Made by a program: the position numbers and the translations under genes. From Branchiostoma lanceolatum (lineage: Eukaryota > Chordata > Leptocardii > Amphioxiformes > Branchiostomatidae): DNA of 64,000 nt. Positions 1 to 64,000 of the stretch are shown piece after piece (positions within the stretch are counted from its first letter, which is position 1; each line of letters begins with the position of its first letter). The notes under the pieces are model-generated. The model saw only the letters and a program-made list of their open reading frames with translations. It was not told the origin of the DNA and ran no database searches. Where the stretch lies: assembly GCF_035083965.1 (NCBI RefSeq), contig NC_089729.1, positions 565,501-629,500 on the forward strand. Direction: 5' to 3'.

Positions 1-62
1 TTTTACTTCGTCTTTGTCACAGCTGATGGCTTTTAATCAATTGGACAATCATGGATGTGCGT

Positions 63-330
63 CATACTGCAGACAAATTGAATTATTCTTTTAAAAAACG
101 ACCTCCGCCTTTCCTGTGTGAACCAGTAGCAGTGACAAAGCCTGGAGGCTGTTCGTCGAAGCCAACACTCTGACCTGCACACTAAGCTGGGCGCTATAAA
201 GCAGACAAATTGATAAATGAAATGAATAACAAAAACGACCTCCACCTTTGCTGTGTGAACTAGTGTCAGTGACACAGCCCGAAGGCTGTTCGTGGAAGCC
301 AAACCCCTGACTTGTACCCTAAATTGTTAC
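63..330. repeat. two direct copies of a dispersed repeat
   Basis: Positions about 68-186 and 200-320 are imperfect direct copies, both starting GCAGACAAATTGA and sharing ACGACCTCC, the GTGTGAAC block and AGGCTGTTCGT. A third, shorter relative lies near 1715-1765. No coding potential is seen; this is probably a decayed mobile element. Confidence 0.6.
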
Positions 331-354
331 TGTTTCTTCTGTAGTGCCTGGATG

Positions 355-565
355 CCCTTATGCTAAGGTTGCATTTTAAATCCGGGGACCGGTCGGGCAC
401 TCGTTGGGAAAGAAAAGTACGATATAAAAGACAACAAAAGCACAAAACGTTCCAATAATTATTCAAGAGCAAAGCTTGTACATATTCATTGATAAACACT
501 TCAATTTTTCGTTTCCGCAAACAGCCCGGCCGGGCCCCGGTTGGGAAAAGTGACCCTAGCATTCC
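355..565. mobile_element. MITE-like element with GC-rich inverted ends
   Basis: The left end carries CCGGGGACCGGTCGGGC. The right end carries its inverse, GCCCGGCCGGGCCCCGG, followed by GGGAAAAGTGACCCTAGCAT. About 110 bp of AT-rich sequence lies between. The ends match those of the element at 7485-7680, so the two belong to one non-autonomous DNA transposon family. No transposase is present. Confidence 0.6.
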
Positions 566-2339
566 ATAGACGCGACTAGATCTGGATTAGTTCCTTAAAT
601 CCATACATTTTCTTTTCAACACGAGAATATGCTGCTAGAAGCGGCGCTCCCTTGTACTGGAGATTGAGATGATCTAGATCCGGAGACGGACTACGTAAGA
701 AACAGGGCCAACACCCGCCCGGTCAGCGGCCGAAGTGGCACAGTGTCTATTAGTATGTTAGGAGTCGATGCGAACCAGGGCCAGGGCGGTGACACCAAGG
801 CCGGATCACATGGCTGTGTATGTTGTGACCGCATTATGAATCTTGATATACATTTATTGATACAACAAAATTACAGGCGCTTCTGTAAGGCCTTATCATA
901 CAACTTAAGCTGCTCACAAGTAAAAACACTGATCTCAACATATATCAGATTTATATGCACATAATTACCGTTCACACTACAGTTTCTAAGAGCTGAACGT
1001 TATCTAACATACTTACCTAAACAGTATGTGCCTACTGTAAGGAAAGTCAACTAGAAAAATACAATTGAATTTATCTACAGACTGAAGCGTATCAAGTTCG
1101 TCCGAGCAAGTGGCAAGCAGGGCGGAGTGTCTATTCCTCAGATGAGACGTCTGTACTTGCCCCAAGAATGAGGTCTGTCCACCGCAAAGATGCACTATGT
1201 CAGTATGACAACTGGACGGATACGCTACACCGGAATGCTAGGATGTGCTCTCAACACGCGTCGGAAATAGTAACAAATAAAAACCGTTAAATGCGACTAC
1301 CCAAAGTTGCCAGACAAAAATAAGAGCTAGCTGATTGAAGTTTACCGGGGAACTGTCACAGAAGTAGTGAAGCAGTCACTGACCCGGTATCCCGGACGCC
1401 AACACACATGGAGATCTATAGCTGGGAGAGCACCTTTCACCTACATAAAAAGTAGTCCCAAGGCCTTTTTGTGGCCCTAGGGGCAGTGGGTTGTTATCAA
1501 CTAGGGCACGATATTGGAAGGTGGAGCCTAACCCTCTCTTAATATTGCCTTTTACATCCCAACCAAAGTCAGGTACCTATTTTGCACCCTGATACACACT
1601 GGCAACTGGAAGGGGGGCAATGCATGGAAGACAATTATTCAACTATGATAATTCGGTTGGGGGAAGGAAACATACGGATACAAGCAAACAAGTCAGTTTA
1701 CCCAGAAGACAACATGTTGAAAGACCTCCACCTTTCTTGTATGGCCCAGTAGCAGTGACACATCTTGACAAAACAAAACTGTCACAGAAGTAGTGAAGTA
1801 GGCTCGAACCCAGTATCATGGACAGCAGCACACAGAAGATTTAAGGCTAGGGGCCACCTTTCACCTAAATAGGAGTACTAAAAGGGACACCTTAATACAC
1901 ACTGACGGTTGGGGGGGGTGGCAATGTCTGGATGACATATACTGTAAAAATAAACATGGAGAAATGAATAAGGCTATAAGGAATTAACGCGGACAACTAA
2001 GTTTGTGCGTGCGTAGGACAAGAAAGCAGTTGGTATACAGACAGCCTCCGGACACGGCAGGACTGGGTGTAACAATATCAGCCATTCTGTAACATCTTTA
2101 TAACCCATGTGACAGGCAGGGTTAGGGCGCAGACTACATATGTATCTGTATCTGTATAGCCGGTATAACCGCCCTTCGGCGTAACACACCAGCTTCGCAG
2201 GCACGCGGCGCGGCAGCAGCTGGTTATATTACACTGTACGGCCTGTCACACCTAACTTTTGCACATCTGACTGCAATCGTTCTTTGAAGCTATTTAGTGA
2301 AGGTGTAGAGGCAAAGGTAGCCTTTTTGAGGCCGTATGA
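566..2339. other. intergenic repeat mosaic, no gene seen
   Basis: No convincing exon is visible. Blocks near 1340-1460 and 1780-1910 share the text CTGTCACAGAAGTAGTGAAG and CACCTTTCACCTA and resemble each other and 2985-3030. A block at 1480-1580 resembles 2340-2510 and is the reverse complement of the SINE body described at 17281-17665. The rest is featureless. Confidence 0.5.
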
Positions 2340-2512
2340 GCAGAGGGCTGTTATCCACCTTGTCTAGGGCACGGTATTGGAAGGAGGAGCCCATCCCTCT
2401 CCTTCCACCGCCGTTTACCTCCCCAACCGAAGCTAGTCAGGTACCCATTTTTACACCTGGGTGGAGTGAGGAAAGTCGTATAAAGTGCCTCTCCCAAGGA
2501 CAACGTGTAGCC
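2340..2512 (-). mobile_element. SINE fragment (family A), reverse orientation
   Basis: Read on the minus strand this has the CTTGGGAGAGGCACTTTA block, then a TCACTCCACCCAGGTG-like block and GGTACCTGACTAGCTTCGG. These occur in the same order as in the full-length element at 17281-17665. Head and tail are missing. Confidence 0.6.
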
Positions 2513-2524
2513 AACAGAAAAGCA

Positions 2525-2897
2525 TGATGACTTTCCGTAAAATCATGGACAACAAACAGGCAGTTTCTCTGTATAAACAGATCACAGTGCAGTCACATGG
2601 TTATCAAACACGGTCATCTAAATCACAAACCATCCTCTTAGCGAAGCCCAGAACAAATGCTCAGAAAAAGCGCTTCTTGTATAGAATGTCCAGCACCTGG
2701 AATGGTTTGAAAGTGTAAAGTAGTTTGATATATTGTCAACTCTGTATAATTGTATATACACAGCCTTATGCTTCTTTTATCATTTATGTACATATGTAAA
2801 TTCTGTGGTGTTCATATGTGTCATGTAGTTTTGTCCAGTCAGTTTGGAGCACAGGAAGAGTAGCTGTTAAGCTAATTGTGGATCCCAATAAACTCAA
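2525..2897 (+). mobile_element. 3' tail of a non-LTR retrotransposon
   Basis: An open frame ending at TAA 2716-2718 encodes HGYQTRSSKSQTILLAKPRT followed by KKRFLYRMSSTWNGLKV. A basic RTS/RTN stretch, then (R/S)FLYRxxxxWNxL, right before the stop is the usual extreme C-terminus of CR1/L2/jockey-type reverse transcriptase proteins. After the stop come about 170 bp of AT-rich 3' UTR, then AATAAACTCAAACTC, a short tandem tail typical of these elements. The RT and endonuclease domains are absent, so this is a 5'-truncated dead copy. The exact clade cannot be assigned from the tail alone. Confidence 0.6.
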
Positions 2898-3727
2898 ACT
2901 CAGCTAGCTGGGAATGCCAGGAACCGAACTAGTGACCTCTCGATCTCGTATACGCTAGACTAGCCACTCGACTCCACATACCTACATAGGAGTACTAAAA
3001 AGAGACACCTTAATACACACTGACGGCTAGGGGAGGGGATGTCAGACATGAGCTTCTGGTCAATTCAGCTCCATTTGAGGAACTTGGGAAACGTGTGTAG
3101 TAACTACAGTCACGCCTGACCAAGAAGATCACCCAGGGGACTGAAAACGCCGGTCTATGTGGACAGGTGGTCACTATAGACAGGATTCTTAATGCTTGTG
3201 TCAGTGGGGGAAATTGTCTAAGGGACGGGCACCAAGAAGTGGTCATATCGGCCAGGTGGTCCTTATGCAGAGGTGGTCACTTGCTTGTACAGGTTCTATT
3301 GCAAGCATGTCAGCTTTATTAAGCAGAAGACAGAATACGTTGACGATTTTGCAACAGCAGAACGCAGTGGACTACTACTACTAATAAGAGGCATGGTATT
3401 GTCGTCGCTATCAAAGATTGGGTTCTGCAAGGGACTTCCATTCGATACATTCGAGCGAGAGGCGGCAAGAATTGAAGATACCTAAAGGATCCTAAAGAAG
3501 AAACTTGAAGAGAACAGAGGATGTGGCCAAGTTTGCCAGAAGAAAAGGTCGCTGAATGCGGCCTCTCGTACCCTGGCATAGCCCGAACTGGTCCCGGACA
3601 GACTATAGAACTTCACCCGCAACTGTTCCTGCCTTGCCTCCTGAGTAAACCTGAGGGGGATGGGGTAAACTTCACGAGGGGAAAAGTAGAGAATACGGTA
3701 ACGAAAGTTTATCAGGAAGGTTTGGTT

Positions 3728-3970
3728 GGCGGTGGCGTAATGGGGCGGTGTTTGGCACAGACGCCCTGGGTTCGAATCATCTGACATGCCCCGTTGACCC
3801 TGTGCCCTAGGCCTTGGGAAAATACACTTTACACGGATTTTCCCAGTTAACTGTGAGTGACTTTGTCTGGATTTGCAGCTTGTACTCTTCAGTACAAACA
3901 TTGCATGGTGTGTTACGCCACGAGGCGGATTTACTTGTATGCAATACAAACAAACAAACAGACAAACAAA
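3728..3970 (+). mobile_element. tRNA-derived SINE (family A)
   Basis: The head carries a B-box-like GGGTTCGAATC (3768-3778). It is followed by CTTGGGAAAATACACTTTACA, then a shortened body, and the family tail TGCAGCTTGTACTCTTCAGTA, GTGTGTTACGCC and CAAACAAACAAACAGACAAAC. The internal body seen at 17400-17550 is deleted. Confidence 0.65.
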
Positions 3971-4463
3971 ACCCAGCAATGGTTCCACCTACCCACCCCG
4001 CTCCCCGTGTGTAGTAGTCCTTGCATGTTTGGAGCCCGGGTGTAACACGTGCCTCTCACGTGGCGTACTGCCAGGAGTGGGTGTGTCCTCCCCAGGAGGT
4101 CGATGACCTAGCGAACTTCACGGACAAATCACTCGACTGCATGGGCAAACTGACAACCGGGAGCGAAGGCGTGGGGAGTAAGGCTGTTAAGAGATTAAGC
4201 TGAATATTTCCAAAACGTCACGGCTTCTGTAGCAAATAGAGTAAGTATCTCCCGACTCCTGTGCAAGCTTGAGAATCGTTCTGATGCAACCGGCGGCTGT
4301 TTTTTCTAAAACTTTTTCAACTAGTTCTGGAGCAATCTTGTCTGGCCTCCAAGTCACAACGTCACTTCCTACATCCGCTGAGGGAAAACCATAAACAATC
4401 TCAAGCATCACGTGCGGAGATCTGACGCGAGGGTCTGAGAGAGATATGCGTTCTCTCCGTCTC
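3971..4463. other. upstream region of CYP gene 1, nothing further recognised
   Basis: No exon is visible. A CACGTG E-box lies at about 4410. The sequence becomes more GC-rich from about 4450 towards the P450 start. Confidence 0.4.
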
Positions 4464-4585
4464 ATTGGCGCAACTTGCCTGACGTCTTGCCCGTCAGAGG
4501 GAACGCGAGTCTTTGACCCTGACCGTCAAACCCGTCATGCCTGCGTCCGTCTTCGCCAAGTGGAGCGAGCCAGGTCTTATTTAAG
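4464..4585 (+). promoter_or_regulatory. probable core promoter of CYP gene 1
   Basis: An inverted CCAAT box (ATTGG, 4464-4468) and a TATA-like TATTTAAG (4578-4585) precede the ATG at 4651. If the TATA-like box is used, transcription would start near 4610, leaving a 5' leader of about 40 bases. This is inferred from spacing only. Confidence 0.4.
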
Positions 4586-4650
4586 TCGCTGTCACGTTGT
4601 CCGCCACTACACAAGTCTGTGGCAAGAAGAGTCGGACGTCTTCACGCATC

Positions 4651-7600
4651 ATGGCCAGCCCGAAACTGCAGACAAGTCCCACCCGGCTGTTCGTGGGCGA
4701 CACCACGTACGGCCTGGCCCTCGTCCTCGTCCTACTCCTCGTCTTCATGAACAAGAAGAGTCGTCGGGCGGGGAGGTTCCCCCCGGGGCCGCCCGCCTGG
4801 CCACTCCTCGGGCACCTGCCGCTGCTGGGCCGCCGGCCGCACGTGCGGTTCTCGGAGTGGAGCCGGGAGTACGGGCCGGTGCTCGGGGTGAAGTTCGGCC
4901 CGCAACAGGTGGTCGTGCTGAACGGCTACGCCGCCGTGCGCGAAGCGCTGGTGACCAAGGCTGAGGTCTTCTCCTCCCGGCCGGACCTGTACCTCATGCG
5001 CCTCTTCAGCAACGGGAAAGGTAGGCACTGCGCTTCCTAACCTAGACACAGTTTCAGCTGTCGGCTTTAAGTGTATGGGTGGACCACGGAAATCAGACAT
5101 AGAAGATGAATTGTTGTGTTTCCGGACTTTGACACGATTTAACCGGCATCCGCTAGGATCAAAGAAAAAAAAGAAGAAGCTATCTGACCTAGATTCATTT
5201 CAGATATTACCTGTTGGAACATTAATCATGGAAAAGAGTTTCATAAGATACAATTTGTTATGTCCTTACCTAGACACAATGTAGGTCTCTGTTGTAAGGA
5301 TCAACCGCTAGAGTAGAGTGAACCCAACATAAAGGAAGGCATGTTCTTTACGATGCCATGCATAACACGTTACTGTACAAGCAAAAATGTAAGGCTAAAA
5401 GTTGATCGAATTTTTTTGTCGAATTCCCGGTAACTTTCTAACTTCTAAATTTTGTCACAAATACATAGATGATCCATTCTGAGATCGCCTGATTCAGTGA
5501 TATAACAACAAGCCGTGCATAATAACAGAACAAAACAAGGGAAGCGAACACTTGTCACTACGCTCTCCTTTTCCTAGAGTTCACGGATGCGTACGTAGCC
5601 GAAAAATAAGACATTTCTCACAAACAGACGTTGAACATTGGTCATGCTGTTCCGAGCTAATCTACCAGCACGGTATGCCTAAACACCTCACCCGAACTCA
5701 CCCGGCTCTAATATGCAGCCCTGGCACATTGTCTATGCAATTATGAATACAAAACACGTAACAAGTCTTAAGTATTTGCCATTTTTTAAAGGTCTTTGTC
5801 CCACGTACACTACCTATCAGACCCGGATGAGTTCAGGTGAGGTGTTTAGGTGTTCGTTGATCCTGTTTCAATTTTGCTGGGTGGTCGACCCGTCAGATGG
5901 GTTGACATTGAACCAACTGCACAATCTGCAGTGGAGGTACCGGTGTGTGTTGCTGTCCTCGGCCTATCACAGTAAAACCTACCGTTAGGACGGCTGCTTA
6001 AACCCGAGCTCACCAGGTGGTACATGTTACGGTTCAGTCTTCAAGGCTGGTTCGGACCGCCGTAAGTTCAAAGTCACGTATGACGTCACGGTCGCTGGAC
6101 GTGAGTTAGTTTGGCCTTCGCCCCTCGACTTGTAGAAAGGTCCGGAAACAGGGGCTGGACAGCTCGGCCTCCCGAGTACACCCGACGGGCCGTGGCTAAT
6201 CAGGGACCCGCAGATGGTCGGTATTAGCTGCGGGATCAAGGCTCCTTCTGACGAACGAACGTTTAGCTCCTGTAGCCAGAGTCCAACAACAATTTACGAT
6301 GACTCGCTACCGCACATCAGCTCTGGCCTTCCTTCGGGACAAAAGCTACAGCTTGACCTCGCTCTTTAGACCGACTGACACTAGCCCCCTTACTAGCTAG
6401 GCTCTACGGGTCTGGCTTTTTTCTAATGATATATTCCAGCACTATTGCACTCGGTACATTGTATGGAGGCTGGCTGGAATCAAGAACTTAGTGCAATAGA
6501 AGTGGACCAGGTATACCATTAGGAAAAAGCCAGACTCGTAGAGCCTTATAAGGAGACTAGACTGGCATCTCACCAGTAACGTTAAGTCAGGGTTCCTCGA
6601 AATTCATTTTCATCTCTAGTTGTTTCTTCAAAGATTTAAAAAAAAAACAAGTTATTCAAAGGTTCTACTACTACTACTGCTGCTACTAAAGAAGTCCCAT
6701 TTGTGATTTATTCCAATGTATAAGGGAAAGTGATCTCGGCCCAGTTTTACCTGACTGAAGAGACGCCGGTCGTGACAGGACCCACAGACGATGTCCACAG
6801 TATTGACAGGCTCATTGCACGGGGAAATTCCGCAAGCTCTTGTCGATAATACCCCCATTCCGCGCTCTGCGACCTCAGCGAGCGCTCAACGAATTTCATA
6901 CATAAAAAAAAAACAAATATTTCTACTCCTTGTGGCTTTTGTTGTCTTTTCAGCAATACTTAAACATCTTGTATGTTATTCAAATGATGAAATCAAGAAT
7001 TAGATTGGACCAGATTGACTTCGTCCTTTTTCTCATGATGCTTTATACTCTGCCTTCAGCCTCTGTCACTACTATATTGCTTACAAGTAGCCTTTGAACA
7101 GAAGTTTACGACAGACATATGAATATTAAGTTAAGGCCATGGCTGCATAGATAGCTTTGTCGTGGATTGCTTTAGCAAGCCACGTGCAGTCACACTTTCG
7201 TTTATTTGTTTGTACTACATACCCGGTAAACCGCCTCATGGCGTAACACACCAGGTTTGTACTGAAGAGTACAGACTGCAGATCGGAACAGATTTATTTC
7301 ATCGACTCACAGATTCATCAAAACAGTTTTAGATTTGTGGGTTTTTTTTTTAACATGGCCAAATAAACTGCGTAGATGAGCTTTTATTTCATTGTTACAC
7401 CATTTGTTGTGGCAGAAATCGGGGGCAAGGTACCAGGTCTTCAGTGCTATCCATTTCCATCTCTCTTCGACATGCTTAGGGTCTCTAGGGTCACATTTCC
7501 AAACCGGGGCCTGGCCGGGCTGTATACGAAAACGAAAGATAAAAAGTGGATATCAAGAAAATACACAATCTATAGTCAGGAGTCATTTTTGACGTTTTGT

Positions 7601-10140
7601 GGCTTACTTTTGTCTTTTATATGATATATTTCGTTCCCGCAAGCTGCCCGACCGGGCCCCGCTTTGGAAATGTGACCTAGGCATTACATTGTGTTCTCTT
7701 CCCGCACAAAGTTCGCATGAATTGTAAGGGCTCGTCATGTGTAGTCCGCTTATGCATGTTTCCTCTCTCCCCCAGGAATCGGCCTGGCCCCTTACTGCGC
7801 CCAGTGGAAGGCCCAGCGCAAAGTGACCGACCGCGCTCTGAGGAACCTGGGGGTCGGGAAGCTCAGCTTCGAGCCCAAGATCATGGAGGAGGTAGGAGAC
7901 TTTTTTTATTATTATTTTTGAATTTTCTAATACTGTTTTAAAACCCTAGTCCTGTTGAGCCCGACAATTGTCGGTTTGCACATGCTTGTTTTGTACGCTA
8001 GCCCTGACAATTGTCGGGTTGAGGATATTTCTAGAATGCCTATGTTGCAGCCGCGCGGCTGTTGCAAAGCGAAGTAACTAAAAATGAGCAATATCAAACT
8101 AGTACCCTTTGTTTCAAATGTGAATGGGCACTTCAGCAGTGGGGGTATACTTTTGCTCTTGAAATCCAGCAGGACAAGGGTTAAAACAGCTCCGATTGTC
8201 CCTTAGCCATGGTCTCTAGTCCAAATTCACATACATTTGCTGATTGCTTGTTCAAGGTTCGTCCATGGCTCTGTACATCGCTGTAGGTACACAATCTGTT
8301 TTGATCATTTCTTACCAAACCCATTCCGACTACATTACATCTATTCAGTGAGCGAGAGTGCAGATAATTCTATAGAAATGTATATCTCTATAGATTCCTT
8401 TCCTAAAGAACGTAGACTTTTGATTCTTAAAGTTAAATGCCTTTCCCGCACCAGATGGTGCATAGGGCGGCGCCCATCTCCGTTTCAGTAGCCCTTGAGC
8501 CACACAACTTTGTGCAATTTTGATGCTTACGCATGAATTGATATTTGGTCAGGTGGAAGACTTCGTCTCGGCAGCGGAGCGGTACGACGGAGCGGCCTTT
8601 GACCCCAAGTACCACATCGCCGTGGGGGTCCTCAACATCATCTGCCACCTAGTGTTCGGCCGACGCTTCGAGCACGACGACCCGCTCTTCGTCAAGCTGT
8701 ACAACGCACTGGAGGACATCTCCCGCCACGGCGGCTCCGCGCAGCACCTCAACATCTTCCCGGTCTTGCGTCACGTGCCCGTCCTCAACGCAGGCGCAGT
8801 GCACACCATGCGCGCGGTCCGGGAAGGCCGAGACTTCGTCCGGGAGATGATTGGTCAGCACAGGGCGACCTATGACCCCGAGAACATCCGGGACTACATC
8901 GATGCCTACCTGCGCCAGCTGCAGAAAGAAAAGGAGGACGGAGAGAAGAGCGCCTCCTACCTCTCTGACGAGGAACTGGAGCAGAACGTCTTCGACCTCT
9001 TCATCGCCGGCAGCGAGTCCACGGCCACGACCCTCCAATGGGCGACGCTCCTCCTCATGGTTAACCCGGAAGTACAAGAGAAAGTTCAACAGGAGCTCGA
9101 CGACGTGCTGGGAGGCGGCCAGGCGTCGGTGCTGGACCGCGCGTCGCTGCCCTACACCCAGGCCGCCATCCAGGAGATCCTGCGGTTCCGGCCGTCCGCG
9201 GCCTTCGGGCTCCCGCACGCGACCACCGCCGACACCACGCTGCAGGGGTACGACGTCCCCGCCGGAACACAGGTGCTGGTCAACGTGTGGGGCATGGGCA
9301 TGGACCCGGCGCTCTGGCGGCACCCCGACACCTTCGACCCGACCAGGTTCCTGGACGGGGAGGGGAAGCTGTCGGTCCCGGAGTACTTCAAGCCCTTCCT
9401 AGTCGGTAAGATATGTGATTTATAACTGCTATCAAATCATTCGTCACGTTAAATGGAAGGCCCCGTCCCTTAACGCTTTTGGGGCAAACAACTGCGTTGA
9501 TGCCATCGTCACAATGGCTTACCAAAAGGACACCATAAGGGCTCGGATGGCAATGTTTGTGTTCATCAAAACCGCCCGACAACCCTGACACCCCCCTTTT
9601 GCATGCACGGACAAATGAACTAATACCACAACAGAGGCAAATGACGTCGATTTGATGCCAAACACTCGATCGTTGCTAAGTTCGATCGTTGCTATTAAAG
9701 TTCGATCTCTGATAGGTTCGATCTTTACTGAATTCGACCGTTGCTAAGTTCTATCGTTGTTAAGTTCTATTGTTGCTGAGTTCGATAGCTGCTAAGTTCT
9801 GATGTTATCTAATTCGATCGTTGCTAAGTTCGACCAAGGGTTCGACCGTTGCTAAGTTCTACTGTTACTAAATTCCCATCGTTGCTAAGTTCTACTGTTA
9901 CTAAATTTGATCGTTGCTAAGTTCGACCGTCACTAAGTTCGATCCTCCCTGTCCCGCCCAGGTCGCCGAGCCTGCATCGGGTCCCAGCTGGCGAAGATGC
10001 AGCTCCTCCTGTACATCACCACCATCCTGCAGCGCTTCTCCCTGCGGCTTCCGGAGGGCGCGCCGCCGCCGAGCCTGGACGGGAGCCTCGGCGTCATCCT
10101 GCAGTGCCCGTCCTTCCGGATGTGCGCTGTGCCCCGGTAG
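4651..10140 (+). CDS. cytochrome P450, CYP2 clan (gene 1, four exons)
   Basis: A microsomal haem monooxygenase, 505 aa, normal P450 length. Exons: 4651-5020, 7776-7891, 8553-9405, 9962-10140, all GT-AG and phase-consistent. The ATG at 4651 has a strong Kozak context. A hydrophobic anchor (about residues 20-33) is followed by a basic stop-transfer and the proline hinge PPGPP (44-48). Helix C WKAQR is at 134-138, I-helix AGSEST at 314-319, K-helix ExxR at 370-373, FDPTRF at 423-428, and the haem loop FLVGRRACIG at 444-453 has Cys451 and is split by the last intron. RNLGVGK after helix C resembles CYP2 more than CYP1. The substrate cannot be inferred; ER-bound oxidation of lipophilic compounds is the family role. 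All landmarks are intact. The other P450 lies 6.2 kb downstream in the same orientation. Confidence 0.93.
6400..6545. mobile_element. short inverted-repeat element (MITE-like)
   Basis: GCTCTACGGGTCTGGCTTTT at the left end is answered by AAAAAGCCAGACTCGTAGAGC at the right end, giving arms of about 30 bp with few mismatches around a core of about 85 bp. No open frame is present. It lies in intron 1 of the P450. Confidence 0.7.
6735..6865 (-). mobile_element. SINE fragment (family B), reverse orientation
   Basis: On the minus strand this reads TCGACAAGAGCTTGCGGAAT, then TTCCCCGTGCAATGAGCC and TGTCAATACTGTGGAC. It matches in order the 3' half of the element at 57268-57546. The tRNA-like head is missing. 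Confidence 0.5.
7195..7300 (-). mobile_element. SINE tail (family A), reverse orientation
   Basis: It carries the family tail in reverse: TTTATTTGTTTGTA, ACCCGGTAAACCGCC, GCGTAACACACCAGGTTTGT and ACTGAAGAGTACAGACTGCA. Only the 3' part is present. Confidence 0.6.
7485..7680. mobile_element. MITE with GC-rich terminal inverted repeats
   Basis: TAGGGTCACATTTCCAAACC with GGGGCCTGGCCGGGCTG at the left is mirrored by the CCCGACCGGGCCCCGC and TTTGGAAATGTGACCTA blocks at the right. Arms are about 50 bp with a 100-bp AT-rich core. It is the same family as 355-565. It ends about 95 bp before exon 2 of CYP gene 1. Confidence 0.75.
7892..8552 (+). other. intron 2 of CYP gene 1 (absent from the sister gene)
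   Basis: A 661-bp phase-0 intron from GTAGGAG to TTTGGTCAG. The sister P450 at 16343-24142 has no intron at the equivalent codon. Positions 8445-8515 are one arm of the inverted-repeat element at 13723-14008, lying just before the acceptor. Two ACAATTGTCGG repeats occur near 7960 and 8010. Confidence 0.75.
9660..9945 (+). repeat. degenerate 16-bp tandem repeat
   Basis: About 17 imperfect copies of GTTCGATCGTTGCTAA fill the last 290 bases of CYP gene 1 intron 3, ending about 17 bp before the exon 4 acceptor. Copies vary mainly at the central ATCG. The unit is not exon-derived. Confidence 0.8.
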
Positions 10141-10406
10141 TGGTCCCCTTCCCAGCATCCCTTTCCGCCGCGCATGCGTACAGAGTCCGGAGATATCATA
10201 GCCGCGAAACGTCGTGTCGTAAAACTGTTAATATCTACTGTTTTAAACCGCTGTTTTAAACTCAGATGTTGTTATATCTTGGACCTGGCACACTACCTCC
10301 TTCTGAAGCAAACAGACCTCGGGTAAAAAAACAGCACATTGCCGTGGTAAAGAAAGAGTTTATCCTGAAGCAAATATTCACATTATACCTCCATTCGTTT
10401 CCTCCA

Positions 10407-10412
10407 AATAAA
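10407..10412 (+). terminator. polyadenylation signal of CYP gene 1
   Basis: AATAAA, 267 bases after the stop codon and the first canonical hexamer downstream. Its use is inferred. Confidence 0.55.
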
Positions 10413-13400
10413 CCATAGATGTATGGATAATATGTCACCTGTATATATAGTCGAGAACAGTTGTGTAACTTATTGAATTATGAAAAATATATGCTGTATA
10501 TAGACTTGCGCTATCTTTTAAACATATCAAACAGCGCGATGGAATGTTATGTAAGAAAGGAACAATTTAGGCAAAGAATGATTGAAATGTCACCAGGGTC
10601 AGGATGAAAAAATGTAAACCAACTTACAATCGTTTGTTTTTAATTACTTCAGACAAGGAAATTAGTCTTCTAGACTTATCCAGGATAGTTTGCTGATATT
10701 TATAGTTTTGTGAGGTGAACAATTACTACACTTGTCCACAATGTGTGCGTACAATTGCCTTAGTTACCAAGAAAGATTTGGTTAAATGCATTTGCTGCAT
10801 TTTTTATTTGTTACTAACTCTGTTGTCAACGATGTATTTTGAGTATTTAAGAAGGAAATGTCTATATTTCTGTAAAGAATATATTTATGCATGTATGTAA
10901 TGATATATATTTATTAGAAGTACATGTATATGAAGACAGAAGATTCTAGACTAAAAGAATTGCAGTAAAATTGTGGAAACTATCTTATCTTCATCCATTG
11001 TGTACAACAGATGTGAAATCTCACCAAGTGGAGATGGAATGACTGGAAACACTGAAAGGAACATGATTAAACTGGCGTTAATCTCAGCGAATTCAAACCC
11101 ATGGTGTGGTGTGGTTTGTTTGTATTGCATACCCGGTAAACAGCATCAAGGTGCAATACACCAGGTTTGTACTGAAGAGTACAAGCTGCATATCCGGACA
11201 GAGTTGTTTGATCCACACACACCGGGAAGGACCCCTACTCTTTTCGATAAGTGTGTTGGGTTCTTTTACCTGCTCGAGGTGTGGCTCTCCTCAAACACGG
11301 GACCTCCATCTAATATCTTATCAGAGCGACGACCCTAACCGAAGCTAGGTACTCATTCCCATCTGCGTGAAGAAAGCGGTGATTGTTTCAGTGGTTTACT
11401 CCGTAGAGTTTCAAGTCTGTCAAAGCAAACTAGTTTCCCCCTTTTCTCAGCTTCCGGAAAGGTTTCACACATCGCGTTCTTTTCCAGTTCTGTATTTGGT
11501 AGGTAGAAGAAAGATAGTAACAATCAAGCAAAGGACGTCTCTTGGTAGTCCTTTGATATCGAAGATGACTGTGCAAAAATGACTTTGTCAGAGAACCCTC
11601 TCCTGCTTGTCTTGCTTCGCGGATAGCCACAATATCTAATAAGTTATACCTTTCTTTTCTTATCAAAGGACGTACAAAAGTGACAAATAAAGTACAAACA
11701 TAAAACGAAGCTACACAGGTAACGTTAATCGTCGTTTGCAGTGTTGGTACCTTCGCCAATGCCCTAGAGTAAACCCCCATGTTGTGACAGTGAATCTTGC
11801 CTAACATTGACCCTTGTCGGCCCGAGGCGCTGTCAAAGTAGCCCGGAAAACCTGGGTGCAGCGCCGCACAGACCCCGGTCTTTTCCCAGGCTGTGTTTCA
11901 TTTGGTAAGGCCACGTCAGCTCATTCACTTGGTTTTCAGACAATGTAGAACTGAAGTGAAGAAAGGGAACAAGTTAAAAGTGGTAGAAAATTTCAAATCA
12001 GGCTATATTCACTCCCTAGAACTGTGAAGTGCGTTTCATTCAGATACAAACTTTCCCCGCCAGTCAAAGTCAGGGTTTTGTGTTGAAGCCAGCATTGGAT
12101 TTTTGTTTTCATTCCCAGAACTAGGAGACAGATTTGGAGTGGGCCTGAAGTAGAATATAGAAAAAAATGTCAGATTATTAGGAGGTAAACTGGCTATACT
12201 CACTCACTGGAACTATCAAGTATGTAACTATGTAACGTTATCTATCAGCATAAAGGTAATTTTTTCCTCCGACTCATGCTTTTGTTTCGAAACCAGAATG
12301 ATATTTTTATTTTTTTCTCCTAAACCAAGAAATCTGTTTGATTTGGCCCGAAGTAGAAATAGTGTGGGAAGACAGAGGTTACATCACTACTTGGCCCGAT
12401 TTAGACCCTCCTTCTATTTATATCCTGCCCGGTATAACCCCTGACTCCTCTCTACCGAAGCGCAAATCAGAACCATATATCGGGACAAACTCGGGAAAAA
12501 ACAACACCTCTACAGAACAAGGCTGTTCTACAGGTGGATTTGGTCAACTTGTCACAACGTTTACAATAACAACACAAAGTAGAAATAGTATTTGGCCTCG
12601 CCCAAAGTCAACAGGTTTCCCTTTATCTATTATTCTAGAGATCCACGTGTTTGTAATCTGTTAAGTTTGAGGGGATCTACCTCGCAAATACGTCACACGG
12701 TGCGTTATCGAGCGAGGTGGGCAGAGAAAATCGCACACAATCAGACAGACGCACGAAGCACCAAGAACAGGGCAATCAGGGATGGCAGACTTCACCCCCT
12801 TGCCCTTCCAGTCCCCGCGGACAAAGGCAGCGTCGCTGTTTGGCGATGGCTGCATTGTGTGTACAGTGAATTCGATTGTTTATTTAGCACATATCAAAGA
12901 TACAAGTGAAAACAATGATACATTCATGATACAAATGAGCAAGGGTGGCCGAAAGCGTACAAGCATATATTTTGGCCACCCAGATAACTACGATTATAGC
13001 ATAAATGAAATAAACAAAATTAAGTGATAAATATCATAGAATGAAAATGTCAATTCACAGGATGAAACTAAACATAAGTGAAACTAAACATAGACATAGA
13101 GATTAACACAAAAGTTAACAGCTAATACTACAAAATAAGAGAACCCCAAAATTCCTAACTACAAGGTTATAATACAAGGAAAGTTTACTCATAGTTTACG
13201 TAACCAATCGCGGACACACACGAACGCACATAAGCTAGGTTAGTCACGGCAAAGAGAATACTATCACAGGCGTCTATACCCCCCTTGTCTCGGTTTGTTA
13301 CTGGTGGAGATTCCCTGATCCAAACGACCTAAAATGGACTGACGGTTATGACGGTGACAAGCATCCGTGTGCACCAGGTACTAGCATACAAGAGTTGATA

Positions 13401-13571
13401 AGACAGCGTTAGGTCATCTGGGTTTAAGGGTAAGTGTGTTTTGGGAATTTGATTCGACTTCCAGGGGACTGATTTCTCAAAAATGTTTGTGAAAGGTCAA
13501 GGTTTTCCATGTGGACGTCGGGGAAATAGATGATAAAACGCCGAGTTACGGCTCGGTCACATAATCATAAA
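10413..13571. other. intergenic, no gene seen
   Basis: AT-rich sequence with a reverse-oriented family A SINE (listed separately) and otherwise unassigned DNA. The stretch at 12000-12660 has recurring phrases such as TTTGGCCCGAAGTAGAAATA and GCCCGAAGTAGAA-like text, suggesting a decayed repeat. No exon with flanking splice sites and conserved-looking protein was found. Confidence 0.45.
11110..11350 (-). mobile_element. SINE (family A), reverse orientation, head missing
   Basis: Tail blocks TTTGTTTGTATTGCATACCC and CACCAGGTTTGTACTGAAGA come first. Then come body blocks TTCGATAAGTGTGTTGGGTT, GAGGTGTGGCTCTCCTC and CTAACCGAAGCTAGGTACTC. This is the reverse complement of the order at 17400-17665. 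Confidence 0.65.
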
Positions 13572-13722
13572 TCGTACTGGAGCAATGGCCTAGTGGGTAG
13601 AGTGTTCGCCTTGCACACGGTATATATAGGTCGTGAGTTGGATCCCCAGTCGGGTAATACCAAAGACTTTAAAAATGGTACATACTGCTTCCCTGCTTAG
13701 CACTCAGCATTTGGGGAAAAAG
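13572..13722 (+). mobile_element. tRNA-like SINE head (family C)
   Basis: GCAATGGCCTAGTGGGTAGA matches an A box, and GAGTTGGATCCCCAGTCGGG a B box, 50 bases apart. No acceptor-stem pairing was found, so this is a SINE head rather than a working tRNA gene. It abuts the inverted-repeat element at 13723. Confidence 0.5.
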
Positions 13723-14008
13723 GGTATGGAAGTTAAATACACACCACTAACTACCAGTTGACTAGCCCCCTGCTGTAGTGATTGCACAAAGTTGTGTGGC
13801 CCAAGGGCTCCTGAAACGGACATGGGCGCTGCAGTTTGCGATCGTAAGATTTCTGTTAAACGTTGGTTTAAGTCCTCCCACACCAGACGGTGCATAGGGC
13901 AGCGCCCATCTCCGTTTCAGTAGCCCTTGGGCCACACAACTTTGTACAATCACTACAGCAGGGGGCTAGTCCACTGGTTGTGGTGTGTGTTTAACTTCCA
14001 TACCCTTG
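13723..14008. mobile_element. MITE with long inverted arms
   Basis: Arms of over 100 bp: CTAGCCCCCTGCTGTAGTGA with GTGTGGCCCAAGGGCT on the left and their inverse on the right. The outer TATGGAAGTTAAATACACACC is also mirrored (GTGTGTTTAACTTCCATA). The central core is about 50 bp. A solo arm of the same element sits at 8445-8515. Confidence 0.75.
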
Positions 14009-14874
14009 AAATGATTTCTTCGGCTGCAAACTTAACCTAAACCACAAACATGAAAATACACAACTCATGCGGACTTGTCTATACGCACAAGTGTGACAGG
14101 GGCTTAACGCAGCTGGTACCTAGCAACCTCAAGTACAGAGCTTGCGATTTCCCAGATATACTGGCGTCATGTTTCTCAGCGTGAGTTCCTCCCACAAGGA
14201 CGAACTCCTCAGCACTTGATAAAGGACATGTCAACAGGGGAGCAGGTTGCATGCAGTGGAGAAGAATATCCTTGAAGTGGTGAAGCACTATCAGCGTAGC
14301 GTCTCAAGATTATGTTTGGCCTCCATCGAGAAGACCACAAACAAAGGAAGCAAGAAAGGACATAAAACAGCATGTTCGAGTTGTCCCAGGCATAGGCCTC
14401 TGAACATCCTTACAAATGTTGGTCTACATTTATATTTGGATATATCTTGTCAAATACAGTCACTAATATCAGTTTTTTTCTTTCTTAAAATAAAGGTAAA
14501 GAAAGTTAGCGAGAGGTCCACGAACAAAGAATACAAGAAGGGAGATAGAAAGGTATTTACAATTTACTGCAAACGTTATCTAGACGTATTTTACGCGTTG
14601 GTTAAAGACAATTATCAACATCAAGTTTCCTGTTGAAACTGACTGATTACAGCGCCACAACTGCTCTTGGTGGAGTGCATATTGGAGTATGGAACTCAGT
14701 CGAGATTCGAATTTCCGACCTAGTGGTGCAGGAGCAAATTTCTTCCCACTACCTTCCCTCTGCCCCCTCTCTTTGGGTCGACATTGAAACGTAGTGCTTG
14801 GGACCAGACTTGATATTCTTTCGATATCTGATAGCGCATGGAATACAGCTTCACTGCGTCTACGCGTTATAACG

Positions 14875-15661
14875 TTAGGGCCCTATCACACTTGTGCGTA
14901 TATTCCAGTGTGCGTGAGTTGCGCATTAACACTTTAAGTAAGGTTTGCGGGGGGAAAAGTTGTTTTCTATTTTGACCCACCGTTGTGCAACCTAGTGATC
15001 GAACCTAATAAATCACTTATTCGGTTGTAAACTTAACCTAAAGAGAGGAAACAAACACAACCAGCAAAGTGTACATAACATTTGATTTAAATAATCATTG
15101 AAATGCCCCACACAACTCTGTCAATTTTACATACACGTAAAAGTTCTACCTTTCGTTACTTGTGGAGGCGTCTTATTTGAATAACAGTTTTCGTAACTAC
15201 TTATATCAACGCAACCAAATTCACAGGGGAAATAATGGCTCTCAATGTCATGGCGTGTTCCAAAAGTAAAATTGTACAACAACAGGTCCTACCTGTCGTC
15301 ATTCATGTAGGCGTCTCCCCATAACAGTTTAAGTAAATACTGATATCAATGCAACCAAATACGCTCATAATTCGATTGGCATTAGTCTGGAGTGCGACAG
15401 GCATACGGTCGGCAGACGTTGTGTGCGTCCGGAATACGCTCAGCAAACGCACCTGATACGCAGCTATTCGCTGCAAGGATAACAGTATTGCGCACTTCAT
15501 ATCATACGTGTCTCATACACTGAATTCGTTACTCACACGCTATATGTGCGCCACGCATAACTCAAGAAATTTGATATTTTGAGCGTACAACTGCGTATTG
15601 TCAAAATATAATGCGGAACTCACACGGAATTGCTTATACGCACAAATGTGACAGGGCCTTA
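14875..15661. mobile_element. DNA-transposon-like element, TIR family AGGGCCCTGTCACAC (copy 1)
   Basis: It begins TTAGGGCCCTATCACACTTG and ends with the inverse, CAAATGTGACAGGGCCTTA. About 785 bp, non-coding; the internal sequence is AT-rich. Its right end directly abuts the left end of copy 2. A related end fragment (GCACAAGTGTGACAGGGGC) lies at 14076-14106. Confidence 0.7.
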
Positions 15662-15969
15662 GGGCCCTGTCACACTTGTGCGTGTGGCCTTTGCGTGTGA
15701 GTTGCGCGTTTACATTTTTTCCGTGCGCCGCCGTGCGCACAATACGCATATCACACGCATCTCGGTCGATTTGTGTAAGTTTTATGTACGCGGCCATACG
15801 CACAATATGTGTGAGGTACATCTAACATGTGAATAACGAAATGTGAGTCACACATTCGTCAAAACAATCGAAAAATCCCACAACTGTTGTGCGTACGGCT
15901 GCGTATTGTATTTTTTCTGTGCGCGGCTCACACGCGGCGTTTGTGCGCTCAAGTGTGACAGGGCCCTTA
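15659..15969. mobile_element. MITE, TIR family AGGGCCCTGTCACAC (copy 2)
   Basis: It begins TAGGGCCCTGTCACACTTGT and ends CAAGTGTGACAGGGCCCTTA. About 310 bp, with several internal GCGTATTGT/ACAATACGC-like inverted motifs and no open frame of note. It is back-to-back with copy 1. Confidence 0.75.
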
Positions 15970-16252
15970 AGGGGCTGTCATTCAAAGACTTATTCCACAA
16001 CCTTCAGACGCAGTGACCCCCCAGATGCGTCCCTGACACGCGCAGTGCCCGCGGGGCGAACGCGTAGCCTCTACCAGCGACGATGTGTGTCTTCATACCC
16101 GTGGTGCACGCTAGGCCGCGACTTTCCAGGCCCCTCCCCTTCAATAATAAAGAACGGTGGCATAGACACCGATTACGTACGGGTAAAACACTGATTGCGG
16201 CTGTCAGACACCACTGTAGCGACACAACACAGTAGACTACTGCTACAACACG

Positions 16253-16259
16253 TATAAAG
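16253..16259 (+). promoter_or_regulatory. TATA box of CYP gene 2
   Basis: TATAAAG, 84 bases before the ATG at 16343 and the clearest core-promoter motif upstream of the gene. A start site near 16285 would give a leader of about 60 bases. Confidence 0.55.
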
Positions 16260-16342
16260 GCAGCCTAATCTTAAACAAGTTGAAGGGCGGCTGCCTTTTT
16301 TAAGAAGGCACAATTGTCTTAACAAAAAGGAAGTCAGCAACC

Positions 16343-16784
16343 ATGGCAGTCTTTAAGGAGCAGCAGCCCTTTAAGACGTATACAGGAGGCGTTACGGGCG
16401 TCTTGGTGGTGGTTCTTGCCGTTCTGGTGGTCTGCGTGAGTCGGAAACGTCGTCGGGCGGGGAGGTTCCCCCCGGGGCCGCCCGCCTGGCCGCTCCTCGG
16501 GCACCTGCCGCTGCTGGGCCGCCGGCCGCACGTGCGGTTCTCGGAGTGGAGCCGGGAGTACGGGCCGGTGCTCGGGGTGGAGCTCGGGTCGCAGCGCGTC
16601 GTGGTGCTGAACGACTACGAGTCCGTGCGCGAAGCGCTGGTGGTGCAGGCCGAGGTCTTCTCCTCCCGACCGGACCTGTACCTCATGAGGCTCTTCAGCG
16701 ACGGGGGGAAAGGTATGGCCGGCGACTCTTGTATTCAACTGTACTTCATATGTTCACCACATCTACGGGGCTGAAGTATTGTTT

Positions 16785-16874
<90 letters not shown>

Positions 16875-19800
16875 GCGTGTGCGTTCGTGCGTGCGTGCGT
16901 GCGAGTGTGTGTGCGTATGTGTGACTGTGCATTTGTGTGTGTGACTGTGTATGACTGTGTATGACTGTGTGTGTGTGTGTGTGTTTGTACACGTGTGTGT
17001 GTGTGTGTGTGTGAGTGTGTGTATGTGCGTGTGTTTGCACGCGTGTGTGTGCATGTGTACGTGTGTGTGTGTCTGTCTGTCTGTCAGTGTGAGGATCCTT
17101 AGTGAAGGAGGAAAAGGTACCAACTGCTATTTTCTCACATTCAATTTTACTTCATAGAGTAATTTCTTATCGTTAGCTGGGTTGGTATGAACTAAGGCGG
17201 CCCTTACGTGACTACTGATTTACAGAGCGAGGCTGTAAGTTGGGTGACCGTCGTAGTCTTATCGATGGAATGTTTTGTGGCGTGCTTTAAAAGGGCACTG
17301 TGGCTTTGTGGTTAAGGTTGTTGACTCGGAACCGGGAGGTACTGAGTTCGAGTCCCTGACAGGCCCCGTGTTGTGCCCTTGGGGAATGCACTTTACACCT
17401 ATTTCTTCACTCGCCTCTGTTGTAAATGAGTACCTAGCTTCGGCTAGGGACGTCCCTCGGACAGGGGTCCCGTGTTTGAGGAGAGCCACACCTTGAGTAC
17501 GTTAAAGAACCCACCACACTTCTTGCTAAGAGTAGGGGGCCTTCCCGGTGTGTTGATTAAATAAATCTGTCCGGATATGCAGCTTGTACTGATCAGTACA
17601 AACCTGGTGTGTTAGGCCATGAGGTAGTTTATCGGATATGCAAAACAAGCAAACAAACAAACAAAATGTGTCTCTTCTTAAACATGGAACGTCCCCTCGA
17701 AAGAGTGCTTTTAGAATACTAGTAGCTGTTTATATGGTTATTTACACCCCTATATTTCATAGATAGAAAGCGAATTTTTGTACACTTTGTTTGTATTGTT
17801 GTCTTTTTAGTCATGCTTTTACATTTCCCATGATATCAAAATTATGAAATCAAGGGATGCACAGATCCAACTTAGGTCGCAGAGAGGTGAGAGCGCGATC
17901 GCCGTCCGGTGGAACTGGGGCAGTGGGGCACGAGCTTTTATTCATCACTGTTTATTTGCATGTTTCCTCACGTGCCGCGGTTCGGCCAGACGACTTGTGC
18001 TAGAAAACGGACATGTTGTGTAACTTTCGATGAACTTTGGCCACAAAGCCCACAGAATGCCCTAGTTCTTTTTGGGCGACGTCTCAAATGCACAGAACTG
18101 TCTGGACACCTACACAGCGCAGGTTGAGGTTTCAATACTACCATTTCTTTTAAGCTAGCTATAGTAAAGTACTGTTATCATTTTCACGTACAACAACCCA
18201 CCAGAAAGACGGTGTGGCGTAAGACGTTTGTGAAGATGATTTGTAGCAGGGCAGGATAAGACAATATTAAGCGCAACGACAATGGTAATGTCTTGTCAAG
18301 CCATACACACATAGATCAATCTAGGCCAACGAGAGCTGTGTGTGTGTGCGTCTGACAGTCTGCCTGTGTATGTGTGTCCGTGTGTGTCTGCCTGTGTGCG
18401 TGCGTGTGCCTGTGTGTGTGTGTCTACCTGTGTGTGTGTGTGTGTTTACCTGTGTGTGTGTGTGTGTGTTTACCTGTGTGTGTGTGCGTGTGTGTGTGTG
18501 TGTGTTTACCTGTGTGTGTGTGTGTGTGTGTGTGTTTACCTGTGTGTGTGTGTGTGTGTGTGTTTACCTGTGTGTGTGTGTGTGTGTGTTTACCTGTGTG
18601 TGTGTGTGTGTGTGTTTACCTGTGTGTGTGTGCGTGTGTCTGACAGTCTGCCTGTGAGTGTTGACTATTGTTCTTGATTATACCAAATAAAATGACTTAA
18701 GATGACAGTAACATCGATCCGATCGGAAATGGTTGTTCATGGCGGCTGTCACACTTGTGGGGACATATCAAGTCCGTATGAGTCCGCGTTAATTGTTTTT
18801 TGGTTTGATTGTTTTCGGCGAATCTAAAATGCATCCACAGATAAGTTACTATAGAGATTTACTTAACAGCCATAGAATACTCCATATCAATCCATGTTCA
18901 AAAACACTCATAAGGAACGTATGTCCTATCGTCAAAAATGTCAATACGGAATTTATACTTGATATACGCACAAGTGTGACAGCCCCCTATGACTTATAAC
19001 ATTTACTAAGTACATAATTCCACCAGGGTACATAATTCCGCCACCCTAAAAAGATACGTCCGACCAGATCTCCAAGCCAACGTCCCACAGTATAATGCAC
19101 GTCTGTATATCTAAACTGTGCATACCTGGGGTGCTGCACTAGAAATCTCTCAAACCCACTGGATATTTGAAGTTTCTTTTAACACAACCAGGAATCTCAC
19201 CTGCTGACGTTTCGGTGTCTATCAGACACCTTCTTCGGAGCTTCTGACTGGAGTACTGCTTCTCGCCGCTATTTTTCACTGTTTTTCAAAGTGGCGGATT
19301 TATGTAACCCGGCGGATTACCCGTTAATGGAGGTTACATAGATAATTTCTGTCCCAGGAATAAGTGGTGCAAAAGTTTTACAAACTTCCTAGCCACGTTC
19401 AAGTTCAACGAACGGCGTTGGCACCAACAAAGATTTCCACGTATTAACAGTTTCCGCTTGCGATCGCTAAGGGCAGAGAGTTCGGGACGCGTTGACCTCT
19501 GCTAGCTGAGGGAACCAAAAACCTGGTTTACGTGACGAAAACAATTGCGCCAAATCCGTCCCGATACGGAGAAATCGTCGTGAGAAGTTTGAATTGTACA
19601 CGTTAAAAACAAGGCTGCCGATTTCCAAGAACGTACGGCCAGTGGTAAATATTTTTTTCTAGCAAAACGGTACGATCCAAAACAGGACGTTCTGTCTGTC
19701 AATAGTCAACCCGATATCATACGGTAGGATGCGTTGTGAAGTTCGGTGAACTTGGTCTTGTAACCGGATATGGCCCTGGTGTTGGCCTTGTTTCTGAGAA

Positions 19801-22800
19801 AAATAGAACTGTCCCCTCTTTTGACAGACGGGCGGCACGTGCCTAATGCTCACAGCCGAGTGAGGAACAAATCTCTGTGGGGTCGTGGGGCGTAACGGCA
19901 GGGTGTTCGGCCCAGAACCCAGCGGTCCCGGGTGTGAATCCCGTGACGCCGCCTTGGGAAAGGCACTTTACACCACTTCCCTCACTCCAACCAGGTACAT
20001 GTAAAAATCCATTGACTAGGACAAACCTGGCCGCCAACAAAACGGTTACGTCACAAGTTTATACATATATATATGATATCTCACCGGACTAAGCCGTATT
20101 GCACTAAATTGTGAAATGCATTTGCGGAGTTGCGCAAACCGGCGCAATTACTCTCTTTTTGATGAATCTTAATCATTAAACTTTTGTACATTGGGTTTTA
20201 AGTCAATGGCTACACTACGATTTCTGATAAACTTATCTCGTATCTGATTTGACAATTCAAAGCTGCCGCAACAATTTTGCGCAATTACAGTAAGCACAGT
20301 CTAGTAAGATACCTGCTTAACCTTAAGCACACTGAATTAGCCGTTTGGCACCTAAAAAAAAATATAATGCTCTATTAGCTCTAGTGTTAGGCAGCAGGGA
20401 GAAGGTTAAGTTTACTTCGTGAATGATTTCATCAGATTGGAGAATGACTGAATAGCAAGTTTTTTTTTTGTTTTTTCGCAACCAAGAAGTATTTACATGA
20501 GCTGACAAATCTGTCACCTTTATATCAGGGCAATACTGCCTTGTTATCAGTAACACCTAGCCTAAGTGCGCTGTGAACCAGTCAGTATTGCCCTGATGAA
20601 GAGGACAGTCTAGACTGTCATCGAAACGTCGGCTCTTGTAGATACTTCCTATTCAGGTTGAAGAACCTTCCTATTCATGTTGAAGTCCACTATGCCAGTA
20701 CGAGAGGCCGGCCTAAGTGGATCACACGTAACCGTACACTGGCGTTCGGCCTTGTCCCGGCGAGAGTCGGGCCCGAGCACGCTATATCGGGGCGCCGTGC
20801 GGCCTGAGCGGGGTGAACTCAGGTCACAGCTGGGCAGGACCTGGATTTCAGGGACACCTGCCGACAGGAGGCAGCTGTGGACCTCTCCTCTTTCTCTCTC
20901 CTCCCCAATCTCTGTCTATTTCTGTTTCAATTTATCTATCTATCAATTTCTCTATCCCTATATATATTTCTTCATCTCTCTCCCTCTCTCTCTCTCCATT
21001 TCTCTATCTCTATCCATTTCTTTATCCATCCATCTATCCTCCTATCTTCCTATCTATCTTCCTATCTATCTTCCTATCTACCTTCCTATCTACCTTCCTA
21101 TCTATCTTCCTATCTATCTTCCTATCTATCTTCCTATCTCCCTTCCTATCGATCTTCCTATCTATTTTCCTATCTTCCTATCTGTCCATTTCTATTAATC
21201 CATTTATCTACTTTTCAAACAATTAAAAATACAATCAATCCAGTCTAGAGTCACTACGGACAGGGACCTTAGACCCGTTTTACACACGGGTTTTTGATGC
21301 GACTTGGAGTCGCCTCAGGCCTGTGCAAGAGGAACCCTAGGCCACTCAAGTAGCGTTTGGGGTCCATTGAGGTTATGTCATCGTGACCTTAACGGTCTTG
21401 AAGTTTGGCAAGGTGTACGTAAGATGTCCCCGTAGAGTCAAGTTTGTTTGACCTTAGTGTTGCTGATCGAGCATAAACTTAAGACGTCTGCAACCTCGAG
21501 ACGAAACTAAAGAAGCCACAATAAGGAGGCGACGAAGGAAAGGATGAGGGTGATTGATTATCTCCTTAGGAAGATGCGCGTCTTAGGCTAGTTCTTGGAC
21601 GTCTTCTGTTTGTCTCGCATGACCGGTAAACTGCCTTTAGGTGTAACACACTGGTTCTGTACAGTACGTGCAAGCTGCGTAAGACCGGACTGTAGGTTTG
21701 AGCCACTCACACCGGGATGGACCCTACTCTATTCGATAAGTGTGGTGGGTTCTTTAAGTTTAGCATGCACGAGGCGAGCTTCTCCTACAAAAAGGGGCAT
21801 TTAAGTGTCATCTGAGGGGACATCCCCAACCAAATCTGGGCACTCACTTACACCTGAGTCCAATGAGGAGAAAGGCGTCAATCACCTTTCCCAAGGGCAC
21901 GACATACGGGCCTGCTGGGGGTTCGAACCCAGAACCTTTAGATTCTAACTCCAACAACCCTAACCGTAAGACCACCTGAAGGTCTTTTCGCTTCTCTTGG
22001 CATTCAGCGCGATGGTCACTGAATGAATGAAGGAATGAATGAATGAATGGCTGAGTGAATGAATGAATGGCTGAGTGAATGAATGAATGAATGGATGAAT
22101 GAGTGAATGAATGAATGAATGAATAAATGGCTGAGTAAATGAATGAATGAATGAATGAATGAACAACTGATTGAATGAAGGAATAACTGATTGATTGAAT
22201 GAATGAATGAATGAATGGCTGGCTGGCTGAGTGAATGAATGAATGAATGAATGAATGGCTGAGTGAATAATGAATGAATGAATGAATGAATGAATGAATG
22301 AATGAATGAATGAATGAATGAATGAATGAGTACACTTCGAAAGCACACACATGTCGCCATGCGTGGAATTCTATTCTGTTGACAGGTGGAATACTTCAAC
22401 GCTAAAGAAACAATATTTTCTTTGTTTCCTCAGGAATCGGTCTGGCTCCTTACACGGCCAAGTGGAAGGCGCAGCGTCGCTTCACCGACAGAACCTTGAG
22501 ACGTCTTGGCATCGGCAAGGTCACCTTCGAGGGCAAGGTCATGCGCGAAGTCGATGACCTTGTCTCCACAATTAGTGACCAGCAGGGCGCCCCGTTTGAC
22601 CCCAAGTATCACGTAGGGGTGGGCGTGCTGAACATCATCTGCTCTCTGGTGTTCGGGGAACACTTCAAGCACGACGATCCCTTATTCCTGAAGCTGTTCA
22701 ACGCCTTGGAAGACATTTCCCGCTACGGGGGGTCCACGAAGCACCTGAACATTATCCCCGCCTTGCGGTACGTCCCGGTACTGAACCACGGCGCCGTTCG

Positions 22801-24142
22801 AACCATGGCGGCCGTTAGCAACGGACGGGACTTCATCTCCACCATGATTGGTCAACACAAGGCGAACTTTGACCCTGGCAACATCCGGGACTTCATCGAC
22901 GCCTACCTGCTGGCCATCTCAGAAGAACCCGAGGAAAAACGCGGGGAAGATTTCTTGAACGAAGAAGAGCTGAGACAAGACATTTTTGACTTGTTCATCG
23001 CTGGCACGGAGTCTACGACGGCGACAATCCTGTGGTCGCTCCTACTCCTCTCCGTACACCCAGAAATACAGACCAAGATTCAGAATGAACTTGACACTGC
23101 CCTTGGCCCGTACCGGGACGCGTCAGTCCTCGATCGGCAGTCCCTGCCCTACACCGAGGCGACCATTCTCGAAGTTCTCCGGTTCAGACCCACGCCGTTC
23201 GGCCTCCCCCACGCTACCACGGCCGACGCCACGCTGCGCGGGTTTGAAATTCCCGCCAAAACGCAGGTCCTCGTCAACAGGTGGGCCATGAACATGGACG
23301 ACCGGAAGTGGTCACACCCCGACAGGTTCGACCCAGGGCGCTTCCTTGACCCGGAAGGACATCTGGACGTGCCCGTGCACTTCAGACCGTTCCTTATGGG
23401 TGAGTTCAATTTCATCGGCTTTCACAATTTCATTAATAGATATAGATCTAACTACTTTTAATAGATATAGATCTAACTACTTAAGTAAAAGTCGGAAAAG
23501 AACGGAAAAGAAATTCTGGATGTAGGTGATTCTTCAACCACTTATCTTAAACCAAACTGCGGTCATTATGTTTGAAATGGAAAGAAAGAAGGAAAAGAAT
23601 CAGAGGTTTCAATCACCATATAACCAGCTTTCCTTGACAAATTCGTGCTGTGATGTGATGTGTCGCTCCTTTATCATTTAGAACACTGAAATACCGGGGT
23701 TAGTCAGCAGGATCGTCCATTTCGAAAGACTGCGATCCCTATGCTTCCAATATCGAGAAATCAGGGTTTAAACCAATGATACCTATTGGTCGCTAGGCTC
23801 GGACTATAACTAGAACCCCCAAACGCGCGGTCTCGTAAGAGGGATTGCTAACAGTAGACCACAGCGCTAGCACGCTCCATTTCTGTGTGAAAAAAGTCAA
23901 GAATGTTTGTTTCAATCTATCTATTTGTGTTTTGATAAGATATGTTTGAATTCCTATCCACAGGCCGACGCGCTTGTATCGGGTCCCACCTGGCCAAGAT
24001 GGAGCTTCTGCTCTTCCTGTCGACCATCCTGCGGCGCTTCACCATCAAACCGCCAGAGGGCGCTCCCGCACAGTCCCTGGAGGGCCACCTCGGCGTCATC
24101 CTGCAGCCCCCCTCCTTCCAAATATGCGCCGTGCCGCGGTGA
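16343..24142 (+). CDS. cytochrome P450, CYP2 clan (gene 2, three exons)
   Basis: A microsomal P450 of 504 aa. Exons: 16343-16712, 22434-23399, 23964-24142, with GT-AG introns of 5.7 kb and 0.56 kb. The ATG has good Kozak context. An N-terminal anchor (about residues 15-32) is followed by a basic stretch and PPGPP. Helix C WKAQR is at 134-138, I-helix AGTEST at 313-318, ExxR at 370-373, and the haem loop FLMGRRACIG has Cys450 and is split by the last intron exactly as in gene 1. All catalytic landmarks are intact. The middle exon corresponds to exons 2 and 3 of gene 1 with no intron between. Exon 1 is almost identical to gene 1 at DNA level over 131 bp while the remainder has diverged. It is a tandem paralogue in the same orientation; substrate unknown. 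Confidence 0.93.
16788..16867 (+). repeat. CT dinucleotide microsatellite
   Basis: An almost pure CT run of about 39 copies. Apparent open frames rich in SLSL or RERE across it are artefacts. Confidence 0.95.
16868..17092 (+). repeat. GT-rich compound microsatellite
   Basis: An interrupted GT/GC tract with GTGCGT, GACTGT and GTCTGTCT variants. Apparent CVCV- or HTHT-rich frames are artefacts. Confidence 0.9.
17281..17665 (+). mobile_element. full-length tRNA-derived SINE (family A)
   Basis: The best copy in the window. A-box-like GTGGCTTTGTGGTTAAGGTT and B-box-like GAGTTCGAGTCCC form the tRNA head. Next come CTTGGGGAATGCACTTTACA, CACTCGCCTCTG, GAGTACCTAGCTTCGG, TTGAGGAGAGCCACACCTTG, AAGAACCCACCACACTT and a GTACTGATCAGTACAAACC hairpin. 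The CAAACAAACAAACAAA tail closes the element. Fragments of the family recur throughout the window. Confidence 0.8.
18330..18655 (+). repeat. GT minisatellite with TTTACC spacers
   Basis: GT runs of 10-24 bases separated about ten times by TTTACCTG or TCTACCTG, giving a higher-order period of about 20-50 bp. Open frames across it are low-complexity artefacts. Confidence 0.9.
18741..18987. mobile_element. MITE, CTGTCACACTTGTG TIR family (copy 3)
   Basis: GCGGCTGTCACACTTGTGG at the left is mirrored by CGCACAAGTGTGACAGCCCC at the right. About 247 bp, same family as 14875-15969 but with a diverged core. Confidence 0.65.
19196..19245 (-). repeat. dispersed hairpin motif (CGAAGAAG-stem-CGAAAC)
   Basis: On the minus strand CCGAAGAAGGTGTCTGATAG continues into ACACCGAAACGTCAGCAGGT. 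The two GGTGTC/GACACC halves can pair. It is a near copy, in the opposite orientation, of 41655-41700. Confidence 0.55.
19868..20025 (+). mobile_element. SINE head and proximal body (family A)
   Basis: TCGTGGGGCGTAACGGCAGG resembles an A box, GGTGTGAATCCC a B box, then CTTGGGAAAGGCACTTTACA and CTTCCCTCACTCCAACCAGG. The 3' part is missing. Confidence 0.6.
20592..20640 (+). repeat. dispersed hairpin motif (CTGATGA-stem-CGAAAC)
   Basis: CTGATGA at 20593-20599, a GACAGTC/GACTGTC stem and GAAAC at 20623-20627. It has the same arrangement as 41655-41700 and, on the minus strand, 30300-30350. Confidence 0.5.
20935..21195 (+). repeat. CTATCTTC-type tetranucleotide array
   Basis: Runs of CTATCTTCCTAT and TCTATC/TCCAT variants form a pyrimidine-rich microsatellite. 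Long YLSSYLSS- or FLSIFLSI-type frames are translations of it. Confidence 0.9.
21360..21535 (+). repeat. dispersed repeat, copy 1 (partner 25990-26155)
   Basis: Shares GGGGTCCATTGAGGTT, CAAGTTTGTTTGACCTTAGT, CGAGCATAAACTTAAGACGT and GACGAAACTAAAGAAGCCAC with 25990-26155 in the same order and orientation. Both copies are about 170 bp. Family not recognised. Confidence 0.75.
21608..21985 (-). mobile_element. near full-length SINE (family A), reverse orientation
   Basis: Tail blocks ACCGGTAAACTGCC and GTGTAACACACTGG come first, then body TTCGATAAGTGTGGTGGGTT. The head reads in reverse TTTCCCAAGGGCACGA, GGGGGTTCGAACCCAGAACC (B box) and AACCGTAAGACCACCT (A box). Confidence 0.7.
22018..22330 (+). 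repeat. GAAT tetranucleotide microsatellite
   Basis: GAATGAATGAAT interrupted by GGCTGAGT and GGCTGGCT variants. It ends about 100 bases before the exon 2 acceptor of CYP gene 2. HSFIHSFI-type frames on the minus strand are artefacts. Confidence 0.95.
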
Positions 24143-24289
24143 ACAATTAATTGAGGGCTGAAACTGATTCTTTTTGTAAACTGTGGGAGGAACCGACAAC
24201 GAAGAAGATAGAGGGGCGACATCCCAATGCCGCAATGAACTAGTCAATTTAATTCATCTGAAGTAAAGACAGTAGATACCAATCTGAGT

Positions 24290-24413
24290 GCACCCTCATA
24301 AATCAGGACCCCTACGCTCCACGTTACATCGCTCGCGAAGGGGCCCTGATTACCAGCGCCGCGAGCGATGTAACGCCTATGTGGAGCGTAGGGGTCCTGA
24401 TTTATGAGGGTGT
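24290..24413. mobile_element. palindromic MITE-like element
   Basis: CACCCTCATAAATCAGGACC with CCTACGCTCCAC on the left is mirrored by GTGGAGCGTAGG and GGTCCTGATTTATGAGGGTG on the right. An inner CATCGCTCGCG/CGCGAGCGATG pair extends the arms to about 47 bp around a 22-bp centre. It lies 148 bp after the CYP gene 2 stop, so it may be within the 3' UTR. Confidence 0.8.
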
Positions 24414-25989
24414 CTGAGTGGTGAGGCTATTGTAGTGCCTTTCAACGTGTTTGAGGCACCTCCTCGATCACGGAAACCCCCATTTTACGTCCCTTCCGAA
24501 AGACGAATGCAGCTCCAATCAGGATGCCCGTGCCCGAATTAGACTGCGAGTGACTGAGGAGAGGAACAGATAATGAAACATGTACATCTTCTGGTCTTCC
24601 ACTACCTTCAAGAACGATGCACATAATTAAGACTTAGAAATGTGGATCCCAAAGCCAAGCTGTATCAAGCTATACTGGACGTCATTTATGCAAAACGTGT
24701 AGTTGTTCTAGAGGAAAAGTAATACTTAAATAAGTGTGTTAACCACAGTATGACAGATAATATATATATAAACATATATACATATATGTAAATATATATA
24801 TAAACATATATAAACATTTACAAATATATATGAATATACATGTATACAAAAATATACATATAATGTATAATGCTATGTAAATAGATATGTGTGTAATCGT
24901 AAATTATTCATTTTGATTAGATTTAGTATGGTCGAAGAATAGCATTTTGGAATCAATATTATTCATAAAGCCATATGATACATATTACTTTCACATATAT
25001 TCAATTTTGTAATTTGAATTTGATATGAGCACAGTGCTGTATGATCTGATTGGCGGTTTGTATTTCCATGGAAACCACCTCAAAAGCGCTGAAACAGAAG
25101 CGAATTTCTGAACCTTTATCAAAGTTGTTAAGAAATGTATGTGTACTCTACGTCAATGAAGGTTAGACATCCAGGTAATAAGAGACGCAAGGCAACAGTT
25201 ACTCAAGCAACTGGATAGAATTTTGAAACAGTCAGACGTTTCAGACAGCGACTCAGTTGTCTTTCGTCAGTGATGACTAAAGAACAGGAGTTACTGACTA
25301 GTATTGGGTTTGAGCGTATTTTATCAGGTATGCCGTCGTCCCACTACCGTATGATGAACATGGAACCTATATCTTACAAGCAATACGTTATCAAAAGTGT
25401 GTTATGATCTGTCATTAGTTACACTGCACCGTTAATGTGGCTATGCTAGTCTGGTATCCAAACTAGTGCGGCGTACCGGTACTGTGTACCGGTAGTGTAC
25501 CGTAAAAACTGATTACCAGTAGGTACAGGTCCGAAATACAGGGTCATGAAGTACCTAGTACCTGTACTGTACCGATATAGATTTACAAGAATGTGCTTAT
25601 TTTGTGACTGATCTCCTGACCTTATGCAACACCAAACGTGACCAAAGTGACACCTTGGAACAGCGTAACTAATATGCAACAGATCATTCAGGCAGGCTGG
25701 GTGTTTTGATAGCGAGGCCAAGAGAGTTTGGCGGTAGGAAACCTAGTTATGTTCTTTGAATAAAGATACTTACAAGTTGAAAAATATTGATATTTCTGTC
25801 ATTATGAAAGAAGTTCAGAAGAATGTATGTTAATTTTTCAAATTGTTCAGGTACAGACCTGTACCTAAACCTCTGTACCTGTACCTGATGTTACGTTTAG
25901 GTACGCAGCACTAATCCAAACCTATTGTAGCTGCCGAGTTGCTTTCGTCCTATGGCTATGTCTACGTGCGAAAGAGACTCCGCAGCTAC

Positions 25990-26155
25990 TGGGGTCCATT
26001 GAGGTTGTCATCGTGACCTTACCGGTCTTAAGTGTGGCAAGGTCATCGGAAGATGTCCTCGTACAGTCAAGTTTGTTTGACCTTAGTGTTGCTGGTCGAG
26101 CATAAACTTAAGACGTCTGTAACCTCTAGACGAAACTAAAGAAGCCACACTAAGA
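25990..26155 (+). repeat. dispersed repeat, copy 2 (partner 21360-21535)
   Basis: Direct-orientation relative of 21360-21535, differing by scattered substitutions and small indels. Confidence 0.75.
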
Positions 26156-26548
26156 AGCTGTTTATTGAATAAAACATAAAATGAAAAAAAAATACTACGT
26201 GATGCTGAACCTTTTAAAGGTAGACGTCCGATCGGATGGTCATTCCGAAAGTGTAGTGAGTTTTGTGAGGTGGATGTTGATCCTATATATAGCCCCAAAC
26301 TTTCAAAAGGTATGTATTGTACAATCTGACCGATCAAAACAATTTAAAGACACTGTATTTGGTAATTTTTCTACATCATACGTTGAATCTACCCATCTAG
26401 ACTGCACAGCGCGTAAATGAAAGTTGGTTGTGTCGTGAGAACGTCTTGAGATGAGACTGGGGTTTTCCGATAGGCAACAGCAAACTAAGGGACTTCGCTC
26501 GACTTGTTTTCCCGTTGTTTACCAACGCTGGAAATGTGAAAAACGCGA

Positions 26549-26632
26549 ATACAGCCAAACCTGCCCACCTGGTCATGGCGACCGCTTTTTCTCGGTGCTC
26601 TGGGTGGTCGCCTTGGGCAGGTTTGACTGTAT
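26549..26632. mobile_element. short inverted-repeat element
   Basis: ACAGCCAAACCTGCCC at the left and GGGCAGGTTTGACTGT at the right, about 80 bp overall, with partial inner complementarity (GGCGACC/GGTCGCC). Confidence 0.65.
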
Positions 26633-26680
26633 AAAAGTGCTAATGTTCCTCTGAAATTTTGAATGGACATTCTTAAATTT

Positions 26681-26731
26681 GCAGCCAAAATTCTACAATA
26701 CGAAAATATCGTTTTGTAGAATTTTGGCTGC
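26681..26731. repeat. near-perfect hairpin
   Basis: GCAGCCAAAATTCTACAA and TTGTAGAATTTTGGCTGC are perfect inverses separated by about 15 bases, giving a stem of over 20 bp if transcribed. Confidence 0.85.
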
Positions 26732-28158
26732 GTATTCCTTAAAAGGAATCTCCCCGGTCCTGACGTGCGCAGCAGGACCCCCGGAACACCAAGCGACCTT
26801 TACAAGTACTGCAGTTATGACTTCGCCAACATGATCTATTTTGAATTCTTGACGCAAAGGTATCCCCAATCACATAATTTACGTAAATATAGGATATGAG
26901 TGTGTCTGGGTGTGAAATTGTGAATATATCAGCATACTTAAGTATCTTTATTCCCACCTATGAGGGAGCTTTAGGCATTAGCCTCAAGGGTCAAACCTCT
27001 GCATGTAAAAGAACCCAACACACTTATTGAGAAGAGTAGACGTGACCCAGTCTTCTTGGCTAAATGCACAAGCAATAGCCGCATTGCACTACTAGCTAAC
27101 GAAAAAGCCTCATACTTCGCCCTATGGCTGCACCATTTTAATTTCTTGGATAACAGAATTTTTTTTAAATGCTAGATTTGAAAATCCACAGGAAAACAGA
27201 ATCTCAGAGGAAAGTTTGAACTTTGGTGCACATAATTTCAGGGAGTGAACAGGGTTAGGTGCAAGTTTTCACCCCAGCCTTCTGTTTTCCTGATTTTGTT
27301 GTTGTTGCTAAAATCAACAACAAAAAATTCTTTAACCAAGAAATTAAATTGGTGTGGCCTAAGGCTGCTTCATCTTGTAACCTTTAACATTCAAGTCATA
27401 TAATTTGTATTGTACATTTTGTATTTTGTAAATATGTAGTGGATGATATCAGTAGTGCTGCTAGGTGCTCTACGTGTGTTGTAAGCACTGTGGCAATCTT
27501 AATAAAACAAAACAAAAGAAATATAAGATATGGCACGATTTGCGTTATGGTTAAAAACCACAACAATTTTAATTTCCCCGGTATGTGGTCCACTCCACTC
27601 AGTAATACATTATGTACAATTTAACAGTCAGTGACTCACTTGACATCTCTAAGTGAATGTATGGATAATCCCTGAAGACTTCACTCAGTTGTCTTTAAAA
27701 ATTTTATCCGTGAATATCTGTGTTGGAAGAAAGGTAAGCATTGTAGTTTTTTTGTACTATGACTACTACCAACACAGGTGAGCTTCCATGATCATGTTCC
27801 CCTCCAACGTTCGACTGCTACAGGCAGACAGCTGAGAAACAGAAACACTTACACGCTGCCATCGGCCAGGACTCAGCGACTAAACAAGTCATTCCTGTAC
27901 TGTGCCATAAAACTCTATAATGAAAATGCCTGATCCACGGCTGGCCTGTTTTGGTCTTGATATGAATGTATAATTTGTAAATGATATATTTTATATGAAA
28001 CTGTACTGATTTTAAAATGAACACCTGTAAAAATTGGAACACAATTCAGGGAGGCGTTAGCTAATCCCTGCTCTTGTACGATTTGTTTTGAATTGAATTG
28101 AATAAAGATATTGGAAATCATATAAATAGCGTTGTTGATGCCTCCCCGCTGAGCGGTC

Positions 28159-30780
28159 TCACATCGACAGTTTCTCCACGAACACCTCCAGCACGTCCTC
28201 GTCGACGACCCCCATGAACGTGTCGACGACCTTCCCGTCCCTCATACCTACAACCGTCGGTACTGCGCGCACCTGGGAGGAACAGAAACCTCTGTATGAA
28301 TAGTATAATATTCCACTTTTTTTAAGTCTCTGATTGTCATACCTTGGCAGAGATACTGTAAATCCAATAAATTTCACATCCGGTAATCTTAGCAGTTGGG
28401 GGGAAATTTAATTTTAATGGTGGGAACAAAATGTTAGTAATCAAACATTTGCGATGATGAAATTTTAGTGGTTGACTAGTGACCGTTAAATCAGCTAAAA
28501 TTAAGTTACCATTATGAAATCAAGAATTACTTATAGAATACAACACGGGGTATTCCGTATCACCCAAGGTACCAGCCCTACCGTGGGTAGGATCGCCCGA
28601 TGGCCGTAGGGCATTCCGGCCTGCAGGAGGGCGGGGACCTAGTTTTCACGGCTTTCACAGGTTTAACGGGTGTTCCGCACTGGGTGATAGCTTGGGTTAT
28701 CACACAGGGTTCTACTTTTATCACACAGGCTTTTAATGAATATTTCAAACCCGCTTTGCGTGCCCCGGTTGCGCTTCTGTTGAGAATTCGAATACCGGAT
28801 TCTTGGAGATTACTTACATCATACTGCATGGCGATCTCCTTACATCTGCTTGGAGATTACTTACATTATACTGCATGGCAGTCTCCTTACATCTGCTTGG
28901 AGATTACTTACATTATACTGCATGGCAGCCTCCTTACATCTGCTTGGAGAGTACTTACATCGTACTGCATGGCAGTCTCCTTACATCTGCTTGGAGATTA
29001 CTTACATCATACTGCATGGTGATCTCCTTACATCTGCTTGGAGATTACTAACATCATACTGCATGGCAGGGTCCTTACATCTGCTTGGAGATTACTTACA
29101 TCATACTGCATGGCAGTCTCCTTACATCTGCTTGGAGATTACTTACATTATACTGCATGGCAGCCTCCTTACATCTGCTTGGAGAGTACTTACATCGTAC
29201 TGCATGGCAGTCTCCTTACATCTGCTTGGAGATTACTTACATCATACTGCATGGCGATCTCCTTACATCTGCTTGGAGATTACTTACATCATACTGCATG
29301 GCAGTCTCCTTACATCTGCTTGGAGATTACTTACATCATACTGCATGGCGATCTCCTTACATCTGCTTGGAGATTACTTACATCATACTGCATGGCAGGG
29401 TCCTTACATCTGCTTGGAGAGTACTTACATCATACTGCATGGCAGTCTCCTTACATCTGCTTGGAGATTACTTACATCATACTGCATGGCGACCTCCTGC
29501 AGGTTGTCAATGTCGACCTTGGCCAGCTCCACGTCCCCATTCTTCGCTGAGATGACCTTGTCCAACCGAGGGGCCAGCACCTTGCACGGACCGCACCATC
29601 TGTGCACACAAGGGGGGAAGATATGGTACTTTTCGTGAAAAGCAAAAAACTCTTTTGAGAAGCAGACAATAAAGTAAACACTAATAATATCTTGCAATTG
29701 TATGTAATTGTAACAGTGGGGATCAATCTCCACTAACTGACCAATCTAACTGGTCCGGACCTAGTGGTCAGCAGTTGAATTCCCAAGCCGTGCGGATCGG
29801 GATTGGCGCGGGTTCTAATCCCGGGTTTTTACATAATGATGCAGTATTTGCTTCTCTGTAGAACGAACATTTTCAGCATGCCAACAAGTTGCTGGTTCCA
29901 AACTGGCCACAGTATTCATTGTGATGCAATTAAATGAATTCAATTAAAGAGTACATTAAGGATCCAGAGGTATCAGGAGAGATACACTTAATAGACTGAT
30001 ACAAACTATGTTCCCCTACTTCATGGAAAATTTATATCATTAATGCCTATAGCTTAGATCAAGAAAAATCTGCTCTTACATTTCCATGATGACAAAGATA
30101 AAATCAAAGATACAACAAGAAGCTGAATCAACCTATACTAGATGTATAGTACTGACACACAATAGCTTGTATTTGTAAACTTTTTTATGTGACCTATATC
30201 TAGCTCAGTGGGGCAAAATGTACAGTAAAGTAAAGGTCTTTGTTATATACTAGTAAAGACAATTCAAACTCTACAACTGGATAAAAATTCGGAGATTTAT
30301 TTCCGGATGTTTCGAGTGACAACCATCACTCTTCTTCAGCGTCACTAAAATGAACTAGCAGAACTAACCAGTGGTCCGCAACATCAGCTTGGCTGCCTGG
30401 CGCTCCACTATGTATTGTCTTGTTGCAATTTTCAATAAAATATATAAATAAACTAGCCAGTACTTATATACAATAACTAGAACAAACGGTTTTTACATGG
30501 CAAAACTTCACAAACGTATAAAGGTCTTTGTTCAATCATGAACTCACGTTGCGTGGAAGTCGACGACCACCGGTTTTGTGTTCTTTAAGACTCGGTCCTT
30601 GAAGTCTTCCTCGTCCTGAACATTGAAGGAGAACCCCAGGACCCTGCTGGTGGAGAATGGAGCCGCTCGTCTGGCGCTGAGAAGGAGTGGACTGGCTAAC
30701 GGTGATCTGTGGGCCGTGGTGTGAAGCCGTGCAGCTGACGCTGAGGCTTGGAGGAGCCTTGTTAACGGTCTCAGAGCCAT
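28159..30780 (-). CDS. TXN2: thioredoxin, mitochondrial
   Basis: A mitochondrial disulfide reductase that keeps matrix proteins and peroxiredoxin 3 reduced, recharged by TXNRD2. It is 156 aa (human TXN2 is 166). Coding exons: 30780-30548, 29599-29476, 28272-28159; stop TGA 28159-28161. Residues 1-50 are Arg/Ser/Ala-rich without acids, ending near RRAAPFSTSRV, a matrix-targeting peptide. The active site WCGPCK is at 79-84, with its preceding Thr split by intron 1. VDIDN follows, and the cis-Pro loop AVPTV (Pro124) begins exon 3. A 5' UTR intron is likely (donor 32140, acceptor at 30797). Intron 2 starts with a 15-copy, 47-bp array duplicating the end of exon 2 and its donor. All catalytic residues are intact. 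Confidence 0.95.
28803..29507 (-). repeat. 47-bp minisatellite made of the TXN2 exon 2 end plus 5' splice site
   Basis: Fifteen copies with a strict 47-bp period. Read in the gene's direction, each unit contains GGAG(GTC/ATC/ACT)GCCATGCAGTATGAT, the last coding bases of exon 2, then GTAAGTAATCTCC and AAGCAGATGTAAGG. The first unit is the true exon-intron junction (donor GT at 29475-29474). The other 14 are copies inside intron 2, each with GTAAGT and a second GTAAGG. Since 47 is not a multiple of 3, use of a distal donor usually shifts frame, and the first copy meets a stop within 17 codons. Confidence 0.97.
30300..30350 (-). repeat. dispersed hairpin motif (CTGAAGAAG-stem-CGAAAC)
   Basis: On the minus strand CTGAAGAAGAGTGATGG is followed by TTGTCACTCGAAACATC. 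GAGTGA/TCACTC form a perfect 6-bp stem. It lies in TXN2 intron 1. Confidence 0.5.
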
Positions 30781-31131
30781 GGCCGTAGGTCTGTGACCTG
30801 CAACATAGGAGAAAATCAACGGTTTTAGTCTTAGCTTACTGGAATTAGATAATCTCCAAGTCCAAGCAGATGATGGGAAGAAAATCACAACATTTTCTTC
30901 ACAAAACATTTTCTGATCTGCTGTTTTAACATGAGAACCTTGCATGTTTTAGAGTACGTTGATTCTCGATTCTTGCTGACAGTGCTCTTCAAGGGGACAG
31001 TACTGTCAGAAAAAAATGGTAGATCAGAAAACGTTTACTTACGATTTTCTAACCAACATCTGCTTGGAAATTTTAAAAACACAGTTCCCATGACCCTTGC
31101 ATGACCCGAGTGACCCGCTGTAGGGATGAAA

Positions 31132-31263
31132 TAATCTCCAAGCAGATCCGCGCACCGGGCGCGAAAATCGTATATGCTAGCCAGAGAAGGTCCAGTCAGC
31201 AAGAGAGACCCTCTCTGGCTAGCATATACGATTTTCACGCCCGGTGTGGATCTGTTTGGAGAT
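31132..31263. mobile_element. palindromic element with ATCTCCAAGCAGATC ends
   Basis: ATCTCCAAGCAGATCC, GAAAATCGTATATGCTAGCC and AGAGAAGGTC on the left are mirrored by GGCTAGCATATACGATTTTC and GGATCTGTTTGGAGAT on the right. Arms are about 60 bp with a loop of about 12 bases. The terminal TCTCCAAGCAGAT is also found at the TXN2 exon 2 donor, near 30847-30872 and, inverted, near 31055-31070. Confidence 0.8.
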
Positions 31264-31445
31264 GAGGGATGAAACCCAGTGAGGTGACACGAAATCTAAC
31301 ACGACGACTATAACAAGATTTAGATATTTGTGCATATCAGACAGCATCTACTGCGCTGTGTCAGTACGACTGGCCCGTGAATTCAGGTCATAGACTGGCC
31401 CGGGACAGCAAACAAGCATTTATTTATTGACAGCATTTATTGACT

Positions 31446-31553
31446 TGTCTGTATAACGCAAACTCCAGCTGTCCGGGGGTTTCTCTCTTGGGTTGCGAGG
31501 TGGTTACAGGGCCGCGAGCGGTCACAAGAGGCTTGATTGAATTCAGGCTAAAC
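31446..31553 (+). repeat. dispersed repeat, copy 1 (partner 60102-60214)
   Basis: CTGTATAACGCAAACTCCAG and CTGTCCGGGGGTTTC, then GGTTACAGGG and GCTTGATTGAATTCAGGCTA, are shared in order with 60102-60214. Family not recognised. Confidence 0.7.
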
Positions 31554-32140
31554 AACATGGTGTTACGTCACTCACTGCAATATTCTAATCAAGTAATCCC
31601 TAGCGCAGGTGGAGAAATAGAACAAAACACATTAGAAAACAGGTGGTATAATTAATAAGGACAGGTGAGGTTATTCACGTGACCTCATCCCTACAAAATG
31701 GAAAGTTACGAGGGAAAACATGCAGTACACTGAAGTAGGAGACAGATGAGAAAGGATGGTAAAGCAGACGCAAGGGAGGCTAGGATAAAGGGGGGGGGGG
31801 GATAAGTATAGTGAAAAAAAAAGGGGGAATAGGGGGTTTCACTCTCTCTGAAGCATAGCTCCGTCTGTGGAGGACGTTTCACTAACTCCCAATATCAATC
31901 CCCATACCTTACATGTGAGATATCTTCTACACCGGAGCGGAGGGATACTTGGTTTGGATAGGATACACTTCAAGCCCCTCATCGTGACTGAACTGTGCAG
32001 CATAACTAGCGTAAAAAACATGCATATGTGACACTCTATCGACCTATTAATGACAACGTAACGATTGAATAGCACAACTAAATTCTATGATCTGTTCTTG
32101 CCTGAAAACTAGATAGAAAACGAGGCAACTCGTACTCACT

Positions 32141-32344
32141 GAAAATCTTGTCACCTTCACGCTTTTCCCAGACCAGCTGTGCGCGGTGACGTCACTGAAA
32201 GCGCGGGGATCCCTCGCGGTGCATGGCGGGAAATCTGTGCATACGTCACGCCCAGCAACCCCCTAGCGACGGGGACGCCGTCAGACGAGACGGAATTCGG
32301 AAACAACGCGCTCGTGTGCGGACCTCATTCAGACTTTATCACAG
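32141..32344. promoter_or_regulatory. bidirectional promoter of TXN2 and the 33.4-kb gene
   Basis: GC-rich, CpG-bearing segment. A perfect CRE palindrome TGACGTCA is at 32187-32194 and a half site CGTCA at 32244-32248. GGCGGGAAAT (about 32226) resembles E2F sites and overlaps a YY1-like CATGGCGG. A GTGAGT donor facing left (exon end 32140) and a CAG-GTATTT donor facing right (exon end 32344) suggest each gene has a 5' UTR exon here. Confidence 0.6.
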
Positions 32345-33305
32345 GTATTTCTGGTGATTTCTGAGAATTCTTACGCTTTCTAAGATGTTTTAGCGGTGTT
32401 TGCGACCCTATAATGCTGCAGGTTTTTGTTTCAAAGCGAATTTAAGCGAGATTTCACGGGTTCCGAAACCACCTGTTGCTCAGAGCCCACGGAATAGCAG
32501 ACGACGCAAAGTTGCAAATAAGGTGCTGCTAAAACATATTCTACTTTCATCTAAACAATATCATAGAAAATCATTGATTCAAATGATTTTGAATTGTACC
32601 GAACAGTCAAAACTGTAAGCGTATTTTGACATAGTGAAATATCTTTGAGGTAACTTGAGAATCATGCTTAACTCCTTCAAACTTTGAAGGTCTTTGAACC
32701 GATAACTTCATGCCCTAGTTACAAACAAAAGAAGTCAACAAAGGTGGCTGCCCAACAACAGTCATGCTGTAGCCACACAGTTCATCATTCTGTTTGATCA
32801 CCCAATACAGCAAACAAGATTATGTCAATGGTTAACCCTAGTCTATGATTTGTAAGTCTGAATACCATAAACTTAACAGCGTGTTGCCTAGAAACGGTCG
32901 AACAGCAGACGACGAAAGGATACCGAAAAAAGTCTGTCAAGACTCTTGTAGTATTTCCGTCACTTTGAAAGGGCGGTCGTTTAAAAACAACATTTGGCTG
33001 ATATATTTCCTCAGTACTGTACGGAGGGATACAGTCTTGTGTACCCAAATTCTGAATTAGAGTTGTTCGAGTACAATAACATTACAGCTGCCACATACCA
33101 CTTTGCTATGTTAACAATAACAACAAATGTAACACAGCACTAAGTCAGTAGACTGTGGTATATTGTTCGCCCAGCGGGCTAAAAACAACGACCTGTTTGC
33201 TTTTCTTGCTGTTTCAACAGGTGTTAGTGGATTCTTGTCCAGTGACAAAGTCCACTACTGCTGAGTCGTGTTACACTTTAAAACAGCTGTTTGTTTTGTT
33301 TCTAG

Positions 33306-33416
33306 AACCCATGACGAACGTGCCGTGAAGAGAGCTCACACATGGCGACCAAACTGGCGGGAAAGTTGCCATAAATCTAAGGTAGCGTGAACGATTTCAA
33401 TCGACTAGAGGTTGAG
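33306..33416 (+). promoter_or_regulatory. 5' UTR with two short upstream ORFs
   Basis: After a TTTGTTTCTAG acceptor (33305), the leader of the downstream gene carries ATG 33311 to TGA 33328 (5 codons) and ATG 33342 to TAA 33374 (10 codons) before the main ATG at 33417. Both precede the main start, so leaky scanning or reinitiation would be needed. Confidence 0.5.
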
Positions 33417-36400
33417 ATGGCGGTTCCTTCCATGGCACACTTCAAGGCCAAGCGGACCCAGGCCCTCCCCGATCGGAGTCTTTTCGGCACGACCTTAGAT
33501 TACGACACGAACTTGAAGAAAGCTCCGACCCCGGAGCTAGACCAGATCGGAGCCGATCTCTTACAACCCAACACCAAGTGGAAGGAACGCATGCAGGTGA
33601 CGGTACCCTTCGCCACGACTGTCAACGACCAGAAAAACTTGGCTACTCTGAGTTTGAAGCAGAACAACGTCCGGCAGCTAGCGGGTGACATCCGGGGACT
33701 GCGCGAACAGGCGCTGTACTTCCGCCCTGAACAAGTACTGGAACTACAAAACATCAGGAAAAACTTGACCAAGGTTTGCAGCGTTCTTATTTGCACTTCT
33801 CGTGCGTCCAAATGTCGTTCTATCCACTTACTTTGACACGTTTAGAATCTACATACGATCAAAATGTAAAGAAACATTAAGCTTGGATTACGATAACATT
33901 GCAGGCGACATTGAATGAAAGAAACGGATCATAAATTACCTGTCATTTGAAAGTTGCAAAAACGGTAATCCTGGAAAACAACTTTTGAAGCAGAACATCT
34001 CAATGGAAAAAAACGCGTGTCCGTATAAGTTCGCCTTTAATTTGTGTTGACAGAAATTTAATTCAACGGTAGATTTGTTCAATATTTGAGCTTTCGTGCA
34101 CAAAAAACATATTTTTTCTTACATGATATATGGCAAGATAAAACGAAAATGTCCTTTATTGAAAAAAATTGAAGATATGTTGTTTTTTTTCTTTAACGCC
34201 AAGGCGGCCGTGCGCGAAGAGCGAGAGAAGGAAGAACAGGCCTCCACCACATCCACCGGCCGGTACTACGCCGACATCAAACCCAGCTACCGCGACTTGG
34301 AACACAGCGACGCCGTCAACAACGTCGGCATAGGAAACACTGGGCAGTACGACTGGCACAGACAGGGACCCAAACGGGCCAAAGTGGCCCCGTACAAAGT
34401 GATCGGCGATGTCTTCCACACGGGAAACTTTACCACAAGCAGACATGTGGACAGAGGGTATGATATGCCTTCACAACTTAAAGCTTCTCAAATCAGGACT
34501 TCAGACTTGTCCATGTTGGAAAAGCCGAGGAAACAGAAGGTTGTAGAATCCAAGGTTCCCGCTAACATACGTCACACATACGGCGCCAAGATCACAAAGG
34601 AGGCCATGCAAGACGAAGAACTGAAATCAAAGGTATGGATAACTCTTTATAAAATAAACTTTATTGCAAAACCACGTCAGGCTAAAAGCAAAACAGTAAG
34701 CTATATACATTAATGTGTTAATTTTACCAATAGAACGTGTTCTATAGCTTTTTAGCGACAGCATAACTTGTCCTCGCATTTTTCTTTAGTGAAAAACTTA
34801 CCAAAATGACTTTCGCTAAGAATCCTCATAGCAATTTGCATATTTTTCGACTAATGAGAGCATGACTTAGAGACAATTTTTTGTAATGATGTTCTACAAC
34901 TCAGCCTGGACTTGTTGTCATGCCACCAGCAATTATCAATATTGTTTATTGATTATGAATCAATTATCTAATCAATACAGGTGCTGAGGGAGAGAAGAAA
35001 GAAGACTCCCAGACATACCGCCCTCCCACCCCTGAGGGATGACGTCACCGACCCTGTGTACAAGGACCTCAGTAATGTCATAAGGCTGGACGTCTTGCCG
35101 GGTAAGGGACATGTACACTGTATTCTGTCATCATCTTCTTTCATATACGGTAAATATTACCTTCGCGGGAAGGTTATGCAGAGGGTAGCGTTTGTGTGTA
35201 TGTGTGTGTGTAATTCTGAATGGAGTTTAAACTGTAAATGCCAACACAAAAATTGGACTTACCCAAATTTTCGACTGATCAGCTCCAGCCTTTGTCAAGG
35301 AGTGTGTAATTGACCAGCATAACTCAAGAAGGCTTGGATGGATTGTCTTGATATTTGGAAGGTGGGTAGGTCTTGGTGAGACCTAGAAGTGATTAGATTT
35401 TGGGTCGGCTAGCGGCTTCTTACGGTACTGCAGCGAAACTTCCTGTTTTGATATCTCGTGTTCTGGACATGCTATGGAACTGATTTTTGAGTGGTAGATA
35501 GATCTTTGGACAGAGGGGAAGTGGTATGGGGCCCCCTAGCAGCTTTTTTTTGAACTGCAGGAGCAGGTTTTGCTATCATAAAACCACTGCAAACATTTGT
35601 AATTGCAGTATACTGTTGTGTACTTGAAAGGCTGTTTCTCCCTCCTCCCAGGCGCGCCGTACCACACCAAGAGCGAGGTCGCCTCTCACTTCACCGCCGA
35701 CGTTCACAAGAACGCGCAGCGGGACGAGGACTACCTGAAGTATGGGCGCAAAACTGACTACTTAGGTGAGACGGCTCCGACTAAACATGCACAGAAAGAA
35801 CTAGTTACACGCACATACAATACATTAAAGCAAATTACGGCTTATATGACATTATATAATTGCCTAAACAGGACCCATTAGCTGACGTTACCATGAATCA
35901 TGGATATTGACGAGAGCAAGTGAGACATGTGTGCCTGAGAGTGTCTTTATAACACAGGTCACTTTATACTTGGGAAGGCCCTGAAATTGTAAAGCTTTCA
36001 ATATTCTTTCAAATGTCTTCAAAACTAAAAAGTCATAAGAATGTCTTCTACAACTAATCAATTAAGTTGACATTAGAACCTTAACTGTACATCAATACAA
36101 TTTGAAAAATCAGGCCTGCCACGTCATAGGTGACCAGTGTTAACAAAACATCTAACCAAGGATTTAACCCTGTTGCAGCAATAGTGTCCAGACTAACTTA
36201 ACCCCCACACACAAACAGTCACCACCACTTATGCTACGGTCCCAATTGCACTGGTGCCCGTTGGGGGTGTAGTCCCGGCCGGGCCCCGAAGCCACAATTT
36301 GTCCCGGTGGACTCCCAGTGTTCGCATGATTAGCTCACAGCGTCTATCCTTTACTGGGTCCCACATTGATTTTCAGTACAGGTTGAAATTATTGGGGGTC

Positions 36401-37920
36401 CCGGCCGGGCCCCAAAATAGCCCAGCTAGAGGTCACCCCGTAGAGGTCATGCCCGAAAATGAAAGAAAATAGCCGGTAAACTAGCCGGCCGGGCCCCTTT
36501 TTCCAATAGTGACCATAGCATAACTTAACCCCCACACAAACACACCCTACTAACCAGCGGCACTGATTCTCACCCCGCCTCTTCTTCTCCTGACAGGGAA
36601 GTGGTGCCAGGACAATGTGTACAGGGAGAACGTTATGAAGGCCTTTGACAAATGGATTCAGGAAAAAGCCGCCAAGAAACCGTAGAGATGGGAGGGACAG
36701 TAACACTTAAAGGTGCTGAGTGACGGAAGTAATGACTAAGAATTTAAAGAAAGACTGTCCAAATTGTCACTTGAAAGTTCATCTGTGTTGGTAGAAGTCG
36801 TTCTGAATCAAACTTAAACTGCAAATGGCCAAGTTGAACACAGTTATTGACAAAGACTGGAGCCGATCAGTCAGAAATTTGTGAGTCCCATTTTTGTGTT
36901 GGCAATTGTCAGTTCAACTTTGATTCAGACTGTCCCAATTTTATTGTAGATAGCTGTACAAGACATGGAGACTCCTAGGAGGATGTTTCACTGGCTTGTT
37001 TTGCTTGTAGGTGGCTGTAGTTTTATATATGCCTAGATACCGAGACCCCCTTCATAGTACGCTTTGCAAATCTAGATTCGCCTACATGTAGGTATGGGAT
37101 TGATCTGACTTTAAAAAAATAACTTCGGATCCGAATTCGACCATGCATACCAGGCTTCATGAATCGGGATGAATCCTGTGCCTGAGTGAACCCAGACTCG
37201 TGAAGCGTCGTATGAATGGGGTCTAACTGCAGTGAGAGCTAGGATCTAGGTTCTTCGATGCTTTATTTGCTATTGGGCCACACAAGACTGATTTCATAGA
37301 TGACATTCTCTTGAGAACCCAGATGTGACGGAGAGTGGAAAACACAAATTCAGCTTAATTCCAACTGGATATTTGACAACAAATACACTTATCTTTGAGA
37401 CAATTTCTTAATTCTGACATGTATTTTTTCATCTTCTATTGATTTTACTAGAAAAAGAGAGAGAGCAGCTTATAGACTGACACTGCATGACAGTAGCATT
37501 TTAATATAGACAGATTAAAAAATAGATAAGATCATTGCCATCTGTAAAATCAAGATTGTGTGGCCTGATACTAGTAAAAGTGGAAAGTCCTGCGGTTCAA
37601 AGATCGGACATAAAACGGCTATCTGACTTGTGTTTGCCCCAGGCCGGTGGTCAGAGTCTAACGTGTACCACCAGACCATGAAGAAGGTTTGGGACAGACA
37701 TCTGGCCGAGCAGCCCAAGTACCAGGCCAACCGGGAAATCGTGCCAAGGGAAAAACCCAAGCCCAAACCTCCGCCCAAGCCCAAACCCAAACCCAAGCCG
37801 AAAGCTCAAGACAACGGGAAGAAAGAAGAACCACCCCCACCCGCCGAGGCGCCTCCCCCACCCCCTCCTCAAGAGGAGGAAAACTTCTGGGACTTCTATG
37901 ACCAACCGTTAGATCTATAA
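33417..37920 (+). CDS. unrecognised multi-exon gene, long isoform with proline/lysine tail
   Basis: I do not recognise this protein. Exons 33417-33773, 34204-34632, 34981-35101, 35652-35765 and 37643-37920 are all GT-AG and phase-consistent, giving 432 aa. It starts MAVPSMAHFKAK, is hydrophilic and has no signal peptide, membrane span or catalytic motif that I can see. Features are a charged run EEREKEEQ early in exon 2, many short Tyr/Asp motifs (GQYDWHRQGP, RYYADIKPSY) and, in the last exon, a KPKP-rich stretch, a PPPP-rich stretch and the acidic end NFWDFYDQPLDL. Such low-complexity, Tyr/Pro/Lys-rich soluble proteins are common among axonemal and sperm proteins, but that is only a guess. 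It is divergent from TXN2 and followed by a 3' UTR of about 1.4 kb. Confidence 0.8.
35165..35560 (+). repeat. dispersed repeat (partner 48640-48890)
   Basis: CATAACTCAAGAAGGCTTGG, GGATTG and GGAAGGTGGGTAGGTCTTGG, then GATTTTGGG, GGTACTGCAGCGAAACTTCC and GGACATGCTATGG, recur in order at 48640-48890 with heavy divergence. This is an old repeat of unknown family. Confidence 0.55.
36232..36521. mobile_element. MITE with TATGCTAYGGTC ends
   Basis: It begins TATGCTACGGTCCCAATTG and ends CCAATAGTGACCATAGCATA, the inverse. The core holds several GGCCGGGCCCC blocks. About 290 bp. Relatives: 41900-42195 and the half copy 44985-45110. It lies 75 bp upstream of the short-isoform exon. Confidence 0.7.
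36597..36685 (+). CDS. alternative last exon of the 33.4-kb gene (short isoform)
   Basis: Acceptor TGACAG at 36591-36596; 89 nt, same entry phase as the exon at 37643, ending at TAG 36683-36685. Spliced from exon 4 (end 35765) it gives a 369-aa protein ending in QEKAAKKP. Its peptide KWCQDNVYRENVMKAFDKW aligns with RWSESNVYHQTMKKVWDRH of the downstream exon (shared W, NVY, MK, D), so the two are ancient duplicates. Because it carries a stop, the two last exons are mutually exclusive. The only poly(A)-like hexamer before the next exon is ATTAAA near 37511. Confidence 0.7.
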
Positions 37921-39281
37921 CTTACATCAGTCTACTCCAATTTAATTTCCTGGTTCTTAGAGTGAAAAAAGTAATGCTCGAGAATCAACATGAAAACAGT
38001 CTGAGGAGAAAGTCTGTACCTTGGTACACACAGAGTTTCAGGGTCAAGTTTGCCTCCCATCCCTTTGTTTCCATTTTGTTCTCTTGCATCAATTTTTAAG
38101 TAAAACCATACCAAGAACCAACAAATTAAATTGGTGTGGGCTGATCATACTATTCTTTAACCTCTTCACTGCTGAGGTAGCCCTTTGATGCCAATGTTGC
38201 ATTGCCTAAGCAGTTGGGCAACAGGGAGAAGGTTAAAGATAACAGCGGCAATAGTCTGGGACCCATGACAAGTTATGAAACATGAGGCTCTTATAACTCA
38301 ACCTGAAAGACATTTACCTGGCTGACGTTTTAGTAACTTCTCATCTTCTCAGGTTACAGAAACATCGGCCAGGTAAATTTCTTTTAGGTTGTACTTTAAG
38401 AACTTATTTACCTATGACCTACAGACCTGAAGAAGCTATTCACAGAAGCATGACATGTTAAGTACAGAAGTTAAGCTTCATGGCAGGCCTATAAACTTCT
38501 CAAACTCAGGATATCTTGTGCTCAAGGCTGGGCGGGCAATAAGGCACACTATGACCTAATACACAAGATAATAGTTCCTCAAGCAACTGGATACTAGATT
38601 TTGGAAACAGTCGGACGTTTCAGGTAGCATCTACTACCTTTAAATTTGTTGGTCACTGAGGAGAAGTACAATGTCATGTAGTGGATGGTATCTGAAACGT
38701 CTGAGTGACCATTTCCTAAACCTATCCAGTTGCTGGAGTACCTGTTACCTTGCGTATCTTATTACCTGAATGTCTAACCTAATCGACATATGACTTTATA
38801 ATGGTAAGGACCTTTCAGCATTACCAAGTACTGCAATCGTGCCACATGACAGACGGTGTTTATCACGTAGTCTTCCAATACACAGTGCCAACTGTTTACT
38901 ATGCAACTTTTATACAGAATCAAAGAATTTGGATGTAAGAATTTTGTACAGAGGATTTTTAAGAAACAATAGAATTCATTGGATTTATTCAAAGAAATAA
39001 TGGTCTAAATTAAGGGCAGCGTTTAAAATTTGCTGTGCAGGTAACATCAATATTGTGAAGCTAAGTTTAACAAAGTCTATCCAAGCACAGTGCTATTCAT
39101 ACATCTCTTGAGCAGTATATATATACATGTATCTTGCTGCTGCTAGAAAAATATGTAGACTATACATTATAGAGTATCTAATAATGCTGCTGTAGGTATC
39201 AATATATATGCTTTTGTATGTTTTGTTGTATATATCTATACTGTTGACAATATATATACTAATCTTAATATAGGATTTTTC

Positions 39282-39287
39282 AATAAA
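39282..39287 (+). terminator. polyadenylation signal of the 33.4-kb gene
   Basis: AATAAA at 39282-39287, the first canonical hexamer I see after the long-isoform stop at 37920. Its use is inferred. Confidence 0.5.
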
Positions 39288-40517
39288 AATGTTGAAGTTT
39301 ACAAAATTGTCTCTGTCAATCTCTCTTGGAGGGACTTTTTAGAAGCAATTTTGCAAATATACAAAACAGCGAGCAGATTACCCCTTAAGCTGCCAGGTTT
39401 TTTAGCCAAGTAAAAATCAAAAATGTTCGACCCCTGACCTTCCTCACGAAACCCGCGAAACACCCGGCGGCGCTAACTTCCCGGCTTCGCGCGCTACACG
39501 CACGCAAAGCTGTTTTGTTCTGGGGAATACCCTATCCCGGTTATAACCGGGTCCAGCACACAAGGCATATTTCTGTATCCCTAATTAAGTCGGGACTGGC
39601 AGCTTAAGGGTTTGGACTGAGCATTTGGGTTTGGACTATTGCTTCTATGCATCACATTCAAATTTTGTTTATTTTGAACTTTTTCCAATAAGTCTCGAAA
39701 TTTTCCTTAAAGATTTCGAGATTTTTTTGTACCTACTACAAAAATCTTCTTTTACATACAGGTACATTGTACTGCATGGATCACAAGTTTTCCCTTTTAT
39801 TTCCTTATGGTAAAAATAGATTTCATAGTGACTATCTGGCGCAAAGAGGGGATGGCATAGGTCTTATCCCCTCTTTTTACCATAAGGAGATTTGGATTTC
39901 ATAGAATCTCTCTGGCGAAAATATGGGATAAGACCATAACAATACCACTGTCCCCACAAATTTCTTTATCCAAGATTTAAGGCACGTATTCAATTCAGTA
40001 CTAAATAAAAGGGATAAATAATCAAGTCTAAATTTTTCGTGTAATACAGTCACGTGTTCCTCAGCCAATGACCAACAATCATAATCACGATCATAGAAGA
40101 ATCAAAATCAGTTTTGAGTTTCCTTCTTCAGTGAAACAAAGGTTGCCTCCACCTTTTGCATATGGTAAATGCATTTAAGTTTGCGTGGTTTTTATTCGCG
40201 CTAAAGGGAAAATGGAGTGTTTGCAGTATTTTTAAATTCACGGCAGCGCTACAGTCATACTGCTACAGCATTGGACAAAAATGTTCGTGGTGGATTTATG
40301 TTCGCGGTGAAAGGGTCGCCGCAAAAAACGCGAACATAGATCCACCGCGAACGTTTCTGCATTTACAGTTCTTGACACAACCAAAGACGGTGGCCATGTT
40401 CATCTCTCATGGTCCAATATCTAGATGTAATACTGAGTGCACGCGAGTCTATGGCCTGGTATATATACACCCTTTTCTAGCTCCAGTCTGCTCCTCTTGT
40501 AGCGTGGCTTGCCGAAT

Positions 40518-40735
40518 AGTCTGTTTTACGTTTTATAGAATAGGGATGGGCAATATGGGTGGTCTATTCTATGACACAAAATGGTGTAACACAATAACGA
40601 ATGAGCTAATCAAGCACCTGTTCCTTAGTAGATGCCAAAAATTGTCCCACTGTTCCGGGTGTGGAGCAAACCTTTTCTGTGGCCTCAGTGCAACTGGCAA
40701 TATTTTGAATAGGCCTTCATCACTGCTGGCATGCA
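40518..40735 (+). repeat. dispersed repeat, copy 1 (partner 45519-45695)
   Basis: Shares TTTTACGTTTT, GGTCTATTCTRTG, GGTGTAACACAATR, GAGCTAATCAAGCAC, CCGG/GGAGCAAAC and AATAGGCCTTCAT in order with 45519-45695. The two copies flank the GPCR gene in the same orientation. Confidence 0.65.
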
Positions 40736-41025
40736 TAGCAAACGATAGAAAGAAGTGCATGCTAGCTTGTTATGTTGTTTGATGCGTTCTTAACCTTCTC
40801 CCTGCTGCCTAACTCTGTAACCAATACACTGGGAATTGGGTGCTAAACGGCTACTTCAGTGTGCTAAACGTAAGGGTCTTATTACCGCTGACCTCTGAAA
40901 ATGCTTATCGCAAGCTTAAGCTTCACAGCGTACTTATACATTATTTTCGTTAACACCATTAGCTTTTGGTGTGTTTTAAGTCAGCTTAACGTAATAAGAC
41001 TTATTAAAAAAACCTGTCTGGTCTG

Positions 41026-41136
41026 GAAGCTTTTACCGCATGATGAATTATGTTGCTGGATCCAAAACAAAGTCATCAGGCGCGTGACACTGCGTGTTCC
41101 AGCTGTATTAAAGGTGGCCGGCAGTCCACCCAACTC
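41026..41136 (+). repeat. direct repeat, left copy (right copy 41485-41600)
   Basis: TTTTACCGCATGATGAATTA followed by TGTTGCTGGATCCAAAACAA, the GTGACACTG block and GGTGGCCGGCAGTCCA recur at 41485-41600. The two copies flank a SINE. Confidence 0.8.
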
Positions 41137-41164
41137 TGTTACGTGTAGAAAATGCCATGTAGAA

Positions 41165-41450
41165 CTTGCAGACTCGTCAGAAGATCGATTTCCGTGCTGT
41201 GAGCGTGACAGGCCCCCTGATTAGTCCCGTTGACGTTGTGCTCTCGGGAAAGGCACTTTACACGACTTCCCCCACTTCACTCAGGTGAAAATAGCTACCT
41301 AGCTTTGGTTAGGGACGTCCCTCGGATAGGACGTTAAATGGAGTATTTGAGGAAAGCAACACCTCGAGCAGTAAAGAACCCGCCACATTTATCGAAAACA
41401 GTAGCGGTTCTTCCCGGTCATGGTGAATGGATCAAACCTTACAGTCTGGA
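41165..41450 (+). mobile_element. SINE body (family A)
   Basis: TCGGGAAAGGCACTTTACAC, CTTCCCCCACTTCACTCAGG, CTACCTAGCTTTGGTTAGGG, GACGTCCCTCGGA, TTGAGGAAAGCAACACCTCG, AAAGAACCCGCCACA and GGTTCTTCCCGGT follow the family order. The tRNA head is eroded. Confidence 0.65.
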
Positions 41451-41484
41451 CCGGGTTGACATCTTGAAAAGGTGGTAGGAAGTT

Positions 41485-41600
41485 TTTACCGCATGATGAA
41501 TTATGTTGCTGGATCCAAAACAAAGACAGTTGGATAGGTGCGTGACACTGTGTGTTCCAGCTGTATTTTAAAAAGGTGGCCGGCAGTCCATCCAACTCTC
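41485..41600 (+). repeat. direct repeat, right copy
   Basis: Partner of 41026-41136, with an extra GTTGGATAG stretch and a few substitutions. Confidence 0.8.
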
Positions 41601-41654
41601 GAAAATAATTTCATCAGGTTGGTAGAATATAGGATATAGCACTCCAGTCAGAAG

Positions 41655-41700
41655 CTCTGAAGAAGGTGTCTGATAGACATCGAAACGTTAGCAGGTGAGA
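41655..41700 (+). repeat. dispersed hairpin motif (CTGAAGAAG-stem-CGAAAC)
   Basis: CTGAAGA at 41657-41663, then GGTGTC and GACATC pairing halves and CGAAACG at 41681-41687. Near copy of 19196-19245 in the opposite orientation. Confidence 0.55.
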
Positions 41701-41899
41701 ACTATACCTGGTTGTGTACAAAGAATCTCCTATATCCTAGTCCATCCAACTCTGTTCCGTCAAAAGGGAGCCCTTGTCGCTCCAGACGTCAGCTTGTTCC
41801 AATCCCTCTCATGAAAAAGAGACAGGCTATCACGACAAGACTGTTTGTCTGATAAGTTTGACTGCGTTCCTCTACCATTCTGTAGTCGATCGCGAAGGG

Positions 41900-42195
41900 A
41901 TCTTACGGTCACATGTGCACCGGTGCCCGCGGGATGTGTAGCGCCGGCCGGGCACCGAAGACACAAATTTGTCTCGGCGGACTGCGGGACACAGGAATGG
42001 TGCCTCTCGGTTTTCTCACGATGCCTATTTGTTACCAGTATTATACTCCGTATTATTCCAGGGGCCCGGTCGTGCCCCCCAAAATAGCCCGGTAGCCACA
42101 GGGTGTCCCACGGGGCCATGTTGGGGTCACGCCTGAAAGTGAAAAAAAGAGCCCGTAAACTACCCGGCAGGGCCCCTTTTTCCAACTGAGACGGC
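41900..42195. mobile_element. MITE related to 36232-36521
   Basis: TTACGGTCACATGTGCACCG at the left, GGCCCGGTCGTGCCCCCCAA in the middle and GGGCCCCTTTTTCCAACTGA at the right follow the same block order as 36232-36521. Confidence 0.6.
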
Positions 42196-43453
42196 AGTAC
42201 ATGTGTATGAGGAGGCACGCAGGTCTCGAGCCACACACCACTAATTTAGCCTCCTTCGCAGACTTCTTGGAACGGCGGCGTATATATTTGTGGTGGTGGG
42301 GGGGGGGGGGGGGAGTTACGCGAGTTCTTACACGGGCCAAGGTTCTCTAATGCCGGCTTAGGGACTTTCGCCGCCGAGGGAGTTATGTCGCCGAGGGACG
42401 ACCGCCTTACCATCCATAATTAAAGGACTTACCATCTATAAAGGACTTATAGATCAGAGCTCATAAGTTGCTTTCGGTGTGCTTCGAATCAGCCTAAAGA
42501 AGACAGAATGTGGTCATAAACCTGTCAGGAAGATTTTACAATATGCTTTTATCATAATGATTTCTTAGCCGGATTAAAAAAGGCAACTGGCAATGTGCGT
42601 GCAACTACATAGATCATGACAGAGCATTATCCTTGATGTTCAGCCAAGAGATTTCTTCTCACTGGTCTGTAGGGGACCTGGTTACTTCAGCCATTGACTT
42701 ATTTCAAGTCTTGTCATGAAAAATAATTTTACTGTTTGTCTGTAAAGTTTCAAAGCGTGCGTCTATAGCTTTGCAGCTGGATTAAGGAGACATGCACCCT
42801 TGTCAACTAACTCAAGATTGGAGGGCGTTCAGCCTACGATGTTTCGTGAGTAGGTCATTTCATATCGCTTGGCCCATTGATTACCGTAGGCTGTTCAGTT
42901 TCAAACAGTGATTCTATTTTATTTACTTATCTTATCAACTTTTTATCAACTTATGTTTTGAATTATGCTTCTTATAGGCCACATGTGGTCTTTTGTGCAT
43001 TTAGCCCTCATGGGCAGGAATATGCAATAAAGACTATTATCAAAGACTATTATTTATTGGTTAAGCATGCACATGCCAGGGTTGCCCAACAAAATTGCTG
43101 TTTCAACTATTCAGATATGATGTCACTGTTGGAGAATTGACTTCTTAGAATTACATGTTTTTTCTGAAAGTATTCTCTAAGGGTTTGGGTGGACTTGGTG
43201 ACTTGATATAGGCAGGAAATGCAAGGATACAGTCACTGTTGCATTTGCTGTACAATTTAATGTGTAGATGTTGTCACTGTACATGGTGTAAGTCTAAAAC
43301 TACTACAAGCAACATTATTTGTCACATAATAAGTATGCCATAAACTTGCATGCAGTGTTATTAAACTGCAATTGTCTTTTAAAGAGTAGTTTTGATACAT
43401 TTGAAATTCTACTGGTTTGTTCACAACATATTACATGATATATCATCCTTGAT

Positions 43454-43459
43454 TTTATT
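43454..43459 (-). terminator. polyadenylation signal of the GPCR gene
   Basis: TTTATT on the plus strand (AATAAA on the minus), about 232 bases after the GPCR stop. Inferred. Confidence 0.4.
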
Positions 43460-43690
43460 AACAACGCATCATGAAAGCAGAAAAATATTTACAGAAGAAA
43501 AGGCAACTATATGATATCAATAGATCCAGAGGATTTGACAATTTTAGAAACTCCTTATTTGTTTGTTTCCAAAAAGCGATTTTGTTGACATCAAAATATA
43601 GTTGTCACACAAATCAATAAACAGCTCATATAAATTATAATGTACAATTTTTGGGAAGCATTCCTTCGGGATAATGATCTTATACTTAGT

Positions 43691-44971
43691 CTATGTAGCG
43701 TCTACAATGGGAAGATCTGTACTCTGTGTTTTGAAAGGAGTTCTTTCTGTCCCTGCTAGGCCCAGGTCAACCGTTTTGCAGTATTCTGAAGCGTGCTCTT
43801 CTAGTGTTATTTTTTCATTTCCACATGATGCACTACCCTGCATATCCACGGCATTTTCCACAGTTTGTACACCCTGCGGATTTACACGATTTCCCCGTAT
43901 CATGGTGACAAGTGTCCGATAGATACTTGTAACATTCTGTCGGATAGCCTTTCTCAACTCTTGTGTGCGGACGATAGTTGAGACAGGATTGACGGCCGAG
44001 CTGAAGGTGGTGAGCATGGCAAAGGCCACCGTCCCCTGGCCAATAGGAAGTGGACAGATTTCTTCGTTCATAATGCAAAGGAGAACTAGTGCACAAGGCG
44101 AGACCCAGAAGATAAACGATATCACTACATGGATCAGAACTGTCCTTGCCCTGTGTGCGCTCTTTTTAAATTTGCTGTCTGCCTGTGCGGCATTGTTTTG
44201 TCCACGATCATTGAGCCCTCTCTTTTCTCTTTGCTTGATAGCAATGTATACACTGATGTTTGTAAACAGCATGATGCTGACAAAAGAAAGGACGAAGGCA
44301 GTCAAAATCCCCATATAGGAAAAGTGAAGGATAAAGTCTGAACACTCTGGTATGGTCATATCAAGACAGTTCCAACCCATATCGGGCGCTAGAGCAAACA
44401 AAGACAGAACAAGCCATGAAGAGACAATAGCTAAACCTGCATTACGTTTGGCAGTGTGAGCATGGTTGTGGAAGTATATAGGATGCCTTACAGCAACATA
44501 GGCGTTTAGAGACAGTAAGTCTAGAGCTGAGGCCGACATCAGCTGACTGTGAATCATGAGCATCCCTGTAGTCATTGTCCTGCGCCATGTGGTCCCCGTT
44601 ACATCGACGATAGTCTTGAGTACAAGTGCGAAGCCTCCAAAAATGTCTGACATTGCCAGATTTGAGGTGTAGAAGTCAATAGGTTTGTGAGGTTCATGTT
44701 TTACAAGAGTTCCCCACAACACAACTGCATTAACGATGATGATGAAAACTCCTACCATGCAGAAGAAGACGTCAAGCGCTGGTCCCAACGCCACGAGAGC
44801 GTACGTTGAGCAGGCTTCCTCGGCTTGGTCAAGGCGGATAGTCCAGTTCTGTAAGTGCCACAGGAGACATTGGAGCTGCCACTCAAAATGTGCAACCGAT
44901 TCCTCGTCAAGAATCAAGGGAATGGCAGAGCTGCTGTTAAACATGGCTGATTCTTCGTCCAGTTTGTTCAT
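43691..44971 (-). CDS. class A GPCR, S1P/LPA (EDG)-like, single exon, with altered activation motifs
   Basis: Seven-span receptor of 426 aa in one exon, from ATG 44971-44969. N-glycosylation sites NSS and NWT precede TM1. Conserved anchors are Asn81 (TM1), Asp109 in SNLAMSD (TM2) and Trp186 (TM4). TM3 has no extracellular Cys, and ECL2 has two Cys in GWNCLDMTIPECS, as in the lysophospholipid/cannabinoid group (S1P and LPA receptors also have GWNC...CS). The switches are unusual: DRY is NAY (156-158, Arg replaced by Ala), CWxP reads WVSP or FWVSP (288-292), and NPxxY is NPVST (328-332). The frame is fully open, so this is not a plain pseudogene. Ligand unknown; constitutive, biased or non-G-protein function is possible. 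A MITE fragment begins about 15 bp upstream of the start. Confidence 0.88.
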   Translation of the reverse strand: MNKLDEESAMFNSSSAIPLILDEESVAHFEWQLQCLLWHLQNWTIRLDQAEEACSTYALVALGPALDVFFCMVGVFIIIVNAVVLWGTLVKHEPHKPIDFYTSNLAMSDIFGGFALVLKTIVDVTGTTWRRTMTTGMLMIHSQLMSASALDLLSLNAYVAVRHPIYFHNHAHTAKRNAGLAIVSSWLVLSLFALAPDMGWNCLDMTIPECSDFILHFSYMGILTAFVLSFVSIMLFTNISVYIAIKQREKRGLNDRGQNNAAQADSKFKKSAHRARTVLIHVVISFIFWVSPCALVLLCIMNEEICPLPIGQGTVAFAMLTTFSSAVNPVSTIVRTQELRKAIRQNVTSIYRTLVTMIRGNRVNPQGVQTVENAVDMQGSASCGNEKITLEEHASEYCKTVDLGLAGTERTPFKTQSTDLPIVDAT

Positions 44972-44984
44972 GACTGGTGACTGA

Positions 44985-45110
44985 TGCTTCGGTCCCAATT
45001 GCGCCGATGCCTGTCGTGATTGTAGTCCTGGCAGAGACCCGAAGCCTGGTGGACTGCCGGGAACTGAGGCGTACCTCCCAGTGTTTGCACGGTTAGCTCA
45101 CGGCGTCTTT
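44985..45110. mobile_element. MITE fragment related to 36232-36521
   Basis: TTCGGTCCCAATTGCGCC, GTGGACTGCCGGG, CTCCCAGTGTTTGC and GGTTAGCTCACGGCGTC match the left half of 36232-36521 (TGGACTCCCAGTGTTCGC, GATTAGCTCACAGCGTC). The right half is missing. Confidence 0.6.
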
Positions 45111-46611
45111 TTCCTCCTCTACTCCTTTTCTTTTTCTGTTCTGTTCTTCCTTCTCCTTTTCAGTCACTGTGGCCGAGTGGGTGTCTGCAGTGTTGTTGGT
45201 TGCCAAAACACTGTAAACGGCTGAGACTAAGCTACTGGAAAGGGTCGCAAAAGAGTAAGACTAAGTGACCAAGTCAGGTGATCTTCTTTTTCTCCTCCTG
45301 TGGTCTTCCTTCCCCTCCTCTTAAGGGTACTCCTTTCCCTTCTTTATCAGGGTGTGCGGTCAACAAGCAGCGGACGACAGCACCAGTGGCCGAAAGACAG
45401 CAAGAGTCTGAATGCAGCTCGTCGAGCTGGGATAAGCTACAAACTGATCCGAGCTGTCTTACAAAATTAGCCGTTCAACCAACCAGAGAGTGTCTTACTC
45501 AAGTCTTTGGATTTTACTGTTTTACGTTTTGACGGAAGAGGAAGGGGCTACATGATTGGTCTATTCTGTGCAACACAAAAAGGTGTAACACAATGAGCTA
45601 ATCAAGCACTTAAGCTTGCTTCTTAAGATTGTCCCATGGTTCCGGAGCAAACATTTTCTGTGGCAAAATTGAATAGGCCTTCATTAGTGTTGGGATGGAT
45701 AAAAGAGTGCGACGACCCCATACCTTCGCCAACTGATGTTAGCTTTTTCGAGTGGCATATCATGTTTCCCAAAATCTTATCATGTCGGGGTCTCAAGAAG
45801 ACCTACGTGTATACCCACATATCAAGACAATCCATCCAGGCATTCTTGAGTTATCGTGTACACAGAAGGACACACGCACACACACACAGACACAAATGCT
45901 GTGCAAAACATATGAGCCTTATAATTATCGATGAAGTTGATTATATAGTACACAGGGCAACTTTTTATGCTGTTTGTCACGTTCCTAAGGATGTTATCGT
46001 CCAACTGGTGACATCGAACCCAATCATCTCTTTGATTCATTCTAATCTCTCCTTAGCCAGTTGCAGTCTCAACTCCTGCTACACTAGCATGTTAGTCTAC
46101 ATGCATACTCGTTAGATTTTATAAAAAATATATGCTGGACTTCAGGCAGGTCCGTACATGCAAGTACATAGAAGCTGGTTCGTACATGAATTTAGAAAAG
46201 GATTATTGTCAAAAAGACAGCTGAGGTAATTTAGCCAAAAGTCGGGTGCATTTGTATCCCGAAAAATATAATCTATCAGAAAATAATACCTGCTTCTGGA
46301 AGAGAATGTTCCTGTGAGAAATGCACCAACAAAAACCCATTCCTCGTAGTTGGTTGCTCTCCTTTGGTTGTTGCCATGGACATCAACGTGTCAAGCCTAT
46401 GCAATGTTGAATGAGCTTTGACCAATCTCATTTGTGGTAAAATCAAGGACTCATTCAACGTTGATTGGCCCTTTGGATTCATTCTCAATGTTGGTAATAG
46501 TCAAGACGACATGTTGAACAGGCAAGAATAATTTTTTTGTAGAAAAAAATTGCAAGGGGGAGAATTGCGAGGGAGTGGAGCAGCCCAAACGGGGGGATAG
46601 TGTGAAAGGGG
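45111..46611. other. intergenic, no gene seen
   Basis: Pyrimidine-rich stretch at 45108-45165 and dispersed repeat copy 2 at 45519-45695. The rest is unassigned AT-rich DNA. An inverted pair around 46395-46475 (CAATGTTGAATGAGCTTTGA versus ATTCAACGTTGATTGG) is weak. Confidence 0.5.
45519..45695 (+). repeat. dispersed repeat, copy 2 (partner 40518-40735)
   Basis: Same block order as 40518-40735 with about 40 bases deleted in the middle. Confidence 0.65.
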
Positions 46612-47605
46612 GTTATTGCAGATATATAATAGTTGGTGACACTCAGTTCAGTACCAAGGAGAGATCCTGTCACAGATATGTAATAGTGGGTGATACTCAG
46701 TTCAGTTCCAAGGAGAGGTCCTGTCACAGATATGTAATAGTTGGTGATACTCAGTTCAGTACCAAGGAGAGGTCCTTCACAACAGATATGTAATAGTTGG
46801 CGATAATCAGTTCAGTACCAAGGAGAGGTCCTGTCACAGATATGTAATAGTTGGTGATACTCAGTTCAGTACCAAGGAGAGGTCCTGTCACAGACATCTA
46901 ATAGTTGGTGATACTCAGTTCAGTACCAAGGAGAGGTCCTGTCACAGACATGTAATAGTTGGTGATACTCAGTTCAGTGCAGAGGAGAGGTCCTGTCACA
47001 GATATATCATAGTTGGTGATACTCAGTTCAGTACCAAGGAGAGGTCCTGTCACAGATATATAAGAGTTGGTGATAATCAGTTCAGTACCAAGGAGAGGTC
47101 CTGTCACAGACATGTAATAGTTGGTGATACTCAGTTCAGTAACAAGGAGAGGTCCTGTCACAGATATATATTAGTTGGTGATACTCAGTTCAGTACCAAG
47201 GAGAGGTCCTGTCACAAATATATAATAGTTGGTGATACTCAGTTCAGTACCAAGGAGAGGTCCTGTCACAGATATGCAATAGTTGGTGATACTCAGTTCA
47301 GTACGAAGGAAAGGTCCTGTCACAGATATATAATAGTTGGTGACACTCAGTTCAGTACCAAGGAGAGGTCCTGTCACAGATATGTAATAGTGGGTGATAC
47401 TCAGTTCAGTACCAAGGAGAGGTCCTGTCACAGATATGTAATAGTGGATGATACTCAGTTCAGTACCAAGGAGAGGTCTTGTCACAGATATGTAATAGTG
47501 GATGATACTCAGTTCAGTACCAAGGAGAGGTCCTGTCACAGATATGTAATAGTTGGTGATACTCAGTTCAGTACCAAGGAGAGGTCCTGTCACAGATATG
47601 TAATG
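46612..47605. repeat. 54-bp minisatellite, about 18 copies
   Basis: Unit built from GATATGTAATAGTTGGTGAT, ACTCAGTTCAGTACCAAGGA and GAGGTCCTGTCACA. Period 54 (18 codons), a few units 1-2 bases longer. Frames stay open on both strands only because 54 is a multiple of 3. The array stops 5 bases before the acceptor (GTGCAG, 47605-47610) of the exon-like block at 47611. Confidence 0.95.
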
Positions 47606-47610
47606 TGCAG

Positions 47611-48059
47611 GGCATCATTAACAGCCTGAGTGAGATGGAGAGGAGCCAGTTGGAACAGAAGGGCCTGTACAAGGGCGGGCCATGGAGCGCAAAACCATGC
47701 TGGGGAAACTGAAGAATGAACACGGAGATCGACAGGGGTCAAGGGTTGATCATCGCCCTGGACTTCGACCAGCTACCTGAGAGGGACGTGGGTAAGTTTT
47801 TGTTTGTTCAGACCCTTGTAGTGCCCAGTGGCACATAGGACAGCAATGTTCCTTGCTGTTTCATGATTCAGTAGGAGGGTATGTGGTAAGCGTTGTTTAA
47901 AGCTACATGTATCTAGTGAGGATACCCCTACCTGGCAATGAGTTCTAGTCTGATAGTTCTAGGGGAAAAAAACAAATGATTGTTGAAGTGAAATCTTATT
48001 TATTTTTCTCAGATCTTGATCCAGACACATTTTCAATCTTCTTTGACTGCTGGAAAGAG
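47611..48059 (+). pseudogene. degenerate two-exon gene fragment, product unrecognised
   Basis: Exon-like block 47611-47791 has an AG acceptor and a GTAAGT donor. Block 48013-48059 follows TTTTTCTCAG and ends at GTAACA, and the phases match. The reading GIINSLSEMERSQLEQKGLY, then a garbled stretch with an in-frame TGA, then GLIIALDFDQLPERDVDLDP and DTFSIFFDCWKE looks like real protein. The middle (about 47674-47730) reads better in another frame, implying at least two compensating indels. No further exon was found on either side. A partial, decayed copy of an unidentified gene is the best reading; a sequencing error in a live gene is possible. Confidence 0.45.
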
Positions 48060-48469
48060 GTAACAGCTTAAGATTGCATAACGTTTACATTTTTTTAAAG
48101 AATTGGGAGCTTTCAGAGTTATCATTGTCAACAATCTCTTCAAGGATTTACACAAAACAAAATCACATTCAAGAATTTCACACAGCTCCAAACTCAGATA
48201 TTGAACTACACAGTTACACATGACAATATATATACATGGCAATCACTCGTAATCTTTATTCAGATCATACAGAAGTACAGATACAGAATGATACAGATAT
48301 TCGAGTATGATGACCGTGTCAGTTCCTACAACTGAGTGAGGAGGGTAGCCTTCGCGTGGATTTGTTTAAGGTGGATGACAGGTTGCGAATCTGAGACCCA
48401 CACACTTTGGGCATCCACCATCTCCAGCAGCACCAATTGGAGGGAGACGTGCTGGTTCTGGTTGGGATG

Positions 48470-48562
48470 CTTGCAGCGATGTCTCTGGGCACACCCCGGG
48501 ATTCGATCCTGGGTCCCATTGTTTGACATCCACGCGCTCTACCACTTGCGCCACACGACGCC
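48470..48562 (-). mobile_element. tRNA-like SINE head, reverse orientation
   Basis: On the minus strand GTGGCGCAAGTGGTAGAGCG (A box) and AGGATCGAATCCCGGG (B box) lie 34 bases apart. The ends do not form a convincing acceptor stem, so a SINE head is preferred over a functional tRNA. Confidence 0.5.
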
Positions 48563-48639
48563 ACAACACGTGACAATAATACCTCTTCAAATATCCACAT
48601 CCTCTAAAGTTGAAGCTATATTTACATGTACCTCCATGA

Positions 48640-48890
48640 AAAACGGAGATATAGTTTTTTGGTCTGTCTGGGTGTGTGTGTTTGTTTCCGGGTATTTGTG
48701 GTCAGCATAACTTTAAACCCTCTGGATGGATTGTAATGATACTTGGTATGTGGGTAGATGTTGGCAAGATGAGGGTCACATTTGATTTTGGGCCCCCTGG
48801 TATGTGACCTTGGTACTGCAGCAAAACCTCCGTTTTTTGTATCTTTTATCATGGACGTGCTATAGTCTTGTTCTTATCAGTTTCTAGGGC
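48640..48890 (+). repeat. dispersed repeat (partner 35165-35560)
   Basis: CAGCATAACTTTAAACCC, TCTGGATGGATTGTAATGAT, GGTATGTGGGTAGATGTTGG, GATTTTGGGCCCCCTGG, GGTACTGCAGCAAAACCTCC and GGACGTGCTATAG follow the order seen at 35165-35560. It begins just downstream of PIGX. Confidence 0.55.
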
Positions 48891-48934
48891 ACTATCTGTG
48901 TTAGTATTAGACCCTGTATGATGATGATGAGAAT

Positions 48935-51900
48935 TCACTCTTCCTTGTTCTTGGCCCCTTCCCTCCTAGAAACCCTACTGGCTCTTCTAGCAGCAGCTAG
49001 GATTAACCAAGACCCCAGAGCTGCTGCTACTGTGGTGCCTGTGATGACTAATCCTGCATGGGTCTGCTGACCTAGGGGGACTTGGAACAACAGTGGCTCG
49101 GCCTGGAAGAAAACAAGGGGGGAAAAAGTCACCCATTGGCAATAATTTTCTTTCATCTGAAAAAAATAATTACTTACAATGCATCTGTAATTATACTCAA
49201 TTAGTATCAGCCTCAATCTTAGTGTCAACAATTTCCTCCTCTAACCCGGAAAGTGAGAGGAGAATGCCCAGCTCTAGTCGGCACTTACACTACTTGTGCT
49301 TTATCATGTTCTCTAGATGTCTCTATAGCTCAACTGGTAGCAGCCTCACAGTTGAGCTCCTGGTTCCAACTAGTTGGAACCCCCGGTTCAATACTGGGAA
49401 GGACATCTACATATAGGTTGGGGCTGCACTTTTCTTTAGGAAAGGACATAAAATGGTGGTGTTTGATAGGGGAAGGGCTAGCAACCCCTCCCTGTAAAAA
49501 TACAACTTACTATACTGAAACAGCAAGGAAACTTGCTGCCCTATGTGGCACAAGGCACTACAACGACCAAACAAACATACCTGAAAAACGGGTCACAGTC
49601 TGAACCTGTAATATATTTGTTTGCCTAAACATCAAAACTGAAAACTACAATGGTCGGTGTTGAAACTACCTTTCCATTGAGCAGCTGCCACAAACAGACC
49701 TCCTGGGACTCTGCATAACACGGAGCAGGGAACAGCCTGCTCTCCTCACAGGGCGTGGTCACTGGTCGGTCTCCTAGGCAACAGATGAACAATAAGTTTG
49801 AAATATGAACTACATGATGAAGGGTTTCTTTCCTAGTGTAGAATGTGTAACCTCGATTCTCAGCATTGCAACAGGTAACCTTACACCCCACATTAACAAT
49901 CTTTTATTTGCAAATTCATGCCCCTAGGCTAATTGCAAGGGTACAGACACTTAAGGGCAAAGGTAACAATGGTAACGAGTGTCTATTCTATGCATCTAGC
50001 TTATGTTTCTACATACAACATTACTGGAGGGTTTGACTTCTTCTTCTTTTTAATAAAACAGCAACTTTAATCATTATAATAAAACAGCAACTTTAATCAT
50101 TATATTTAACCTTCTCCCTGCTGCCTAGCTCTGTAACCAATAGGGAATTGGGTGCAGCAGCTCATTCAGAGTGCTAAAGGTTAAAGAGATCGACTAAATG
50201 CAGCATCAGTAACCTCTGAGGTACGACCCTCGATTCTTCCATAGATACATAGAATTCGCTCCCTCGCCTGCGTGTGCTCCCTCTTGTTTAATTTTTCTGA
50301 AAAAAAATCTTATGTTTTTTAACAATTGCAGAATGTGTACTTCTGTAGTCCTGTTATCAAACCATCCTCAAGAGCTTTCAACAGAAATCAGGAGACACTT
50401 GAAAAGATGTACCTTCACAGTGCATTAGAACATCTGGTCCCTCCAGCTTCACAGTAGCAGAGGTGTCCTCCCCTTCACCTGCCCACCTGTGGTACCTCAG
50501 GTGTACAGGTAACGTCACTCTCCAGGTGAAACCCTACAGGTGAGACAGTGTTAATATATCCAGGTGTGGCACACCTGTCGTACATGTACCTCAGGTGTAC
50601 AGGTAACACTACTCTCCAGGTGAAACCCTACAGGTGAGGTATAGTGAAACACCTATGTCCTATTGGAATGATTTTATGAAATCTACTTCAAAGGCAGCAC
50701 AATTTTCCTAATGTCTGTTACCCTCACTTAACACGATTTCAATTATCTTTTTGAAAGAAGTAATCAAATCTATATTGATACCTTAGGGCCTTGCTGTAGG
50801 GGTGAGTACAGTAGGAGTTTGTGGTGAGGAGATTGGTCAGCCGCCTGCTCTACATCAATGTCTCTTAGGGCCAATTTTCCTAATGTATGTTTGATACCTG
50901 TACTTAACATGATTTCAATCTGCTTTTTGAAAGAAGCAATCAAATCTATATTGGTACCTTAGGGCCCTGCTGTAGGGGTGAGTACAACAGGAGTTTGTGG
51001 TGAGGTAATGTTACCTTGGGGCCCTGCTGTAGGGGTGAGTACAACAGGAGTTTGTGGTGAGGTAATGTTACCTTGGGGCCCTGCTGTAGGGGTGAGTACA
51101 ACAGGAGTTTGTGGTGAGGTAATGTTACCTTGGGGCCCTGCTGTAGGGGTGAGTACAACAGGAGTTTGTGGTGAGGTAATGTTACCTTGGGGCCCTGCTG
51201 TAGGGGTGAGTACAACAGGAGTTTGTGGTGAGGTAATGTTACCTTGGGGCCCTGCTGTAGGGGTGAGTACAACAGGAGTTTGTGGTGAGGTAATGTTACC
51301 TTGGGGCCCTGCTGTAGGGGTGAGTACAACAGGAGTTTGTGGTGAGGTAATGTTACCTTGGGGCCCTGCTGTAGGGGTGAGTACAACAGGAGTTTGTGGT
51401 GAGGTAATGTTACCTTGGGGCCCTGCTGGAGGGGTGAGTTCAGTAGGAGTTTGTGGTGAGGTAATGTTACCTTGGGGCCCTGCTGTAGAGGTGAGTACAG
51501 TAGGAGTTTGTGGTGAGGTAATGTTACCTTGGGGCCCTGCTGTAGAGGTGAGTACAGTAGGAGTTTGTGGTGAGGTAATGTTACCTTGGGGCCCTGCTGT
51601 AGAGGTGAGTACAACAGGAGTTTGTGGTGAGGTAATGTTACCTTGGGGCCCTGCTGTAGGGGTGAGTACAGTAGGAGTTTGTGGTGAGGTAATGTTACCT
51701 TGGGGCCCTGCTGTAGGGGTGAGTACAGTAGGAGTTTGTGGTGAGGTAATGTTACCTTGGGGCCCTGCTGTAGGGGTGAGTACAGTAGGAGTTTGTGGTG
51801 AGGTAATGTTACCTTGGGGCCCTGCTGTAGGGGTGAGTACAGTAGGAGTTTGTGGTGAGGTAATGTTACCTTGGGGCCCTGCTGTAGGGGTGAGTACAGT

Positions 51901-54900
51901 AGGAGTTTGTGGTGAGGTGATGTTACCTTGGGGCCCTGCTGTAGGGGTGAGTACAACAGGAGTTTGTGGTGAGGTGATGTTACCTTGGGGCCCTGCTGTA
52001 GGGGTGAGTACAACAGGAGTTTGTGGTGAGGAGATTGGTGAGCTGCCTGCTCCACATCAATGTCTCTTAGGGCCAACACCTGGACAGGAACAAAAGCTAC
52101 TCATTAATCATAGAAACATTGTATGTATCTCCACTGAGCAGGCAAATCATATACGCTGTCCTTCATATAGATGTACCTTTAACATGTGCTAGTTAGAATC
52201 TGGTGTAATGCAAAGCTGACCTTTTCCAAGTCTATAAAACACTCAGCAGGGGAAAACATTTCAAATAGAGATGTGAACAAGCTAGAGACACTCCAGAAGC
52301 AGCAAAGGAATATTGAGACACTTTGTTAAAAATATTCATCACTTCTTGATACTTGGTGTGCAACGCCTCACACCGATCGGTCTCTTTACAAGTCATACAG
52401 CCTAACTTCTTTCCAACTCTTTTCTAACATGGTGAGCTACATTCCGTATACCATGAGAAACTTACCAGACACATAGTGTTAACTACATGTACCTGGGGCC
52501 CTCCGAAGTCGGTCCTGAAGGTCACCTGGTGAAGGTCGACGTACATCCCCGCGGGAACCGTCTCCACCAGGAGCAGCCGGCACGGTACGGGCAGGGTCGC
52601 CATGGCAACCGGCAGTGTCACCTCGGTTACCACATCCCTGCAAGTCAGACGCATCTTCAACAAAAGTTTCAACACCAAATCATATCTTAACAATTACAAC
52701 TTCTAAGTTTTTTTTTTTACTGACAATGCAGCACATGTACATTGTACACGAAATGAACAAATTATACCCCCAAATGGCTTAGGTTATAACTTATTTTATA
52801 CTGGAAAGAAGGAACATAATACAACCATCACACAATAAGCCAGTTCACGATATAAACTGAGTATGCATACCAAGGTGCAAGGTGCAGATGATACATGTAT
52901 ATAATTATGTTAAAGTTGAGGCCCCTGAGCTATAAACAGAACACGTCTGGATATAGACAAGAACTGTTTACAAGTTATTACTGACTAGTACTAGTACTAG
53001 AACTAGTAAGGGCATTCACCTCTGACATATTTGATACCCACACTGCATGTCGCTGTGCTCGCAACTTGAATCAGATTACTAGTATTAAATCAAAGTCCAG
53101 ATGAAAGAACATTTTACATTAGGTCAGTCCTGACTGCTCGTGAGAGATCTGTATATACCTGTGAAACCCCTGGTTCTGTGCAGTCCTGTTGACCTGTACA
53201 GCAGACAGACTGGGGCAGACATACCTGTGAAACCCCTGGTTCTGTGCAGTCCTGTTGACACGTACAGCAGACAGACTGGGCAGACATACCTGTGAAACCC
53301 CTGGTTCTGTGCAGTCCTGTTGACACGTACAGCAGACAGACTGGGCAGACATACCTGTGAAACCCCTGGTTCTGTGCAGTCCTGTTGACACGTACAGCAG
53401 ACAGACTGGGGCAGACATACCTGTGAAACCCCTGGTTCTGCACTGTCCTGTTGACACGTACAGCAGACAGACTGGGCAGACATACCTGTGAAACCCCTGG
53501 TTCTGTGTTGTCCTGTTGACACGTACAGCAGACAGACTGGGGCAGACATACCTGTGAAACCCCTGGTTCTGTGCAGTCCTGTTGACACGTACAGCAGACA
53601 GACTGGGCAGACATACCTGTGAAACCCCTGGTTGAGAGCTGTCCTGTTGACACGTACAGCAGACAGACTGGGCAGACATACCTGTGAAACCCCTGGTTCT
53701 GTGCTGTCCTGTTGACATGTACAGCAGACAGACTGGGGCAGACATACCTGTGAAACCCCTGGTTCTGTGCAGTCCTGTTGACACGTACAGCAGACAGACT
53801 GGGCAGACATACCTGTGAAACCCCTGGTTGAGAGCTGTCCTGTTGACATGTACAGCAGACAGACTGGGGCAGACATACCTGTGAAACCCCTGGTTCTGTG
53901 CAGTCCTGTTGACATGTACAGCAGACAGACTGGGCAGACATACCTGTGAAACCCCTGGTTGAGAGCTGTCCTGTTGACATGTACAGCAGACAGACTGGGG
54001 CAGACATACCTGTGAAACCCCTGGTTCTGTGCAGTCCTGTTGACATGTACAGCAGACAGACTGGGGCAGACATACCTGTGAAACCCCTGGTTCTGTGCAG
54101 TCCTGTTGACATGTACAGCAGACAGACTGGGCAGACATACCTGTGAAACCCCTGGTTCTGTGTTGTCCTGTTGACACGTACAGCAGACAGACTGGGGCAG
54201 ACATACCTGTGAAACCCCTGGTTCTGTGCAGTCCTGTTGACACGTACAGCAGACAGACTGGGCAGACATACCTGTGAAACCCCTGGTTGAGAGCTGTCCT
54301 GTTGACATGTACAGCAGACAGACTGGGGCAGACATACCTGTGAAACCCCTGGTTCTGTGCAGTCCTGTTGACATGTACAGCAGACAGACTGGGGCAGACA
54401 TACCTGTGAAACCCCTGGTTCTGTGCAGTCCTGTTGACATGTACAGCAGACAGACTGGGGCAGACATACCTGTGAAACCCCTGGTGCTGTGTCGTCCTGT
54501 TGACCTGTACAGCAGACAGACTGGGGCAGACATACCTGTGAAACCCCTGGTGCTGTGCAGTCCTGTTGACATGTACAGCAGACAGACTGGGGCAGACATA
54601 CCTGTGAAACCCCTGGTTCTGTGCTGTCCTGTTGACATGTACAGCAGACAGACTGGGGCAGACATACCTGTGAAACCCCTGGTTCTGTGCAGTCCTGTTG
54701 ACATGTACAGCAGACAGACTGGGGCAGACATACCTGTGAAACCCCTGGTTCTGTGCAGTCCTGTTGACATGTACAGCAGACAGACTGGGCAGACATACCT
54801 GTGAAACCCCTGGTTCTGTGTTGTCCTGTTGACATGTACAGCAGACAGACTGGGGCAGACATACCTGTGAAACCCCTGGTTCTGTGCAGTCCTGTTGACC

Positions 54901-56117
54901 TGTACAGCAGACAGACTGGGCAGACATACCTGTGAAACCCCTGGTTCTGTGTTGTCCTGTTGACATGTACAGCAGACAGACTGGGGCAGACATACCTGTG
55001 AAACCCCTGGTTCTGTGCAGTCCTGTTGACATGTACAGCAGACAGACTGGGGCAGACATACCTGTGAAACCCCTGGTTCTGTGCAGTCCTGTTGACATGT
55101 ACAGCAGACAGACTGGGCAGACATACCTGTGAAACCCCTGGTTCTGTGTTGTCCTGTTGACCTGTACAGCAGACAGACTGGGCAGACATACCTGTGAAAC
55201 CCCTGGTTGAGAGCTGTCCTGTTGACATGTACAGCAGACAGACTGGGGCAGACATACCTGTGAAACCCCTGGTTCTGTGCAGTCCTGTTGACATGTACAG
55301 CAGACAGACTGGGCAGACATACCTGTGAAACCCCTGGTTCTGTGCAGTCCTGTTGACACGTACAGCAGACAGACTGGGGCAGACCGTATGCTGGATTCTG
55401 TTCTCTCTGCCTCCTGTTTTCACTATGAACTCTGGGAACAACAAGACAAGATCTAGAATTTCTGTCAGTTCTTAGTCTGGATGCCAGCCTTTTTATCTTT
55501 AGTATGCTCTCTCAGTCAGCTCCTCTCAGTTGCTTTTTGACAGAGACAGCATACTTTAAGCTAAAAAAGGCTGGCATCCAGACTAGTGAATTCTTACCAA
55601 CACTCCATAGGACCCTCCGGCTGGCACAAACACAGCCAAACCTGTACTTAAATTACCATCTTTTCATCGTAGCCACTTTTATCTAAACACCCAATTGCAA
55701 GTGTACTTTTAGTAGTAGCCACCTGTCTAGTACTGGGATCATCTTTATGCCCCTTGGCTTGGGTGAGTGGTCACCATAGACAGGTTTGACTGACGTTATA
55801 ATCATAATTGATTGATTGATTGATTGATTAAATACTATACCTTACTAGTACTTTACAATTGATCATGACAGGAACAGGAACCTCCAGTACTTGATATATT
55901 AGATCTAGCTCTAGCTCTACTCTACTAGTACTCTACTCTACTCTACTCTAGCTTTGGCCTGACACAAGGAAGCCAAAAATAACAACAAAACCTTCTCACC
56001 TAAGAGAGAAGTCGTCAGCTCAGCCGCATGATCAGTGGCTCCAGGATTCTTCAGACCCGCGGAGTTATGGATCAACAGAAGAGCAGCACACAGGCAGGCT
56101 GATGTTAACCACGTCAT
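48935..56117 (-). CDS. PIGX: GPI mannosyltransferase I subunit PIG-X
   Basis: PIG-X stabilises PIG-M, which adds the first mannose to the GPI anchor precursor in the ER lumen. Exons: 56117-56000, 55431-55323, 52637-52493, 52079-51984, 50533-50413, 49773-49670, 49102-48935; phases agree and give 286 aa (human about 258). A signal peptide (MTWLTSACLCAALLLI) starts it. GFHRDVVTEVTL, CRLLLVETVPAGMYVDLHQV, LPVHLRYHRWAGEGED and QVPLGQQTHAGLV match human PIG-X segments in order. One span (about 248-269) and a basic cytosolic tail follow. An in-frame ATG at 56180-56178 would add 21 residues before the signal peptide; I prefer 56117. Introns 2 and 4 begin with minisatellites copying the preceding exon end and donor. 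Divergent from NOL11. Confidence 0.93.
49312..49470 (+). mobile_element. tRNA-like SINE in a PIGX intron
   Basis: TATAGCTCAACTGGTAGCAG (A box) and CCGGTTCAATACTGG (B box), followed by GGTTGGGGCTGCACTTTTCT. There is a long gap between boxes and no closing stem, so this is a SINE in PIGX intron 6, antisense to the gene (exon 7 acceptor lies at 49103). Confidence 0.5.
50580..50643 (-). pseudogene. partial copy of PIGX exon 5 start with its acceptor
   Basis: It repeats the true exon 5 start (50490-50545), including CTCACCTGTAG, then GGTTTCACCTGGAGAGT and TTACCTGTACACCTGAG. The copy lies upstream in gene direction, so it is a decoy acceptor. A CTGAG-GTACATG donor follows, which could define a 38-nt microexon. 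Confidence 0.8.
50785..50868 (-). pseudogene. near-complete duplicate of PIGX exon 4
   Basis: CTAAGAGACATTGATGTAGA, GCAGGCGGCTGACCAATC, TCCTCACCACAAACTCCT, ACTGTACTCACCCCTACAGC and AAGGCCCTAAG-GTATCA match the true exon 4 (52079-51984) throughout. It has a usable donor, but the original acceptor is not preserved. It lies on the far side of the 57-bp array and is itself part of a duplication of about 175 bp (50700-50870 versus 50872-50965 flank). Confidence 0.8.
50946..52035 (-). repeat. 57-bp minisatellite made of the PIGX exon 4 end plus 5' splice site
   Basis: Nineteen copies. In gene direction each unit reads 48 coding bases (PHHKLLLYSPLQQGPK) and then GTAACATTA, so every unit ends with a GT donor. 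The first unit is the real end of exon 4 (donor at 51983-51982). 57 is a multiple of 3 and the unit has no stop, so exon 4 stays open across the whole array: each extra unit retained would add 19 residues. Copy variants differ at AACAGG/AGTAGG and at one GAGGGG site. The long plus-strand frame over the same bases is an artefact. Confidence 0.97.
53150..55390 (-). repeat. 65/66-bp minisatellite made of the PIGX exon 2 end plus 5' splice site
   Basis: About 34 copies. In gene direction the unit is 60 coding bases, ending VNRTAQNQGFHR (the real end of exon 2 at 55323), then GTATGT of the donor. Units with GGGG are 66 bp and those with GGG are 65 bp. Variants include ACGTGTC/ATGTGTC, TGCACAG/AACACAG and CTCTCAACCAG. 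All three minus-strand frames stay open over about 2 kb, which is a property of the unit and not evidence for three proteins. Each unit ends TTTCACAG-GTATGT, which is both acceptor-like and donor. Confidence 0.97.
55473..55585. mobile_element. palindromic MITE in PIGX intron 1
   Basis: TAGTCTGGATGCCAGCCTTT at the left and AAAGGCTGGCATCCAGACTA at the right are perfect inverses. Inner AGTATGCTCTCTC/GAGACAGCATACT continue the pairing. About 113 bp. It lies 42 bp upstream, in gene direction, of the exon 2 acceptor. Confidence 0.85.
55800..55955. repeat. short microsatellites in PIGX intron 1
   Basis: GATT repeats at about 55807-55830 and TCTAC/TCTAG repeats at about 55905-55952, just downstream of exon 1 in gene direction. 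Confidence 0.8.
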
Positions 56118-56606
56118 ACCGCGTACCGACGTCCTTCGAGTTGAAAAAATTTCAAACTGTCCGCCAAAACTTGGCTGCATCTCAAATTCTCAACCTTCCT
56201 CTATGCCGTCGGTGGGTTTTAATGTCACATAAAAACAGGTTTCACATGAAATTCACCTTTCCTGCCATGGAAAGATCTTCTTGAAAATGCTGGGGATACT
56301 ATCTACAAGCAGGAAATGTCAAAAACAGCAGGAAATGCTGAAATTTGTGTCTCTCTGATCTTTCTGCTACCATCTTGGATTCCTGCAAAGTGGAATAGGG
56401 GTGAATTCTAACTTGACGTTACGAACATCAACGGTTTATTAACCATTATTATACAAAAAATACAACTGAAAAGTCATAAAAACAAAATTAGCACAAGATT
56501 GTTCCCAGTATTTCTTCCATTTAATGCAATATTAGATACTTTTTAAAAATAATAATCCTACCTAAGAAACTTTTTGGTTCCGTTCGTTGACCTAGGTCAG
56601 TCCAAG
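56118..56606. promoter_or_regulatory. intergenic bidirectional region between PIGX and NOL11
   Basis: The two starts are 489 bp apart and point away from each other. A YY1-like CCAAGATGGCGAC overlaps the NOL11 start codon. No TATA box is obvious. A shared promoter is inferred from spacing only. Confidence 0.5.
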
Positions 56607-58727
56607 ATGGCGACCATGAGTTCGTGTTTCGAGGTGTGCTCGCTGCCGAGTTCTACTCGATTACTGGGGATCGAACCCATGTGTGGCGGGGAAAACCTCA
56701 TCGTAACGACCGAGAAGAGTGTCAGAGTCTACAGGGTAAGTTTGGCGGGAAACGGTTTGGATTTTGTAACGTTTTGGCCGCTGTGAAAACGAAAGCATGC
56801 GTGCACGTGTGCTTGTTTACAGTTCAGTGAAACCACATGTGCGAACATTTTTTCAACATAATCATACAGTAGCTGGAGATCGCGATTAAAATCAGTTTTC
56901 ATTACATTGTAGTGGTAGATGCCTTGCTCGCGAAAGGGAAAAAGCACATTGTATGTATATTATCAAGCAAGTAATCACTTATGAAACATGAGTCATGAGG
57001 GTAAAATATTTCATAAAAGGTGGTAACATTTTCACGACTGACGCATTTTCAGGCTACCCAGTATCATAGTTGACTTGTAGATAAGTTGATGTTATTGATT
57101 TCCTCCCTTATATGTACTCTACTCTACTCGGTGCACACTGCATGTCTTCTTCCTCATTGGTTTTACTGCTACGGACTTCAACGCTTGCTGAAGAATCTGT
57201 AGCCTATAGTATACGTACTGACTGTAAGGTTTGGAATAAATTACAAAATCCAAACCATTGCATAATGAGTAGCGTGCGTAGTCCAGTGGTTAGCAATCTT
57301 ACTTGCCTAGATGGAACTAGAAGCCCCGGGTTCGATCCCGGCTGTGTCGCTCACCCGACATGCGCGCTACCAGAAAGGGTCGCAGTCCTTAGGACGGGAC
57401 ATTAAGCCATGGTCCACTGTTCATTGTGCTTGTCGAAAAGAGCTAGGGGAATTTCCCCGGTACAATGAACCTGTAAATACTGTACATTGCGTCTGTCTTC
57501 TCTGTCACAACCAGTGGATGATTAGCTCATCTGTTCATTTAGTTCATTGGAGCTAAACTGGTTCGAGATCACTTTCCTTTCCTTAAGGACCCTACTCTTT
57601 CTTGGTTCTTTAGAAATTCCTCTGGTGCTTTGATAAGTGATTAGAATTTTAACCTGTCTCACCTGTCTCACCTGTTGCACCTCCGACAGGTGAGAGATCA
57701 GAAGCTGCTGCACACCTGGTCCATCCGGCAGGGTCAGCAGCTGACCTCACCTGCCCTCTTCAACCCTCGCACCGAGGAGTTCATCGTCCTGCAGAACAAA
57801 AAGGTACGTGTTATAAGCTAGTTCGGAGTTGCTACTACGCATGTGCAGTGTCAAAGGTGAAGGCCCCCGCAACGGAAACTGTGCTCGCCTCCACATTGTC
57901 TCGATTTGCATAACAACGCCCAGACGGGTCTTGTTTCCGTTGCGGGGGCCTTCACCTTTGACACTGCACATGCGTAGTAGCAACTCCGAACTAGCTTATT
58001 AGATCATTGAGCCCAAACAATTTCAGAATTTTTAAAATTGTTTGTCTATGCAAGGAGGTTAATCCTTGGTCTATGGAATGAACATCAGCCTAGTGTTGTA
58101 TAGCATGTGGTTGGTTGGTCTGCCAAACCAAGGCCTCCTTGGCCAAACCAAAGAATCAAACTTCATGTCAAGTCAAGTCAAGTCAAAGTTTATTGCACAA
58201 CGATTGTAACAGGTACAATGTAAGGCAAAAATAAAATACTACTGGCTACTTATAAGTTATATCAAACTACTAAAAGCTACAGGAAGGTCCTATGCCATAC
58301 AATGGTTAGGTTCTAGGCTGTACAATGCTCCATTTCAAACTATAAGAAAGCACTATCTATGAAATATTATCAGAGGTAATGTTCATCAGCTATCTTGATT
58401 TTTTTTCTTCCAGACAATATGCCTGTGGACCAAAGACTTGGAACATCTCCACAAATGCACCAAAGTTACGGTAAGTTGTAATTTTGTGCAAAATGTTTTC
58501 ACCAATAGATCTAGAAGACTGAGTGTCAGTGTTAGGTCCTTGCTGCCTGGGATTGGCTTGTCCTTTGATGGTCCTAACATTGTGAAAGTTTTTTTTTTCT
58601 AACCTTTGTTGATTAATGAGGAGCTCAAATGGGCATACAACCTGCTTTTCATTGAGGTCATGAGGGAATAGGTAAAGGTACAGTATGTTGTTCTTTTCTA
58701 CAGATTCTATCATCTGCTTAAGGGGTA

Positions 58728-58779
<52 letters not shown>

Positions 58780-61700
58780 CCACTGTGTTCTGCTGCTGCA
58801 GTGGTCTGGACACCCTGCAGCTGCAATCATTCATTCTTCAAGTGTCTCCACTTTGTCTGGTTTGCCGCAAGCTCCCTTAGGTCCCGCAGTTTTCTAAGGT
58901 TTTCTAAGGTGTAAAAGTGCTTAACAATAACACAAAGATGCTCAAACACCAAATCTCTGACTCAAACCGTCTGTTTCTGATCCAGGTGAAGAAGCCCATC
59001 TCCCACCTAAAGCTGCTCCCTGATGCCGACCCCATCATTGTGTTTGACGGCGGCTCCCCCTGGTGGCTGCCCTGCATCACTGCAGCGCCTGACACAGCAG
59101 TGCTGGACCTGCTGGATATCGAGGAGGAGCTGGTGTGGTGTGATGTCATCAGCAGGGGGGGAGGCGTGCTGGTCGTGTGTGTGTCAAAGGAAGCAAAGAC
59201 AGACACGCAGGTGAGAGGGCTGAAAAATTGATTCATGGACCTTTTAGAAAACCTCAAAGTTTTACCTTGTCTCATTGATGATACAAATAAGGCTCAATTA
59301 GCATAATCTATCTTAAATCATAGTCTTCTCTACCAAAATTACATATTTGTATGTGCAAACGTCCTTTCTTTTGACAGAATACCATGTTTACATTTAATCA
59401 GAAGTTATCAAAGGAGGCAAAGGCAGACACTCCGGTGAGAGGGAAGGAAAATTTATTCATGGACCTTTCAGAAAACCTTATCCCTTGGTCCCAATGAAGA
59501 GTCACATTACCCCACAATTTAGTATGAAACCCCTTTGATGTTGATGAAAGAAAAGCAGAATCTTCAACACTGCTTAGCCTATTCCCTACTTCCTATACAA
59601 CCACAGGAGGAGTACAATGTAGCTTTGAATCTGTGGATCTGATTAAACAGTCCTTGCTTCAACTTATATCAAACTATAAACAAACTTGCTTTTTTGTAAA
59701 TACTAGGATGAACAGAAGCTTGCAAAATATTTAGATAATACGTAGTCTAATGACTTTCCCCTCTCGACCATCTACCAGAGCTCCAGCTACACTGCCTACC
59801 TGTGTGAGATGTTACCGGGTAACCAGGACACGCCCGACTACCAGACCCTCCAGCTGACCCCGCCCGACAACACCTCCACCCTCCTGGCCTGCTGCGTGGA
59901 TGAACACTTGCTGTCCATTTGTAAGTAAACTTAACACAAAAAATTTGGAAACCTGACTTCAGAAGATATTTCTGTTGTTTCTTTATCAATTCCATTGTCA
60001 CAGTGTTGTTTATTATTGGAAAGTCTATTTGTTACCCTTTACAACAGTACCCCACTTGCTATGATAGTGCATTCATGGATCAGGCACCAGTGCTGATCAT
60101 TAGTCTGTATAACGCAAACTCCAGCTGTCCGGGGGTTTCCCCCCCCTCCCTTGGGGGGCTATGCGGTTACAGGGTGGCAAGCCGTTATAGGAGCTTGATT
60201 GAGTTCAGGCTAGCTGATCATGTGTTGCAAAATAAAAGGGCAAAAATTTCCCTGCCAACACAGTGTTTGGTATAAGAAAACCTGTGCACTTTTGGGAGCC
60301 ATGGTCCTCTGATATTCTGGAGTAAAGATGTAACTTAAAGAAAAGTTACAAATAATTCTTGTTATGTTTGAATGTTCTAACTTTATTTGAATTGCAAGAA
60401 CACAATACTCTTGGAGCACTCATAATAGGGCAACGATTACTGGTGTTGTACACCACATATTACACAATTAAGAAATAACACTTTACAATAAATGCCAATA
60501 AACAAAATGTTTTTAATGTTTTGATATATCACAAATAGTTTTCATTGCATTCTATGTGTGTCTCAGTGTGTTTGTATGCAGGATCAAGTAAAAATTGTAT
60601 TAATTCTTCTCCTTGATATTTTCCCACTCTCTTTCCCAGGGTCCTGTGGATCCATCTGTTCTCATTCCCTGGATTCTTCCCTTGCTGCTGCTGAGGACGG
60701 GGGTGTGGTCGTCCCCGGCAACGTCCTTCACAAACTTGACCTTCCTAAGGGCGGGGTCAGTTCTGTCTCCATGGTGATGCTGGGACCTCACCATGTAGGT
60801 TTGGCCATGGAAGGCAGAGGTGTGTATTGGAGTTTTCAACAGTTAAAGGCACCCAGAGCATTTTATAAGACTTGAAAATTGGAAATATTCTAGTTGGTGT
60901 AATCTTTATAAAATTGACAATTTTCCACATTTGCGTTCGGATTTCATATCAAAAGTAGCCTGGGCCCCATTGAGAAACAACTCGACAGAGTTGAATTGGG
61001 CCACCGAGCTGTCTGAAAATTCAACAGATAGACATATAGGATATTTCCTGCAATTTGATGAAAGCATATCACAGTTTAAGATGGAAACCAAAAACAATTT
61101 CGAGCCCTAACTATCGAGAAAGCCACACACAATACGAAACGTGTCGGTTGTGGGCTTGAATAAAGTTCTAAACGGGAACTATGCGGCTACAGCGTCTTTT
61201 CTGAAGATGTGGGGTGAGCGTGTGCGGTTACCTTGAGGTTGTCCGCTACTACTTGCCTCCTGGAAACCAAAAACGATGTTGTGTTGAATTTGTTTATTTA
61301 TTTATTTAGCTATTCATGAATTGTTAGGGTGGTCCCTTCAGTTAACTGATTTCCAAGGGAGTCCTTACAAAATCATATCAAATCAGGATACAAAAGGATA
61401 ACTTGAAATAAACTGAATGTGTTCACAGTGATATAACATAGAGTAGTAGTTATCAAACATCTGACTGACAAAGAAAGTTTTTCCCTTTCCAGACTCTGTG
61501 CAGATTTGGGACACCAAGTTCTGGACGCTGCAGGCCAACAGGTCACTCCAGGACGTGCCTGGGACAGGGGTGGACAAGGTGAGGGTGATGCTGCAAGGGA
61601 TGTGGAGAAAGACTTCTTCTAGAATTTGCTGCCTGAAATTCAGAGATATTCCTGTCAGTGTCAGATGATTCATGTAACAGGCCACTCTCTAAGCAGAGCA

Positions 61701-62839
61701 TGGGTTTCGGCTGGTTTTTGACGTGTTTTTAGGCGTTTTTGTCGGGCTTTCTACTTTGTCATCTTTTTTTTGTATATCCAAAATATACAAAAAAAAGATG
61801 ACTAAGTAGAAAGTGATGATCTGGATGAAAGTTTAACTGTAATTTCCAACACAAATTTTTGACTGATCAACTCCAGCTGTACAGATATGGTGACCACATG
61901 ATTGTTGTTGTTTATTATTTGTTGTTTACAGTTGTACAGATACGGTGACCACATGATCGTTGCCAGACAGACGTCGGTTGCTGCCCTGTCCTTCTCTACC
62001 CAGCCCACATCCCTGGCTGCGGTTATGGGGAAACAGTAAGTTTTGATTTTGTCATCACATTCAATCCCTGACAGGCACTTAACACCTAATTCCTTACCCG
62101 AATCAGATGAAAACGACTTCACCAAATGACACTGGTTACTCCAGTTATTCCCTCGATCACTGATGACAAAAGACAGCGAATGCTGTCTGAATTATCTGAC
62201 TGTTCCAAATTTTATCCAGTTGCTTTTGGCGTGTCTTACTACCTGAATAGGTCAAATGATGATAACCCCAATGTCTAAGCTTGACATCAACAAAAATGAT
62301 TTCAGTTAGGGACGTTAGCTAGGACGTTAAGCTGGAGGTTAGCTATTTGAGGAGAGCCACACCTCAAGCACATTAGATTATCCACTATACTTATTGATAA
62401 AAGTAGGGGTCCATCCCACATGTCCCAGTGCGAGTGATCAAACTTTACACTCTGGTCCCCGGTTTGACATTGATAGCCACCTGTTATGTCAATCCTCCCA
62501 AAAATGTTGTTAATCTCTAAATGATTACACATTCTGTGTGTCTTTTTTTTTCAACATAACAAAAAGACATACAAAATAAGTGAAATACATGAATAACAAC
62601 AAAACATTCTGTCACTTCCACTAAGAATTTTGATTAACAAAGTTGTATCAAAAAGCCACATTTTTGGGGGGTTTGAGAACAGGATATCAAAAGGATTATG
62701 ATGAGAAATTCTAAAAAATTGTATCAGAAGCAGACAGTCTGTCGCTGGACAAAACCTCTGATGCTGCCCCCTTGTGATCCATTTCAGAACTGCAGAGGCT
62801 GCTGCACTTGTGGCCCAGGAGTGGGGAGGACCAGTAAAG
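56607..62839 (+). CDS. NOL11: nucleolar protein 11, 5' part (runs beyond the window)
   Basis: NOL11 is a t-UTP subunit of the SSU processome, needed for pre-rRNA transcription and 18S maturation in the nucleolus. Nine exons: 56607-56735, 57690-57803, 58414-58470, 58986-59210, 59779-59920, 60640-60819, 61493-61578, 61932-62035, 62788-62839. All are GT-AG and phase-consistent, 363 codons so far. The ATG has context AAGATGG. RDQKLLHTWSIRQGQQLTSP matches human SDQKPLGSWSVKQGQ, and VQIWDTKFWTLQANRSL matches SVWNIKFQTLQTSKEL. LAAVMGKQ ends the recognisable beta-propeller part. The C-terminal domain and stop are not in the window, and no further exon was found up to 64000. It is head-to-head with PIGX. 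Intron 2 carries a perfect palindromic MITE 9 bases after the donor. Confidence 0.92.
57268..57546 (+). mobile_element. tRNA-derived SINE (family B)
   Basis: AGCGTGCGTAGTCCAGTGGT (A box) and GGGTTCGATCCCGGC (B box) form a tRNA-like head. CTACCAGAAAGGGTCGCAGT, AGCCATGGTCCACTG, GAGCTAGGGGAATTTCCCCG and CTGTACATTGCGTCTG follow. It lies in NOL11 intron 1. A reverse 3' fragment is at 6735-6865. Confidence 0.65.
57813..57999. mobile_element. perfect palindromic MITE in NOL11 intron 2
   Basis: Arms 57813-57879 and 57933-57999 are exact inverses over 67 bp by eye, around a 53-bp loop. The ends are ATAAGCTAGTTCGGAGTTGC. The left end is 9 bases inside the intron after the exon 2 donor (57804). The lack of arm divergence suggests a recent insertion. 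Confidence 0.9.
58732..58780 (+). repeat. GTA trinucleotide microsatellite
   Basis: About 16 AGT/GTA repeats in NOL11 intron 3. Confidence 0.95.
60102..60214 (+). repeat. dispersed repeat, copy 2 (partner 31446-31553)
   Basis: CTGTATAACGCAAACTCCAG, CTGTCCGGGGGTTTCCCC, GCGGTTACAGGG and GCTTGATTGAGTTCAGGCTA follow the order of 31446-31553. It lies in NOL11 intron 5. Confidence 0.7.
61747..61813. repeat. near-perfect hairpin in NOL11 intron 7
   Basis: CTTTCTACTTTGTCATCTTT and AAAGATGACTAAGTAGAAAG are inverses with one mismatch, extended by TTTTTGTATAT/ATATACAAAAA. The stem is about 31 bp with a 5-base loop. Confidence 0.85.
61873..61906 (+). pseudogene. partial copy of NOL11 exon 8 start
   Basis: CTGTACAGATATGGTGACCA and CATGATTGTTG repeat the first 30 or so bases of the true exon 8 (61932-61963), 57 bases upstream. 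The copy lacks a clear AG acceptor (CTCCAGC precedes it) and has no donor. Confidence 0.85.
62305..62470 (+). mobile_element. SINE body fragment (family A)
   Basis: TAGGGACGTTAGCTAGGACG, ATTTGAGGAGAGCCACACCT, CACTATACTTATTGATAAAA and GTAGGGGTCCATCCC follow the family order. Head and tail are missing. It lies in NOL11 intron 8. Confidence 0.6.
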
Positions 62840-64000
62840 GTGAGGAAACAATCAACAAGAGTTCCTTTTTTCATGTTCTTTCAAATTCTTATTCACATAA
62901 TAACTTTTGATTTGCTCTTCTAATTATTTGGTTTGCAAACTGACTCCTAAATGTATATAACCTCCATTAACATTTATCCGTCGGGGTACATGAATCCTTT
63001 GAAAAACGGTGCTTTTGTGAGGTCTCTTGTGCAGCATCCGCACAGTTTAGATATAACGGGAGTCGCCTAAACATAGGACGTTTTTTTACGCGCTCTAACT
63101 GACGGCGCTCCATTGCTGGTTGCCAGAGAATGGTCATGTTTTAATGAATGAATTTTGAACACATTCATCTAAAGAACATACATGGACAAGAAATGTATTC
63201 ATAATGTTCATGGGCCCTTCACGCTCCGAGTTACAAGCGGCAAACGCTGTGAGACGTTTTCACGAATGTACCTTCTGATTTAGTGCTACGCCAGATAGTG
63301 TGCCTAACTTAGTACGCTTTCGTAATTTTGCTCTCTTCGGAAGTTGGTGATGAAGTTAGGGAAATGTAAATAAGGCTTGAAGTCTGCTATATTCTAGCTT
63401 TCTTTTGACCGGAAAATTTTGACTGTGTGCACTTCTAACGTCATGTGAGAAGGGCTATATCTAGCGCATCCCAGCTCATGTTTTGGCGGGAAATAGGCTA
63501 CTACGCACTTTGCGCGCGGCCCGGCGTACGTCTTGCATGCGACCCGACTTACAAAATCATTACGAAAAAACGACACCGCTTACATCAACAATACTCCGTC
63601 TACTTATTGGGAAATATCTTCGCCATCTCTGTTTTCAGTTTCCTTTTCATAGACGGTACCAATCACATGTTAGAGCGTTACAAAGCTGTGCGTTGAATCG
63701 CCGTCCACCACGATCGCGGCCCCCAAAAATGGCGGGAAAACAACGTTGCCAGACGGCAGCGATGTTTACGTTGTTTTCTTTGGTCGGTTTTCTTCTCAAC
63801 AAACACTTAAAGACCCAATTTTTTTTGTGTTTTATGAAGTTATATTTCTTATGTGTATGATAGTTGTATATCTGCTTGGCACAGGTCGTATATTTAGGTG
63901 TCGGGCCGTCTAGCTACGCAGTGACCCTCTACTCAGCGTTGCCATCATTATTGTCAAAATACTATTCTCGACAAAACAAGAAATGAATATGTACACATAT
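62840..64000 (+). other. right edge: NOL11 intron 9 or beyond, no exon seen
   Basis: No further NOL11 exon could be identified. A GC-richer patch near 63690-63760 contains AAAATGGCGGGAAAAC, a YY1/E2F-like motif, but no linked start codon in a convincing frame. Confidence 0.4.

Follow-up and report, generated by a model that had tools for sequence, protein, structure and literature searches.

Tandem arrays across exon–donor borders of TXN2 and PIGX in Branchiostoma lanceolatum

Border-spanning repeats in amphioxus

Tandem duplications that span exon–intron borders have been described in amphioxus under the name of "mirages". They are known from Adh3, the globins and PGBD5, at donors as well as at acceptors, and splicing reportedly stays intact (PMC3087553, PMC3902484). 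The mirages of Adh3 were border-spanning minisatellites with units of 10-72 bp (Canestro et al. 2002, as cited in PMC3087553), which is in agreement with the first-pass annotation of the present DNA, where minisatellites at the exon–intron borders of amphioxus Adh had been mentioned. In the globin genes, the mirages lie across 5' and 3' borders, with many copies bearing splice signals; furthermore, RT-PCR suggests normal splicing, and the length varies between haplotypes (PMC3087553). The lancelet PGBD5 repeats are 60 and 108 bp long, the 60-bp repeats overlap exon 3, and the copy number differs between two assemblies (PMC3902484). A similar event is the gain of introns through tandem genomic duplication of exon segments that bear AGGT, where a stretch of exon is likewise doubled together with a splice motif (PMC3443670).

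In the window analyzed here, which is the whole stretch of 64,000 nucleotides, three large donor arrays were found inside 27 kb in two genes, at TXN2 exon 2, PIGX exon 4 and PIGX exon 2. The multiplication of donors had been put forward as possibly new, but the published amphioxus mirages already include both donors and acceptors (PMC3087553). Donor multiplication is already known, and the three arrays are mirages, but long and clustered ones. They were different from the globin mirages, whose units measure 150-160 bp and number 6 and 3 in BflGb6, BflGb9 having a duplicate (PMC3087553), whereas the units here were 47-66 bp in 15-34 copies. The PGBD5 repeats have 2-7 copies and were called imperfect (PMC3902484). 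In the intron gain by genomic duplication, an exon becomes interrupted by a new intron (PMC3443670), whereas existing introns were lengthened here. The clustering, also suggested as a novelty, is real in the window, but nothing general follows from one window selected for its arrays. A literature search run without the names TXN2, PIGX and NOL11 gave no recognisable genome-wide survey of border repeats among the matches listed. In the accessible portions of PMC2206037, PMC2632668 and PMC4284660, tandem repeats or introns were mentioned and border repeats were not found, and the search terms on border repeats were not found in the accessible portion of PMC3419175. Our reading, to which we give a probability of about 0.8, is that the arrays are border-spanning tandem duplications which arose by break repair, grew by unequal exchange and are tolerated as the exon-proximal donor stays in use.

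Structure of the arrays and their genes

The arrays were detected with Tandem Repeats Finder, and the genes were recognized by Pfam and PDB matches of the spliced translations (Table 1). Both TXN2 and PIGX lie on the minus strand. The spliced translation of TXN2 matched Pfam Thioredoxin (1.8e-27), and its alignment with human mitochondrial thioredoxin (1uvz) ran without gaps through QYD|V, the join of exons 2 and 3. The spliced PIGX protein matched PF08320 (2.3e-22), and the best stretch, residues 72-197, covered the joins of exons 2/3 (at R76) and 4/5 (at K156).

Table 1. Tandem repeats and associated exons in the window (TRF, Tandem Repeats Finder)
Feature	Position	Strand	Details
TXN2 exon 2 donor array	28802-29490	-	TRF: period 47, 14.7 copies, 93% matches
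TXN2 exon 2	29476..29599	-	donor GT from 29475; last exon base 29476
Fourth large array	46619..47604	+	TRF: 54 bp x18.2; not placed on a supported border
PIGX exon 5 acceptor-side duplication	50492..50638	-	two copies, 94% identical, offset 94 bp; upstream copy 50586-50638, genuine copy 50492-50544
PIGX nested donor duplication	50700..51005	-	offset 172 bp; 3' part of exon 4, donor and intron start, repeated beyond the array; exon-like copy 50776-50874 vs 51978-52076, 92% identity
PIGX exon 4 donor array	50955-52031	-	TRF: period 57, 18.9 copies, 98% matches
PIGX exon 4	51984..52079	-	donor GT from 51983; last exon base 51984
PIGX exon 2 donor array	53155-55384	-	TRF: period 66, 34.0 copies; period 131, 17.0 copies; both 95% matches
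PIGX exon 2	55323..55434	-	donor GT from 55322; last exon base 55323; 5' end approximate, beyond the Pfam match
NOL11 exon 4 donor duplication	59184..59478	+	59184-59254 and 59408-59478, 87% identical, offset 224 bp; donor GT at 59211, read from sequence

In each of the three arrays, the exon-side unit consisted of the exon 3' end and its donor and was continuous with the conserved exon. As read by eye, the TXN2 unit contained about 22 nt of exon end, 16 nt of intron start and a join insert of 7-9 nt, and the insert produced a second GATGTAAG donor-like motif (extents also by eye). By the same reading, the PIGX exon 4 unit comprised about 47 nt of exon end and 10 nt of intron, and the PIGX exon 2 unit (65/66 bp) about 62 nt and 4 nt, respectively. 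Accordingly, the sizes, the genes and the exon-side unit with its donor given by the first-pass annotation were borne out by Tandem Repeats Finder and homology. The "same boundary rule" that it had taken as special evidence is largely a tautology, since it follows from any tandem duplication across a donor: one copy always stays joined to the upstream exon and keeps the function, and all the others become intron.

The exon-side donor 9-mer was present in 33/34 copies at PIGX exon 2, 18/19 at PIGX exon 4 and 11/15 at TXN2, the first copy included in each case, and the four differing TXN2 copies kept the GT. All copies carried the donor GT (15/15 for TXN2, 19/19 for PIGX exon 4 and 34/34 for PIGX exon 2). 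The search patterns themselves included GT; the copies found were evenly spaced (47, 57 and 65/66 bp), indicating that no copy was overlooked for want of it. Because most copies carry the identical 9-mer, donor strength cannot explain the choice of the first copy. Judging from the sequence, the exon-proximal copy is probably the donor that serves in the TXN2 and PIGX arrays.

Besides the three arrays, three two-copy repeats spanned a border, namely the PIGX 172-bp, PIGX exon 5 and NOL11 exon 4 duplications. The Pfam match of NOL11 stopped 12 residues short of the exon end. These three duplications and the fourth large array were absent from the first-pass annotation. A few bp separate the end of the fourth array from a TGCAG resembling an acceptor and an exon-like frame with two frame breaks. 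Its reading as a coding repeat was rejected: frame 46518-46793, covering the first units, had no Pfam match near the cut-off (best E 0.22), and the long frame is uninformative because any stop-free unit divisible by three yields one. It was also rejected as an acceptor array. The downstream exon-like sequence has an AG and a GTAAGT, but, besides its frame breaks, it gave no convincing match, the best in Pfam being DENND3 TPR (E 0.19; 12.1 bits, cut-off 27) and the best in PDB having an E of 1.4.

Overlap with splice junctions and alternative readings

Five of the eight independent tandem-duplication loci spanned a splice junction, compared with an expectation of 0.48 when placed over the window or 0.93 over the gene bodies. 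The excess (P 2.3e-5 and 6.2e-4, respectively) was obtained in a window chosen for its arrays, and a second run agreed. For the large arrays alone, 3/4 lay at donors (P 1.4e-5 for the window and 1.1e-4 for the gene bodies). The test left out Tandem Repeats Finder rows with a period below 40 bp or simple repeats. Among these was the array of 16-bp units at 9666-9944 (also a row of 93-bp period), located in an intron of a P450 gene and crossing no junction; with it the count is 5/9. In addition, five self-match pairs separated by over 300 bp (offsets 426, 453, 784, 857 and 1117) were omitted, as was the PIGX 172-bp duplication, which is not independent. The self-comparison used matches of at least 25 bp at E 1e-3, and older duplications were therefore missed. 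Among the splice coordinates, 8/22 donors (two P450 genes and a TEX33-like gene) were assigned by eye, as were the last two NOL11 donors, and NOL11 exons 6-7 failed to join in frame.

The first-pass annotation had proposed a mechanism acting at exon–donor junctions. The overlap with junctions was indeed above random placement, but the specificity for donors was not supported: PIGX exon 5 was hit at its acceptor, the donor:acceptor split of 4:1 showed no difference from 1:1 (P 0.19), and both kinds occur in amphioxus globins (PMC3087553).

The excess might be due to survivorship, with duplications arising anywhere and those touching exons staying recognizable longer, one copy being held constant by selection. 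The two-copy cases were diverged (87-94% identical), so that their detection depends on slow decay. However, decay matters less for the three large border arrays, which were homogeneous (93-98% matches), yet these make up three of the four large arrays. Survivorship is thus possible but rather unlikely as the explanation. Splice junctions or donors might instead be directed targets, if the DNA of exon ends is broken or re-replicated by a process linked to transcription or splicing, which would nucleate duplication there. This would be consistent with the junction excess in the window and with the three large units, whose intron-side ends, by eye, lie no more than about 16, 10 and 4 nt from the junction. 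However, the other two donor duplications include about 44 and 82 nt of intron, the acceptor was hit too, and the observations come from a single window put forward for its arrays. Strand folding was rejected as a driver, as the doubled units of the four large arrays folded about like shuffles on both strands (z -1.4 to 0.5). Directed targeting is accordingly doubtful, and we hold the same doubt about exon ends in this lineage being directed duplication sites whose donors are repeatedly multiplied while the spliceosome reliably takes the first of 15-34 near-identical sites. That the arrays are functional, with spare donors tuning splicing or downstream PIGX exon 4 donors adding in-frame 19-residue repeats, is highly improbable: the PIGX exon 4 array is open throughout in the exon frame (384-codon frame 50946-52100), and in both PIGX arrays the copies' donor pairs better with U1 than the distal-end donor (-8.0 v -7.2 and -6.5 v -5.6 kcal/mol), but a stop-free 19-codon stretch has an estimated chance of about 0.4 and one open unit opens the whole array, two further frames of this array are also open, units of 47 and 65/66 bp do not preserve the frame, and published mirages reportedly leave splicing normal (PMC3087553).

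Probable origin and meaning for splicing

For the favored origin by break repair, a DNA break near an exon end would be repaired in such a way that a 40-220 bp segment across the splice junction is duplicated in tandem. In three cases, growth to 15-34 copies would follow by unequal exchange or conversion. With the exon-proximal donor remaining in use, the extra copies would be read as intron, the protein would be unchanged, and the array would be near-neutral.

The joins were read by eye. The PIGX exon 2 join was blunt (GTAT|GTCTG, compared with intron GTAT|ATACAG and exon ACG|GTCTG), and the join of the PIGX 172-bp copy showed a 3-bp TTG microhomology. The TXN2 insert repeated GATGTAAG 21 bp away; as background, an 8-mer recurred within 47 bp at 242/56640 positions (0.43%) outside the arrays. 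The PIGX exon 4 join was diverged, so microhomology there is not readable with certainty. Since the joins that could be read were not alike, being blunt, with a short microhomology or with a short insert copied from nearby, each seems to be an end-joining event of its own and not the outcome of slippage at a repeat already present. Breaks with complementary 3' overhangs give rise to small tandem duplications with little microhomology in mouse and human cells, via CST/Pol alpha fill-in and end joining (PMC8355091).

Regarding growth, the TXN2 units were most alike at lag five (1.38 differences, other lags 2.0-3.6), as were those of PIGX exon 2 (2.04, other lags 2.14-3.71), and the PIGX exon 4 units were most alike at lag one (0.94). 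Such lags fit what an exchange of blocks or neighbours gives. The exon unit was rejected as a master copy for homogenisation, because its mean distance to the other units was greater than the average in two arrays (3.31 v 2.95 and 2.18 v 1.75) and smaller in only one (2.44 v 3.01).

If the arrays are no more than ordinary mirages, their introns still offer natural experiments: 15 to 34 near-identical donors lie in series, and production of the conserved TXN2 and PIGX proteins requires that one of them be picked. Because donor strength cannot decide between identical copies, the arrays would allow exon definition to be tested against first-come commitment and intron-proximal preference. Splicing has a preference for the intron-proximal donor site. 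In addition, SRSF1 and hnRNP A1 shift donor choice (PMC5585400). Mirages have been proposed as a route to new introns (PMC3087553), and the joins record how small tandem duplications begin in an animal germ line.

Donor-spanning arrays in TXN2 and PIGX

The tandem arrays reported at three sites in the first-pass annotation were recovered by Tandem Repeats Finder at the same positions. The annotation's description of the first unit as the exon end plus donor, with the remaining units intronic, was confirmed on the minus strand for all three arrays. The exons were backed by homology: TXN2 gave a Pfam Thioredoxin match, with a gapless alignment to human mitochondrial thioredoxin spanning the exon 2/3 join, and in PIGX a PF08320 match covered both relevant joins.

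Features of the window (unit extents, marked e, were judged by eye)
Feature	Position	Strand	Period and copies	Last exon base before donor	Unit or basis
TXN2 exon 2 array	28802-29490	minus	47 bp x ~15	29476	~22 nt exon + 16 nt intron + 7-9 nt insert (e)
PIGX exon 4 array	50955-52031	minus	57 bp x ~19	51984	~47 nt exon + 10 nt intron (e)
PIGX exon 2 array	53155-55384	minus	65/66 bp x 34	55323	~62 nt exon + 4 nt intron (e)
Fourth large array	46619-47604 (region 46619-47790)	plus	54 bp x 18		
Cytochrome P450 genes, two in succession	4585-10140; 16304-24142	plus			PF00067
Array in P450 last intron	9666-9944		16 bp		ends ~17 bp before last exon's acceptor (acceptor by eye)
TEX33-like gene, adjoining TXN2	33408-37920	plus			PF15400, exactly at 27-bit cut-off
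Inverted repeat, NOL11 intron 2	57812-58000				near-perfect, short spacer (by eye)

GT was present in every copy of the TXN2 (15/15), PIGX exon 4 (19/19) and PIGX exon 2 (34/34) arrays, and the complete donor 9-mer of the first copy, itself counted, occurred in 11/15, 18/19 and 33/34 copies, respectively. In addition, the TXN2 insert recreates the donor motif GATGTAAG, which gives 14 second donor-like sites. The distal copy of each PIGX array was the one retaining flanking intron, and its donor showed weaker U1 pairing than the other donors (-7.2 vs -8.0 and -5.6 vs -6.5 kcal/mol): the join had altered donor positions near +4 or +5.

Inter-unit variation was clustered in a few short blocks with several multi-base states: in the PIGX exon 2 unit at columns 26-27 and 39-46, and in the TXN2 unit at columns 5-9, plus 20, 21, 26 and 31. 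Unit changes in the fourth array, by contrast, were scattered and mostly single.

Further duplications and random placement

Additional duplications were sought by local self-comparison. The end of PIGX exon 4 and its donor were duplicated again past the array (172 bp), PIGX exon 5 was duplicated on its acceptor side (two copies, 94% identical), and the NOL11 donor at 59211 (plus strand) lay in a two-copy duplication. NOL11 was identified from its spliced translation (PF08168, 4.8e-27, residues 1-163); the exon with the duplicated donor ended at residue 175, slightly beyond the match. Border duplications were found in three genes of the window and in 3/6 readable PIGX exons. Two other duplications, at 94-322 and 15143-15360, overlapped no supported border. 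The fourth large array, detected by Tandem Repeats Finder but absent from the first-pass annotation, stops directly ahead of a putative acceptor and of an exon-like frame that is broken at two points; it could be a decayed acceptor-side case. The inverted repeat in NOL11 is perhaps a small mobile element.

Random placement of the duplicated segments of eight independent loci (periods 40-300 bp) served as the null, against 22 donors and 21 acceptors, some at approximate positions, from six genes (two P450, TXN2, TEX33-like, PIGX and NOL11). Five of the eight loci spanned a junction; the expected number was 0.48 when segments could fall anywhere in the window (P = 2.3e-5) and 0.93 when they were confined to gene bodies (P = 6.2e-4). 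Three of the four large arrays spanned donors, compared with 0.06 (P = 1.4e-5) or 0.13 (P = 1.1e-4) expected; these P values overstate the genome-wide case, since the window was chosen for its arrays. An earlier version of the test gave an agreeing result. The 4:1 split between donors and acceptors among junction-spanning loci was not significant (P = 0.19).

Probable origin of the arrays

The PIGX exon 2 array had a blunt join. The 172-bp PIGX copy showed 3 bp of microhomology (TTG) at its join, and the TXN2 join held an insert that duplicates local sequence (background of such 8-mer recurrence, 0.43%); that of PIGX exon 4 was unreadable, with ACCAAT as a since-diverged candidate. These differences favour separate end-joining events. 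In mouse and human cells, as described in PMC8355091, CST, Pol alpha and end joining produce short, low-microhomology tandem duplications where breaks have complementary 3' overhangs. In two arrays unit similarity peaked at a distance of five units, and in the third between neighbours, a pattern that fits subsequent growth, in which the arrays would have enlarged through exchange between units. Unit folding was unremarkable.

Relation to known mirages and donor choice

The kind of feature is already known. The TXN2 and PIGX arrays are of the same kind as the mirages, tandem duplications of exon-intron borders, described for amphioxus globins, which hit both exon borders, have units of 150-160 bp, vary in copy number among haplotypes and seemingly splice normally (PMC3087553). 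The term was coined for Adh3, with units of 10-72 bp (as cited in PMC3087553). Furthermore, repeats adjoin a donor in PGBD5, and TnC likewise has such repeats (PMC3902484). The TXN2, PIGX and NOL11 members, their copy numbers and their density were not found among the literature matches listed, for queries without those gene names.

The first-pass annotation also stressed a boundary rule shared by the arrays. The arrays fit it, but it adds little past junction overlap, because the layout follows from any donor-spanning duplication: the copy on the upstream exon is by necessity the functional border, and the others lie downstream. Nothing in the donor sequences of the array copies would account for the predicted choice of the first. 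The non-trivial point is the prediction that splicing must pick the first among many identical donors.
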